64,000 nt of DNA from Puccinia triticina (lineage: Eukaryota; Basidiomycota; Pucciniomycetes; Pucciniales; Pucciniaceae), in assembly GCF_026914185.1 (NCBI RefSeq), contig NC_070561.1, forward strand, positions 6,262,001 to 6,326,000, given 5' to 3'. The notes under the pieces were generated by a model that was not told where the DNA came from, ran no database searches, and saw nothing but the letters and a program-made list of their open reading frames with translations. Shown one piece after another: positions 1-64,000 of the stretch. Numbering within the stretch: the stretch's first letter is position 1; every line of letters starts with the position of its first letter. The translations under genes were made by a program, and so were the position numbers.

Positions 1-39
1 AGGGGAATCCGTCATACAGCAAGGAACTAATGCCGATGG

Positions 40-1583
40 TTAGTTAGGTGGCTGATTAAAAGGCGTTGGAGAAGAAAGAGAACAGATTTTGACTGTCGGG
101 TCTTTGTCCAATCCCGCTGTAGCAAAGATAGAAGGGTCGGTTGGGTGGATAGAAAGCCCAATAGTCGAATCTAGAAAACGTCACAAAAAGAGCCGTCAAT
201 GCGGTGTGAATAGACATGATGATGTTGCAGAGGAGGAGGAGAGCACTCTACTACCTTGATGAAAGGGTTGTCTCAAGACGAGTTCAGCCGATTGTAAGTC
301 CCAGACCCATAGACTCCCGTCTTCACTTCCCATCATCACCAAGTCCCTGCTGATTATATTTTGTGTGCCCAAGAGTTTGGTAGTGTTTGGGCGCGAAATC
401 ACCCTCGCAGGAATAGAGTATCTGAAAACAGGGTAGGATCAGTTGATCTGGTCGGTTGAAATCGCCAAATAGATAGTGAGGGAGACGCAACTTGATGTTT
501 GAATGGCCTGTATACGATTTGACGACGGTGCCTTCTTTAGACCTGTAATCCCAAATCCTGACGGTCGAGTCGAGTGAGCAAGTGATCAGATAACGCGAAT
601 TGGGCGTAAAATTGATGCATGTCCTGTTTCGGAATGGGGCAGTCAGAATCCAAGTTCTGAGGGAAAGTGGAGGGAGACAAATAAGCTTACACAGGCGCAT
701 TAGTCTCTTGAGCTACCACCATAGTTTTTAAACATTGGCCACTCGTCGTATCCCACATCCGGCTGTTCAAGTCATAGTCAGTGTTAAGCAGCTTCTTCAA
801 GAACTGAACGGGGAAAACGACTTACATCAAGCCGTCAAAGCTACCACTGACGATGACCGAGCCGTCGCGACTGAAGTCCAGACAGCTCACGACTTCGCTA
901 TGGCCGGGGAGGGTGCGCAAGAGTTTGCCGCCGAGGAAGTCCCAGACCTTGACGGTTTCGTCGAAGCTACCGGAGATCAAGAGGGTGCCGATCGGGTTGA
1001 ATTTGACGCAATAGACGCAGTGGGAATGGCCGAGCAATTTCCGGATCGGTGTGGTTGTCGCTGTTGCTGGAGATTGCGAGGGCGCCCAGACATGGATCGC
1101 ATGGTCGTCCGACCCGCTCACTAGATATTCCGAGTCGGGAGACCACGCCACGTCGTTGATTCCCTCCCTTCCCTCGGTGTCTTCGCCGTCCACTAACTTG
1201 GTCATAAACTCTACTTGCGCCAATCGATTGCTTGCTTTCTCCTCCTCGGGTAGGATAACGTGCCATATTAATATCACTCCGTCTGCACTCGAGCTCGAGA
1301 GCTTCGTCCCGTCGGGCGAGAAAGATACATTGGAGATCGATCTTCCATGGCCTTTCAAGGTATGAGTTACTGTTGCACAAGCCCTCTGTGAATCTGAAAT
1401 TTGCGTTTTTGGTCCCTCTTCGGCATCGTCGTCGACTCTGCGGTTGTTTATGGACAGCTCCTGCGCCGACTGCTGTGGATCCTCTGGAACTCTGTCTTCC
1501 TTCCGGTCGTCTGGATCATTCTTGGTCGATAATGACAAAACGTCTATCGTCGAATTGGTATCTGGTAGGGGTAGCTCGGTCAT
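40..1583 (-). CDS. WD40-repeat protein, Swd3/WDR5-like (COMPASS subunit candidate)
   Basis: Five exons join in frame to 419 residues: 1583-826, 762-691, 623-492, 421-255 and 170-40, with introns of 63-84 nt. Donors are GTAAGT, GTAAGC, GTTGCG and GTAGTA, and all acceptors are AG. The ATG at 1583 is the first in its frame after an upstream stop. An acidic tail of about 80 residues, rich in Asp/Glu, precedes a seven-blade WD40 propeller. Blades end in classic words such as LIWH, HVWA, KVWD, RMWD and RIWDY. The order RMWDTTSGQCLKT, then RIWDYRSKEGTVVKSYTGH, then GSEDGSLWVWDLQS closely follows WDR5/Swd3, the propeller subunit of the Set1/COMPASS H3K4 methyltransferase in the nucleus. The last blade (TAGLDKDPTVKI) has Cys in place of the usual Trp. 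The family match is recalled, not searched; another seven-blade WD40 protein is possible. Confidence 0.85.
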
Positions 1584-2137
1584 ATCGAATCTGTCAGTCG
1601 GCCCGCTCGAACACTCATCATCCTTCTCGAGTAGTATGTATTCCCTCGTCTTTGGTTGAAGATCTTTTCAGATTGCTCGTCCGGATGCGTCCTGCTTCGA
1701 AACGGGAGTGATTTCGTTTCCTTCACTCGCGTCTCGCCCAACAGGCTCCCGACGTCGCAACGTAGCCCAGCTGATCGAAAAAGGGGGCCACCTGCGTCGC
1801 TTTCGGGGTTTACAGCCGCTGGGACCCCTTCGGAGTCAAAAGGGTCTTTATGCTGGCCGGCAGCAATAACTATTCTGGAACACCTCCGAAGTCACCTTCG
1901 ATCGCAATGCAGTTTGAAGGCCATCTGGTCTCTCGGTTGATATCCGCTCCCCTTCGCCAGCCTCCTGTGTGCAATTATCATTTCTATTGTCATGAAGCAA
2001 ACGGGTATACTTCAAGGCATGGTTGGCAAAGGTCCAGTTGTCGTTCGAATCGCCGGATTCTGATTAAGACCCTTCCGCGCCGGCGGCGGGGCGGAATCCT
2101 ATCCGAGCGGCATGCCAGTTTGATCTAAGATTCCAGT
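1584..2137. other. Intergenic, upstream of the WD40 gene
   Basis: No coding region can be supported. The overlapping short open frames here lack family signatures and splice partners. An additional 5' non-coding exon of the WD40 gene could lie here, but I cannot show one. Confidence 0.5.
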
Positions 2138-2227
2138 GTTCTGCAAGATATCAGTGTTCTACAAGATACCAGCGCTCTACAAGATACCAGCGCTCTACAA
2201 GATACTAGCGTTCTACAAGATCCTAGC
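2138..2227 (+). repeat. 18-bp minisatellite, five units
   Basis: Five consecutive 18-nt units of the form GTTCTACAAGATACCAGC with a few substitutions. The unit is a multiple of three, which explains the repetitive open frame across it. I see no sign that it is translated. Confidence 0.85.
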
Positions 2228-3734
2228 TAAGCGTCGTAATCGGCCGGGTAAAAAATGGATCCGCGCCGGTCAGGTTCCGCATGACGATCGGCAGGCCGAT
2301 CAAGAAGCAAAATCCGCGCGGCTGGCCCGCCAGATTGGCGTGTACCATAAGGTGGATGACCTTCCCAGGCCATCGCGCAAAAAATCCTCTGGGACGTGTA
2401 CGTGTGTCCTGCAACCAATCGTCTTCAACATTTCGGCAACAGTACTAATTCAGCGATGGCAGACTGCGAGTCCCGGGAAACTCTCTCAATCTCAAGACGG
2501 CACTTTGGGAACTTGCGCTCAAATCAGTACCTCTGTCAGTTAATGACTCAGCGCGTCCTGGGTGAAGCTATCAATCTTTCCTATCATTACAAACCTTGAA
2601 CAATTACATGCAAAATGCATGTCTTGTAAACAAGCAAATTGACCGAAGACCCGTCCAAACATAAAGACAGCATCATTAAATACCGTATCATTGTTTTTCT
2701 TTCGATGTATCCATTTATGGCAGCCTACCCGGATGCAGTATTGTTGAAATATTTATTTCCAACTTTTTCCTGCTTCTTTCAAATTAAACCACATCTCAGT
2801 GATTGCAAATGAATACAGTGAACTTCCATTTCACCCATTGAGAAATTTTAATCCGTGAAGGCTCGCCCTGGAGCGTCCCGAAAAGAAGAAAGTATCCTGG
2901 GTGCCATGCGCCTGACCTCGATGCCTTGGCGCGTGTTGAATTACACCGATCTTTGAGTACTTGGCCGTGAATCAGGATATAGCTTACCGGACCGCTGAGT
3001 ACTTGGTCGTGAATAAGGAAAGAGCGTACCTACCGGACCGCGGCGCAAAAACAAACCACACATTTCATGTCGCAATTGCGTCCCTCCGCTGCGTTGCAGT
3101 CTTGGGACTTCCGGAGATGAAATTGTGCCAAGACAACTTGGGGGGCACCCTTTTCGTTGCCTTTTTGGATGATGATCCAACTTGAAATGATATGTGCACT
3201 TGAATCTCGAGACACTACGAGGTAAATATTTATTGGGCGTCTGAGTCCGCCGAGGTGCAGTGCCACCTCGTGCCAAAAGATGCGCCAGAAAATAATATTA
3301 AAGCAGCAGGTGCTAGCGGCGATGGCTGGTCTATCCTTACCAAGCTCTGGAATTGATGGCCTTTGTCCATGTTGACACTTGAGTTTAGGCATGACCCTGA
3401 AATAACTAGCCCGAACAGCCTTTCTGCGACCTAGAACGTCCGCGAGAGCTATCAGTATAAAATTTTGGTTGGAGTACTTAATTCTGACCCCTCTATTCTT
3501 GCCCAAATCAATATTTGGTGGCATTTGTATAGGAAGATGATCGAGATGGAACATGGCCCTGAAACAACTGGCCGCATCAGCCTTTCTGCGACATGGAACA
3601 CACCCAAGGGCTAGCAACAGTGGATTTTGGGGTAGTGATTCCATTCTGTTTGAGCCAGAAATCATCCAATTTTCGGCCTGAGGAATTGATTGCAGGACGG
3701 CGAGAAGTAGAAAAAGTGTCTTCAAGACAAAGGG
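2228..3734. other. Gene-free stretch with decayed fragments
   Basis: On the minus strand around 2240-2415 a short peptide contains a word (LIGLPIVMRN) resembling the PIF1-like helicase region found in Helitron-type proteins, but it is too short to call. A 231-codon minus-strand open frame (3725-3030) contains an internal duplication of about 40 residues (words LGRRKAV / PCRRKAD) but begins with TTG, not ATG. It is not conserved in the duplicated copies of this region, so I treat it as non-coding. Confidence 0.4.
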
Positions 3735-4045
3735 CCCAGTCGTTGGGCCGTTGACAGTTAGTTGTACGCGGCCCCTTTGAAAACCTTAAAACCTTAAAAT
3801 GGCGCGACGATATGTGCTCTTTATTTGGTAGAGGCTCAGCACCAGTCTTTGACTCAACAGCAGCGCAATTCTTCTCATTTAATGCGGCTTCTTTCCCCCA
3901 GGGTAGGATCACCTGCTTCCCCCTCATCTCCAGGGAAGAACCACCACCCCAGAATCGCCAAATCCTTTCGCTCTCTCCATACCCACTTTCCACTCATCCT
4001 CTACCACTTCACCGCATCCATAAACACTCTCTAAAGCCCGAAAAA
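3735..4045 (+). promoter_or_regulatory. Conserved 5' flank of the 217-residue gene family, copy 1
   Basis: About 310 bp ahead of the start codon are nearly identical in front of copies 2 (7115-7421) and 3 (9230-9546). The block contains AT-rich AAAACCTTAAAACCTTAAAA followed by a CT-rich tract (CTCTCTCCATACCCACTTTCC region), as is common in fungal promoters and leaders. An open frame runs through it in copies 1 and 3 but is out of frame with the gene in copy 2. I therefore read it as promoter plus 5' leader, not coding sequence. Confidence 0.5.
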
Positions 4046-4788
4046 ATGCCTTTGTTCAAGGGGAAGATGCGCGAGGAGGAGGACTCCGACTCGGACGAAT
4101 CCTTTCACTGTTGCGGCAGGCCAGAAGACCTGCTTGAAGAATTCCGATCCTCGATGGAAATTCCCAAACCAGACGGGAATGAAGTATGTGTCCCCGACGA
4201 GCAAGAGTACTACCTCTACTCCGCTGGCCTTGACCGCCTCAATTCCCCCGGCAATGGACCCAAGCGCGGCTCATGTTCCTCAATCAACGCCATCCCCCGC
4301 TGCTCAACCGTCTATTCCTCTGATTCCGACCGCACTCGGATCGCAAGCCCTCTCCTTATCATCAAGACCGGCGATGCGGTCTTGCCATCCTCTTCACCCG
4401 AAATCAGGTGAGTGAAAAGATTGATCCTCCGGCCTTCCTGGCGCCTACTCCGCGACGAAAGATTCCACATACTAATCATTTCAACTTTTTATGCAGAGAT
4501 ATTCAAGTCCAATCCGCCCAACCTAGCGAGCCTGCCAAGCCAAAGAAGAAGCCAAAATGGAAGATCCTCGTCCGTCCGCCCCACAGCTTCCTCCGAATGG
4601 CTATCAGCCCAACCCAGGATCGCCCGCCAAGCCCTGAGCTTCCAAATGCCCAAGCCTCAGCTCCTCACGGCCCTCCACCATCAACTTCTTCTCTTCGTCG
4701 ACGGGGACTGGTTTTCGCTCCGAGCAGCCTTCCTCAGGAACTCAAGGAATTGGCCGAGAATCAAGATTCAGATGGAAGTGGTACTTGA
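4046..4788 (+). CDS. Tandem family protein, copy 1 (function unknown)
   Basis: Exons 4046-4407 and 4497-4788 are joined across an 89-nt intron (GTGAGT...ATGCAG, with a CTAAT branch-like site at 4472), giving 217 residues. I do not recognise the family. The start MPLFKGKM is conserved in all copies and follows an AAAAA context. An acidic run (EEEDSDSDES) precedes HCCGRPEDL, then EYYLYSAGLDRL and a Ser/Pro-rich middle. After the intron a basic patch (KPKKKPKWKILVRPPHS) leads into a Pro-rich tail ending DSDGSGT. No signal peptide or membrane segment is visible. The basic patch could be a nuclear signal, but that is only a guess. The gene lies in a tandem array with copies 2 and 3, shares about 300 bp of 5' flank with both, and shares its 3' flank with copy 2 only. 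Confidence 0.7.
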
Positions 4789-5170
4789 ATAAACGGCCCA
4801 CCTTATCTTTTTGTAATCCTTCATTATTCTCCCGGTTATTAGTATCATGTTACAACATTCTATCATTGAATATCTTGTTATGAATTTATTTTTGCGCTCC
4901 TTTACAGCACTCTGAAGCTGTCTCTTGTGTTAGCTTTCTCCTGTTTTATGTATCCATCTAATCTGTGTAGCTCGAAACAAATTATGGACCAATGAATGAA
5001 ATGAAACCATGCAACGATCGTTCAATTTCAAAGTGATGTTGTCTTTGAAAAAAGACACATAAAGACCTTATGTCTGGATAATTTGATTGCGACTAGCTCA
5101 ACGTAAACCAGGGTCAAGAACTTGCCATCTCCCTCACCCTTAACATTCCCCTGCCGTCAAGGACAAGACT
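4789..5170 (+). repeat. 3' flank shared by copies 1 and 2
   Basis: About 380 bp after copy 1 are closely matched by 8165-8520 after copy 2, for example ACAAATTATGGACCAATGAA. The 3' side of copy 3 (from 10290) is different. This shows that copies 1 and 2 share a longer duplicated unit than copy 3. Confidence 0.75.
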
Positions 5171-6510
5171 GCGTAGAGCCAAGCTAAAACACAAATGAAT
5201 TAAGGGATTTTAAAAATTGACCAACATTCATAACAAAGAAGCGGAAGAATTAATAGCCAAGGAAAAAACTTAAGTGAAACAAAGAGTTCCCGCATGATTT
5301 GATCTCACAGGAAGCGCAAGCAACCCCGGCACGTAGCGTCTTGGGCGCAAGCCTATCTGCAAGACAGAAAACCAGCGGAGCTCCTCTCCAGGCTCTCACT
5401 GAGAAAATTGTGTGATGCTTTCTTGAAAGATACCTGTGATTGTTTGAATTCCCTCCCAATCGGCAATCTGCAAGTCAATTGGCCCAGTGCCTCCTCTTTG
5501 ACTTTTTCTTCCGATCACGAAATGAAAGAATTGCCACAACCCGCGCTGAACGGAGGAGACATAGCTTGTGAGTGGCGCAAGTTATAACCCCCAACGCGTT
5601 TGAGGCTACAGATCAAGACTTTTGCAAGGATGTTGAAGATTGAAAAGAGTAGCCAATTTTTGCTTCTTTTGATGTTTTCTCGGGCGCAGTGAGTGGGCAT
5701 AAGTCTCATCTTTCAAAATAACTGAATACAATCAAGTGAATCATCGAGCAAACTTCAGGGTTGGTATAACCTGGTATTATTCTTACAGTATCCTCGCAAC
5801 ACAAGATGTCATTTGTCCACGACATCATTGTGGTTCAAAGGAGTGAACTGACACGCTATTATTTCCCCTCTTGATTTCTCTGCACTGTGGCGATATGCTA
5901 CAAGGTAGATCATAATTAGGTGCATCGAAGCCCACCAAGGTGCGTATTGCCTTGGCCAAAGATGCGCCAAAGAAGACTATTGAATTCCCTCATGATGCAA
6001 TTTGGTAGGAAGCGCAAGCAACCTAGATATACACTAGCTTTTTTCTGCACCCTTCTGTGTCACAAAAAAACCTCCAGGATCCCCTTTGATCTCTCACTGG
6101 GAGACTGGTGTTACGCTCTCTCAAAACATACACCTGATTGTTTTACTCTCCTTCACACCAGCGATATGAAAGGTGCTTGGCACAGGCCCTTCTCTTGTAA
6201 TTTTTCTTCCGATCAAAAATTAAAAGAACTCTCCGAGAACCGGCGCTGAGCTGTCAAATTTAACAAAGAAGGAGAAATAGCTGAAAAGCAACACAAGTTA
6301 CAGAGCAATACGCTTATCAGGTTATATACGGATCAAGGTCCATGTGAGGATGGATGTTGATGTGTGGAACCAGAGGAGGAATTATTTTGATAATTGAATA
6401 GTCAGAACATTTCAATCAGTCAAGTCTGACCAATGCACTGCAATGTCTAAGACACCGTCAATCCTTATACCCCGCGTCAGTTCAACCCGTTTGGTTGCTT
6501 TGATGGTTGT
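5171..6510. other. Gene-free spacer between copies 1 and 2
   Basis: No coding region can be supported. The block 5984-6108 reappears at 8520-8633, where about 400 bp that follow it here are missing, so a deletion or recombination joined 8633 directly to sequence matching 6511. Confidence 0.55.
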
Positions 6511-7421
6511 TTGTGGGCAGTGAATGGGCCTTAGTCAAAGAAAATCGAAATACATAACGCAGATCAAGTGGATTATATTCAAGCAAATTCACGTCTTAGT
6601 ATTACCCGGTATGATCCTCAAAGCAGTGGCCCATATAGAATATGAGATTTGGTCACAACATCATTGTGCTGCTACTGGGGGGAGCATTTTTCTTCTCCTT
6701 CTTAGTCTCTCTGCACTAGGGAGAGGCGCTACGCGCCCGATTCAATAGGTGTATAAAAGTCCGCCAACGCAAAGTGCCTTTCCAAAGAATGCGCCGGATA
6801 AGAATATTGAAACAGCAAGTGCTAGCGGCAACATAATGTATTCACATGAGCCGCAACGGGAGGCAACTCGGTTATCCTTACTAAGCTTCACAACAAGTGT
6901 CATCTCTCAATACGCTCAAGTTTGGGCATGGCCCTGAAATAAATCGCTCAATAAGCATTTCTGCAACGTATGAAATCCCCAAGAGCTTGCAACAGCAGCT
7001 CCTGGGATGATGATTGAAATTGCTTTCAGCTGACAATCGACCAATGTTTGGTTCAATTGATTGAAAGAAGTACAGCCAGCAGTAGAACAATTCTCTACAA
7101 GTCTACAAGACAAAGGGCCCAGTCGTTGGGCCACTGGCAGTTATTTGTGCGCGGCCCCTTTGAAAACCTTAAAACCTTAAAATGGCGCGACGATATGTGC
7201 TCTTTATTTGGTAGAGGCTCAGCACCAGTCTTTGACTCAACAGCAGCGCAATTCTTCTCATTTAATGCGGCTTCTTTCCCCCAAGGTAGGATCACCTGCT
7301 TCCCCCTCATCTCCAGGGAAGAACCACCACCCCAGAGTCGCCAAATCCTTTCGCTCTCTCCATACCCACTTTCCACTCATCCTCTTCCACTTCACCGCAT
7401 CCACAAATACTATTCGATAAA
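6511..7421 (+). repeat. Segmental duplication, unit 2 (partner 8634-9546)
   Basis: This block matches 8634-9546 almost base for base, with a length difference of about 2 bp. It includes the promoter-like flank of the gene copies. Together with the gene bodies it shows a recent tandem duplication of about 2.1 kb that produced copies 2 and 3. Confidence 0.85.
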
Positions 7422-8164
7422 ATGCCTCTTATCAAGGGGAAGATGCGCAAGGAGGAAGACTCCGACTCGGACGAATCCTTCCACTGCTGCGGAAGGCCAG
7501 AGGACCTCGTTGAAGATTGGCGATCCTCGATGGAAATTCCCAAGCCAGATGGGAATGAAGTACACGTCCCCGACGAGCAAGAGTACTACCTATACTCCGC
7601 TGGCCTTGACCGCCTCAATTCCCCCGACAATGGAACCAAGCGCGGCTCATGTTCCTCAATCCACGCCATCCCCCGCTGCTCAACCGTCTATTCCTCTGAT
7701 TCCGACCGCACTCGGATCGCAAGCCCTCTCCTCATCATCAAGACCGGCGATGTGGTCTTGCCATCCCCTTCACCCGACATGAGGTGAGTAAAAGGATTGA
7801 TCCTCCGGCCTTCCTGGCGCCTACTCCGCGACGAAAGATTCCAGATACTAATCATTTCAACTTTCTATGCAGAGATGTTCAAGTCCAATCCGCCCAGCCT
7901 AGCGAGCCAGCCAAGCCAAAGAAGAAGCCAAAATGGAAGATCCTCGTCCGTCCGCCCCACAGCTTCCTCCGAATGGCTGTCAGCCCAACACAGGATCGCC
8001 CGCCAAGCCCTGAGCTTCCAACTGCCCAAGCCTCAGCTCCTCACGGCCCTCTACCATCAGCTTCTTCTCTTCGTCGACGGGGACTGGTCTTCACTCCGAG
8101 CAGCCTCCCTCAGGAACTCAAGGAACTGGCCAAGACTCAAGATTCAGATGGAAGTGGTACTTGA
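7422..8164 (+). CDS. Tandem family protein, copy 2 (function unknown)
   Basis: Exons 7422-7783 and 7873-8164 (89-nt intron, GTGAGT...ATGCAG) encode 217 residues collinear with copy 1, without gaps. Differences are scattered substitutions such as DWRSSME for EFRSSME and DMR for EIR at the exon junction. The frame of the upstream leader is shifted here relative to copies 1 and 3, which fixes the start at MPLIKGKM. Gap-free conservation of both exons and of the splice sites suggests that the protein is or was under constraint. Function unknown. Confidence 0.7.
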
Positions 8165-8633
8165 AAAAGCTGCCCATCTTATTTTTATTTTTTTTTGCAA
8201 TCTTCCATTATTCTCTCCCGGCTATCAGTGCCACCATTCTCTCCTTGGATAACTTGCTCTGATTTTTCATTACGCTTCTTTACATTCCCTGAAGATGTTC
8301 CTTGTATTAGCTTTCTCCTGTTTTATGTATCCATCAAATCTGTGTAGCTCAAAACAAATTATGGACCAATGAATGAAATAAAAACATGCAATGATCGTTC
8401 AATTTCAAAGTGATGTTGTCTTTGAATAAAGACAGATAAAGACCTTATGTCTGGATAATTTGATTGCAGCTAACTCAACGTAAACCAGTGCCAAGAGCTT
8501 GCCGTCTTCCTCACTGTTAATCATGATGCAATTTGGCAGGAAGCGCAATCAACCTAGATATATACTAGCTTCTTTCTGCACCCAGCTGTGTCACAAAAAA
8601 ACCTCCGGGATCCCCTTTGATCTCTCACTGGGT
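8165..8633 (+). repeat. 3' flank of copy 2 plus partial duplicate of 5984-6108
   Basis: 8165-8520 matches the 3' flank of copy 1. 8520-8633 matches 5984-6108. The next base begins the second copy of the 6511 block, so this is a recombination junction. Confidence 0.7.
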
Positions 8634-9546
8634 GGGTAGTGAATGGGCCTTAGTCAAAAAAATCGAAATACATAACGCAGATCAAGTGGATTATATTCAA
8701 GCAAATTCACGTCTTAGTATTACCCGGTATGATCCTCAAAGCAGTGGCCCATATAGAATATGAGATTTGGTCACGACATCATTGTGCTGCTACTGGGGGG
8801 GAGCCCTTTTCTTCTCCTTCTTAGTCTCTCTGCACCAGGGAGAGGCGCTACGCGCCCGATTCAATAGGTGTACAAAAGTCCGCCAACGCAAAGTGCCTTT
8901 CCAAAGAATGCGCCGGATAAGAATATTGAAACAGCAAGTGCTAGCGGCAACATAATGTATTCACATGAGCCGCAACGGGAGGCAACTCGGTGATCCTTAC
9001 TAAGCTTCACAACAAGTGTCATCTCTCAATACGCTCAAGTTTGGGCATGGCCCTGAAATAAATGGCTCAAGAAGCATTTCTGCAACGTAGGAAATCCCCA
9101 AGAGCTTGCAACAGCAGCTCCTGGGACGATGATTGAAATTTATTTCAGCTAGCAATCGACCAATGCTTGGTTCAATTAATTGAAAGAAGTACAGCCAGCA
9201 GTAGAATATTCTCTACAAGTCTACAAGACAAAGGGCCCAGTCGTTGGGCCACTGGCAGTTAGTTGTACGCGGCCCCTTTGAAAACCTTAAAACCTTAAAA
9301 TGGCGCGACGATATGTGCTCTTTATTTGGTAGAGGCTCAGCACCAGTCTTTGACTCAACAGCAGCGCAATTCTTCTCATTTAATGCGGCTTCTTTCCCCC
9401 AGGGTAGGATCACCTGCTTCCCCCTCATCTCCAGGGAAGAACCACCACCCCAGAGTCGCCAAATCCTTTCGCTCTCTCCATACCCACTTTCCTCTCATCC
9501 TCTACCACTTCACCGCATCCATAAGCACTCTCTAAAGCCCGAAAAA
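8634..9546 (+). repeat. Segmental duplication, unit 3 (partner 6511-7421)
   Basis: Near-identical to 6511-7421, ending in the conserved promoter-like flank ahead of gene copy 3. Confidence 0.85.
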
Positions 9547-10289
9547 ATGCCTCTCATCAAGGGGAAGATGCGTCAGGAGGAGGATTCCGACTCGGACGAA
9601 TCCTTCCACTGCTGCGGAAGGCCAGAGGACCTCGTCGAAGATTGGCGATCCTCGATGGAAGCTCCCAAGCCAGATGGGAATGAAGTACACGTCCCCGACG
9701 AGCAAGAGTACTACCTCTACTCCGCTGGCCTTGACCGCCTGAAATCCCCCGGCAATGGACCAAGCCGCGGCTCATGTTCCTCAATCCACGCCATCCCCCG
9801 CTGCTCAACCGTCTATTCCTCTGATTCCGACCGCACTCGGATCGCAAGCCCTCTCCTCATCATCAAGACCGGCGATGTGGTCTTGCCATCCTCTTCACCC
9901 GAAATTAGGCGAGTAAACAGATCGATCCTCCGGCCTTGCTGGCGCCTCCTTCACGATGAAAGCTTCCAGATACTAATCATTTCAGCTTTTTACGCAGAGA
10001 TATTCAAGTCCAATCCGCCCAGCCTAGCGAGCCAGCCAAGCCAAAGAAGAAGCCCAAATGGAAGATCCTCATCCGTCCGCCCCACAGCTTCGTCCGAATG
10101 GCCATCAGCCCAACCCAGGATCGCCCGCCAAGCCCTGAGCTTCCAACTGCCCAAGCCTCAGCTCCTCACGGCCCTCCACCATCAGCTTCTTCTCTTCGTC
10201 GACGGGGACTGGTCTTCACTCCGAGCAGCCTCCCTCAGGAACTCAAGGAATTGGCCGAGACTCAAGATTCAGATGGAAGTGGCACTTGA
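9547..10289 (+). CDS. Tandem family protein, copy 3, altered splice donor
   Basis: Exon 1 is 9547-9908 and exon 2 9998-10289, with the same 362 + 89 + 292 layout as the other copies. Here the donor is AG|GCGAGT instead of AG|GTGAGT, so splicing needs a GC-AG intron. The same T-to-C change destroys the TGA that normally stops translation at the intron edge. Unspliced message therefore stays open to 10311 and swaps the C-terminus for one read from another frame of exon 2. If spliced, the product is 217 residues and aligns with copies 1 and 2. Function unknown. Expression and splicing cannot be judged from sequence alone. Confidence 0.6.
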
Positions 10290-11536
10290 ATTAACAACCG
10301 GCTCTTTGTAATATTTTCTCACTCTCTTCCCGCCATCAATCTTGTATTAAACCATGCCACTCTTTTGTATTTCGTTTTTCTGTCCTGCTCTCCCTCACAT
10401 CCATGTAGAGCTGTCACTCCCTTGTAGTGTTATCATATTTGCTCATTGGATCTGTGTAGCTTGATATAGCTTATGTACCATCAAATGCCTTCAGAAATAA
10501 CACCAATCCTGTATTCCTTGAAACAACATTATCATTAAACACAAAGTAATTCAACGATTCATGCTAAGCTTTGAAATTGAAGTAACCAGCGTCCAAAACC
10601 CGTCCTATCTAACTTAGCTGTTGCCACTGATCATTTCATGGCGATGTCTTTTTCTTTCTTTAAGATTTGCTGGAGCACGTGTGATCCTCTAACGCTCATT
10701 TTGCCCACGGCCTCGCCTTCTACTTACCGCAGAACGTAATTTCCAACAAGAAGCCAGTCTAGCAGCTCGTCAAGAAAAGTATTGGTCCCATACTTCTGGA
10801 TCATCAGTGGACGACAGGCCATCTATCCCAGCCAAGCAGCCATGCGGGCACGGTACTTCCCTACTGGTTGAGCTAGGTGCATTCTTTCCTGGCGACCAAG
10901 CTCCTGGTGTTGTAGCTTGACGAAGCCTCTTGATCAGAGCGTCTAGGGCCGATCATGTGTGCCGAAGGGACGGTTTCAAGTCCTCTCATCCCAGGAGGCG
11001 GCCTGTGTTTCACACACTCACCCAGCAAGAATCATGCTTCTCCGAGAGACTTTGTGCGGCCAGAATTCCAGTTGTTGGGCCACATTGCGTTGATTGAGAA
11101 AGGATTGCCTCGTGCTTTCAAAGCTTGTCGCACACCAGATATCTGTAGGTGAGTCATGAGATAGGACAGTATCCCTTACCCCCGGGCCGATCCGACAGAC
11201 CGGTCCAAGGTGAAAGAGGAGAAAAGGACTCCTTCCTCTGTCTCGGGCCGGACTAGACGTATCGGCCGGAGAGGAGGAAGCTGATAGCTCCTCGGGGACC
11301 GATGTGATAGACCGGTCCGAGGGGAAGGATGAGAGAACTCCTGATCTCTCGTGTCGGTCCGACTCCGAGATGGCGAAGATTGAGTAGATGTAGGAACGAT
11401 TAAAATCAATGATGAAAATGCCGAAATGGATGTGCAGATAACAACTGCGATGGGAGATGTTTTTGGCCTCCGGGGATGCCAGACATGGGATAGCGACCCA
11501 ATTTAAGCAACCCCATGGAGGTCGAGCTTAAAAGTC
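10290..11536. other. Gene-free stretch
   Basis: No supported gene. A plus-strand frame near 10955-11152 lacks family signals. Between 11160 and 11400 a GACCGGTCC-type motif recurs in both orientations (for example near 11200 and 11310). Confidence 0.45.
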
Positions 11537-11595
11537 CCTGAGAGCCCCGAAAGAACAGCCAGGAGCCTGAGGGCTGTTCTTTCGGGGCTCTCAGG
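11537..11595. repeat. Perfect inverted repeat (24-bp arms, 11-nt loop)
   Basis: The arm CCTGAGAGCCCCGAAAGAAC(AGCC), 11537-11560, is perfectly complementary to 11572-11595, separated by 11 nt. A transcript would fold into a strong hairpin. It could be a small-RNA precursor, a foldback remnant or a terminator-like structure. Confidence 0.9.
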
Positions 11596-11935
11596 ATCTC
11601 TGTCTCACAACGGGTGGTCGGGGGAGGGACTGGTGTTATGTACATAAGCGGGACAAACTGATAATCAGTCCGAGAGCACAAGCCGACATCTTCATTTCCT
11701 TTAATCAACATGTACCAATAATCAAATCTGGGCCATCGTAGTTTTAACAAATATCAGGCGAATCAAGTGATGTTACATGTGACGATCTGTGCAGGCATGG
11801 TATCGCATCATTTTTTTTCGGGGGGGGGGGGGGGGGTAATTGTAGCAAAGAAATGGTGGATGATTGTAAACAATATCACAGGACCACTGAAGTCGTGAGC
11901 TGGGAAATCGAGATGGCAGAAGACAAGCTGAGAGG
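11596..11935. other. Spacer with a 17-nt G run
   Basis: No gene seen. A homopolymer of about 17 G lies at 11821-11837, after a T-rich run. Confidence 0.6.
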
Positions 11936-12876
11936 TTAGCTAGCGGCTTCGAGAGCCACTCGACGGTTGACTTGGGAGGCACCTGCGTGCAGGAGGATAG
12001 CGGGGCCGACGGAGAAGCCGAGATCTTTCATCTCGTCGACGGACAAGTGGTTAAAGACCGTCCAATGGTGCACTCGATGGATCACGATCAGCTGTCGTGT
12101 GTGTTTATCGTCGAGCGGGATGTGGCAGATTTTGAGGAAGGCTTCCATCTCCAGGCTGTTTGGGTCCAACTTTGGAGCGTCCTGACTTAGTCTCGGTCGT
12201 TTGATGGAGGGGTGCGATGGGTCTCCGGAGCTGGACAATGTCCGTGGGACCGCACTGTGGCCAGCGCTGCTCGACTGCAGTTCGCCGGGCGTCACACTTT
12301 CTTGGACGGTAGTACTCTGTGATCCCGTTGCTTCCTTCCCGCTTATTGGGGACTGGGGCAACGGTGGGTTGCAGAGTTTCGATTGAATAAGCATCATTAG
12401 CGAACCTGTAGAAGCTAGGAAGAACTCACACTTGCAGGAGTTCCGCTGTTGGATGTCTCTTCGGGCTTGGCCATTGTGATCTTGATAATTGGGCTCGGGG
12501 GCACTTGGGGGAAGGAGCTGTTGCGGGAGGCAGAGGAGCGCTCTTCTCGAGCCATAAAGGCCTGGAAACTAGCCTCGTCGGTGACCACGAATCGAGCCAA
12601 GGAGGAGTCGATGGGATTGCTGGGGCAGCAGCGCCACTCGATCTTCTTCTCGGCGTCTGCAGACCTCAGGAGGCGCACGGTGTGCGCATCCAGAGCCATG
12701 GCCCGGAATATTCCCGCCTTGAATCGGTCGAACGGGAGGCCCTTCGGCAGGAGGCACCCCAAGTTCGGCGTGTCGGCCGAGCTGATGTGTTTGTAGGTTC
12801 GAGGAGCGGTCTCGACCCACAGAGAGTACGACAGCTCGAAACAGAGGCGAGAAGGATCGGGGGCGTTTCCAGCCAT
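11936..12876 (-). CDS. Hypothetical protein with possible SAM-like C-terminal region
   Basis: Exon 1 (12876-12430) and exon 2 (12352-11936) join across a 77-nt intron (GTGAGT...CCCCAG) to 287 residues. The open frame continues upstream of 12876, but that ATG (MAGNAPDPSRLCFELSYSLW) is the first available in frame. The N-terminal half has a compact, aromatic-rich domain of about 140 residues. A Ser/Thr/Pro-rich linker follows (SGKEATGSQSTT and on). The C-terminal 65 residues (FLKICHIP, HWTVFNHLS, DLGFSVGPAILLHAGA) have the helix pattern of small SAM-like modules seen in multicopy rust proteins. That resemblance is from memory and tentative. An alternative intron (donor GTGTGA, acceptor at 12404) would also keep the frame. 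Function unknown. Confidence 0.6.
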
Positions 12877-13169
12877 GCTGGCTCGGGCGGGATAGGGCCT
12901 GGGCGGGTGGCTGGGCGCGGTCAGGTCGGAGGGGAGCAGGTTTTCTTCCTGGCGACTGGCGGAGCAGCTCGAGACAGCCACAAGAGTACGCTCGGCCGAG
13001 GAGGATATTTCAGGGCGGATATGTTGTATCGTTCGACGTCAATCATACAGGGTTTAGCCCCCGCCGAGACATCCGGCCCAGACTCACCGGCACGGGAGAC
13101 TAGGCAGTCAGAGACAAGGACGATGAGATTTCAAACTCATGTCAAATATCCCGCAAGAGATGGCAAGTA
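12877..13169. other. Spacer 5' of the hypothetical gene
   Basis: Likely promoter of the minus-strand gene. No distinctive motif is seen. The sequence ends at the left terminus of a TIR element. Confidence 0.4.
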
Positions 13170-14836
13170 CACGGCAGTTGCGCGGATTAAGGTTTCGCCC
13201 GTCAAAACTGCCGTCAAAGACAAAACACCCGCCTGATTGACCGCCCACCTGTCGGCCTCCGGTCAGCCGTCAAACTGCCAGCCAAATTAACAGCCGAACA
13301 GCCGGCACTTGACTTCAGGTAAGTTTAACATAACTTGCCTGGGGTCGGTTGGCCGACGAACGCGCTTGACCTGACAACAGCCGGTGGGAACAGTGGCAAG
13401 ATGCCGGCCTCCAGGCTAACCCCAAAAAAAGGGCAGAGGGCCAAGACAAAGTCCGCCCATCAGAGGGACACGTCACCCTCGGCCCTCTCATTTTTTCCAA
13501 GTCCGCTCATCGGATCACCGCCACCCTCCATCTGCCCCACCCTCACCAACCCACATCCTCAGATGTGTCCCTCTGCCCCTGCCTCCTCCTTGCCCGGCCC
13601 ACACCCCATCCACAGCACGCCCACCTCCACATCACATCCTCCATCAAGCTCCGCACCTTGCTCGGCTCTCACATCCTCCATCGAGCTCCGCACCTCGCTC
13701 GGCTCCATCGGCTCCTTCCGAGCCACGTTCAACTATCGCTCCTCCTCGTCTTCCTCCTCGCCTGCTTGCTTCTGAGCTTATTTTTACTATTGGTTGATCT
13801 TTCCAACCACAGGGAACGTTGCGAGGACCCGCCAAGATTTGTGCGGTCACTGATGGCCAGGCCTTTTCTTCTCATCACGGCCTCCAAGCTGAGGGAACAC
13901 CGCACCAGCCAACCACGCCAAGCCCATGATGAGCCCATCCCGCCGGCTGAGTTCAAGCAGCACTTCGGCTCTGTTATCGGTTGGTCCTCGAGAACTGGGT
14001 GGTGTGGCTGAGAGACCGAGAGGCTGATGCTCCTCATTTGCTTCTCCCCCGCAGAGTTGTCAAGCAAGGCATTGGGCAGCTCGATCGTTGCCGTCTCCAT
14101 AAAGGGTGATCATCGAGCTCGGCGTTCCCTCAGGCACGATTGTTGGGTTCGACATCAACACGACCCTCTTTAGTGGCAACGAAGCGACGGCCTGCTCGGT
14201 CTATGGCCTCGACAGACTCAGCCCTGCCCCGGACTCGCCGGATGATGCTCAGGTGTGCCCTCCGCGTATAAATAAGTATGGGGACAAACCGCCGCAGGCA
14301 GAGTTGTTGGCGCTCCTGGAAAGAGAAGCCGCACTCTCCCTCTAGCTCGGTATCAAATTGATTTTTCTCTCCCATTTCCCTCTTGCCATTTATTCATAGA
14401 AAAAGCTGAAAAAAAACATAGAAGAGCCAAAAAAAGAACAAAAGCGATGTAAAAAAACCATAAAAACCAAAAAAAGTGCCCTGGCGGCCATAAAAACTTT
14501 TTGAGAGTGCCATGCGAGTCGACCCAACAAACTGGGTCAAACCTGCGTGATTAGCGGGCAAATCGCCGGTGATTTGTGGTCAAAGGGCGGTCAAAAAGCC
14601 CTGACCGGTTTTTGTAGGGTCTCGGGTTGGACGGCGAGTTGCCGGATGGGTCAAGGTGCCCTATGTTTCGCCAGCGCGTTCTCTGATTGCGCATTGGCGG
14701 GGGTGCCGCCAAGTTCGGCGGTCCGCTTGACAGTTGACAGGAGGCCGGCATGTGAACGGTCATGAATGGCTGGGGCGCGTCCGTCAAATTGACGGCCAAA
14801 CTTTGGGCGCTTTGGCGGCGATGTGCAACTGCCGTG
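13170..14836 (+). mobile_element. TIR element A, 1.67 kb, TA-flanked
   Basis: Left end CACGGCAGTTGCGCGG and right end (reverse complement) CACGGCAGTTGCACAT are inverted, and each is flanked by TA, the target duplication typical of Tc1/mariner-like insertion. Internally it is collinear with element B (15478-17256): shared blocks include AGTCCGC(T/C)CATC tracts and an A-rich region ending AAAAAGTGCCCTGG. Near 14106-14345 it holds a coding remnant ending ALLEREAAL, matched by ALLNREAAL in B. No transposase is recognisable, so it is probably non-autonomous. Confidence 0.75.
14106..14345 (+). pseudogene. Coding remnant in TIR element A
   Basis: An open frame without ATG reads FDINTTLFSGNE, then ALLEREAALSL and a stop. 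The same C-terminal words occur in element B around 16200-16251 (AALLNREAALTK, stop) behind an in-frame stop. Shared coding words in two diverged copies suggest an ancestral element-borne exon. The protein is not recognised. Confidence 0.45.
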
Positions 14837-15477
14837 TAGCAGACTGTTGTTCCGTTCAAGTCTCAAGAAGGGGCTATAAAAGAAGCTCTTCATCTCGCCT
14901 ATCATCACCCACCCTGGAGAACCTGCAACGGATGCATTTTGGATAAGCAGACGGCGCATTTTTCTTTTTCTTTTGATGCATCACTGCAGGATCTATCTAC
15001 TCACTTTGCGTATTGTGCCGACCGGTCTCCTTTGGAGGGTCTCTGGGGATATTGTCCCCCCCCCCCCCAATGAAAGAAGAACTTGGTTCTCTTTCCACTC
15101 TCCCTGATTCTTCAAGAGACGCCTCAAGCGTTACACAGTCCTGAAACATGATAACATTTCAATATCGCTGAATTAAAAACTGAATCAAAAGCAGCAAGTG
15201 TATGTATTAGGCTGGAGTTGAACGCGTCTGATCTGAGATGCCTTTGAGGCGTGTTCAAGCACACCAATTTTGCACTCAACCGTGGATAAGGAAAGAGTGT
15301 GCCGGTACAAAATCAGGCCATCTCCTTCATGTTGTAATGCCAGTCATCTTCTCCTTCTTGGTCTTGATTCAATCTTCAATTTCTTTGTTGTGGGGCGTCT
15401 GAGATGGATGTCACATGGAGCCCTGTAGATTAATTATCAATTGTACATTTTCATTGCCCTCAAATTGAATACCATTA
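14837..15477. other. Spacer between TIR elements A and B
   Basis: No gene seen. It contains a run of about 12 C near 15057-15068. Confidence 0.5.
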
Positions 15478-17256
15478 CACGGCAGTTGCACATATTAAAG
15501 TTTTGGTTGGCAAATTGACGTGAGTGGCCAAGTATCGGTCGGCTCAACTGGTCAGCTACCAGCCCCCGCGTCAGCCGTCAAATTGACAGCCAAATAGCCA
15601 GCCCACCCACCAGCACTTGAATTCAGGCAACTTATTGTTAACTTTATGTTAACTTGCCTGCTGTAAGGCTCAGCCCTAACCTGCCCCAAAACGGCAGAGG
15701 TGGCCGGGTGTACCAAGTCCACTCATCGGAGGGACACGTCACCCTTGGTCCTCACTCATTTTTCAAAGTCCGCTCATCGGAGCACACGTCACCCTCCACA
15801 CCTCCAGAGTCCAGACTCCACCCTCATCCATTCGAAAAAACCATGAGCTCATCACTGGCTGGAATATCCCACTTCCACCACCACTACTACTAATGCTGTT
15901 TCTAATCACTCAAGACTCAATCGGCCCGCCTTGTTGAGGAGATTTAATAGCATCATGAACGGTATCAGGGAAAAATCTTTTCTTGAAACGCATGCGTAAG
16001 TTCTGACCATATATTAATTAGCCCTCCATATTTAAGCTGACTGAATTCCTTGCTTCAGACAAGCTTGTTGCGATTGGGACCTCTTTCCAGACAACGTGAT
16101 GTTTTCAGATATCCCCGCCGAACTGATTTGACTACCCAGCGCGCTTGAGATCAATATAGAAGCGCAATCAATTCTCACCCAACTTGGGGCCAATCCCTCT
16201 AACAAGGAAATAGCCGCACTTCTCAACAGAGAAGCAGCCCTTACCAAGTAGCATGGTTTTCCCCTTTTCATTCGTGTCGCTTTGTTTTTTCCATCTCTCT
16301 CTCTCTTTGCCGCTCTCGGTTCTCTTCCCAGTCTCTGTTCTCTTCCCACTCTTGATTCTCTTCCCAGATCATTATTTGTAAACCAAAAAAAAAAAAAAAG
16401 GCATAAAAACAAAAGAGAAAAAAAAAACATCAAAACATGCAACACAAACCAAAAAAAGTGCCCTGGTGGCCGCCAATTTTTGTCCTGAGTGAATCGTGGG
16501 TTGCGGCGGTTGTTTGCCGTCAAACGGTGGACAAAAGTGCCTGCCCGCATTTGTGAACAGGCTTGGGGTTGACGTCAAGTTCCCGCTCGGGTCGGCGGGC
16601 CGGAAGGTTTGCCAACTGTTTGCCCGACTGCTCTCTGGTTGTCAGCTGGCAAGAAAAACCCTTCTACCCCTTAGATTGCCAGATCAGCTTTTACTACACC
16701 ATCTGCACTCCTTACAAGTTTCACATCTGTTTCACTTTCATTTCCCTTGTTATTGACATGTGATTTATGCTTCTACCTAGTGATACTTGTAGATGGAAGC
16801 TCATAAGTTGTAATTGCTGGATTCTATTGTTCCCCAGACTTTCAGAAGAGAAGAACATAATAAACATCTTTTATTCATTCCTATTTATTTGAAGATACAT
16901 CAACACATCACTACTTCAAATAGCCAGTTTCCCTCATATCAACAAATCACTGTCCGGAAACTCAAGCCTGACTGTCTCAAATACTTATCACCGGCTGGGC
17001 GTAAACTCTTTGGATCAGATTCAACCCCATATACAACTTGGAGCAACTGGATTATCCCAGTAAACTTCCATCAAGTGGATTCACATCTTCCCCGGAGTAA
17101 CCCACCGCTGACACTGGTGGGCGGGCTGACAATTCGGCCGTCAATTTGACGGCTGACGCAGGGGCTGTTTTTTTCCGGTCAACAATGGCTGAGGGGGGAC
17201 CCTCAATTTGACGGCCAAACTTGCGGCGCTTTTGACCGCGCTATGCAACCGCCGTG
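15478..17256 (+). mobile_element. TIR element B, 1.78 kb, TA-flanked
   Basis: Left terminus CACGGCAGTTGCACAT and right terminus (reverse complement) CACGGCGGTTGCATAG, each flanked by TA. It is collinear with element A over much of its length. About 400 bp near 16670-17110 are extra and partly match 23100-23200 (shared word CCCCGGAGTA), which suggests a retroelement fragment inserted into B. The small coding remnant (about 16170-16251) has an internal stop. Confidence 0.75.
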
Positions 17257-17289
17257 TAGACACCATCGCCATTAAACATGATTGAACTA

Positions 17290-17420
17290 GCACTGTTCAC
17301 GTAAGAAATCTATGACCATGTGAGAGATATACACCAGCATACTTTCCCAGCCAAATTGGCTGGCACAATGGGATAAACTTTATTTCAATCTTGCTGATGT
17401 TTAGCTTAAGTGAACAGTGC
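17290..17420. mobile_element. 131-bp MITE, TA-flanked
   Basis: Terminal inverted repeats GCACTGTTCACGTAAG and, from the other end, GCACTGTTCACTTAAG (one mismatch in 16) are each flanked by TA. It is too short to code. Confidence 0.75.
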
Positions 17421-17451
17421 TACTGTATGTAGCTTTCTCATTACCAGCCCA

Positions 17452-19383
17452 CACCAGGAAAAATCAGTAGTCACTAGATGACAACTGACATGACACCTGC
17501 TCCAGCTGGCTATCCAGCCTCTAGTGCAATTTTCACGAGCTGATCCTCAGCTTTGTCCCAGGCACAGCTGCCTCCAGTCTTGGCACAGGACAAGCCACTG
17601 CTCAGCCTTTGCCTGAGCAAGAACGGGCATTGATAAATGCACACCTGTCCTCCGGGGGCACGCCCACGACCACGCCCTTCGAACAGGGCGTGTGGGACCG
17701 CGCACCCTTTATCAAGGGCGTGCACGCCCCCACATAGGCGTGCACAAGCGTGCACCGTGCCTGCTCGCCGAGAGCCCCTCGGTGGGCAGGCGCAAGTACA
17801 TATACCTGCTCGCCGAGAGCCCCTCGGCGGGTATGGTGTATGTATCCCTGCTCGCCGACAAGGATAACTCTCGGCGAGCAGGTATACAAACACCTGCCCG
17901 CCGAGCCTGCTCACCGAGAGCCCCTCGGCGGGCAGGTGCATCTATACCTGCTCGCCGAGAGAAATCCTTGGCGAGCAGGCATACAGATCCCACCTCGCCG
18001 AGAGCCTCTCGGCGAGCAGGTATACATATACCTGCCCACCAAGCCTGCTCACCAAGAGCCCCTCGGCGGGCAGGTGCATTTATACCTGCTCGCCGAGAGA
18101 AATCCTCGGCGAGCAGGCATACATATCCCACCTCGCCAAGAGCCTCTCGGCGAGCAGGTATAGTTGAACCTGCCCGCCGAGGGGCTCTTGGCGAGAAGGT
18201 ATACTTGAACCTGCCCGCCGAGGGGCTCTTGGCGAGCAGGCTCGGCGGGCAGGTGTTTGTATACCTGCTCGCCGAGAGTCATCCTTCTCGGCGAGCAGGC
18301 AAGGCTCTCGGCGAGCGGGGATATGTATGCCTGCTCGCCGAGAGGTGTATGCCTGCTCGCCGAGGATTTCTCTCGGCGAGCAGGTATACATGCACCTGCC
18401 CGCCGAGCCTGCTCACCAAGAGCCTCTCCGCGGGCAGGTGCAAGTATACCTGCTCGCCGAGAGGCTCTTGGCGAGGTGGGATATGTATGCCTGCTCGCCG
18501 AGGATTTCTCTCGGCGAGCAGGTATAAATGCACCTGCCCGCCGAGGGGCTCTCGGTGAGCAGGCTCGGTGGGCAGGTGTATGTATACCTGCTCGCCGAGA
18601 GGCTCTCGGCGAGGTGGGATCTGTATGCCTGCTCGCCGAGGATTTCTCTGCGCGAGCAGGTATACATGCACCTGCCCGCCGAGGGGCTCTCGGTGAGCAG
18701 GCTCGGCGGGTAGGTGTTTGTATACCTGCTCGCCGAGAGTTATCCTTCTCGGCGAGCAGGCAAGGCTCTCGGCGAGCAGGTGCATGTATACCTGCTCTCC
18801 GAGAGGCTCTCGGCGAGCAGGTGCATGTATACCTGCTCTCCGAGAGGCTCTCGGCGAGGTGGTATCTGTAACTGCCCGCCGAGGGGCTCTCGGCGAGCAG
18901 GTATACTTGCATCTGCCCGCCGAGGAGCTCCCGACGAGCCATGGTGCACGCCCGTGAACGCCCATGTGGGGGCGTGCACGCCCTCGCACGCCCATACAGG
19001 GGTGTGCATGCCCTTTCGCCCTTTATCAAGGGTGTGCGGTCCCACACGCCCTTTTCAAAGGGCGTGGGCGAGGGCTTGCCTCCGGGGGACGGGTGTGTGT
19101 CTATCAACACCCGTTCTTGCTCAGGCAAAGGCTGAGCAGTGGCTTGTCCTGTGCCAAGACTGAGGGGCAGCTGGGCCTGGGCCAAGGCTGAGCAGCAGCT
19201 TTGCCTGGGACAAAGCTGAGGAGCAGCTTGTGAAAATTGCAAGCTAGAGGCTTCAGCTGTGCCAAAATGGGCACTGAGCTGTGTGCCAGCCAGCCCTGAA
19301 CTAGCAGATGGAGTAGCTTTGGAGCTGAAACCAGAGCTGTGTTATGTCAGTTGTCATCAACTGACTACTTTTTTTTCCTGGTG
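17452..19383. mobile_element. CACTA-like non-autonomous element 1, 1.93 kb
   Basis: The element begins CACCAGGAAAAA and ends TTTTTTCCTGGTG, with about 38-bp imperfect TIRs continuing into TAGTCA..TGATGACAACTGACA. Both sides carry the 3-bp duplication CCA (17449-17451, 19384-19386). CAC...GTG ends with 3-bp duplications fit the CACTA/EnSpm superfamily. Inside the TIRs lie CAGCTGAG-type subterminal repeats (about 17540-17610 and 19170-19240) and inverted flanks rich in GCGTG(C/G)ACGCCC. The centre is a palindromic satellite. No transposase is present. The ends match those at 39025-40123 and 62118-63355. Confidence 0.85.
17760..18935. repeat. Palindromic satellite, CTCGCCGAGAG core
   Basis: Dozens of near-identical short units such as CCTGCTCGCCGAGAG and its reverse complement CTCTCGGCGAGCAGG alternate with CCTGCCCGCCGAG. 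The block can fold on itself at many scales. Open frames on both strands here arise from the repeat and should not be read as genes. Confidence 0.9.
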
Positions 19384-20762
19384 CCAGCGCTGGACTGTTG
19401 CTGCTGAAAACGAATAAGGAGAGGTTTCTGATGACCAACAGCTACAGCTCAACACGCGCGTCAGGTTACTGCTTGAGGGTATGAGGATGTGGAAACTTGG
19501 AACAACACGAGCCATTGCTCATTACTTTCAGCACCAAAGAGCCAGCACCTCCGGATGTTTCGCAAGGGTGAGATACTGACACTCCCCTGGTAAAAGATCA
19601 TATCAAGTCAATACATCATCTGACTTCACATGAGGGGCAGGTTTTCTTTCCCCCTTTGGATTCCCATCAAAAATGAGATCGTATGCGCAGCTTTAGTCTG
19701 CGCGGCGGGGAGACTCGACGCCGGAGAGATTCTGCATCTTCATTGGAGCCCGCAAAGCTGCTGTACCATCTGGGGCCAATAGATGTGCCGGAGAAGATAA
19801 ATAAAAGTAGAAATTCTTGGCGGAAATATAACACATTTAGAGGTGCCATAACGGCCATTTCAACCGGGTTTTTGTTAGCTGTAGTGCAGATTTCATTGCA
19901 GACTATCGTTCCGCAAGCTCAATACTTTGTGGAATTGGTCCATAATGCTTGAGTTTGGACACCACCTTAAATGCAACTAGTCTGAGGAGTCTGTCTAATC
20001 CGCAGAACATTCCTTTCAAGCTACCAATCGAAATAGCTGATGCGGTGAATCAGATCTCTTCAATAACCTAGCAACTCGCCAATATTTGACAGGATAAATC
20101 AAGAGAATTACAGCCAGCAGTAAAAAAAAAGTCCATTCAAGACAAAGGGACCAGCTGTTGGGCCGTTGGTAGTTGATTGTGTGCGCGCTGTTTTTTTTTT
20201 GACCTCAAAATACTTAATAAACGGCGGCAATTTGCGCTCTTCATTTGGCAGAGGCTGAGCACTCAGTTTTTGACCCTGCTGCACCGTGATTCTTCTGGGA
20301 GGCAGATTTATTGGGTGTAGACAAGTCCGCTCAGGTGGAGTGCCTTACCAATAGATGCGCCGAAGAGGGATGTTCCAGTAGCAAGTTCTGGCGGCGAGGT
20401 GATGTATTTACATGAGCCGCAACGGGAGGCAGCCGGCCTTTCTTAACAAGCTTCATAGCTGGTGGCATCTTTCCATCGCTCGAGTGTGGGCATGACTCTG
20501 AGATAAATGGCCCCAGAAGCCTTTCTGCCACAGAGAACATCCCTTAAATGCTGAGCACTCAGTCTCTGACTCTACAGCAGCGCGATTCTTCTCATTTAAC
20601 GCGACTTCTTTCCCTCAGGGGAAGATTGCTTACTTCCCCCTCATCTCCAGGGACGAACCACACAACCTAGAATCACCAAATCATTTAGGTGTCTTAACAG
20701 CCACTTGAAGCTCTTCTCTGCCGCTTCAACACATCCATAGATAGTATTTAAATCTCAACGAA
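19384..20762. other. Spacer and decayed 5' flank of gene copy 4
   Basis: From about 20100 the sequence is a diverged match to the 5' flank of the tandem gene family (GACAAAGGGACCAGCTGTTGGGCC region and TCTTCTCATTTAACGCGAC). A plus-strand open frame at 19683-19952 has no family signal and I do not call it. Confidence 0.45.
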
Positions 20763-21307
20763 ATGCCTTTGATGAAGGGGAAGATGCGCCAGGAGGAAGA
20801 CTCCGACCTGGACGAATCTTTCCACTGCTGCTGAAGGCCAGAAGACCTCGTTGAAGATTGGCGATCCTCGATGGAAGCTCCCACACCACATGGGAATGAA
20901 GTGCGCGTCCCTGACGATCAAGAGTACTACCTCTACTCCGCTGGCCTTGACCGCCTGAAATCCCCCGGCACTGGACCAAACCGCGGCGCATGTCCATCAA
21001 TTCACGCCATCTCACGCTGCTCAACTGTCTATTCCTCTGATTCCGACCGTACTCGGGTCGCAAGCCCTCTCCTTATCATCAAGACAGGCGATGTGGTCTT
21101 GCCATCCCCTTCAACCAACATCAGGTGAGTGAAAAGATTGGTCCTCCGGCCTTCCTGGCGCCTACTCCACGATGAAAGCTTCCAGATACTTATCATTTCA
21201 ATTTTCTATGCAGAGATATTCAAGTCCAATCAGGCCAACCTAGCGAGCCTCCCAAGCCAAAGAAGAAGCAAAACCAATCTTTTTTTTATCTTCCACGTTT
21301 TCATTGA
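20763..21307 (+). pseudogene. Tandem family, copy 4, broken
   Basis: The 362-nt first exon (20763-21124), GTGAGT donor, 89-nt intron and CAG acceptor (21211-21213) match copies 1-3. Codon 24 is a TGA (20832-20834) just after HCC, where the others have Gly (GGA). The second exon keeps only about 20 conserved codons (to the KPKKK word) before diverging into unrelated sequence and stopping at 21305-21307. The basic and Pro-rich tail is lost, so the copy looks dead. Confidence 0.8.
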
Positions 21308-21923
21308 ATAAAGAGTACATGACTGGTGAATTTGATTGCGCTGAACTTCAATCCACCCGAGACCCAAAGCCTGTCATCTCTCCCACTGTCGAAATTCTCG
21401 TGCAAACTCATCGCACAAGCTGACAATCTCAGGCGGGAAGTATTCCCCAGTATTCTCAATCATTTCCATCCAGGGAAGAATTCTCTTGTAATCTATTGCC
21501 AGCGGCTAAATACCGCCGGGTAAGTTATGTTTTGATTCTAGGAGGACTCAGTCAGGTCTCCCAGTTGACTGTTGAACAGGGGTATTGATGGGCCAATCAA
21601 GACAATTCAGAGTATTACGATATATTCAAGTTTGCAGAATCCAAACGTGTTCTTCACGGGGATAAATGGTTATCCGAATTAGCAGGCAAGAGGTCAAATG
21701 ATGGCCGGTGCGAACTGAAGTTCCCGTCCTCGCGTCCCGATGCTTCCCTCCTCCATTCAGAGGCGTCCCGGGCCGGTGCTACTGCTGGTCCAGATTTGGG
21801 CAGGACGGGAGGCTAGGGCTGCGGAATGCGGATGATCGAAGCCCCGGGGGAGAAGGCTTCCGAGTCTTCACACTTCACCGGCCGACGACAACGACCACTC
21901 GCCACCAGACTGCAAGCGACATC
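21308..21923. other. Intergenic, upstream of Atp20
   Basis: No gene seen. It presumably includes the promoter of the ATP synthase gene. Confidence 0.5.
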
Positions 21924-22597
21924 ATGAGCTCACTCAACCAGATCCGACAACGATTGCTGAAGATCCATCGGGCCAACACTCCCTCCTCTTGCAGAAATGC
22001 CTCGACCAACAATAGCACATCGCCCAAACTCAACGAGCTCACTCAAAAGGCTTCCAATCTTGCCAACCAGTATGGATCCAAGCTACCCGAGCTGTCTGAG
22101 AAGCTCGGCAAACGGTTCAACGGCCTACTAGGCTGTGAGTCTTTCCCCCTTCCTCGTCCTCTTTCCCTCCGATCGATTCCCCTACCTCCTAGTGCTACCC
22201 ATTTTTCCGGGCGGGATGCTCGATCTGACTACAAAGCCCTGGTTGCATTGTCCTCACAGCATACAGCGAACCAGTCTCGCACAACTATCAGCTCACCAAA
22301 GAAGTCTTAAAACAAGTCTACATCAAGGAAAACTTGGCTCCACCGAAAATTGATCAGATCAAGTCTTCCTACCAGGAAATCTTGAAGAACGTCGGCTCGC
22401 TGAACTTCTGGAAACAATCCTTGGAGTCTGGGGACTGGAAAAGGCTGGCTGTTTATGGTGTCGAAGCTGTTGGCTTGTTCAGGTCAGTTGGTTGATTTTA
22501 AGAGGAAGGGGGGTGGATGCTGCGGCTAGGGATGCTTATATCATCTCGTTTCTGCAGTATCGGAGAGATGATCGGTCGACGTCATATAGTTGAGTAA
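21924..22597 (+). CDS. ATP20: ATP synthase subunit g, mitochondrial (Atp20)
   Basis: Three exons (21924-22134, 22260-22482, 22558-22597) with introns of 125 and 75 nt (GTGAGT...CAG, GTCAGT...CAG) give 157 residues. Subunit g is a small membrane protein of mitochondrial F1Fo ATP synthase involved in dimer formation and crista shape. The first 35 residues are rich in Arg, Ser and Asn with no acidic residue, as expected for a mitochondrial presequence. The middle has SHNYQLTKEVLKQVYIKENL and APPKIDQIKSSY. The C-terminal membrane helix GVEAVGLFSIGEMIGRRHIVE is the family hallmark, with the Gly-rich packing face and the GRRxIVx end. Start, splice sites and stop agree. It looks like a normal host gene. 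Confidence 0.9.
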
Positions 22598-24880
22598 CTG
22601 TCCCTCGTGATGATTTGTGCGCAGAATAGTGCAGAAGCTGTTGAACTGAAGAACTTGGGTGCGATAACAGGTCGGTTACAAGCTCGATTAAAGTCTGATC
22701 AACCAGGCATTCAGATAGATAGAAAATGTTGTTACTGTCCGCACTTCTCACGCCCGTTCTTTGTCCGAACTCGAATGAACAAATACCTGTCCCCACAATC
22801 AAACAAAAAGGCTCTTGTGTTGACGGGTCCGGCAAGTAAGATGGATCATGACTCCGGTACTCGGTTGATGGAGAAATGCTCATCAAGCATTCTTGAGAAT
22901 CTCTTGGCTTGTTCTTTTTTCGTTTAAACTTTGATTGATTTGTGCCATCCTCTTCTCTCAAAGCATTCTCGAAAACTACTGCTTAATATCTTGTCATCAT
23001 ACTTACAACTTATAAAACTCTCATCGATCGTTGTAACAAGTAAATGAAAGAAAACCCCTTTCTACTAAAAAATAGAGATACTTTTTCCCAAGAGAAGATA
23101 AATGTTTGCGATCAGACTTAACCCCATGTACGAGTTGGATCCACTGGTCGATCCCAGTCAAGTTCCATCCCCCCCGGAGTAGCCCACCACTGACCAGGCT
23201 AAATACACAAACCAGCAATGGCATGCCTGTTTTGACAGGCTGCTGGAAACACGGAGAACCCTGATGACCAGGTTGATTCCAGTCATTGGTCATAAGAGTA
23301 TCCAAAAAGATATTTAATATAAAAGGGATGGAAGAAGCTGGAGAAATTGATTATTGCTGGCTGTTTTTTAGTTAAATAATTAATTGAGAACAAACAGGGT
23401 AACATGATTTGAGTCAAGTAAAGATATGATTTTGTGTAGGAATATATAACTCAATTAAATTTGTTTGGCCGGAAGGAAAAAAAAGGTAGTAAAAAAGGCA
23501 GATATAGACATGATGCATTGAGAGAATCAAAGAACTGCACTATCCAATTGATCAGTCACACAGCTTTGCTGAACTTCTGAGTTTGTGTTGAGAGATTGAT
23601 CCTATTGGCTTGTTTTGCCAGCGCTACCGGAGTTGATTGACTGCAATTTTATTTTGAATCTTTCGCCCGCACAAGATTGTCTGGGTGATGAGCATCATAG
23701 TGTTTATTGTCAGTTTCCGGGAGGTCCGCCCACATTTGTCTCGTCCATTCCTCCACCAAACCTCCCTTCTGGCTTGGTGGCGCTTCTCCTGGGGGTGGCT
23801 GAGTTCACCAAAGAGTTTCAGCCGTCGGCGCTCTTGCCCGGTCTAAAAGAACAGGAGCCTCACCACGTTGTAAGCAGTCTTGGAACCTTCCCTGGTGGAC
23901 TCCTCTATGGTTAATGCGTCTTCGGGTATATCAATGCTATACGAATACGAAGAATAAGATCGATGAACTCCCTGTCCGATCTTATCGAGAAAAAATAATT
24001 ATCAGCTTCAGACAAGAATTGATGAGATATATAAATGCGAAAATGGATGATGTCTGACCAGTAGGACTATAAGAACAGGGAGGCGCATTGGCAACATTTT
24101 TCACAGAGCAAGTATGGATGGGGCGGGAACTGCTGAGTGGCAAGGAAGATTTTTGATCTATGAGGGATGAGGAAAATCCATTCGGCCAGCACTTCTTCCC
24201 TTTTTATGCCAACAGCCAATGGGCTCCGAATTGCAAGGGGCTACAGAGAAGCCCAAGTCAAGAGGACTGTCAGATGCGTTAGGAATCCTAGGGCCTGTCT
24301 GGTTTTGCAGTGTCATACCGGTTCCTACCGGTCCGCGAGGCATTGATACTCGTTTACTGTTTGGTTGAGGATTTTATACAGACAACATTATTTCGCTTGT
24401 AACTTGAACTTCCATGTGATATGAAACACACCACCGGCAGTTTCTAATCCAGATTGGGCTGTGGGTGCAGCGAAGTCCCCGTGATCAATGGTCATTAACG
24501 CGTAGCAACAGACCTTGCGGCGCGTCGCAGGCACCCTGGCCTCCTTTAAAAATTTTTTGACATTTGTTTCATGATTGATTCAAGCAATCAGGGTTCAGCT
24601 TCCATGGGACAAAAGAACATCCCTAATCCTGACTGGGCTGCGATGGGAGGAAACCGGATGTACATAGCGAGGTCACCGTGTGCCATGGACTCAACGTGTA
24701 CGGACAGGCCTTGGCACGGCGCACGCACCCCGCTAGATAGAAGCCTAAGGCTGTTGAGGGTAGTACTAGGGAGAACTCAGTCCCTCCCTTCAAAGGAGGC
24801 CCCCGGTGGATGCGATGAGGCACGTTTTTGTATACCACTCCGCCCATGAAGTGATGGAATCAGCCTCCTTGTAACGTTTT
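22598..24880. other. Gene-poor region with retroelement-like fragment
   Basis: No gene can be supported. 23085-23200 matches part of 16990-17110 inside TIR element B (words AACCCCAT, CCCCGGAGTA), so it is a dispersed repeat fragment, probably from a retroelement. Open frames at 23615-23914 and 24571-24849 show no family features. Confidence 0.45.
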
Positions 24881-25074
24881 TCGGCCGATAAATCACTGAA
24901 AGCTCTAGCTATGTGACACCGTAAAGACCATGATGAACGTCTACACTCGGCCTACAACCTCACAAAATTTGGGGCTGTACCACCCCTCCTTCAACAAAAA
25001 ATCAGCATCAGAAGTTGACCGGCAGATGATGAAGGCTGGTGATCTCCTCCTACAAAGAGATCACACCTTCACCT

Positions 25075-25400
25075 CCCCTCAATAACTGGCACAGATTGGT
25101 CATTGATTACTCCGCTCAATGACCAATCTGTGCCGGCCATTGTGGGGAGGTGCTACTCCCCTTGATAACCAATCTGTGCCAGTCATTGAGGGGAGGTGCT
25201 ACTCCCCTTGATGAATGATTTTGCCAGTCTTTGAGGGGAGTAGCACCCCCCTTGATGACCGGTCTGTGTTGATCATTGGGGGGAGGTGCTACTCCCCTTG
25301 ATGAAAAATTGTACCGGTCATTGAGGGGAGTAGCACCCTTGATGACCGGTCTGTGTTGGTCATTGAGGGGTGCTACTCCCCTCAATGACTGATGTGAGCT
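25075..25400. repeat. Palindromic satellite, CTCCCCTCAATGACC type
   Basis: Alternating forward and reverse-complement units (CTCCCCTTGATGACC / GGTCATTGAGGGGAG), spaced by about 15-20 nt, make a series of hairpins. I could not find flanking TIRs or a target duplication. Confidence 0.8.
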
Positions 25401-26581
25401 GGTGGGGTGATTTATATTGACAAGTGTGACAGAATGTCCACTTGGCGTTAGCGTGGGCGGGGATGCACAAGCAGCTGAGCTCAGTGTGCATTTGGTGACA
25501 TAAGCATTGAGGATTATGTCAGAAAAGCACAGCAGAAAAAGCTTAAGGAAAGTCACATGCACGGATTGCGGACCAGTACTGAGTTTGAATTGGGCAAGAG
25601 CTGGACTGCCGCAGACCAAATGCAGGGACTGATAGCAGCAGCGCGTCAGCAGGTGATATAGAAAAAGTAGGCGCAGAATGTATTGGAAAGACCAGCAATG
25701 TGTGAGTACAGCACATGGGCAAAATTGACAAGACCACCAACAAGCACACCTTGGAAAGACCAGCAATGTGTGTGTACAGCACATGAGCAAACTTGACGGG
25801 ACCACCGATGAGAACACCTGGTTGTGCGGAGTTGAAGTTGAGACAAGAGATGAGAAACTTGAATGAAGAAAAGAGTATACAGAGACTATTTAACATGATC
25901 ATTTAGGTTTTACAACTAGGTTACAACTTTGAGTATCACTACACAACCGGTTGATGAGTATGCTTTTACTGAGATATCTCAATAGGTGAGTCAGGGCAGC
26001 TGAAGCGGGTTGCACTGGTGAGAGACTGACTGATGGGGGCTAGTCAGAGGACGTGGGAAGTCAAGCATTGGAGAGGAGCAGAGCCTGGGAATGTGATGTG
26101 CAGAAGTCGGGTATACACAGCGGACTAGTGCGGCAAAGTGCCAAATTGTGGGATTGGGTGGGAACAGAGACAGATGTGTGTGGAGGGATCACAGTTTCTC
26201 TTCTCTTTTTCCTTTTTTATCATCTTACTCCTCATCATTGTACTTACACTTGCAGATGTACAAGAGTATTAGGAGAGTTTTACATAACCCTTATTTTGCT
26301 TGCTTTCTGTTCTGTTCTGTTCTAGGGAGAGGAAGATCGAGTCTGGGGTCTGGGGTTCTGGGGGTTCTGGATCCAAGATGGTAGATTGCAGGATGAGGAA
26401 GAGGCTTGGATCTCCAGCCTCTCAAGCCTTGATTATGGTCCGTGACATGTACATGTAGTCTGTGTACATGTGAGTTTGCGCTACGGCTCATAACACTATC
26501 CCCCCTTCAATGCCCAAGCCGCCCCCTTTTCTGCTTGATTAATGAGAAATAAAAAATAAAAAATTCCTCCTCTTTTGGCTC
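25401..26581. other. Gene-free stretch with a local tandem duplication
   Basis: Around 25684-25820 a unit of about 69 bp starting GGAAAGACCAGCAATGTGTG occurs twice in tandem with a few changes. No gene seen. Confidence 0.55.
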
Positions 26582-27890
26582 TAGAGATGGCACTTGGGTA
26601 CCTGTTTGCGGGTACCTGGCACCTGCCAGCAGGTACCTGGAACACCCGCTCAGCACCCGCCGGTGGGTGTTGGGTGCGGGTGCGGGTGTTCAGTTTTTGG
26701 GCAGGAAAAAAACGGGTACCCATCCGGGTACCCGCCCGTTTTGGTGGGCCAGATGGATCGGAAGGATCTCTCCACTTGAAGAGGTGGGAGGTGTACATAC
26801 CACCTCAAGCAGAGTGATCCCTCCGCCCAGAGGTGTGTAAACCTCAACCGGAGCAATCCCTCCGCCCAGAGGTGTGTACACCTCCTCAACCGGAGGGACT
26901 CCTCGACCGGAGGAGTCCCTCTGGTCGAAAAGCTTGTGCACCTCTTTGACTGGAGGGATCCCTCCGGTCAAAAAGCTTGTACACCTCTTCGACTGGAGGG
27001 ATCCCTCCGGTCAAGGAGGTACTATACCCCCGGGACTCCGGGAGGAATCCCCGGGTCAGCGAGTATATTGATGACCGGGAGGGAATCCTCCCGGTCATTG
27101 ATATAATCAATGGCTGGGAGGACTTCCTCCCGGTCATCGATAAATAATGAATGGCTGGGAGGACTCCCTCCTGGTCATCAATATAATTGATGGCTGGGAG
27201 GACTTCCTCCCGGTCATCGATATAATTGATGGCTGGGAGGACTTCCTCCCGGTCATAAATATACTCGCTGCAATGACCGGGAGGAAGTCCTCCCTCCCGG
27301 TCATCAATATAATTGATGGCTGGAAGGACTCCCTCCCAGTCATTGATATAATCAATGGCTCAATGGCTGGGAGGACTCCCTCCCAGTCATCGATATAATC
27401 AATGGCTTGATGGCTGGGAGGACTCCCTCCCAGTCATCGATATAATCAATGGCTCGATGGCTGGGAGGACTCCCTCCCAGTCATTGATATAATCGATGGC
27501 TGGGAGGACTCCCTCCCAGTCATTGATATAATCGATGGCTGGGAGGACTCCCTCCCAGTCATTGATATAATCGATGGCTGGGAGGACTCCCTCCCAGTCA
27601 TCGATATAATCGATGGCTTGATGGCTGGGAGGACTCCCTCCCGGCCATCGCGATGAGCTTGCTGACTGTGGTAATCCCTCCCGGTCAGCAAGTGTATTTA
27701 TTAATGACCGGGAGGGATTTCTCACCGGCAGTGAGTATATCAGAGCGGGTACCCGCCCCTGCACCCGGCACCCGCCAGCAGGTACCCGGTATACCCGCCG
27801 AGCACACGCCGGCGGGTGTTGAGATTTTGCAAAATTTCAGGCGGGTACCCGCACCCGCGGTGGGTACCCGGGTGCGAGAGGCCATCTCTC
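26582..27890. mobile_element. hAT-like non-autonomous element, 1.31 kb, 8-bp TSD
   Basis: Left end TAGAGATGGC, right end (reverse complement) GAGAGATGGC. The 8-bp sequence TTTGGCTC flanks both sides (26574-26581, 27891-27898), the length typical of hAT insertions. Subterminal regions on both sides are crowded with GGGTACCCGC-type motifs, also found just inside the ends of the large hAT element at 29325 and 62012. The centre is a palindromic satellite. No transposase. Confidence 0.8.
26815..27725. repeat. Palindromic satellite, ATCGATGGCTGGGAGGACTC type
   Basis: Units pair a GGGAGGACT half with an AGTCCTCCC half around short AT-rich spacers (ATATAATCGAT). The most regular run, 27360-27620, has a period of about 50 bp. 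Both halves of each unit are complementary. Confidence 0.9.
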
Positions 27891-27929
27891 TTTGGCTCTA
27901 CATTCCGTCCCTGGGCAGCATTGAAAAAC

Positions 27930-29020
27930 CCAGTGGGAAAAAGCTTGCCCTCTCACTTTCTTCTCCGCGTCCTCCAATGCCTGGCCGCCGCCTCCGGAAA
28001 TTTTGAGTTGAACTCCGCCAATCGGTCTCCGCTGTTCTTCAGGTTTGCCTCTGGTTCCCACAGATTCTCCAACGGTCCAAATCCGCGCCAGCTGACCAGG
28101 TATTGAGTCGTCCACCCTCTCCGCCGTTGACCTCCCACTCATCTCCGCCGTTGACTGTTACCGGTTCCGGGGTCGGCCGCTGTCAGTGGGCAATTTTGTT
28201 GGGCTTGGGTTTGCGGAGTACTGATACATGGAAAACAGGTGGACTCCCTGCATGGAGAGCGGAAGGGTCAGTTTGTAAGCGGAGTTTGAAATTCTGCTAG
28301 CTATTAGAAATGGTCCAAGCCAGCGGTGGTCCAATTTGGGGCTGGGGCAGGTTGTTGAGATATTGCGTCCATCTAGCCAAACCTCGTCTCTGCTGTTCCA
28401 TTCCGGTGTTTTTTGCACTCTGCTGTCAAACTGGCTTTTCATGGCCTCCTGCGCCGCCTCCAGACAGTGCTTAAGCTCTTCCTGTACCTCCGCAAGCTGG
28501 CGGAGTTGCTCCGCCACTGCCGGTACGCACTGTTCCGCCGATGGAACTCCGCTGTACAATGGGTTGAAACCTTCATTTGCCTTGAATGGGGACACCCCTT
28601 TTGACGTGTGGTTGTTGTTGCTGTAAGCAATCTCCGCCGTTTCCAGGAGCGGAGCCCAATCATCCTGTCAATAGCTCACAAAGTGGCAGAGATATTGCTC
28701 CACCGCTTTGTTTGTGATTTCCGACTGTCTGTCCTTGGGTGCTATGCCGTAGATGGTTCAAGGCGGATGCAGAGTCGGTTGTCCAATTTGCGGGTGATTT
28801 GGGAAACAAAAATGCTCCCTTGGTTGGAGAAAATAGTCTTTGGAGTGCCATGGAGTTTCCAAACATGCTCCGCCATCAGGTCCGCTAACTACTCCACGTT
28901 CATGGACTTCCTGCAGGGGATAAAGTGCGCCATCTTTGTCAGGCGGTCAACAACAGTCAGTATGCTGTTGTAGGAGCGGGATTCAGGAAGGTCTGTGATG
29001 AGATCATAGCTGATGTCCGT
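27930..29020 (-). pseudogene. Ty3 chromovirus integrase and chromodomain remnant
   Basis: Reading on the minus strand from 29020: the integrase core words [10 protein letters not shown] and [14 protein letters not shown], then an in-frame TAG, then FSNQGSIFVS where the second catalytic Asp of the DDE triad is Asn, then SPFKANEGFNP and the C-terminal RWLGPFLI/YKLTLP region, then a chromodomain (YLVSWRGFGPLENLWEP, about 28090-28030). Several frame changes separate these blocks. Gag, protease and reverse transcriptase are absent. The integrase start is cut at about 29020 by unrelated sequence. It is a dead fragment of a Ty3/gypsy retrotransposon. Confidence 0.85.
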
Positions 29021-29316
29021 TGTGGTAAGACCAATCAACACCAAACTCATTAAAATATACATTAAAATACAATTTACATATATTATATTCATGTACACAC
29101 CGTCAAAAAGCATGAGAGACACCAGCTTTCAAGATAAAGGCTGTTACATACAAATTACATAAGAACTGTCTATTCTAATGTGCCAAAAAGCGCTGAACAC
29201 CCTTGAAATCACATGTACACATTTTTGTTTTCACGTAGTGTTTCTTTTATCACAAGTACACTTAGAAATCATTCATGTCTTGGAAATCACCTCTAAATGG
29301 CCATGTTTTCCCCACT
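29021..29316. other. AT-rich spacer left of the hAT element
   Basis: No gene seen. It ends in CTAATTTT (29317-29324), the left target duplication of the large hAT element. Confidence 0.6.
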
Positions 29317-30412
29317 CTAATTTTTAGAGCTGGTTGCTTTGAACCCGGGTAACTGTTTGTGTCCGGGTACCCGCAGCCTTTTTTTAGCTAAAATGAGACA
29401 CCCACACCCGCATCCGCACCCGCGGAGCGGGTACCGGCAATACCCGAGCGGGTATTTGCGGGTATCCGCCACTTAAAACACCCCAAGGCAGGCAGATTCT
29501 GATTTGATTACTATGCTACTATCCTAATCTATATCAACAACATTTTTGGAACCTTCTGCCCTTTCCTTTACACTTGTTTTGACCTTGTCTTTATGATTGT
29601 TCATGTACTCGTGGAGGGCCAGAGGTCCAATCTTGTTGTTCTTTGAATAAAACAACAAGGTCATACCTCTACTTACAGACTTGGGGCTGAGGCTGTGTCT
29701 CCTGGTGGACACGTAATCCTGGTTAAAGTTGAAGGTGCACTCTACATCTACCGTTGTTGCTATATAGAAACCGGGATCAATCAGCATCATGTTGATTCTT
29801 TCAAAAGTCATAAAAAAAACAAGCTCACCCGGGCAACTTAATACATCAAGTGCCATTTGTAAAAGGCCATGGTGAGTATTTCCAGAACGTTTCTGCTCAA
29901 CCCACCACTCGAGACCATTGATTGGCGCGCCCTCTTCCAGAACCAGCCCGCCCGAGAGCCATATGTCCAGGGGGTTGGATAAACCATCAGCAGATCGTGC
30001 TACAGCAGCAGCACTTAGCCCGGCGAGGACACCAGTCTGAGGCTGAAGAGTGATTCAGTTTGTATTTAATTAAACTAGATCATGACATGCAATAAAATTA
30101 CCTTTGCCGGTACCTTTTTCGCTGGTACTGCATTTGAAATTGTTCTGCGCTTATACCATTTATTGTACATCTTGCGAGTTAAATCAAGTGCCTCATGGAT
30201 CCATTCCCGAGGCCATTTTGAAAGCTTGAAGTATTCATATTTGAAAGAAGCGTGAAGAACTTCAAGGCAAAGTTTTTGGAAAGTTAGTATGAAAGAGAAA
30301 ATGTAAAGTATATGCAGCTCAATGAAAAGACTAACCCATTGCTATCCTGTAAATCGGTGAACAGTCTGTGAGTGAATAATACTTATTTGTGATACGAAGC
30401 CCGGCGCGACAT

Positions 30413-30798
30413 GATGAGCTAGACTGGGGCTGATGACAGCGTACACAAGGCAAGGGCGAGTGGATGATGGTTGTGGAAGGATTTTCATTACACATGATCA
30501 GCCTCACAAGAACAGAAGATGGAACATGATGAGAAAAAGGAAAGGAAAAAGAAAGGGGAAAGGAAAGGAAAGAAAGAGGGAGACAAGAGAAAGGACTCTA
30601 CCTGAGGACAGCGTACACGAGGCAAGGGCGAGTGGATGGTGGTTGTGGAAGGATGAGGAAAGGAGCCTTCCACTTACGCTGCCCCAGGTAGACTAACAAG
30701 CATGTGATATGTGAGTGACAGGTGCGGGAAGTGAGGGACATGTGAGTAGCAGATGAACAAGACTGTAAGATAGGAAACAATGGTAGACTAGCTTAACA
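30413..30798. repeat. Interruption in the hAT transposase with internal direct repeat
   Basis: A segment of about 47 bp (GACAGCGTACAC..GGCAAGGGCGAGTGGATG..TGGTTGTGGAAGGA) occurs at about 30435-30481 and again at 30606-30652, separated by a GGAAAGGAAAG-rich purine tract. On the minus strand it separates PPALRNSC from CRAGLRITNKYY. No good splice phases join these, and AGTCTA occurs at both borders, so it may be a small insertion and not an intron. Confidence 0.5.
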
Positions 30799-32749
30799 CA
30801 ACAAGAATTTCGCAAAGCTGGGGGATAATCATCATCATTGTTTGCAATCACAGTAGAAAGGCTAGCAGTCATTTGATCAATGAGGAAAACGACTTTGGCC
30901 ACTCGAGCTGAGGCAGTGGTTGATATCTGAAATGTGAATTCGTAAAAGAGTTCCAGAATCTGAACTAGGTGACTCGCCAAGTCCAAGTCCTCATGATGTA
31001 TATGGTTGTTCCGGGGTGTGCCGAACTGCTTATCCCGCTGCCATATGATACTGCCATGAAAACCAAGTCAGAATGCTCATCCGGAGTGATTGTGATGCTC
31101 ATGAAAAACTTATGTACATGGCTTCCTCACACCTAAAAATGCTCTTGAGCTGCTTGAAAGTTGAATTCCAGCGGGTTGGTACATTCCGCTCAATGTTGTG
31201 AGGCTTCTCACAATTGGTTTCTTTACATATTTGAATGATCTTAGCTTTTGAGTTTGGGGACTTCTTCAATTTTGTTGCAATTCGGCGAAACTGAATAAAT
31301 ATATTTATCTTTTATAAGCAATCATCAAGAAATGAATGGATTGTCTACAAAGCTGACCTTTGCAAGGGACGGGCGACATGAGGCAGAAGTATATGAATTG
31401 TTCTCTGATTCTGGTACCAGGTCTTTGATTTAGGCTAGAGTGAGCTCATCATCAGGTTGAAGGGTGGCATCTTCTACCTCATCTGGGGCCGCATCTAAGG
31501 TATCGGATTCCTCATCATTATCTGGGTTTTGGAAACTGGAAATGATGCATCAAAAAAATATTGGAAATCAGATTTGCTCACATCTGAGTGATTATATCCT
31601 TTACTTAAACCACTGGTGGGGGGGCAATGGATGTGCAAGGCCGTACACCAAGCATTGGAGGGGGGGGGGGGGAGAAGAGGGGGCGGGGGTGGGACTAACC
31701 AACACTCACGTTTCAATAAGATCTTGAGCTCCTTCTTCATCATCAGATTCTTCAACTTCAAGCTTGTCAGCCTCTGCGGAGCCTTTCTTCGAACTTCCAA
31801 ATGGTCAAAGGATGGCCTTGACAATAAGATTGAGGATGTGTGCAAAGCACTGTATCCACTGCGGCTCACCGTGGGACCGCTTCCACCCAAGTATGCCCAA
31901 TTCCGAAATCATGGTTGCATTGTTTGCGGCATTATCTGAAACAATTCCATGGATCTGAAAGAGGAAGAAGTAGGGTTTGTTAGCCATAAGATGAATCTGA
32001 TTTATTGGAAATTTGATCTTACCCGTCTTTCTAATCCAAACTTTTCAACAATGCACTGGACCACACTAGCTAAGTATTTGCCGGTATGCCTTTCACTAAG
32101 CTGCACAAAGTCCAGAGGTGTTGCTTCTGATTTCAAGTTACCGGCGCCATTGTCAACAAGTCGGTATATCACCGCACCAAAGATATCAAATCCGTCGGGT
32201 GATTGCCATGCATCAACCCCTAAGTAAATTGCGCCTTGGTGCAGCTGGAAATTGGGTGGTTTGAGCTGTAGTCAGTAATTCTTTATTGAATAAAACAACA
32301 CAAATACAAACAAGATCAGGCTGACCTTTAATTCATCAAATAATTTCTCTTGAATGGACAAGTACAACATGTGAATTGCTTTTGAGACCATCCTTTGAGT
32401 GAGGAGATTCTTGGAAATCTATGGATGAAGCAGACGCTTGAAGCTGATTGCTTCCAAAGCAGAAAAAGGTTTTGCTTCCTCAGAGCATCACTAACGGAGC
32501 CGCGACTGGGCGTTTGGGGGCGAACTTTGGCCGCCCGGGCTCCTTTCTTGCGCGCTAACGGACCCGCAGAACAACCCTGGGAACACTGCCGGGGGCAGTC
32601 AAACCCGCGATCACCTGTTGACTTCTGCGGGTCGCCTCCCAGCCACAATTGACCACACACCTCCATCCACTCGACTTCTTCAGCAAAGATGGTCCACAGC
32701 ACACCCCAACTCCTACTCAAAGCTACCCAAGACAGAAAAAAAAATGTCT

Positions 32750-33340
32750 GCATTGGATCAACGTCAAGACTCCTCTTGATAGCCAGGTCTGTTCTGGTCA
32801 CTGGTGGAGCAAATATGTACTCCTCTTGATTACTGGTTCTCTTGGCCAGTCATCGAGAGGGGTGAACAATGACCTCGATGACTAGTTCTCTCAGTTCATT
32901 GAGAGGAGTAAACACTTGTACATCCTTGATGACCGGGCCTGTTCCTGTCATCGAGAAGAGCACAATGTAAGATAACTCCCCTCGATGACTGTTCCGCTCG
33001 GGTCATCGAGAGGAGTGTTTCCTCCTCTTGATGACCGGGTTTGCTCCGTCCATCGAGATACCTGTGTGGTCCTCTCCAGTCATTGAGAGGAGTAAACCAC
33101 TCCGCTCAATGACTGGACGGTTCTCTCCGGTCATCGAAGAGGATAAGATGACGCCTCTCAATGACTTGTCCGCTCGGGTTATCAAGAGGATTTTTTCCTT
33201 TGTTTGCTCCGGTCATCGAGATACTGCGTCCCGATGACCAGAATGTTCTGGTCATTGATGTACATGCCTCCCGATGACCAGAACGTTCCGGTCATTGAGG
33301 GGAGTATGCCATACTCCTATTGATGACCGGAACAAGGGTG
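32750..33340. repeat. Palindromic satellite, CTCGATGACCGG type
   Basis: Forward and reverse units (CCTCTTGATGACCGGG / TCATCGAGAGGAG) alternate and form repeated hairpins inside the 32483-34426 element. Confidence 0.8.
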
Positions 33341-33439
33341 GTGGGTGGTGCTGGAGGAGTGATCTGTTTGTCAGATTGCGGCTTGAACTGCCAGTCCATA
33401 ATTGGAGCTGAGCCGCAACTGCCGTGACATGTGCTTGCG

Positions 33440-34374
33440 TGTGAGCCTGAGTCTCTATAGTGACAACAGGACACAAGAAAGAAGGGGGGGAATATTTGGA
33501 TTTCTTTGGATAAAGAAAATACAAATATAAGAGAGAGAGAGAAAGAGAGAGAGAAACTGAGCAGAATCAAGATAAGCAGATATTCAAGAGTATTCTGGTG
33601 GGAATGCACGTCCACTGGCAATGCTAACTCTACAGAGAGTGCTGCCAAGCTGTGCTAGAGAGTGCTACAGCCTCCTCTCACCAAAGAAACATGGAGGGAT
33701 CCTGGATTAGACAAGTTTAATCCAGCCACAATTTTTTAGCTTCCTTCTGGATAGTCAAGGTTCTTTAAAGGGAAACCTATGTGGTTTGTTTCTTACAAAA
33801 ACCACAGAAAAAGAAGCAGTTATGAAGGGAAAGCCCTGTGATCAAGAATAAGGCAAAGGCCAGCAGAAAAGAGCAGATCAAGCAAGACACAGAGTTGTAC
33901 CTCTGAGATAAACAAGGTTCAGTGAAAAAGAGGTTGCTTACTGTCAATATCCTAGGCGCCTGTGACGGTAGGTATACTGGGAGTGTTGTAAACTCTTTGG
34001 TGGTGATCCTGGGGTTATCTGGGGTGTGGTTCTGGTGTGCTGAAGTCTGTTGATCTGCCTCAGGCAAGGGGGATCCTGACTACGAAAATTTTCACAGTTT
34101 GCTTATGTAATTTACATATGTACATGTGGTTTGGCGCGCCTGGTAGCGCTGACACGTCACGACTGCGCATGCGGGCCACAACTCAATAATTCAGGGAAGG
34201 AGTATGGTTACAAAGAATTGGTAAGTTGTAACTAGGGTTAAAATTACGCAAGGAAAACAGAATATGAAGTCAAAACAAGGTTATCTCTTAAGATGAAAAA
34301 GATATGAAGTAATTCATATGTAAAAGTAGATAAAGGCAGGCTTTAGGTCAGCTGAGTTGACTCTAAGGCTGACA
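33440..34374 (-). mobile_element. Solo LTR, 935 bp (TSD TTGCG)
   Basis: Read on the minus strand it starts TGTCAGCCTTAGAG and ends AGGCTCACA, the TG..CA form of an LTR, with perfect 5-bp duplications TTGCG (33435-33439, 34375-34379). It is homologous to 37284-38128. No internal retroelement sequence is present, so it is the product of recombination between two LTRs. Confidence 0.88.
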
Positions 34375-34892
34375 TTGCGGGCCGGAGAATGCAGGCCAAC
34401 TGCCCCCCGGAACGTTGGAGATGCTCTCAGCACACCAAACCGCGCATCTTTGGAAAACCTAGAAAAAAGATGCTTCTTTAGATTAGGAAAACTGGAGTAC
34501 AAGAATAAGAGTAGTCACCTCTTGCGGGTCAATTTCACCAGTTCCAGAAACACCGACCGAAGTCAGAGTCTCTTTATCTGAAGGTTTAGATTGCTTCCTC
34601 ATACATCAACCGGCATGGGTGAGGAGGTTGCTGCACAACAAGTCATATGCCGGTCGATTGATCACTTTACCACATCTAGAGACGGTAGATAAATTTAAGC
34701 TAGCTTTTGTTAGTTTTTGTCACATTATACTAGAAAAAAGAAAAATGAAGCTCACACTATGAACAAAACTCTAGAAACCGCTGGCAGTTGACATGCGGCA
34801 TACTTGAGTCAATACTCAATTAGAACCAGGTTCATACAAATGAATCCCAGGCTGGAACAGCCTGGAATATTTGGAATTTGCACAACATCATT

Positions 34893-34911
34893 CTAGTGCA
34901 CAGTGCACTAG
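34893..34911. repeat. 19-bp palindrome
   Basis: CTAGTGCACAGTGCACTAG is perfectly self-complementary around its central base, in the subterminal part of the CACTA element. Confidence 0.8.
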
Positions 34912-35179
34912 ACAAGAATGAGCTCTGAGGCAATTTCTCAGCTGGGATCCATGGTCTCTGAGGCAAATGCTCAGGAGATCCATGGTTTGCCAACCCGGGC
35001 TTGTCAGCCAGCATCAGCCCCTCCTGCCTCTTGTTGACCGGGTGGAATGCCTCCCCCTCAAGAAGCTCCTGTCAACAATGGGAAACCATGTCGACCAGGA
35101 GCAGAAAACAACATACAACAGGTGGCCGGGCGCAGTACCTCCCGGCCAACGACATCCACCTGTCGAACAGGAGGAATCC

Positions 35180-36190
35180 CTCCCGGTTGACATCACCATC
35201 CAGCCATTGAGTGGTGATGTACACAACCCACTTGATGACCGGCACACACCGGTCATTGAGTGGACTGAGACCCACTCAATGACCAGCACAGTCTGGTCAT
35301 TGAGAGGGTACACAACCCTTGCAATGCCGGCACACACCGGCCATTGAGGGGGTACACAACCCCTGATCAATGACTGGCACACACCGGTCATTGAGTGGGT
35401 ACACAACCCACTCAACGAACGGCACACACCGGTCATTGAGAGGGTACACAATCCTCACAATGCCAGCACACACCCGCCATCGAGAGGGTACACAACCCCT
35501 CAATGACCGGCGCACGCCAGTCATTGAGTGGGTCTCAATCCACTGGATGACCGGCACAGGCCAGTTATCAAGTGGGTACATAACCCTCTCAATGACTGTT
35601 GTGCTAGTCATTGAGTAGATTGTGTACCTCTCAATGACTGGCTTGTGCCGGTCATTGAGTGGGCCTCAGTCCACTCGATGACCGGTGTGTGCCGGTCATT
35701 GAGGGGTTGTGTACCCTCTTGATGGCCGGTGTCTGCCGGCATTGCGAGGATTGTGTACCCTCTCGATGACCGGACTGTGCCGGTCATCAAGTGGGTCTCA
35801 GTCCACTCAATGACCGGCGCACGCCAGTCATCAAGTGGGTCTCAATCCACTGGATGACCGGCACACACCAGTTATTGAGTGGGTACACAACCCACTCAAT
35901 GACTGTTGCGCCAGTCATTGAGTGGGTTGTGTACCTCTCGATGACTGGCTTGTGCCGGTCATCAAGTGGGTCTCAGTCCACTCGATGACCGGTGTGTGCC
36001 GGTCATCAAGGGGTTGTGTAACCTCTCAATGGCTGGTGTGTGCCAGCATTGCGAGGGTTGTGTACCCTCTTGATGACCGGACTGTGCCGGTCATCAAGGG
36101 GTTGTGTACCATCTCAATGACTGGCGTGCGCCGGTCATTGAGGGGTTTGAGTCCGGTCATCGAGTTGGGAGGGGTTGCTCCCTGTCAGAC
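35180..36190. repeat. Palindromic satellite, GGTCATTGAGTGGGT type
   Basis: About 1 kb of alternating units (CACTCAATGACCGGCAC / GTGCCGGTCATTGAGTG) with spacers such as ACACAACC. The predominant orientation changes near 35620, so the whole block is also symmetric at large scale. Confidence 0.9.
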
Positions 36191-36240
36191 ACTGAGACAC
36201 TAAGTCCATGTGTCTACAATGCATAGTACATGTCTTATAA

Positions 36241-37068
36241 CACTGCGGGCATCTCGATGTCGCTGCGGACCGCAGCGACATCTGACGATTCAGTGGGGAT
36301 TTGAACCCCGCGCAACAAGTATTGCAGCAACACTTGGCTGGCTGTCCATCAGCCGGCCACCGGGGTATGTACACACAACGCACCTCTCGATGGCCGGCAC
36401 AATAACTGGTCACCGAGAGAAGTATGTACTCCTCTCGATGGCTGGCCCAAGGACCGGCCATCAGGAGCAGTCCTTGTGCCGGCCATTGAGAGTTGTCCAC
36501 ACTCCTCTCAATGACCAGCATAACGACTGGTCATTGGGAGGAGGAGTCCACACTCCTCTCGATGACCAGCACAAGGACCAGTCATTGGGAGGAGGAATCC
36601 ATACTCCTCTCAATGCCAACACAGGCCGGCGTCAAGAGGAGTACATGCACCTCGATGCCCGGTCTGTGCCGTCCATCAAGGGAAGTGTGTATGTACTCCT
36701 CCCAATGACCGGGCCTTGGGCCAGCCATCAAGAGGAGTGCGTACTCCTCTTGGTGACCGGTCGTTGTGCCGGCCATCGAGAGGTGTCTGTACTCCTCTTG
36801 ACGCTGGTGTGTGCTGGCATCAAGAGGAGTGTGGACTCCTCCCAATGACTGGTCCATGAGCTGGTCACCGAGAGGAGCAAGAGGAGTGTGTAATCCTCTT
36901 GATAGCCGGCACAAGGACCGGTCATCGAGAGGTTGTTATGTATGTACTGTGGTGGCCGGCTGTACAAAGGCAAATCAGCCGGCCATGTTGCTGCAGCTGA
37001 CGCTGCATTCTGATATGCAGCGTCATGATGTCGCTGCGGCCCGCAGCAACAGCAAGATGCCCGCAGTG
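36241..37068. mobile_element. CACTG-ended element, 828 bp (TSD TAA)
   Basis: TIRs of about 45 bp start CACTGCGGGCATCTCG and, from the right, CACTGCGGGCATCTTG, and run into CGCTGCGGNCCGCAGCGACA. TAA flanks both sides (36238-36240, 37069-37071). The interior is a palindromic satellite (CTCCTCTCAATGACCAGCAC type). It has CACTA-like ends and no genes. Confidence 0.85.
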
Positions 37069-37283
37069 TAACTTAATGGTTAAAGACTGCTTTAATGATT
37101 GACTCATGTACATGAAGTCAAGAGTTCAATTCCCTGTCATTACATTAATTATGTACCTTTTATTCCTATGTACAGTGGGTCATCTAATGTTTTTGGCACC
37201 ACATTTTTGAATGAAGAAGCTCAGGCCACAGCCATTAAGTCATGAGATTGGCTACAGGGGTGGAAAATAAGTTCCTAAGAATG

Positions 37284-38128
37284 TGTCAGCCTTAGAGTCA
37301 ACACAGCTGACCTAAAGTCTGCCTTTTCTACTCATTACATATGAAATTACTTCATATCTTTTTCATCTTAAGAGATATCACTGTTTTGACTTCATTTTCT
37401 GATTCCTCATGCAATTTTAACCCTAGTTACAACTTATCAATTCTTTGTAACTATACTCCTTCCCTGAGTTCTTGAGTTGTGGCGCGCATGCGCAGTTGTG
37501 ACGTGTCAGCGCTACCAGGCGCGCCAAACCACATGTACATATGTAAATTACATAAGCAAACTGTGAAAATTTTCGTAGTCTGGATCCCCCTTGCCTGAGG
37601 CGGATACACAGACTTCAGCACACCAGAACCACACCCCAGATAACCCAGGATCACCACCAAAGAGATTACCACGCTCCCAGTATACCTACCGTCACAGGCG
37701 CCTAGGATATTGACAGTAAGTAAACTGTTTCACTGAACCTTGCTTATCCAGAGTGAAACTCTGTTGCTCTTGATTGCTTCTCCTTTTCTTTAACTCTTTC
37801 AATCTTAAAAGATCAAAAGGTTATCTCTGGTTAAGACCTACAAAACCAGAGCAGAGTAGTAACCCTACTTCTGAATCCCACCAACGTTTCCTTGTTGTGA
37901 GTGGAGGCTGTTGCACTCTTTCTTGGCCTTGCACAGCTGGCATCCAACGTTTCCAGGTTGAGAATAGCCCAGATCAATTAATAAAGACTTAAAGTCTAGG
38001 CCTGATCTTCTCTTTCCTATTCCTTCTCTTCCTCTCTCTCTGTTTGTATTTCTTTATCACAAGAAATCCAAACCATTCCCCCTCCTTTTTCTTGTGTCCT
38101 GCTGTCACATAAGAGACACAGGCTCACA
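37284..38128 (+). mobile_element. Solo LTR, 845 bp (TSD GAATG)
   Basis: It starts TGTCAGCCTTAGAG and ends GGCTCACA, with GAATG on both sides (37279-37283, 38129-38133). The inverted copy of the host repeat near 60540 lacks it and reads straight through (CCTAAGAATTATTATG as reverse complement), giving an empty site in the same window. Same family as 33440-34374. Confidence 0.92.
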
Positions 38129-38492
38129 GAATGATTATGAAATAAAAAAAAGTAAAAATAAAAAAATGAAAAATGTGGAAATTTTTCAATTTCTTGCAAA
38201 TTTCTCAGAATGTTCATTACTATTCAAACCAAGGGGGAGAAATTAGAGAGCAAAGTATGGCATACAACAAGAATGATAAAAAATGAAAATTTTTGAAACC
38301 ATTTTCAATAATTTTTTTGGTGGATGGGTTATCAACCAATTTCATTTGAACTCAGGGACTGTAGCCCAAATCACCACTAATTTGACTCAATTTATTTTAT
38401 CCAATAAAAATCATTGGCAATGGTTTCAAAAATTTTCATTTTTTATCATTCTTGTTGTATGTCATACTTTGCTCTCTAATTCCCCCCCCTTG

Positions 38493-38543
38493 CACCAGGG
38501 AAGAAAGTGTGGCACTCTTTAGAGAGTGACCAACCATAATTTT
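38493..38543 (+). repeat. Left TIR of the giant CACTA element
   Basis: It matches the reverse complement of 60382-60432 at 47 of 51 positions and contains an inner palindrome CACTCT(T/C)TAGAGAGTG, a possible transposase-binding site. Confidence 0.9.
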
Positions 38544-39024
38544 ATGTGTCGAGTGGTCCAATGTGACTGATGTGCCAGCTGCAACATAGGTCCAACCTTC
38601 CCTGCAACCCACTGTGTATTGCAGACAACAGCATGGTGTTGTTGTTGTTAACTCATTCTGTATGTTTATGACTCAGCTTCCCTTGCATTCCATTTGAACC
38701 TATTTGGGCGTATGCTTTTTGGGATGACTGGTTCTTGTTGTGGAATTCCTGCTCCCCACATCAATCTAGTCTGAGCCACAATCTAGGAGACGTGTCCTGG
38801 GGCAACCTTGCTTCCATCCAGGGTGTCGATCAGTTCTGAATGGACAGAGGCACAGAATAAATCACAACCTGTGACACACTATGGTAAATTCCATGCCACA
38901 AACCTGGGAAAATGTGATGCGAGATGCAAAGGCGCCATTGCGGAAGAAGGGGAGTTCTATGAAAAGTTCCTGTTACTGCTTGAAAGTCCTGTGCACTTCT
39001 TGATTTCTTTCAGGCAGATCACTG

Positions 39025-40123
39025 CACCAGGAAAAAAAAATAGTCACTTGATGGCAAGTGACATGATGCAGCTTTGGTTTCTGCTCCAGAGCTACTCCAG
39101 CGCTGCTCCAAGTCTGCTCCACCAGCACTTGTAGAGCTTGCAGGAATGCACCAGAGCACTCAATGTGGCACAGTCAGCTGATCCTAATTTTTTCCCAGGA
39201 ATAGCTGATGCTCATCATAAGCTGAGCAGTAGGCATTGACTGAGCCTGGGCCAAAGCTGAGCATTGGCTGAGCCTGGGCCACAGCTGAGCATTGGATATT
39301 CTAAGCCTGAAAAAAATCCAAGTGTCAGCTGGACCAAGAATATTCCAAATCTGAGCATCAGCTAAGCCAACAATGGTCCAAAGCTGAGCGTACAAAGCTG
39401 AGCATTGGCTGAGCCAAGGCTGTTCCAAAGCTGAGTATCAGATTTTTTGAGACTATTCAAAAGATCAATATCACCTGAGCCAAGGCTGTTCCACAGCTGA
39501 GCATCAGCTGAGCCAAGGCTGGTCCACAGCTGAGCATCAGCTGAGCCAAGGCTGGTCCACAGCTGAGCATCAGCTGAGCCAAGGCTGGTCCACAGCTGAG
39601 CATCAGCTGAGCCAAGGCTGGTCCACAGCTGAGCATCAGCTGAGCCAAGGCTGGTCCACAGCTGAGCATCAGCTGTTACAGGAGTGGTCAGACTCAGAAT
39701 CTGAGCATTTGCTGGGCCAAGATTTATCCAAATCTGAAAATCAGCTTAGCCAATACTGGTCTAAAGCTGAGCATTGGCTGGGCCAATGATAGTCCTAATC
39801 TGAGTCTGAGCTGAGCCATGACTGGAATAAAGCTGAAAATAAGCTGGGCCAGGACTGGTTCTTATCTGGGCAACAAAGCTGAGCATGAGCTGGGCACCAA
39901 AGCTGAGCATAAGCTGGGAGCTAAAGCTGAGTATCAGCTGACCAGAAATGGGGATCAGTGGTGCCCTGCAAAAACTGAGGATCTCCTGTGGAAATTCTTA
40001 AACTGGTTAGATGGTGGGTAGATGGTGGGTAGATGATGGGTAGATGGTGGGTACATGGTGGGTAGCCCGCTGGAGCTGGCATGATGTCACTTGTCATCAA
40101 GTGACTACTTTTTTTTCCTGGTG
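39025..40123. mobile_element. CACTA-like non-autonomous element 2, 1.10 kb (TSD CTG)
   Basis: Ends CACCAGGAAAAAAAA and TTTTTTTTCCTGGTG with TIRs of about 40 bp, flanked by CTG on both sides (39022-39024, 40124-40126). It contains CAGCTGAGCATCAGCT repeats. Same family as 17452-19383 and 62118-63355. Confidence 0.87.
39477..39673. repeat. 33-bp subterminal tandem repeat, about 6 units
   Basis: The unit contains GAGCCAAGGCTGGTCCACAG then CTGAGCATCAGCT. The last part is a near-palindrome found throughout this element family. The repetitive open frame here is a by-product. Confidence 0.85.
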
Positions 40124-40789
40124 CTGCTTTGTTTCTGATTGCAAGTTGAATTTGGCCCAACGGCGGGGTCCGCCAGGCTGCAGAAAGATGTCACTGGGAC
40201 TCCTTGGTTCAGCCCATATAACCCTTGAATGAGTGGGGGCCTCTGCCCCCCAAAAATTCCCCTTGGCTTTCTTTCTTCGAAACCACAAGGGTACAAATTG
40301 CCGCTATTTTGCATGGGCAGCTTGTTTCACTGCACTCAATCAGGGGAGCAGCGGATGGCCCTGTCAGGCTGTGTGTCAGGTGGAGCAGTTGGGATGCAGC
40401 TAAATGGCAGCAGCGTAATGATATCCTACAACTTCTGGATGATCGAATAGCAGCCAATGTTATGTGATGAGCAATCATCCATTGCATGAGGGTGGGCCCC
40501 GCTGCATAGCTCGAAGTTTCCCACTCTGTAGTCACTCACAGAACACCTGTCTCCAGAACGATTGTGTCATGGTTGAATTGGATTCGCTCGCACCTGGGCA
40601 ATGCTGACCATTAGCCCAGCTGTGAGTGAGATTGGTGATGATGTTTCCTTGTTTGTAATGTTTGGTATTGCAGCATGTTGGTAACTTGTGGACATGTGTG
40701 TAATGATTTTCTGCGTTCCGGTCCAAACAGATGGCTAACATACCAAGCTGACCAGCCAAACATTGCCACCTGAACAACACGCTTTGTGG
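40124..40789. other. Leader region of the SNF2 gene
   Basis: It may hold the promoter and one or more 5' exons of the SNF2 gene. I could not resolve any exon with confidence. Confidence 0.4.
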
Positions 40790-43130
40790 ATGTATCAATC
40801 ACAACACTCCTGGATGCTGACACCAAATTTGTTGAAAATCTACAGTAAGCAAATCAGTGTAAACCAAACTGACCTGTTAGTCCTGGCAGAAGTGACCTCC
40901 AATCCTTCCAAAGCAATGAGGAGTACATTTTGCCTTGGACAATTCATAATTCCTATTTCGTCTCCGACACACTTACCCGGCAGCACCATCCCACAGGTGG
41001 GCTTTCTGCAAAGAGGTCGCCGGAGAGTCCACGTGTATCAAGCACCACAGAAGCAAATCGGAGATCTCAGCGATACTGCAAGCGAACATCTGGGTCCTTT
41101 AATAGGGCCAGTATCAACTTGTTCAACTCCGGTGACCGATTGCGAGATCTCCCCCACCGATCCCGATGTCATCAAGATAAGAGCATTTGTAGTGACCCTT
41201 CCTGGCGCCCAGCTTGAGCTCCGCGGTTGCGTTTTTAGTTGTTACAAGAATGTAGCCCTTGTGCAGTCGGCTTTCAAAGCTGCGCGGGTGGAGCTAACAA
41301 CAATCTGGAACTACAATCCCAGTGTTTTCTTCGAAATTCCACACTATGCTGATAACAGTGCGCAAGATGGCGGTATTGCTAAAGAGGATTGGCTTGCACC
41401 CGCTTTTCGGCTCTGTCGTACCAAGCTAAAACCGCACCAGCTGACTGCCCTCCGATTCCTCAGAGAAAACGAGTCCTCCCACCAGAACCCGTCGTTGGTT
41501 TGGAATCACCCAAGTAACGCCTGGCTTCGGAGCTTTACCTCTCGCGCCGGGATTGAAACGACGGCCAAATTGAAGGTGTCAAGGTCCCGGGGATCTATAC
41601 TTGCGGACAATATGGGTTTGGGCAAGACATTGACGACTCTGGCTCATATCTTGTCAACTAGTGACTCAGCTGTTCAATTTCACTGGGCCGATTGGATACA
41701 GCGATCCGCAGAGACTCTGGTCATATGCCCGCTCGCAACCTTGTCTAATTGGGAGGCCAAAATCAGGCTCCACTTTGAAGAGAACGCCATCACCTACCAG
41801 GTCTTCCATGGAGCGTCTCGGAAACAGTGCAGTAGGACGGACCTACAGTCAGCCCTGGTGGTTTTGACCACATATGAGATGATTGCCGGGAGCGCCGATG
41901 GGTCACAGGAAGATCAGCTGATGGTCGAATTGCTTAATTTGTGCTGGTTTAGAGTTGTCATCGACGAAGCCCAGTGAGTCAATTACTCCTTCCGCTTGTC
42001 AGCGCGTGCAATGCTAAAATTTATTGTTAGTCTGATGAAGAATCCAGATGCAAACCAAACCCGGAACATTCAGCAACTCCAGTCCGAGTTTGTACTTTGC
42101 TTAACAGGCACACCAGTCCAAAATCTTCTGAAAGACCTGCAGAGTTTAATTACGATGTTGAGGATTGCCCTGTGGGATGAAGATCTGATTTGGAAGCGAT
42201 GCTTGATTCCGCGAATGAATCTCGGGGCGGCAGAAGCAATCAGGAGTCTGACATCATTAATGCAGACGGTCTGCTTGAGACGAACCAAAGAGGTTATTTT
42301 GAACCTGCCTGATAAGGTCGAGCATGCTGTCATTGTCAGGAACAGTCCACAATGGGAAGAAGTCTCAAGGGAGTTGCATCAAACTTTTGTCGCAACTTTT
42401 GGAAGATTACGGTCATCTGGCAAGCAGTGGGACCACACCAAGTTTTTTCAACAGCTGACGATGCTGAGACAGTTTTGCAACCATCCTTTATTTGCAAGAA
42501 GCGAGCTGCTTGTTCAACCAACCTGGCGATGGGAGGATTCAGGCAAGATTCTCCACCTGATCAGTAGTCTGGAAAACTTCTTGAGTGGAGTCCAAGGGAT
42601 TAAACGACCAAAGGCTGTTGTATTTTCAAGTTTTGTTGGGTACTTGGAAATGTAAGCAGGGGTTTTTTCTCCAAAGGCAATGAATGAATTTTGCTGATTG
42701 CCTCCAACTACAGCATTGGACGCGCTCTGGAAGACAATCAGATGGTTTTCACACGGCTCACAGGGGATCTCACTGCGAGCAAGCGTGATGACAACCTCAG
42801 ACGGTTTAGGGCCGATAACGATTGTAATGTATTATTGGGATCCCTGCAAGCAGCAGGAGTGGGTATTGACTTGCGATGCGCTCAGAACGTGTATCTCATG
42901 GTCAGTGTTTTTTCATACATTGCATTGAGCCTAAGGCTCACACAGACTGATATTGCCCTTCAATCTTCAAGGAACCAAGTTGGAACCCAGCAAGTGAAAA
43001 CCAAGCAATTGATAGACTTTATCGTTTGGGACAAAAACATCAGGTGTGCGTGTACCGATACTACATGGATGGGAGCTTGGAAACAAACATTTTTCAAGTG
43101 CAGAGGCGGAAAGGGGAGTTGACTTTGTAA
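40790..43130 (+). CDS. SNF2-family DNA-dependent ATPase/helicase (transposon cargo)
   Basis: Exons 40790-41973, 42031-42651, 42714-42900 and 42972-43130 (introns 57, 62 and 71 nt) join to 716 residues with no internal stop. All SNF2 motifs are present in order: I ILADNMGLGKT (about 270-280), Ia LVICPLATLSNWE, II DEAH (about 392, completed by splicing CA|T), III CLTGTPVQN (about 417-425), V VLLGSLQAAGVGIDL (about 640-654) and VI WNPASENQAIDRLYRLGQ (about 667-684), followed by YRYYMDGSLE. The order and wording resemble Rad5/Rad16-type enzymes, but no RING finger is visible. The first 265 residues have no recognised domain. Such enzymes move or strip proteins on DNA in the nucleus. The start could lie further upstream in an unseen exon. 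Integrity contrasts with the broken transposase nearby. Confidence 0.85.
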
Positions 43131-43296
43131 GCGCACAATTCCACCAGTGTGTTGATGTTCTGGGTGCTGATAAATGTCGAGACTGGACTACAGGCTAAGT
43201 GTACCGGCTGCAGGAAACAAGCAGTATGAGTGTGCACAGCTGCTAATGACAAACCTCATGGAATGAAGACCTCACACTCACTGGGGAGTTGTAGGT
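43131..43296. other. Convergent 3' spacer
   Basis: Short gap between the stop of the SNF2 gene and that of the minus-strand gene. No terminator signal can be assigned. Confidence 0.4.
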
Positions 43297-44403
43297 TTAG
43301 TGCGGGATGGTCAGATTTGGCCACTCTGCAGCTGGTTTTTCGTCAAGGAGCGCTCTTTGGGATTGAGTTAGTGTAGATAAGTATTGTGGGTCATAGCAGT
43401 TGACAGGTAGACTGCAGACAATGTGCTTGATGCCGATAGTCGGAATTGAATCCAAGGGTTTTCGCCGGCACTCCAATATGTATCCTTGCGCAAAGACCCG
43501 GCCCTTGGTGTTAATTTTCTTCTGAGCATAAATCACATCAACTTGTTGAGCAAAGCGAGTGAACTCGTCCGACCGCCAAGCCAAAGGCAGCTTGACCAGA
43601 GAACGCGGAGGTGTAGTTTTGGTGTCAGAGGTTGCTTTGATGTTGTCAAACAAGGTTTTGAGAGCAGGATCGACTGGAAGCTTGGAGAGTGTTTCCTGGC
43701 GATGTTGTTGGATCTGTGGTGGTGTGGTAATGAGTGATCAGGATGCAGGAAAGAACAATTACTAAGGATGCCAATTCCTGACCTGCATTCGTATCTTTGT
43801 CTTTGATTCGGACTTCTGCTTTTTTGATTGTCTCACAGCGGAAAATCGACCCAAACGAAGTCCTTCCTGCCTGCCAATGAACCAGCGGTGGAGCAGGCCG
43901 AGTACAACGGATTTGGAATCCGCCTCCGCGGGATTAATGAAAAATTGACTGAACGCTCCTTCCTTGTACGCATTCGACCAGTGTTTGAACACAAAAGCAG
44001 CGAAAATTTGATTCCAGTGCGCGTCCCACGGGTGATCCCAGGCAAAGGTCTGACCTGGGAAATGAGAGCGGGACAGGTCTTGCTGAAACAGAGCTCTGAA
44101 TATTGGGTCAACTGTTTGAGATTTGACTAGGAGCGCAGCCTCTGGAATTGGATCTATTGCGTGAACAAGGATGGAGTCCGGCAGGTTTGAGCCGACGTGG
44201 AAGCTGTGTGGCAGGGGACGTATCTTCCACTCGTCCGAAGGAGGTTTCTTCTTGGAAGGAACCAAGTTAAGCAGAGTCCTGAGGAAGGCTGACACGCTGC
44301 GAGAGCAGGGCGAGTTGGGATTTGGAAGCAACATCGAATAGATTGCGTTGATCTTGGCGACTGTGCCTGGTGGTTTCCCATCTCGAAAATTGGCGTTAGA
44401 CAT
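43297..44403 (-). CDS. Hypothetical protein, two exons (giant CACTA cargo)
   Basis: Exon 1 (44403-43783) and exon 2 (43713-43297) join across a 69-nt intron (GTCAGG...CACAG) to 345 residues starting at a clear ATG (MSNANFRDGK). I do not recognise it. Visible features are a basic patch after residue 50 (PSKKKPPSDEWKIR), an aromatic-rich stretch (FAWDHPWDAHWNQIFAAFVFKHW) around 130-150, and a second basic patch before the intron (RQSKKQKSESKTK). No signal peptide or membrane helix. Two 36-bp palindromes lie 200-380 bp upstream of its start. Confidence 0.6.
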
Positions 44404-44604
44404 GGGGATTGTGGAAGGGGAAACAGAGGCGATGGGTGGCTTAGGGGGATTGTAAGCTAGAGACAGCCAGCTTAAGTATTGCCTTACACATCAATCGGGT
44501 TTGGAGGCACAAAGGGGTGGTGTTGCCTGCTTGGCCTCAAAGGGGATTTTCTGACAGGAAGGGGGGGGTCCGACGCCTGGTGTTTGGTCCGAGGGCACCT
44601 CTAT

Positions 44605-44640
44605 GTCCACCCTATTGTACGGCCGAACGGTTGGGTGGAC
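44605..44640. promoter_or_regulatory. 36-bp palindrome, copy 1
   Basis: GTCCACCCTATTGTACGG followed by a nearly complementary half ending GGGTGGAC. About 200 bp upstream of the 44403 start. Probable protein-binding dyad; function inferred. Confidence 0.7.
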
Positions 44641-44749
44641 AAGTGATGTCACGGCGTGGTGGAGCTGTGACATCAGCTGAAAAACTGGCCATGCGGTCCA
44701 GAGTGCCTTTCACCAACCAGTCAGCTGGTCCTCCGTGTGTCGGAACTTT

Positions 44750-44785
44750 GTCCACCCTAACGTACGCCCGTACGGTACGGTGGAC
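44750..44785. promoter_or_regulatory. 36-bp palindrome, copy 2
   Basis: GTCCACCCTAACGTACGC and the partner half ending CGGTGGAC. About 350 bp upstream of the 44403 start and 110 bp from copy 1. Confidence 0.7.
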
Positions 44786-45212
44786 ATGGGCTTCTCGCTG
44801 TTCAGTGATGGAGCACTGAAGATTGTCTTGCTTGTTTGCCAAAAAGACTCCAAATTTACAGAACTTAGAAGGTAAGCTCCATCTTGCGACCGACCGCGCC
44901 GCGCCCTTCTTTGCAGTCAGCCTCCCATGATTCTCTCTCGCGCAGGGGAAGTCTGAGACGGTGCCTCCACCTTGGAGCATAGCGCCAACTCCACATCCAA
45001 GGCGCATTCTAAAGGGCCTCAGAGCATTGGGCAACCCAGGCTACCGCCACAACCATTGTTTTGACTGGCTGGGATTTACGAGCTGCGCGCCCAACGATTT
45101 CAGACCCTGTTGGATATTCCGAGTCATGCGAAGTGCGCCGCCATGTTGCGCAATAGCAGCACAACTACTGCCAGCGTGCTGGGGGTCATTAGTTCCGGTT
45201 CCATGATGTGAA
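44786..45212. other. Spacer with no supported gene
   Basis: A minus-strand open frame at 45304-45041 overlaps the end of the next gene but cannot be joined to it by usable splice sites. I leave it uncalled. Confidence 0.4.
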
Positions 45213-45878
45213 TTAAGAAACTGTCTCATTTCCCGACGCCGGAAGAACCCACCCCAATGCAGATACACAATGACAGGCAATACATAGTGAACCTCTGCTG
45301 TCACACATCCTCAAGAACTCACAAAATTCGACAGGAGACGGCTCTTGCGCATGAGGTACCTTTGGTGGTGACGTTGTAATTGGTCCTGTACGAAGAAATC
45401 AAAGAGAGGTAAACGTTGAATGGAAGTAGGTGCCGTTGATCTCATTACAACAAGGGCTCTCTGACCTGTGCAGATCACATTTAAGAATTCAGGAGCTCCC
45501 TGATTTAGCCGCGGTTCCTTCAATAGCTCCACATTCGCTAAAGTTTATTGGACCTGGGAGCAGCCATTGGCAAAAGATCTTGAGAATTTCCATGACATGA
45601 GGGATGAGTGAGGACACATGGCACTCACTCTGGCCTTGACGACAACAAATAGCATTCCAAGTTGCGTGGACATTTGGAACAGCCCTGTGTGGGATCTTCA
45701 TGTCAATGGCATCGGCAAACAACTTGCCTTGAAACCCATAGGCCACATTGCGGTTGGTTGTTTGATTGGTGTTGCTGTCAGATTTGTTGACCACACGCTG
45801 CATTTCGGTGTCAACAAGGATCTGACTTTCTTTCAGCCAGGTGAGTTGGGCGGAAGTGAAGGTAGCGTTGTTCGGCAT
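45213..45878 (-). CDS. Hypothetical protein, three exons (giant CACTA cargo)
   Basis: Exons 45878-45629, 45537-45466 and 45385-45213 (introns 91 and 80 nt; donors GTGAGT and GTCAGA, acceptors TTTAG and GTACAG) join in frame to 164 residues starting MPNNATFTSAQLTWLKESQ. Upstream, an in-frame block ending CPWA could be spliced on through a GTTTGT donor, but it lacks an ATG. The third exon gives a Cys-rich end (EFCEFLRMCDSRG, CIACHC). No family recognised. The model rests on splice phase alone, so confidence is modest. Confidence 0.42.
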
Positions 45879-46492
45879 CGTGCGGGTTTCTGTGGGTGGC
45901 TATGATGATGCTTCTTGACGGTTGATGTAACCCGAGTGCGGTGAGGCTGTGACTGAGGTGTTAGGCAGATGAAAGACAAACCTGCCCAGGGGCAAAAGAG
46001 GTGAAATATGAACAGGAGCGTTCCTGGGGTCCACCCCTCTTTGGCTTTCAGTGGCGTGTCTGGTCCAATCTCGGTAATCTGATGTCGAAGCCGACCGAGG
46101 ATTGAACTACGGCTTTGCTGGCGGTTAGAATTGGGTGCGGAACGTTTCAAGAAGGATTAACTGTGCTTGTCTTCTTGGCCAACGAGAACAAGTGCAGTCT
46201 TTGGAATGCATGTTGATCTCTGGTTCATTCGGTACACCGTAATTAAAGCCGAGCTGCACTGCTTGAGGGAAAGATGTGACACAGATTGTATATATGACAA
46301 TGGCAGCGTGTACAGCCAATCCAACTCCTCTCAAGTACTTTCAAGAAGTCCACTGTTTTAGATTGAGTCGTGCGTCCTCCAGGGGCAGTGAATGTACATC
46401 CCCAGTTGGCAGGCCGCGCCCTCCCTGCTTCCTTTTCCAGATTACTCTGACTCAGACACAACCTTCTCCGCCAGCAAAACGTACAACAGAAC
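45879..46492. other. Divergent intergenic region
   Basis: It lies between the starts of the minus-strand hypothetical gene and the plus-strand transposase and may hold both promoters. No 36-bp palindrome is present. Confidence 0.4.
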
Positions 46493-49400
46493 ATGGTCCA
46501 ACGGCCACTTCATGTCTGTCACTGTGAATCCTATGGTTGCAATCTGCAGCAACATGAAGAAGAAGGCAGAGGCGTGGTTGCAGGGAGAGTGTTGTCTAAG
46601 CGTACTTTTCAAAAGCATCAGGGGAAGATAGACGTTGAAAGGTCACGACACAAGGCAACTGAATCTGAAACCATTCCACAACCGTCAACCAGTAATGCTG
46701 TCAGTGGAATTGATGATACTTACTTCTTAAACAAGAATGCTGCTGACGATATCCAGTCTCAGCAGAGTCTTGCAATGGCGGACCCGTCGGGCTCGTCAGA
46801 AATTGCGCGCACCCCTACAACGCAGGTCTTTCTGGAAGAATCATTTTGCAAGCAGGTGATGACTCAGTTGGCGTTGTCGATGTTTTCAAACAAACTCAGT
46901 AAAGCTGGTGCCGTGGATTTCCTCAAGGCTGCGCGGGCAAATGTTCACCTTCTTGGGAAGATCTGGAGCATGAAGAATTCCACCAAAATAGACCCAATCC
47001 CCATAGTGGAGCAGATCCCGCAGACTCCAGAGGCGGTCTTCCATTGCCTCGGCTTGAATCCAAACTTGACAACGCAGGTTTGTTGCAAGAAATGTTTTGC
47101 GCTTTACTCGATTGAAGATTACAACCGTGACAGTTGTTGCCGATGCGCCCAGCCTTTCCTCTCGGCTCGCCAAGGCTACTGCAAGTGGGCTAAATCCCAG
47201 AACATTAGTCCAACATGCGATGAACCACTCTTCAAGTTCAACAAGAATCGGAAAGCGGTTCCAGTTCAAACATTTACCTATGTGTCTCTCAAGTCTTGGT
47301 TAAAAAACCGTCTCCTGGAACGTCCATTTGAAAATTTGCTAGATTCAAGCCTCACTGCTAACGATTGGAATGATGACCAAGATATGGAGGATGTTTGGCA
47401 CGGGAGTGTTTGGCGTGAATTCCCAAATTCTGACGACGGTTCGGGAGTGTATACACAATGTTCGGGGAATCTGGTCTTCAGCCTGTATCTCGACTGGTTC
47501 AGCCCCGAAGGAAGCTCAAATCTTGGAAAGCACACATCTGTAGGGGAAATCACGCTTGTTTGTCTCAATCTGCCGCCAACAAATTGATATAAGCCAGAAA
47601 ACATTTTTCTATTTGGCATCATTCCGGGTCCGAAGGAACCAAGGCTAGAGGAGATAAATCATGTATTGCGGCCCTTGGTTGACGAGCTGAAAGAGTTGTG
47701 GAGGGGAGTGTCCTTTGACTCCACAAGTATGCACCCGACGGGCAGGAAGATCCGAGTAGCTATTTTTCCGCTCATTGGGGACTTACCAGCGTTGCGCAAG
47801 ACTGCGGGATTTGGGAGTCACGCTGCCACTTTGTTCTGTTCCTTCTGCCTCCTCAGCAAGGATTGCGTAGAAGAGACAAATCCGCTGAAATTTCCGCGTC
47901 GGACGGATGAATTACATCTGCAACGTGCATCTGAGTGGCTCCAACTCACCAATTTCACCGAGCAAAAAGAAGTTCTTGAAAGCACACGGCGTACGATGGA
48001 GCATTCTCAATGAGCTTCCGTATTGGCGACCGGTTCAACACTGCTCAATTGAAGTGATGCACGCCCTGATCCTGGGTGACCTTAAAGACCACAGCATGCG
48101 TTTCTTGGATCTGGCCTCAGCGGGAGCCCTGCTCAAGAAGACGCAGGGGCAGGACGAGCAGTGGCAGAATGCCCAATCATATGGCGAGCCTCCCTTCGCA
48201 GATCATACCCACCGTGTCCGCAATCCAAGGATGAAACGTAAGCGGGCAGACCCCGTTGATGACACTTCAGCCGCCGACCGACCTAAGAAAAAGAACCCGA
48301 CAAAGAGCCAGCCTGGGTGCGCCTTCCCGCAGTGCTATTGCTGAAACTCAATCCAATTCAGACGCTTCATCGACTTCAACACATTCATATGCGCTGCGTA
48401 TGAGGAAGAAGAACCTATACAACTCGTACGCTGCGGACGAGGAAGCTGAGACTGAAGATGATTGCCAAAGTGATTACACTATTCAAGGTGCCCAAGAGAG
48501 ATCCAGCGCCCGACACTTCCGAGATGAAGATACAGAAGCTCCTGGTTTGTCCGCAGAGGAACTTGATGTTTTCCGACGAACCATTCTACACACGGTCTTG
48601 CCCTCTTGGATTGACAGATTGCCGCGCAATTTAGGAGCAGCCAACCATGGCTCCTTGAAGGCGGCTGAGTGGTTAATACTATACAAGGTGTACTATACCA
48701 TTGCTCTGATTCCGCTGTGGGTCAAAGGACTCCGGGATGCTGCCACGGAAGAGAGCAGGAGGCGAATTTCATTACTGCTAGAATCAACCTCCACGCTCTC
48801 TCAAATCACGCACTTTTTGACTCTCCCAAAGATTAAGTTGAAGGATCTGAGTGAACTCGATGGTTTGATATTAAAGTACAGACAATGTTTGCAGAGGGGG
48901 TGGCCTGGAGAAACCAGCACGCCAAACTTGCATCTCACACAACATTTCAGCGAAGTAATCCGTCAATTTGGTCCGCCTTGATCAACGGCAGCTTGGGCAC
49001 AAGAAAGGGTCAAAGGGATGTTACAAAGGTTACCCACAAACCACCACCTCGGTCAGTATCTGCTCTTTGCTCATCTGCGTGAGTTGACTTGGGAATAGGA
49101 TGGTTGCTGATTGGTTGTTGACGTGACAGACCAAATACCCAAGACTCTCATTACCAAATGGCACATCAACTCAAACCTTGCTTCTGCCCTTAATGACCCA
49201 ACGTTCCCCGTTTTGTCAGGGGGAGATGATTCAGATACGAAGGACAAGGTCACTTTCACACTTGATCAGCCTTTGTTCCAGAAGTGGCAGCGGGCAGTGG
49301 TGGGAAACAGAACTTCCAGGGGCAGGCGGGGATTGGCTCAGTCGGATCTGCATTTGAACCCTGCAGTCGAACGCGTCCAAAGTGTACTACTCAACAGGAA

Positions 49401-49848
49401 ATCCTTCACTTGCAAGCAGCAGCACCGCGGCAACTGCTTGGTCGAGTTTGTCCTAGGGAAGAGTCAACGCTTCGGAGAGACGGAGATTATTTTCCGGTCA
49501 AACCAAACACCAAACAAAACCTGGATGGTCATCAATCCGTTTGATGAGCTACGAAGAGATGAGGATCCTTACGGCGATTACCCGGACCTAAACTGTCGGT
49601 TGGTGAAGACCAAACATGACAGCCCAGTGGTGATAGACAGCGAGCATGTCATTGGGCATGTTGCCATTATGCAACACGGAGCTGGGACCTTTGGACTGCC
49701 TGGTGAAACAATCAGTGCTGTTGGATTAGCTACTGCGGTCAGTTTGTTCAGCTACAACTCAGTCTGTTTTCGTGTGTTTGTTCTGAGGGGCACTTTTTGG
49801 TCACGCAATGCGGCAGGGTTGGGAGGGACTAGCGGAGAACTGATTTGA
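46493..49848 (+). pseudogene. Tnp2-type CACTA transposase, decayed
   Basis: Start MVQRPLHVCHCESYGC has the N-terminal Cys cluster of this family. A Cys-rich knuckle follows (VCCKKCFALYS, DSCCRCAQPF), then the hallmark NLVFSLYLDWFSPEG. At 47585-47587 a TGA replaces the expected Arg before YKPENIFLFGIIPGPKEP. The core continues (LRPLVDELKELW, FGSHAATLFCSFCLL). An extra A in the run at 47963-47967 shifts the frame before HGVRWSILNELPYW and EVMHALILGDLKDH. Another frame change falls in the linker near 48300. A second TGA at 48979-48981 interrupts FGPP/STAAWAQERVKG. A clean 78-nt intron (49052-49129) leads to the C-terminal domain (NKTWMVINPF, DSEHVIGHVAI). Tnp2 (PF02992, family recalled) catalyses CACTA transposition. 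This copy should be inactive. Confidence 0.85.
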
Positions 49849-50193
49849 GGGATCTCTGAAAGGGTGTGTGCTGTGCCTTGGCCGCCGGCAAGCGTGGGGT
49901 GGGGAACAAAGGAGCAACACACATTCAACCAACTCTTGAGGTATACCCACATAATCTATTCCCAAGATCCCTTTATGTTCGAAGTCAGAGGCATCTCAGT
50001 CCAAATTGTGTCGGATTTGTAGATTTTTCATCTGTTGTGACTCGGCTGTCTTATCATTTCAACACCCTATCCCTAGAAACTAGCAGCAATTTTATCCAGC
50101 GTCACTCAATAGGAGGATTCTTTGCGCCCCATCCATAACCAGATATCGTACTCCCAAGCTCCCTCACGTTCCCTTTAGTGAGACCAGACGGTC
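49849..50193. other. Intergenic spacer
   Basis: Gap between the transposase end and the next gene. It is probably the promoter of the 50194 gene. No palindrome. Confidence 0.4.
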
Positions 50194-51886
50194 ATGAATA
50201 GCGAAAGGGCCCCCCCAGGTGTACCAGCGGTGGACACAGATGATAGTCCCCCGATGAGAGATCCGCCAGATGGGTGGATTTCCTCGCTTGTCGATAAGCT
50301 CGTTCCCCAATTTCAGGCCAATGGATCACCCGGCGGAGGAGATGGGGCAATGAATACTGACAATCAAGGCAAGTCACACACGATGCGCACATTGAAAGAA
50401 GGATGGTATACTGACAACCCTCCTGGCTCTGTAGGTGTCCCTCCGGCTGAACAAATGAGCCCTGAGATCCCCGACAAATCACACCTGGACCCAAAGTTTT
50501 TGGTCTCGCAGGCGAGACAAGCCAGACAACAAGCAGACCATGCGGACGGTCAGAGGCGATTGAACCGACGCGCCAAAGGAATTGCGCAAAAGGGATCGCT
50601 GGCAGAGCACTACAACCAGTACTCTAGGAAGATACAAGGCTTTGTCAAATTCTTCCTTGGGAATCCGGAAAAGCCGCATGATTATCCCTCCACTCCGACT
50701 GAACGTGAGCTCCAGGACCTATACTGGATCGAGAAGAGAAGTGCCACCATCATCACTGAACTCGACCGGGTACGAGCAGCTCTTGCTGACAAGACGCCTG
50801 CCAAGATTGACTACTATGTGTCTATTGCTGAGAAAGAAATTTGCAAAATTATGCCCCAACCACCGTTCACCCCAGCCGTTTCGAAGGGCCCTGGGAGAGG
50901 CTGTAAGCCCGTCAACATCCAAACAAAGGCTGATGTAGAGAGCGCTCTGGCTTTGTCGGGAATATCACGGGTCACCTTCCAGTGGGAAACTGTGGGAGAT
51001 GAAAGCTCTGCTTGGAACTTGACAATCACGGAGGTCCTGGCTTTGAAGGCGGTCGGATGGATTCGACGAACGACCCCGGTTACTGACGAGCAGGCTGGTC
51101 AAGCTCCCGCCATCATTCGCCGATGGCTCAAGACCAAATCCCGAGAGATACACGAATTTCAAAAGATGGACGTTGCAACTTACGACAAGATGAAGGAAGA
51201 GAAAGCCACAAAAGGGCAGTACCAACAATGGCGCAAAAGGGTAGGTTCCATCCTTGTTGATCATTGCACCAAGAGGTACTGCCAAATTACTCACCCGCGG
51301 TTGATTGACGTGGCAGATCAAGGACAACCGATGCAAAATAATCAACAAAACGCTTGACAAAAACATTCCATTGGCCAGCATTGTCGAACGAAAAGACTGC
51401 TCCTCCGACATTGAGGATGGTGGGAAAGGCACTGCCCCTGTTTCCATGATACCGGACTGGCGTAGCAACCATCTGACAAATGTCCTACACTGCCTCAACA
51501 AGATGTTCATTGCGCGCGCCAAGCATCCGAAGACCATTGCCGCCAACCAACTCCTTTACACACGTTCCAGACGTGGCTTCAAACACACCAAGGGCATTGT
51601 TGGCGTTCCGCGTGGGTTGCCGCTTGATTGCTACAGCCAGGCTTATTGGAGTCAACTCAGCTCTTATGAGCAAGGTACCGTCTCAAAGGTCCCTGCCATA
51701 AATCTCGAAACTATTGCCGCAAACATGCAGAAACTCTGTCACCGTCACAACGGCAATCACAGATCTCGCAGTGCACCTTCAGCCACAAATGCCACAACCA
51801 GACGAAATTCAGGGCCGAGTGGGTCAAGCGGTCAAGGTGCTTCTTCCGCACCAGTACCAGGGGGGTCAATGGAAGTAGATCGTTGA
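50194..51886 (+). CDS. Hypothetical 538-residue protein (giant CACTA cargo)
   Basis: Exon 1 (50194-51240) and exon 2 (51317-51886) join across a 76-nt intron (GTAGGT...GGCAG) in phase to 538 residues with no stop. The start is ATG (MNSERAPPGVPAVDTDD). I do not recognise the family. Features: an acidic, Pro-rich N-terminus, a basic helix-forming stretch near 105-135 (RQARQQADHADGQRRLNRR), alternating charged helices in the middle, a conserved-looking RAKHPKTIAANQLLY and RGLPLDCYSQAYW region in exon 2, and a low-complexity Ser/Gly tail. Its position beside Tnp2 suggests it might be the second CACTA protein (TnpA-like, binding subterminal repeats). That is inference only. Confidence 0.65.
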
Positions 51887-52251
51887 GACACTCTTACCCA
51901 GTTGCCTTAAATAGTGTGTGTGCTCAACAGTCACAGATGCGTGAAGATTCTGCCACTCCTCGACACCATGTATTTGTATTCAAAATTTGTGTCCCCCTTG
52001 TGTTCAAGACGGAAATGTTGTTAGCCTGTGAAATTCCATGGCCTGTGATAGATACATGTGGATTGAGGACCTTAACAATACTCTGTTCCATTCGACCAGA
52101 TCGCCATCTGGGACATCCGGTGGCAGTCATGATGACTCATAGACGATCCTCCCAAGAGGATTCCACCTGCCAGCCCTCAAAAGGTGGGTGCAGATGGCGC
52201 TTTCACGGGCAAACCAAGCAGCTGTCTTCAGCGAGGACCATGATTGCTGAT

Positions 52252-52287
52252 GTTCACCGTAACGTACGGCCGTACGTTTGGGTGGAC
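52252..52287. promoter_or_regulatory. 36-bp palindrome, copy 3
   Basis: GTTCACCGTAACGTACGG and its near-complement ending GGGTGGAC. The centre ACGTACGGCCGTACGT is perfect. Confidence 0.7.
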
Positions 52288-52530
52288 ATCAGGAAGCCCC
52301 GCAATCCGCGCCGCAGCCTACGCGGGGCCCATTGAGAAGGCCTTGCTGCGAGCCGATCCAGAAGCCCGACTCATGGCAGGCAAGAGTTGATGACTGGAAG
52401 CCAGTTGAGGACCCTCCCACACATGTCCTCATGACCACCATTGTACCCACTGTGTTGTGGCCTGAATGAGGTATGCACTGTTGTGCAATTGGGCTTGCAC
52501 AGAGTTGAAAACTGTGCAAGCACCAGATTT

Positions 52531-52566
52531 GTCCACCCTAACGTACGGCCGTACGTTAGGGTGGAC
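52531..52566. promoter_or_regulatory. 36-bp palindrome, copy 4 (perfect)
   Basis: GTCCACCCTAACGTACGG followed by its exact reverse complement, so all 36 bases are symmetric. This is the best guess at the ancestral site. Confidence 0.8.
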
Positions 52567-52820
52567 AACAGCCTGCAGTGTTGTCACCAGAATCAACATC
52601 AATCCTCAGCTTGACTTCACCGCCCCAAGGTATCCCCCAAACGCCTCGTGGCGTGAGATCAATGTAGTGCAGATTCTTGCGCGGACCGGCCACCTCTCAC
52701 TCGGCCTCACACTAGCGCTTCTGCGTGGTGTTTGAAATCATCAAGACTTTCACCATATCCAGGCGTGGCAACCCAAGGCAGGTGAGCCTAGATCCAAAAT
52801 GCAACCCTGGGGGCCCTCAT

Positions 52821-52856
52821 GTCCACCTTAACGTACGGCCGTACGTTGCGGTGGAC
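52821..52856. promoter_or_regulatory. 36-bp palindrome, copy 5
   Basis: GTCCACCTTAACGTACGG plus a half ending GCGGTGGAC, about 515 bp upstream of the ATG at 53372. Confidence 0.75.
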
Positions 52857-53371
52857 ATGCAGGCCCATGGGTTTAGCAATGACGGTCACGTCATTACATG
52901 AACTACAACCAGATAATCACTCTTCATGTGAATTTCTCCCCTCCGCAGCAGACAATCGAGCATGTACACTTCTACTGCCCATCACGACCAATAACTTTAG
53001 CTTCCCGCCATCAGCATAGTTTTGAGCTCCCAGATTGCTGAAGCACAGAAATCTGGGAGTTTGGACGATTCCATCAGCCACACGTCAGCTTTCACATCTT
53101 GAAGTGCTCGCCTGAGCAGATTTGGTCATCTGCCAGTGGTCTACCTGAGCGCCAAATGAAGATACAAGGATGCAACAACGGCGATGTTGAAACCGTAATA
53201 TGTACAAAGGCCATGTGAACACCCCCTCACAAAGGCCCAATATTTCTCCTGTCACATAAAAACCGACCCATTTCAACTCTGGGTCGTTTGTCCCACCCTC
53301 CACCCCCAATCGAGAACATCTGATTTCCCAAATCCCCTCATCCGTCCCCTCCACCACTTTCTTGCTGAACC

Positions 53372-55876
53372 ATGGAAACTGACAGTAATCCTCCCAGTTC
53401 GCCCAAACCTTATGACGAGTCATCAAAATCATCGGCTGGTACCCCACCTCCTAGTAAGAGCAACAAGCGGCCTTATAACAACCTTGAACGGAAGCTGACC
53501 CAAAAGTTCAGGTCAACAGGAACTCCAGCAGAACCTTTCGCAAGGGCCACTTCCTGCACCATCGTTTGCAGAGTTTGCCTTCCAGAAATCCTCCTCAGTG
53601 CCGCCGGCCTCCTTGCGTCCTACAGAAGCCGTCCTTCCTACTGAAATACAAGAAATCAGCGCAGAGGAGTTTGGACGTTCGATTGAAGCTGCCTACCGAT
53701 CAGCGGAAGAGATCCTGGCTCTCAAACTTCCTCGTAGTTGCAAAGTTGTGGCCGAAGAGCTAGCGTTGTCGCTCACCAAGAGCAAACGAAGTAAGCATCT
53801 TCAGTGAACCCATCCAGAATCCACAGAATAACACGCATCTCGCACAACTGACGCAGTAGCCATTCTGAGCAGAGTGGGAAGAATCCGGGGCTCTGCCAGA
53901 CGAGGAGGACATCAAAATCTCTCCCTCATCCAACATTGTCGCTTCAACATCCAAGCAGGTCACACTACCCCGCAAAAGTCGCAGACGCAAACGATCCGAC
54001 AAAGGCAAAGGCCTTAAGCCCGTGGATATCCTTGTCAAGTCAAAATCCAACACCAACACTGATGCAGATCGGAGCCAGCCTCCTGCCGCAGGAACAACTC
54101 TAGGCAGTATGCAGGCGAGTCAAGCGCCAAGTGACGCTTCACCTTCAACTGCTAACGCAGCAACAAGGCCACTGGCACACGACGCCACCACCACCGGACC
54201 AACGGAAGGCTGGGGTTCACCTCTTGTTGATCCGTCACCTGCACGCTGGCCCAACGTTGATGAGTCCGGTCCATCCGACATGGCGCCGCAGCCGAATTTG
54301 CCAGACAAAGAGCTTGCACTGCAACCACACGGCTCCTCTAGTTCGAACCTTGCTCCGATACCTGAAGAAGACAAACCAGCCGGACCCAATCCCACCCCTC
54401 TCTTCACTCCGGATGATTCCGACAGCAATGCTCCTGGCACAGCTCCCAGTCAAGCAACATCGGGAACAGCTCACTCCAACCCCTCTGGGACACAGGAGGC
54501 CAATCACTGCCCAGGCCGCCTTTTGCTGACAATTATCAAATCAGACGATATACGACGGCAAGTGGTCAGCATCAACCAACATGTCGACGGAACCAAACCA
54601 AACTGGGAAAAATACCAGACAACTTGGAACTCTCGGTTTTCCCTTCTTCACAACTGTGCAAGGGCCGCCAACAATGCACCTCCGGAGCCTCCAACATACG
54701 ATTTCCAAAGAACATCGTGTTCCTATGCATCCTGGATGCAGACTATCAGCTCCCACGGTGAGATGCCATTTCTCTCCATCTCCATCCATCCCTCCGGCAG
54801 CGTGAAAGCACTGAGACCAATTATCTTTCCCTTCAGCCAACCAATTCCTATCCTACTCTACCAACAAGCAATGGTATTGCCCCGATTCTCTTGATTTTCC
54901 GCTTCTTACCAGCTTTGCAAACAAGGAAAAAACGCTAGCACCGGGACAGTTCATCGACCCCATCAATAAGACCCGACATCCTGAGTCTACCATTGTTTGT
55001 TTCTTGTATTGGTTGCTTCACCCTCCTCAACATGCGCGCACCGAGTGGGCGAGGTTGGTTGCTGCCTCTGTAGAGCTTATGGCCGACAACATTTTCAAGC
55101 CAAGCCAAGTCAACTCCAGTTGTGAAACCAATCACATCACTCGCAGGGTTGAAGCTCTCTCTTATCTTGATGCCGTCAAAAATTCGTCATCAAGCTTTGA
55201 TCTGCCGCAAGAACGTCAGGACTCTTCCTCCCAACCCGCCGAGCGTTTGCACTCGGTAGATGTTCTACACGAATTCTGCAAGATCATTCTTGATGTCTTG
55301 ATGGCCTATATAATCTTCCAAACACATTCTCTGAGCGACGCACCTTTAACTCAGGCCAAAAAGAAGAGAATCACCCGTGCCAATCAAATCCCCTCACCCA
55401 CATCAACACACACTGTCTCCAACGTCGAGAAAAACTCATCAGAATTGTCCAAGATTTCAGAAGATTCTGCTCAAAGTCTTCAACGATACCAACAAAAGCA
55501 AAACTTTCAGCCCCTTGTTTACTTTGTCCTTGGTGGGGTTCGCGGGCTTTTCATCACCTTGAGGGACCATCAAACCGCAGGAGTTTCAGGATGCATGTCT
55601 ATGATCCAAGCAATGTCCATTATTAAACAGCACTCCACCACACCGCACACTCCAGACAAGCCAATATGGAAGAACCTCTCAGCATACCTTGTTTGGATCT
55701 TCACCCCTGCCTTTCAGTCATCCGGGAGTATCTGCCCACTGGCCAGCATGCAAGTCCCAACCAAGATGGAGCTGGCTCACGCCATCACGAATGACTTTCT
55801 GAACCAGTGGAGGACCTGGAACCCAAGCTCCCCATTCCTTCTCCCGTACACATCTCGCGAAATTACACCACCATGA
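53372..55876 (+). CDS. Hypothetical protein of about 780 residues, one apparent frameshift (giant CACTA cargo)
   Basis: Exon A (53372-53790), exon B (53873-54757) and exon C (54837-55876) are joined by introns of 82 and 79 nt (GTAAGC...GAGCAG, GTGAGA...TTCAG) with matching phases. Exon A opens with ATG (METDSNPPSSPKPYDESS) but changes frame between about 53510 and 53540. The downstream frame (LSQGPLPAPSF) needs a one-base shift there, since no intron fits. It may be a real lesion or a sequencing error. Exon B has basic PRKSRRRKRSDKGKG, then a long acidic, Ser/Thr/Pro-rich disordered region. Exon C is a folded-looking domain of about 345 residues (FLYWLLHPPQHARTEWARL, LVYFVLGGVRGLFI). No family recognised. 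Confidence 0.5.
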
Positions 55877-56723
55877 ATGACTGTTATTTCCTTCCAAGTT
55901 GTTGTATATTCAAGTGCAAATCAAATTAAGATTTCTCAGTATTTTTCAAGTAGACTGTAGCTTTGGTGAACCAAACCCATGTGGTTCCTATGCGCTCCAT
56001 GCTACCTCGATGTTGCCCCACCTGGGACTCTAACTTGTTGATTGCCTCATGCACACTGGCCCAGGAGAATCAATCCACTATGTATTGTTCCTGTGGGTCA
56101 AACAGGACTGATTCCGTGTATCTGCCCTAGTAGTGGTGTTGTGAGGATGAAAAAATTCTGCGCAAGTCTCATCAAGAATGGGTACTAGTGACGTGGTAAA
56201 ATTCCTGGCTTTCGGAAGCCGCTGAGACTAATCATTCACACAACCGGCATCTCAATACACGCAATAGGTTGGTAGAGAAGAAGCTACATCATTTAATTAA
56301 AAAAGAGACGCAAAGGCACCGGCAGAATGATGAAATGTGGGGCTGTGAAGCGTTAGAAATTCTTCTGATGAGCTCTCTTGCGCGGCTTTTGTCTGATCTT
56401 TGCAGGTGCCTTCCAATCTTTGACTTGGAGATTAAAGCGGGTTTTTGGACTGTGCCTCAGGGTGTATCTGGTTCTCTCGAATCGTTGGAGTATGGACGCA
56501 TGCTCAACCTGTAAGATACTCAAGTCAGAAACATCATGCAGAGCATGTAAAATCACTGCGGAGACTCAGCTTACACCCAAGGCAAGCATTGTACTGCCAG
56601 AACGTGACGCTTTGGCTGCCACACCTCCGAACCTCACGCCATCCCCACGTCGAAGCGACTGAAAACACTCGTGAGCTTGTCCATGGGTTGCTGAAAGCTT
56701 TATGTGACCAAGGTTAGACTTCA
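55877..56723. other. Spacer with no supported gene
   Basis: Short open frames on both strands overlap at 56269-56717 but none shows splice continuity or family words. Confidence 0.4.
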
Positions 56724-57537
56724 TCACAAAATGTCAGTACCCGACAAAATCAACTCAGTACACATGTTGTTGACGGGGGACAGGAAGATACTGACTAAGT
56801 TCATTTCCTGATCTACAACTTCAATCCACCCCACGCAACCAACCGCGACATTCATGTGGACCTTAACGACGTAGACTGTCCCAAACGCATGGGTATTCTC
56901 GAATTTGTGAGCAAGGGGAAAGTAGCCTCGGTGGACTTGCCAAGATGAGCGCTCTACAAGAATTACAGGGTGACTAGGATCAGGGTAAACAACAAGTTGG
57001 CCGGAAAAGAAGACTTGGGTGCACATGTTGTAGAGTATTGGAGGAATCGTTGACGCTGAAGACTTTAGAACAACTTCGTACTCTTGGTAGGCCAACAATG
57101 GTTTATCTGGAGGGATCTGAAAGGAAGTGATACAAGTTATAATTTGGATTGCATCTCCTACTACTCGGATGTTTCTTGGATTGGTATTAGAAAGATGAAT
57201 GTTACCAGCAACCTCAATCATTTTTTTGAAATGAGCGGACACTAATTTCCGAATGGCTCTACCTCTCCTCGTCGAGCTTAAAAGGAAGCAGTTGAAAACA
57301 GATACCTAGAACGAGTTCCCCCACAAGACAACACAGACCCATGGGAGTTGTTGGTACCAGTGGGGCCTTTGATCGTCCATGGGCATCAAAGGGAAATGCA
57401 CTTTTGAGGGGGTCTACGTAACTCAGAACTGTGTTTGCTTTTATTGCATGTGGTTGGATAAGTGCAGGAGTCCAGTCGTCTCCACTTCCCTTTGAGTCAG
57501 GGTGTGCCAATACTGTCCAAATACTTGCCTTCACCAT
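56724..57537 (-). CDS. Hypothetical 233-residue protein, three exons (giant CACTA cargo)
   Basis: Exons 57537-57306, 57241-57165 and 57116-56724 (introns 64 and 48 nt; GTATCT...ATTAG, GTAGTA...TTCAG) join in phase to 233 residues starting MVKASIWTVLAHPDSKGSG. I do not recognise it. The C-terminal two thirds are rich in beta-type alternation (FFSGQLVVYPDPSHPVILV, TVYVVKVHMNVAVGCVGWI), which could be an OB-like or jelly-roll fold. That is speculative. A 36-bp palindrome lies 171 bp upstream of its ATG. Confidence 0.55.
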
Positions 57538-57707
57538 GGATTTACCCACTATTGACCTGGATTTGTGCGGGATTTGGATTGCCGTGAATCTCTACTCTCC
57601 CCCTTGCCTTTCAAATTTCAACTCTTTGCTTGAACAAGTCGGACATCAGTTTTCAGCATGCAGGTGTAGTTTGGGCTAATGATGTCAGGTCTGGTTTGAA
57701 GAGGCAT

Positions 57708-57743
57708 GTCCACCTTAACGTACGGCCGTTCATTAGGGTGGAC
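57708..57743. promoter_or_regulatory. 36-bp palindrome, copy 6
   Basis: GTCCACCTTAACGTACGG with a diverged right half (CCGTTCATTAGGGTGGAC), 171 bp upstream of the start at 57537. Confidence 0.7.
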
Positions 57744-60381
57744 ATCCCCGGATGTGACTTAATGTGCCTATCTCCTGTGTCTGGCTTCCTTTGTCATACA
57801 TGTTCTGATGGAATGCCGCAAAATTTGTGAAGGCATTCATTTCTTCCATAATCTGCCAGGGAACTTCCAACGGGCAATTCAGTGCCGTTCATCACTATGT
57901 GCTCAGAACAGCACGGTTCTACACTGTCATCTTTTCATGCCCTTCCACCTTTAACCACATAAACAAATTGCCATCTTGCAACCTCTGAACTTGCACTCTA
58001 CGAAAGGAACTTGTTGTCCTGGAGCACAAGATACCAAAAGTATGATGTCAGGTGGTAGAAAGGAAAATCTGCCGTGCAACACAAAGCCCAGGTTGACAGA
58101 AAACAAAGCCCAGGATGATGGCCTATGTGCTCATTTCCTGAGGGGCATATTGGATCGATAGGTGAGTGAGCATCCCCCTGCCTCCTGCACACCTCACATC
58201 CCTGTCGTGACTGTTTTCATCATTCTGAAGCGCCACAATTACAAGAAAGTTCAATCACCCTTTTTGGGACTTCTTTGACTGTTTATTAACTGAATAAGCA
58301 GAGTAGGGGTCCAGGAGCACGCTATGAAAATTTCTAGCTGGGACCACACACTGCCCCATGACATTCAGTAGACCGTCATGGAACAGGAGTCTGCCATACC
58401 TTCAGCCGTGAGTTAAATTCTCACCCCCCTGATACCCAATAAATGCTCTCTCAGGTGTGCCACAGGTTTTGCACAACGTTTTCAACACCACCTTAAAGCG
58501 GGTAGTCTTGATTTAGTGCACCATACAATACCCACTAATGTGCCTCACTTCAGGGGTGCCATTGTTTGTGCCACTGCCACCAATTTTGACTTCAGGCATA
58601 GTATGTCTGGGAGTAGACACTGGTCCCAGGTGGTCCCAAAGAGGGAACATATCTGAGATTGGCAATTTGTTTTGCCCATGAGACTGAAAGCATGTTGGGA
58701 TGGTTGTGAGTATTCTGTGAAAGGCATGCAGGTCTGGCCTCCCTTTTTCATGCTGGATTTCAAGCAGGAAAACACACATGAGTGAAACATCGCACAAATT
58801 AGCTGTTCATGTGATGTGCAAGAGACTTTGTTGTAGAATTCAGCTTACCCTGTGGTGGCAGTTTACTCGTCTAGAGGGACAGCTGCAGGGAGCATTACAC
58901 CACAGGTCTGGGCGAACACTCCTAGATGATGTTGGGAATTTACATGCTGTGACTCTGAGATAATTGGTCAAGCAGGCCAAGCTGATAGAAAGTGCGGTCT
59001 CAAGGTCAAATTTCCATGCATTTGATACCCATTCTAAATTCCGGAAATAAACCACTTTCTTTAAACTGGCATAACTCTGTTGGGTGTTCAAGCACACACC
59101 GCTTCTCGGGCACCATCCTGCATGAAGGGATGTGCCTCTTTGTGCCCAATTGGCAACATCATTTTTCACCATTGTGCTTCATCCAAAATTAGTAAATCTG
59201 TGCCAGGTGCCTGTGTAGTGTGAGACGTGAGTTACATGATTGCGCCTGCTGAGTCTGTCAGATTTCAGGAGCAACTTCTTCCCCTGAGTTTGACTTCATC
59301 GTTGAAAAATGTTTCTGTGCCCTTAGAGCAATTCATTTCATCCACTCTGGAACAAGGAGTAAACCGGGGAAAGATTCAACCTACAACAGAGGCACAAGAA
59401 GCCTTGTACTTGATCCCATGAAATGTGGTTCAAAAGGACAACAATTAGCACATAACCCAATGCTCAAGGACATTCCATGTGCCTTCAAGGCAGAACAAGT
59501 TGGGGAGTTCAGGTGTGCTCATTCCATGCTGCCATCACAAAACAATCATTCTTCCCGCCACTGTAAACCTCCGGGAGTGAAACTTGCAATTTGCTTGGCA
59601 GTGGCAGGAGTATTTATTCTTCATCTGTATTGAAATCTAACCCACTCCATCACAGCAACTCCCACCCAAACAGGGCAGACAGATGGGGAGACAAGTGGAA
59701 CTGGTATCTGGCTGGTCTGGTACAAAATCCGGCCCAAGTTGGAGGTTGATACTCATGCAATTATGGTGGTTAACCTAACCAGCTCAAAATCTAGGGCTTC
59801 CTGGGTGCCAATGAACAGGATTGAAACATGCTACAACGAGTTTGAAGGACTCCTCATGACAATATGTCATTGGTGGACACGTAAGGCCCAAAAAGCTGAA
59901 TTTAGACAAGGAGAATTTCAGTAGAGGAGAGTGTGCAAACATGGTCCAGCTGTGCCACTTATTTGGCAGTGCCTCAGTTCAGCTTGTGCCACTGGTAGTG
60001 TGTCAATGTCATCTTGAAAGAATGAATGCTAACAGGTCTCTCAGTCTGATCCGCCAGGTAGCCTTGACAATTTGTGTGTGAGTCTCTGGGGACCAGAAAT
60101 GGTGTTTATGACTACCAAGTAGGAAACAGGTTCCTTGGGCATTACTAGCTTCAGGAACATAGATTGAGAAAGATGCTCATCTCACGACTCGTCTCCAAAA
60201 TTTCAGCTTGCTTGGGTGTCATTAGGTTGCCAGGGTGAACCAGCAATCCAAAGGGTGAACATTTAAATAGCTGCAGGTGAAGTTACAGATGAGATTGGCT
60301 TGCTCCCAAAACAACAACATCATTGACACATGCATGAGTCACTCATGGAGCCACAGTTGATATACCACAGGGTTCCAGAAG
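57744..60381. other. Right subterminal region of the giant CACTA element
   Basis: About 2.6 kb without a supported gene. Scattered open frames under 110 codons on both strands show no recognised words. Unresolved small exons are possible. Confidence 0.45.
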
Positions 60382-60432
60382 AAAGTCATGGTTGGGCACT
60401 CTCTAGAGAGTGCCACACTTTCTTCCCTGGTG
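60382..60432 (-). repeat. Right TIR of the giant CACTA element
   Basis: Reverse complement of the left TIR with four mismatches in 51, followed by the target duplication TTG. Confidence 0.9.
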
Positions 60433-60644
60433 TTGGTTTGAACAGTAATGAACATTCTGTGAAATTTGCAAGAAATTGAAAAATTTCCACATTTTTCATT
60501 TTTTTATTTTTACTTATTTTTATTTCATAATAATTCTTAGGAACTTATTTTCCACCCCTGTAGCCAATCTCATGACTTAACGGCTGTGGCCTGAGCTTCT
60601 GCATTCAAAAATGTGGTGCCAAAAACATTAGATGACCCACTGTA

Positions 60645-61349
60645 CTATTGTTATGTACTTACTACATATTTCACACTCTTTTGAATAGGTAATTAAACTT
60701 ATTTCACACTGATTACATATTTGTACATACAGAGAGAGATAATCTTATCTCTCTCTATGTATTTATCCTGATTAAGCGCAATGTATGTACAAATGGGGAG
60801 ATTACATACCCATTTATGTAAATCCCCTTCTGAATTCCGTGATCACTCCTCTCCTTGGAGTTAAGGATCCCTCAGGTCCTTGACTCGAAGGAGGGAGCTG
60901 ATCCCTGCAATATAAAAAGGGAGGTCTCACACCTGTAGAGATTCTCCCACTAAGATTATTGCCATACAAACCCGTCTACCTTACTACAAGTTATAGTGAG
61001 TGGGGTTTTTAATAATCAACTGACCTATTTTCCTTTTCCCACAGCTTCCTTTGACCTCATCCGTGTATTTTCTGGGTACAGGTGATTGTTATCACACCTG
61101 TAGCCTAGAAATTGAACCTTCCTCATTAAAGCTACGGCGCCTGGCTTGAGACATCGCCGCGTCCCCTTACTTTTGTAAGGGAGCTAGCCCCTCTGCTATC
61201 CAGCGTCGAGGTGTGGTTTTATTCCCCCTGGCTATCTAAGCTATAGTGCGGCTTTATTTCCGCTAGCCGCTACTTAGCCGCTACTGCGCGTATAACTAGA
61301 ACCCATCAGCCCCTCGTCACATAAGAGACGTGTGCTGACACTCCTGACA
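60645..61349 (+). other. LTR-like sequence inside the outer CACTA element
   Basis: It has a TATA-like ATATAAAAAGGG (about 60911), an ATTAAAG polyadenylation-like word, and a TGTTATG start and GCTGACA end reminiscent of an LTR. I could not find a matching 5-bp duplication, so the call is weak. Confidence 0.35.
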
Positions 61350-61381
61350 TCAGTTTCTTGAGTTTTTTTTTGTAGTGTCAC

Positions 61382-61720
61382 GTCTTACATGGCCACACAA
61401 TCATACAAAGGTTAAATTTATCCAATTGATTGGAAAGCTCGGGTGTTTTGTACAAAGCATAGGCTGAGCTGATCTTATTATCCGCAAGCTTTTTTGCATG
61501 TTCTAAAAGCACCAAGTTGTAATATAGGTGAGTTTTTGAACAACAAAACAGCCAATGATAAATGATTGATCCACTTACCAAGATGCTGCTCATTGCTAAA
61601 TTGCCCGCCTCCAGGTTTAGCACTTGAGCTAGGCGTTTTGCCATCCTTGGTTTCATCGTTGGATTGGGTTTCGTCTTCTTGTGCCAACTGCTGTCGGAGC
61701 CGCTTAAGTGATTGAGGCAT
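61382..61720 (-). pseudogene. hAT transposase, exons 1-2 (5' part of the split gene)
   Basis: Exon 1 (61720-61579) starts MPQSLKRLRQQLAQEDETQ. A GTAAGTGG donor and CTTTTAG acceptor lead to exon 2 (61502-61382), which carries the first half of the BED-type zinc finger (ISSAYALYKTPELSNQ, MIVWPCKT). It ends at AAGAC|GTGA in phase 2. The next exon begins 26.7 kb away at 34675 with A TGT GGT, giving PCKTCGKV across the junction. Confidence 0.85.
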
Positions 61721-62285
61721 CTTCTGGTTGTTTGTTGACTGGAGTGGACAAGCGCACAGCAGAGGGCTCGGATAACATCAGATATGAGCCCCCCCCGACT
61801 GCATTGGGAGATGGGGGATCCGCAGCCTGCACAGCTGAGCGGTAATCATGAGCAGGTGTGGATAACCAATACCCGGGTACCCGCAAGGTTTTTTGCAGAA
61901 TCCCAGACATCCGCATCCAAAACCGCACCCTCTGGCGGGTATCCGCTGGCCAGATTGGGTACCCGCCAGCGGATAGCAGGTACCTGCAACGGGTTTGTTT
62001 TGACCAGCTCTACTAATTTTCAATCACATGTAGCAAATCACATCTTAGACATAATTTTCTTTCCCCATTTAGACTAAGTCAAGTGATCATAACCCAAAGG
62101 GGAAATTGTTTTCATTACACCAGGAAAAAAAAGTAGTCAATTGATGGCAAGTGACATGACACAGCTTTTTTTCCAGCTCCAACACTGCTCCAATGCTGCT
62201 CCTCTCCACCAGCACATCCATGGCTCACATGATAGTAGTCAGGATCAAAGCACTCAATGTGAAAAAACCAGATGATGCTCAGCTT

Positions 62286-62506
62286 TGGCCCTGGCCCAGC
62301 TGATGCTCAGCTTTTACCCTGGCTCAGCTGATGCTCAGCTTTTACCCTGGCTCAGCTGATGCTCAGCTTTTACCCTGGCTCAGCTGATGCTCAGCTTTTA
62401 CCCTGGCTCAGCTGATGCTCAGCTTTTACCCTGGCTCAGCTGATGCTCAGCTTTTACCCTGGCTCAGCTGATGCTCAGCTTTTACCCTGGCTCAGCTGAT
62501 GCTCAG
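62286..62506. repeat. 28-bp tandem repeat, about 8 units
   Basis: The unit reads TGGCTCAGCTGATGCTCAGC then TTTTACCC. It is interrupted by the 112-bp MITE and resumes after it for a further copy. Confidence 0.85.
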
Positions 62507-62618
62507 CACTGTGAAAAAAACTCAAGAAACTGCTGCCAGTTGACATGCAATATTACAAAGGCGCCTTTGTAATATTGCATGTAAACTGGCAGCAGTTTCT
62601 TGAGTTTTTTTCACAGTG
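62507..62618. mobile_element. 112-bp foldback MITE (TSD CAG)
   Basis: It starts CACTGTGAAAAAAACTCAAG, and the whole element is an almost perfect palindrome ending in the reverse complement CTTGAGTTTTTTTCACAGTG. The centre is AAAGGCGCCTTT. CAG flanks both sides (62504-62506, 62619-62621). The ends match those of the 34755-61377 CACTA element. Confidence 0.9.
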
Positions 62619-63355
62619 CAGCTTTTACCCTGGCTCAGCTGATGCTCAGTTTTTCCCCTGGCCCAGCTGATGCTCAGCTTTGGCACTGGCCACCTGATTA
62701 TCATCTTTGGCCCTGGCACAGCTGACTCTCAGCCTTGGCCGTGGCTCAGCTGATGCTCATCTTTGGCCCGAGCCTAGCTGATTTTCAGCTCTGATCCTGT
62801 CCAAGCTGATTCCCGTCTTTTTCCCTGGTCTAGCTCAGCTGATACTCAGAAAGCTGAGCATCAGCTGGCCAGCTGGCCCAGGACTGGGTAAAAGCTGAGT
62901 GTCAGCTGGGACAGGACTAGGAAAAGGCTGAGCAAAGACTTGTACAAAGCTGAGCATCAGCTGCGCCAGGAATAGGAAAAGGCTGAGCAAAGACTTGTAC
63001 AAAGCTGAGCATCAGCTGCGCCAGGACTAGTACAAAGCTAAGCATCACCTGGGCAATTACTGGTCAAAAGGCTTTATTCAAATTCTGAGAGTGAGCTGCG
63101 TGAAAAAGCTGAGTATGAGCTGGGCAAAAAAGCTGATTATGAGCTGGGTACCAAAGCTGAGTATCAGCTGAACAGAACTGAGGATCAGTTGGGCTCATCA
63201 AAAACTGAACAGGACCTCCTTGGTGAATTTTGGAAGTTTAAGAGATGGTTGGGAGATTGGGTAGATAGTGGATAGATATTGGATAGATAGTGGGTAGCTG
63301 GCTGGAGCTGGTGTAATGTCACTTGTCATCAACTGAATATTTTATTTTCTTGGTG

Positions 63356-63940
63356 TTACATATGGAAATATTTCCCAAATGGTACATTTATTTCACATTA
63401 CATTGAACAGCTTTCCCCAATAGTACATTTATTTCACTACATTGTAAACCACTCTCAGACAAGATTTTTCCTATAAAAGGAGGCCACTCTTGCCCCTTCT
63501 TGTCTTCTTTTTCCCCTCATGCTTGCACTAGTGAATGATAATTGATATTGTTCAGCAGACATCACATCAAAATTTGCCCCCATCAAACATTGCCTTATCA
63601 AAATTGACCCCTTATCAAATATTGCCTCACTTCTCACTTGACTCAAAAATCTGACTTATTAATTCAAGTTCAGGAATCTCCCAGAGTACTCATCACGCCA
63701 AACTCTTCTAAATCATAGCATTACATCAAAAATTACATATTACAAGGTTTAAAAAAGTAACAAGATTTAAATTGCTTAATTCAGGAAGATTGCGCCACAC
63801 TAAATTAATAGCGTATCTCCTAGAGTTTATTTACAGGAGGGCAGCCCTTCAAGCACCTGTGTAATTTGTCCTTTTCCGTGAAATTTTCCATATCCCCTCC
63901 AAGCTCTGTTTACGCTTTGCGTGAGAGTTCAACACCGTCC
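63356..63940. other. Right-edge region with LTR-like promoter
   Basis: No gene. CCTATAAAAGGAGG near 63472 looks like a TATA box and could be part of an LTR, but the window ends before this can be tested. Confidence 0.4.
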
Positions 63941-64000
63941 ATGGCCCCTCCAGGATTGTCAGCGGCTCCAGTGTCCCAAATGGCTGTTGTGTCAAGGCTT
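63941..64000 (+). CDS. Possible start of a gene running off the window
   Basis: ATG at 63941 opens a frame (MAPPGLSAAPVSQMAVVSRL) that is still open at the last base. Its position after LTR-like sequence would suit a gag gene, but 20 codons prove nothing. Confidence 0.25.
   Translation, partial: MAPPGLSAAPVSQMAVVSRL

What the first reader, a model, noticed from the sequence alone, without database searches (positions are those of the whole stretch)
38493..60432. Giant CACTA transposon carrying a SNF2 ATPase and four unknown genes
CACTA elements normally carry a Tnp2-type transposase and a small accessory protein. This 21.9 kb element, bounded by 50-bp TIRs and TTG duplications, also holds an intact-looking 716-residue SNF2 ATPase and multi-exon genes of about 345, 164, 538, 780 and 233 residues (one may be the accessory protein). 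Inference: a cargo-bearing DNA transposon in fungi with its own chromatin remodeller, perhaps to open target chromatin, escape silencing or help transposition. I know of no described system with exactly this content.
Basis: partly seen in the sequence, partly recalled or inferred. Interest (0 to 1): 0.92.

Follow-up and report, generated by a model that had tools for sequence, protein, structure and literature searches.

The report
Giant seven-gene CACTA transposons in rust
This is one decayed copy of a large jumping-gene family in a wheat rust fungus, whose copies move together with a conserved set of genes that includes a chromatin-remodelling motor, so most genes of that motor type seen in this genome appear to be transposon machinery rather than host genes.

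Summary
In detail: 38493-60432 has 51-bp CACC...GGTG TIRs and TTG duplications around a complete SNF2 gene, a Tnp2 transposase and five other genes. It is not chance capture. In the same genome (nearest named proteins: Puccinia triticina) 71 of 109 related transposase loci have SNF2, U1, U2, U3 and U4 in one order and orientation; 94 of 109 have at least four. Two pairs of near-identical copies end exactly at the TIRs in unrelated flanks. In the one unsaturated comparison all seven genes show purifying selection (dN/dS 0.16-0.41; SNF2 0.16, transposase 0.17). A much more divergent 17.7-kb element keeps SNF2, U1, transposase, U2 and U3. New here: a 38-bp palindrome at three internal promoters, a 20-bp palindrome in the TIR, a possible OB fold in U4, and U1/U2 paralogy. 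The window copy has a broken transposase frame and a nested 1.1-kb element. So these are element genes, not cargo. The role of SNF2 (opening silenced chromatin, or repair) is inferred. No paper listing or passage seen describes such an element; supplements and Repbase were not available.

The parts
38493..60432 (+). whole element, 21,940 bp, of which 1,099 bp is a nested insertion
   Evidence: TIRs and TTG duplications; colinear sister copies in three other places
38493..38543 (+). left TIR, CACCAGGGAAGAAAG..., with an inner 20-bp palindrome (imperfect on this side)
60382..60432 (-). right TIR
38490..38492 (.). target-site duplication TTG, left
60433..60435 (.). target-site duplication TTG, right
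39025..40123 (.). nested CACC...GGTG element with 33-bp tandem repeats and CTG duplications; not part of the original element
   Evidence: absent at that site from C10, C16 and C9
40916..43266 (+). SNF2 ATPase, five exons, about 697 aa, frame complete; end approximate
43297..44412 (-). U1, about 345 aa, two exons; paralogue of U2
45489..45899 (-).
46451..49848 (+). Tnp2-type transposase (Transposase_21); frame interrupted in this copy
50182..51886 (+). U2, about 538 aa, two exons, helical by model of a homologue
53499..55876 (+). U3, about 780 aa, three exons; the last 340 aa are shared with lineage 2
56724..57591 (-). U4, about 233 aa; residues 25-128 of the 192-residue model resemble an OB fold
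44604..44641 (.). 38-bp palindrome, upstream of U1
44749..44786 (.). 38-bp palindrome, upstream of U1
52251..52288 (.). 38-bp palindrome, upstream of U3
52530..52567 (.). 38-bp palindrome, perfect (38/38), upstream of U3
52820..52857 (.). 38-bp palindrome, upstream of U3
57707..57744 (.). 38-bp palindrome, upstream of U4

Best explanation
A decayed, non-autonomous copy of an old and recently mobile family of giant CACTA/EnSpm-type DNA transposons of rust fungi. The family's unit is TIR - SNF2 - U1(-) - U5(-) - transposase - U2 - U3 - U4(-) - TIR. SHOWN: the unit moves as one piece, recurs in order about a hundred times in this genome, its genes are under purifying selection between two subfamilies, and SNF2 and U1 diverge together. 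INFERRED: the transposase recognises the CACC end and the 20-bp palindrome next to it, and cuts and pastes. An element protein (U1, U2 or U3 are candidates) binds the 38-bp palindromes at the U1, U3 and U4 promoters and coordinates their expression. The SNF2 motor, directed to the element by such a protein or by the transposase, strips nucleosomes or silencing proteins from element DNA so that its genes are expressed and its ends, about 20 kb apart, can pair. The possible OB-fold protein U4 covers single-stranded DNA during cutting and gap repair. My probability for chromatin opening or anti-silencing as the main SNF2 role is about 0.45; the confidence below is for identity, gene content, mobility and selection only.
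For: Colinearity: 71 of 109 transposase loci have all five tested partners, 94 of 109 at least four; with random placement none had three or more in 200 trials. SNF2 upstream on the same strand within 25 kb in 94 of 109 once a second SNF2 search is merged in. Mobility: C15 and C18 copies identical over the 1,368 and 3,170 bp compared at their two ends, the match ending at the TIRs, duplications AGA and GTT; C7 and C14 copies, 20,594 bp each, 99.9% or more over the 988 and 3,904 bp compared. Duplications of 3 bp fit 8 of 9 insertion sites read, one of them that of the nested element; C14 shows 4 bp. Selection, window against the C1 subfamily: dN/dS SNF2 0.16, transposase 0.17, U1 0.19, U2 0.25, U4 0.26, U3 0.31, U5 0.41. 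Co-divergence of SNF2 and U1: Spearman 0.83 over 89 linked pairs. Lineage 2: SNF2, U1 and transposase in the same order at 14 loci by my count of the listing; the one read, 17,676 bp with 43-bp identical TIRs and ACA duplications, also holds U2, U3 and perhaps U5. Palindromes: 33 sites in 336,211 bases (13 stretches), 32 of them in lineage-1 elements.
Confidence: 0.9

Rival explanations
1. Same element, but the SNF2 protein (Rad5-like) and the OB-fold protein U4 serve DNA repair or replication: they help close the large gap left by excision or handle the strand-transfer joint, rather than open chromatin.
For: Closest PDB relative of an SNF2 homologue (P0007) is Rad5, E=3.1e-49; most of the 50 rows shown for U4 are proteins that I know as OB folds: PriB, SSB, CST, RPA, HIN (the fold names are recalled).
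Against: Between the two ATPase halves P0007 has about 95 residues where Rad5 has about 230, so Rad5's RING (recalled) is missing; no RING or HIRAN match in P0007 or P0009. U4 was not found in lineage 2.
Confidence: 0.3
2. Chance capture: host genes picked up as passengers by this copy, with no role in the element.
For: Near copies evolve almost neutrally since insertion.
Against: About a hundred colinear copies of several subfamilies, purifying selection between two subfamilies on every gene, co-divergence, and the same genes in a deeply diverged lineage.
Confidence: 0.02
3. A host gene cluster that was duplicated many times together with a neighbouring transposase, not a transposon unit.
For: The order is very constant.
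Against: Two pairs of near-identical copies end exactly at TIRs in unrelated flanks with different duplications.
Confidence: 0.02
4. A virus-like or self-replicating element that only uses a CACTA transposase to integrate; SNF2, OB protein and U1-U3 would be replication and assembly genes.
For: Seven genes, an SF2 motor and a possible ssDNA-binding protein; conserved proteins of unknown fold.
Against: No polymerase, primase, protease or capsid match in Pfam for the 20 ORF segments of the element scanned, nor for the homologues tested; no relative of the SNF2 was confirmed among IMG/VR contigs, though records very near the window's genome may be left out there.
Confidence: 0.03

Closest known systems
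EnSpm families of rust fungi, some with a TET/JBP dioxygenase (Kojima 2025, PMC12730594)
   Same: 5'-CAC..GTG-3' ends, 3-bp duplications, EnSpm/Plavaka-like transposase; P. triticina named among hosts of related EnSpm families; an epigenetic enzyme inside the element
   Different: The paper reports TET/JBP genes; the words SNF2 and SWI2 do not occur in its text. Its supplements were not readable here, so some of its consensus elements may be these families. A Tet_JBP search of this genome rang nowhere, controls included, so it is uninformative.
Enlarged EnSpm/CACTA of the red alga Chondrus crispus (Kojima et al. 2013, seen only as a sentence in PMC6431247)
   Same: 16-20 kb with 4-5 ORFs instead of 1-2
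   Different: Red alga; the sentence names no SNF2; whether any ORF is shared was not tested
AcademH and KolobokH transposons (Kojima 2020, not held; described in passages of PMC10799480)
   Same: DNA transposons that carry a helicase gene
   Different: Other transposase superfamilies; the passages name DEAD and Helicase_C domains, and count SNF2_N among non-TE domains
Rad5/16-like SNF2 ATPases
   Same: Both ATPase halves of the homologue P0007 align with Rad5
   Different: No RING or HIRAN match
VANC anti-silencing proteins of VANDAL transposons in Arabidopsis (PMC10398659, start of abstract only)
   Same: A transposon-encoded anti-silencing protein acting on non-coding parts of its element is the model for how the palindromes might work
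   Different: Unrelated element; no sequence relation tested

Membership tests
CACTA/EnSpm (CMC) DNA transposons | 5'-CAC...GTG-3' ends in terminal inverted repeats | tested here: met
   Window, C10, C16, C15, C18, C7, C14 and lineage 2 on C3 all begin CACC and end GGTG
CACTA/EnSpm (CMC) DNA transposons | 3-bp target-site duplication | tested here: met
   8 of 9 sites read fit 3 bp (C10 is a run of four A on both sides; one site is the nested element's); C14 shows a 4-bp match
CACTA/EnSpm (CMC) DNA transposons | Tnp2 / Transposase_21 domain | tested here: met
   PF02992 E=2.6e-9 in the window
CACTA/EnSpm (CMC) DNA transposons | DDE triad with C(2)C and H(3-4)H motifs | not tested
   No alignment to reference transposases was made; a CSFC pair is visible in the window ORF
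CACTA/EnSpm (CMC) DNA transposons | the literal end CACTA or CACTG (recalled) | tested here: not met
   Ends are CACCA and, in lineage 2, CACCG; PMC12730594 places rust families with CAC..GTG ends in EnSpm
Plavaka | Plavaka-type transposase clade | not tested
   No tree with Plavaka references was made; PMC12730594 found no TET+ Plavaka in Pucciniomycotina
Starship | DUF3435 tyrosine recombinase 'captain' (recalled) | tested here: not met
   No such match among the 20 ORF segments scanned (of 51 ORFs listed); the transposase is Tnp2
AcademH / KolobokH | Academ or Kolobok transposase with a helicase | tested here: not met
   The transposase matches Transposase_21
SNF2 ATPase superfamily | both RecA-like halves with their motifs | tested here: met
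   PF00176 and PF00271; Walker A, DEAH, LTGTP and QAIDRLYRLGQ read in the window's spliced protein (motif names recalled)
Rad5/16-like subfamily | RING insertion between the two halves (recalled) | tested here: inconclusive
   No RING match in P0007 and P0009 at E up to 1, but Rad5 is the best PDB match of P0007; no tree was made
OB-fold ssDNA-binding proteins (U4) | OB fold | tested here: inconclusive

The most novel reading that the evidence does not exclude
A transposon class in which chromatin remodelling is part of the core machinery: an operator-controlled set (SNF2 motor, paralogous U1/U2, U3, U5, OB-fold U4) assembles on element palindromes, unsilences the element and makes transposition of a 20-kb unit self-sufficient. 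The rise of SNF2 domains reported for wheat rusts is then largely this machinery.
Probability: 0.4. Interest if true: 0.9.

Novelty: new variant of a known kind. Interest (0 to 1): 0.78.

Why it matters
Of 148 merged SNF2 loci seen in this genome, 110 stand upstream of a CACTA-type transposase on the same strand within 25 kb. A comparison of wheat rust genomes (PMC5295586, passages) listed PF00176 as 2.56-fold enriched in wheat rusts and put it under transcription factor regulation; that enrichment probably counts transposon genes. A transposon lineage that has kept a chromatin motor under selection as strong as on its transposase is a natural experiment on how elements live with silencing; rust TEs are reported to lie under CG methylation (PMC8444563, passages). 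It also adds to the few multi-gene CACTA elements and gives a concrete, testable operator sequence.

Tried and rejected
U2: no Pfam match below E 0.09 in three homologues, although the protein search lists a precomputed Pfam family PF26792.1 for 6 of its 15 U2 hits; its name was not shown and the local scan did not return it. AlphaFold model of a U2 homologue: helical, well-modelled middle (mean pLDDT 60.6), no PDB match better than E=0.59. U1, U3 and U4 profiles against PDB sequences: nothing below E=0.8. Pfam on U3, lineage-2 U1 and U2, U5 and the U4 homologue: nothing below 0.05. Tet_JBP in the own genome: nothing, but the controls rang nowhere either. IMG/VR for SNF2 relatives: none confirmed. 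Near copies as a test of selection: they record decay after insertion. The stop after the DEAQ reading at 41975 was first taken for a nonsense codon; it lies in a 57-nt intron, and the C15 copy reads through the same place in frame. Genome-wide count of the 38-bp palindrome: not obtained. Trees of element SNF2 with host SNF2 genes, and of the transposase with references: not made.

Row handling: one search merged 110 transposase matches into 109 loci; one search used all rows and merged places within 3 kb on a strand; one search used the first 108 of 150 U1 rows. The genome tool scores only its best candidates, so counts are lower bounds. In one search the profiles were built from phmmer hits at E<=1e-5, which may include the lineage-2 sequence, so those E-values are optimistic; tblastn of homologues found lineage-2 SNF2 (2.8e-105) and U2 (1.1e-14 and 2.5e-9) independently, and U1 was found at 5.5e-14. 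No independent figure exists for lineage-2 U3.
Full report
WHAT IS THERE. The window is G000:C4:6262001-6326000 of a 122.8-Mb, 18-contig genome. The nearest named proteins are from Puccinia triticina (99% identical over 86% of the SNF2 exon), the wheat leaf rust; the species is therefore an inference. The element at 38493-60432 has 51-nt TIRs, 92% complementary, flanked by TTG. Of the 51 ORFs of 100 codons or more listed around it, 20 were scanned with Pfam: SNF2-rel_dom and Helicase_C in 40739-43122, Transposase_21 in 47588-48013, and nothing below E 0.05 in the other ORFs. The SNF2 gene is complete: five exons, about 697 codons, DEAH box across the first intron. The transposase frame is broken in this copy. 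A 1.1-kb CACC...GGTG element with CTG duplications is nested at 39025-40123 and is missing at that site from the C10, C16 and C9 copies.

IT IS A FAMILY. Proteins of six of the seven genes were searched in the whole genome: transposase (110 matches), SNF2 (103), U2 (106), U1 (150), U4 (127), U3 (115); U5 was not. Of 109 transposase loci, SNF2 is found at 88, U1 at 102, U2 at 98, U3 at 97 and U4 at 95, counted only on the expected side and strand; all five at 71, four at 23, three at 8, two at 2 and one at 5. Random placement gave a mean of 0.12 loci with two partners and none with three or more (200 trials). With a second SNF2 search the SNF2 figure is 94 of 109. Of the 15 without, four keep only one partner, and in the C9 copy the SNF2 pieces lie beyond the 25-kb limit because of nested insertions; the rest were not looked into.

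IT MOVES AS ONE UNIT. The C15 copy (2149729-2171585, 21,857 bp) and the C18 copy match at 100% over the 1,368 and 3,170 bp compared at the two ends, and the match stops exactly at 50-bp TIRs; duplications AGA and GTT. The interior of the C18 copy was not fetched; its search scores equal those of C15 for five genes and nearly so for U3. The C7 and C14 copies, 20,594 bp each by their ends, match at 99.9% and 99.97% over the ends compared, with duplications GTT and a 4-bp CATA. The four near copies (window, C10, C16, C9) are 96-99% identical within colinear segments; nested insertions spread C10 over 40 kb, C16 over 62 kb and C9 over 83 kb (the last 4 kb of C9 were not read).

THE GENES ARE CONSTRAINED. 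Window against the C1 subfamily (dS 0.72-0.86): dN/dS SNF2 0.16, transposase 0.17, U1 0.19, U2 0.25, U4 0.26, U3 0.31, U5 0.41. This is one pair; against C15 synonymous sites are saturated or nearly so. DNA alignment between window and C15 is confined to the genes and to short palindromes. SNF2 and U1 identities to the window's proteins correlate over 89 linked pairs (Spearman 0.83; 0.80 over the 85 below 80% identity), with the caveat that copies are not independent. Against this, the four near copies show almost neutral change (pN/pS from 0.49 for U1 to 1.15 for SNF2 and 2.09 for U4): after insertion single copies simply decay.

A SECOND, OLD LINEAGE. Of 58 further Transposase_21 loci, 17 have SNF2 upstream on the same strand and 20 a U1-like gene; at 14 both lie at the usual spacing, by my count of the listing, with U1 25-38% identical to the window's. 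One of these 14 was read (C3:5673863-5691538, 17,676 bp, 43-bp identical TIRs, ACA duplications). It holds SNF2 (34-42% identical to a lineage-1 homologue), U1, transposase, U2 (on the other strand), U3 and a weak U5 match, but no U4 was found. So a core of SNF2, U1, transposase, U2 and U3 seems older than the split of the two lineages. The other 41 of the 58 show no SNF2 upstream on the same strand; six of them have one within 25 kb in another arrangement.

U1 AND U2 ARE PARALOGUES. tblastn of a U2 homologue hits the C15 U1 gene (E=4.5e-6), and profiles cross-match.

PALINDROMES. A 38-bp palindrome with TGTCCACC arms and a CGNNCG centre occurs six times in the window element, in the gaps upstream of U1, U3 and U4. 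It recurs in all three gaps of C15, and in the U1 and U3 gaps of C1, whose U4 gap lies almost wholly beyond the DNA fetched. In 336,211 bases held (13 stretches), a 16-base signature of it occurs 33 times, 32 of them in lineage-1 elements and one 2.1 kb beyond the lineage-2 element; by my arithmetic fewer than 0.001 are expected by chance. Lineage 2 has a palindrome of its own between the U2 and U3 genes, with partial copies upstream of U1. The TIRs of both lineages hold a 20-bp palindrome about 18 bp from the end (GGCA...TGCC). Reading these as binding sites is inference.

COMPARISON WITH PRINT. Searches. No listing or passage that I saw describes a CACTA/EnSpm element with an SNF2 gene; no paper of the library holds EnSpm, Puccinia and SNF2 together. 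PMC12730594 (abstract, section 3.1 and passages) describes EnSpm families in rusts, three from P. striiformis with TET/JBP, without the word SNF2. PMC6431247 (passages) reports 16-20 kb EnSpm with 4-5 ORFs in a red alga. PMC10799480 (passages) mentions helicase-bearing AcademH and KolobokH. PMC5295586 (passages) lists SNF2 as 2.56-fold enriched in wheat rusts. PMC12210899, PMC3579696, PMC3164196 and PMC8444563 (passages) add nothing on SNF2 in transposons. Most subscription papers, preprints, Repbase and supplements were not available, so 'not described' holds for this library only.

VERDICT. Confirmed and larger than claimed: not one cargo-bearing copy but a family of giant CACTA-type elements with a conserved gene set. 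Filed as EnSpm-like by ends, duplications and transposase; the literal CACTA end is not met. New variant of a known kind. The function of the SNF2 remains open.

Noticed in passing
37170-38492 and 60433-60645: The element sits inside another inverted-repeat element: the right flank is the reverse complement of 38128-38232 and 37170-37282 (96-98%), and 38230-38492 folds back on itself.
   Followed up: partly
39025-40123: Nested element with CACC...GGTG ends, CTG duplications and a 33-bp tandem repeat; its ends carry a palindrome-like stretch as the giant element's TIRs do, so it may be mobilised by a related transposase.
   Followed up: partly
38493-60432 and C15, C1, C10, C16, C9 copies: 38-bp CpG-containing palindrome upstream of U1, U3 and U4, conserved between subfamilies whose other non-coding DNA does not align.
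   Followed up: yes
G000:C3:1666064 and C3:7869387: Two other CACTA-type transposases have an SNF2 gene about 8-9 kb away on the opposite strand, a different arrangement that was not examined.
   Followed up: no
17617-19341: Repetitive tract open on both strands over several hundred codons (repeats of an SPRASRRAGIHAPARRE-like unit).
   Followed up: no
822-1667: WD40-like ORF on the minus strand (by eye, not searched).
   Followed up: no
G000:C3:5693647: One copy of the lineage-1 palindrome 2.1 kb outside the lineage-2 element, perhaps a remnant of a lineage-1 element.
   Followed up: no
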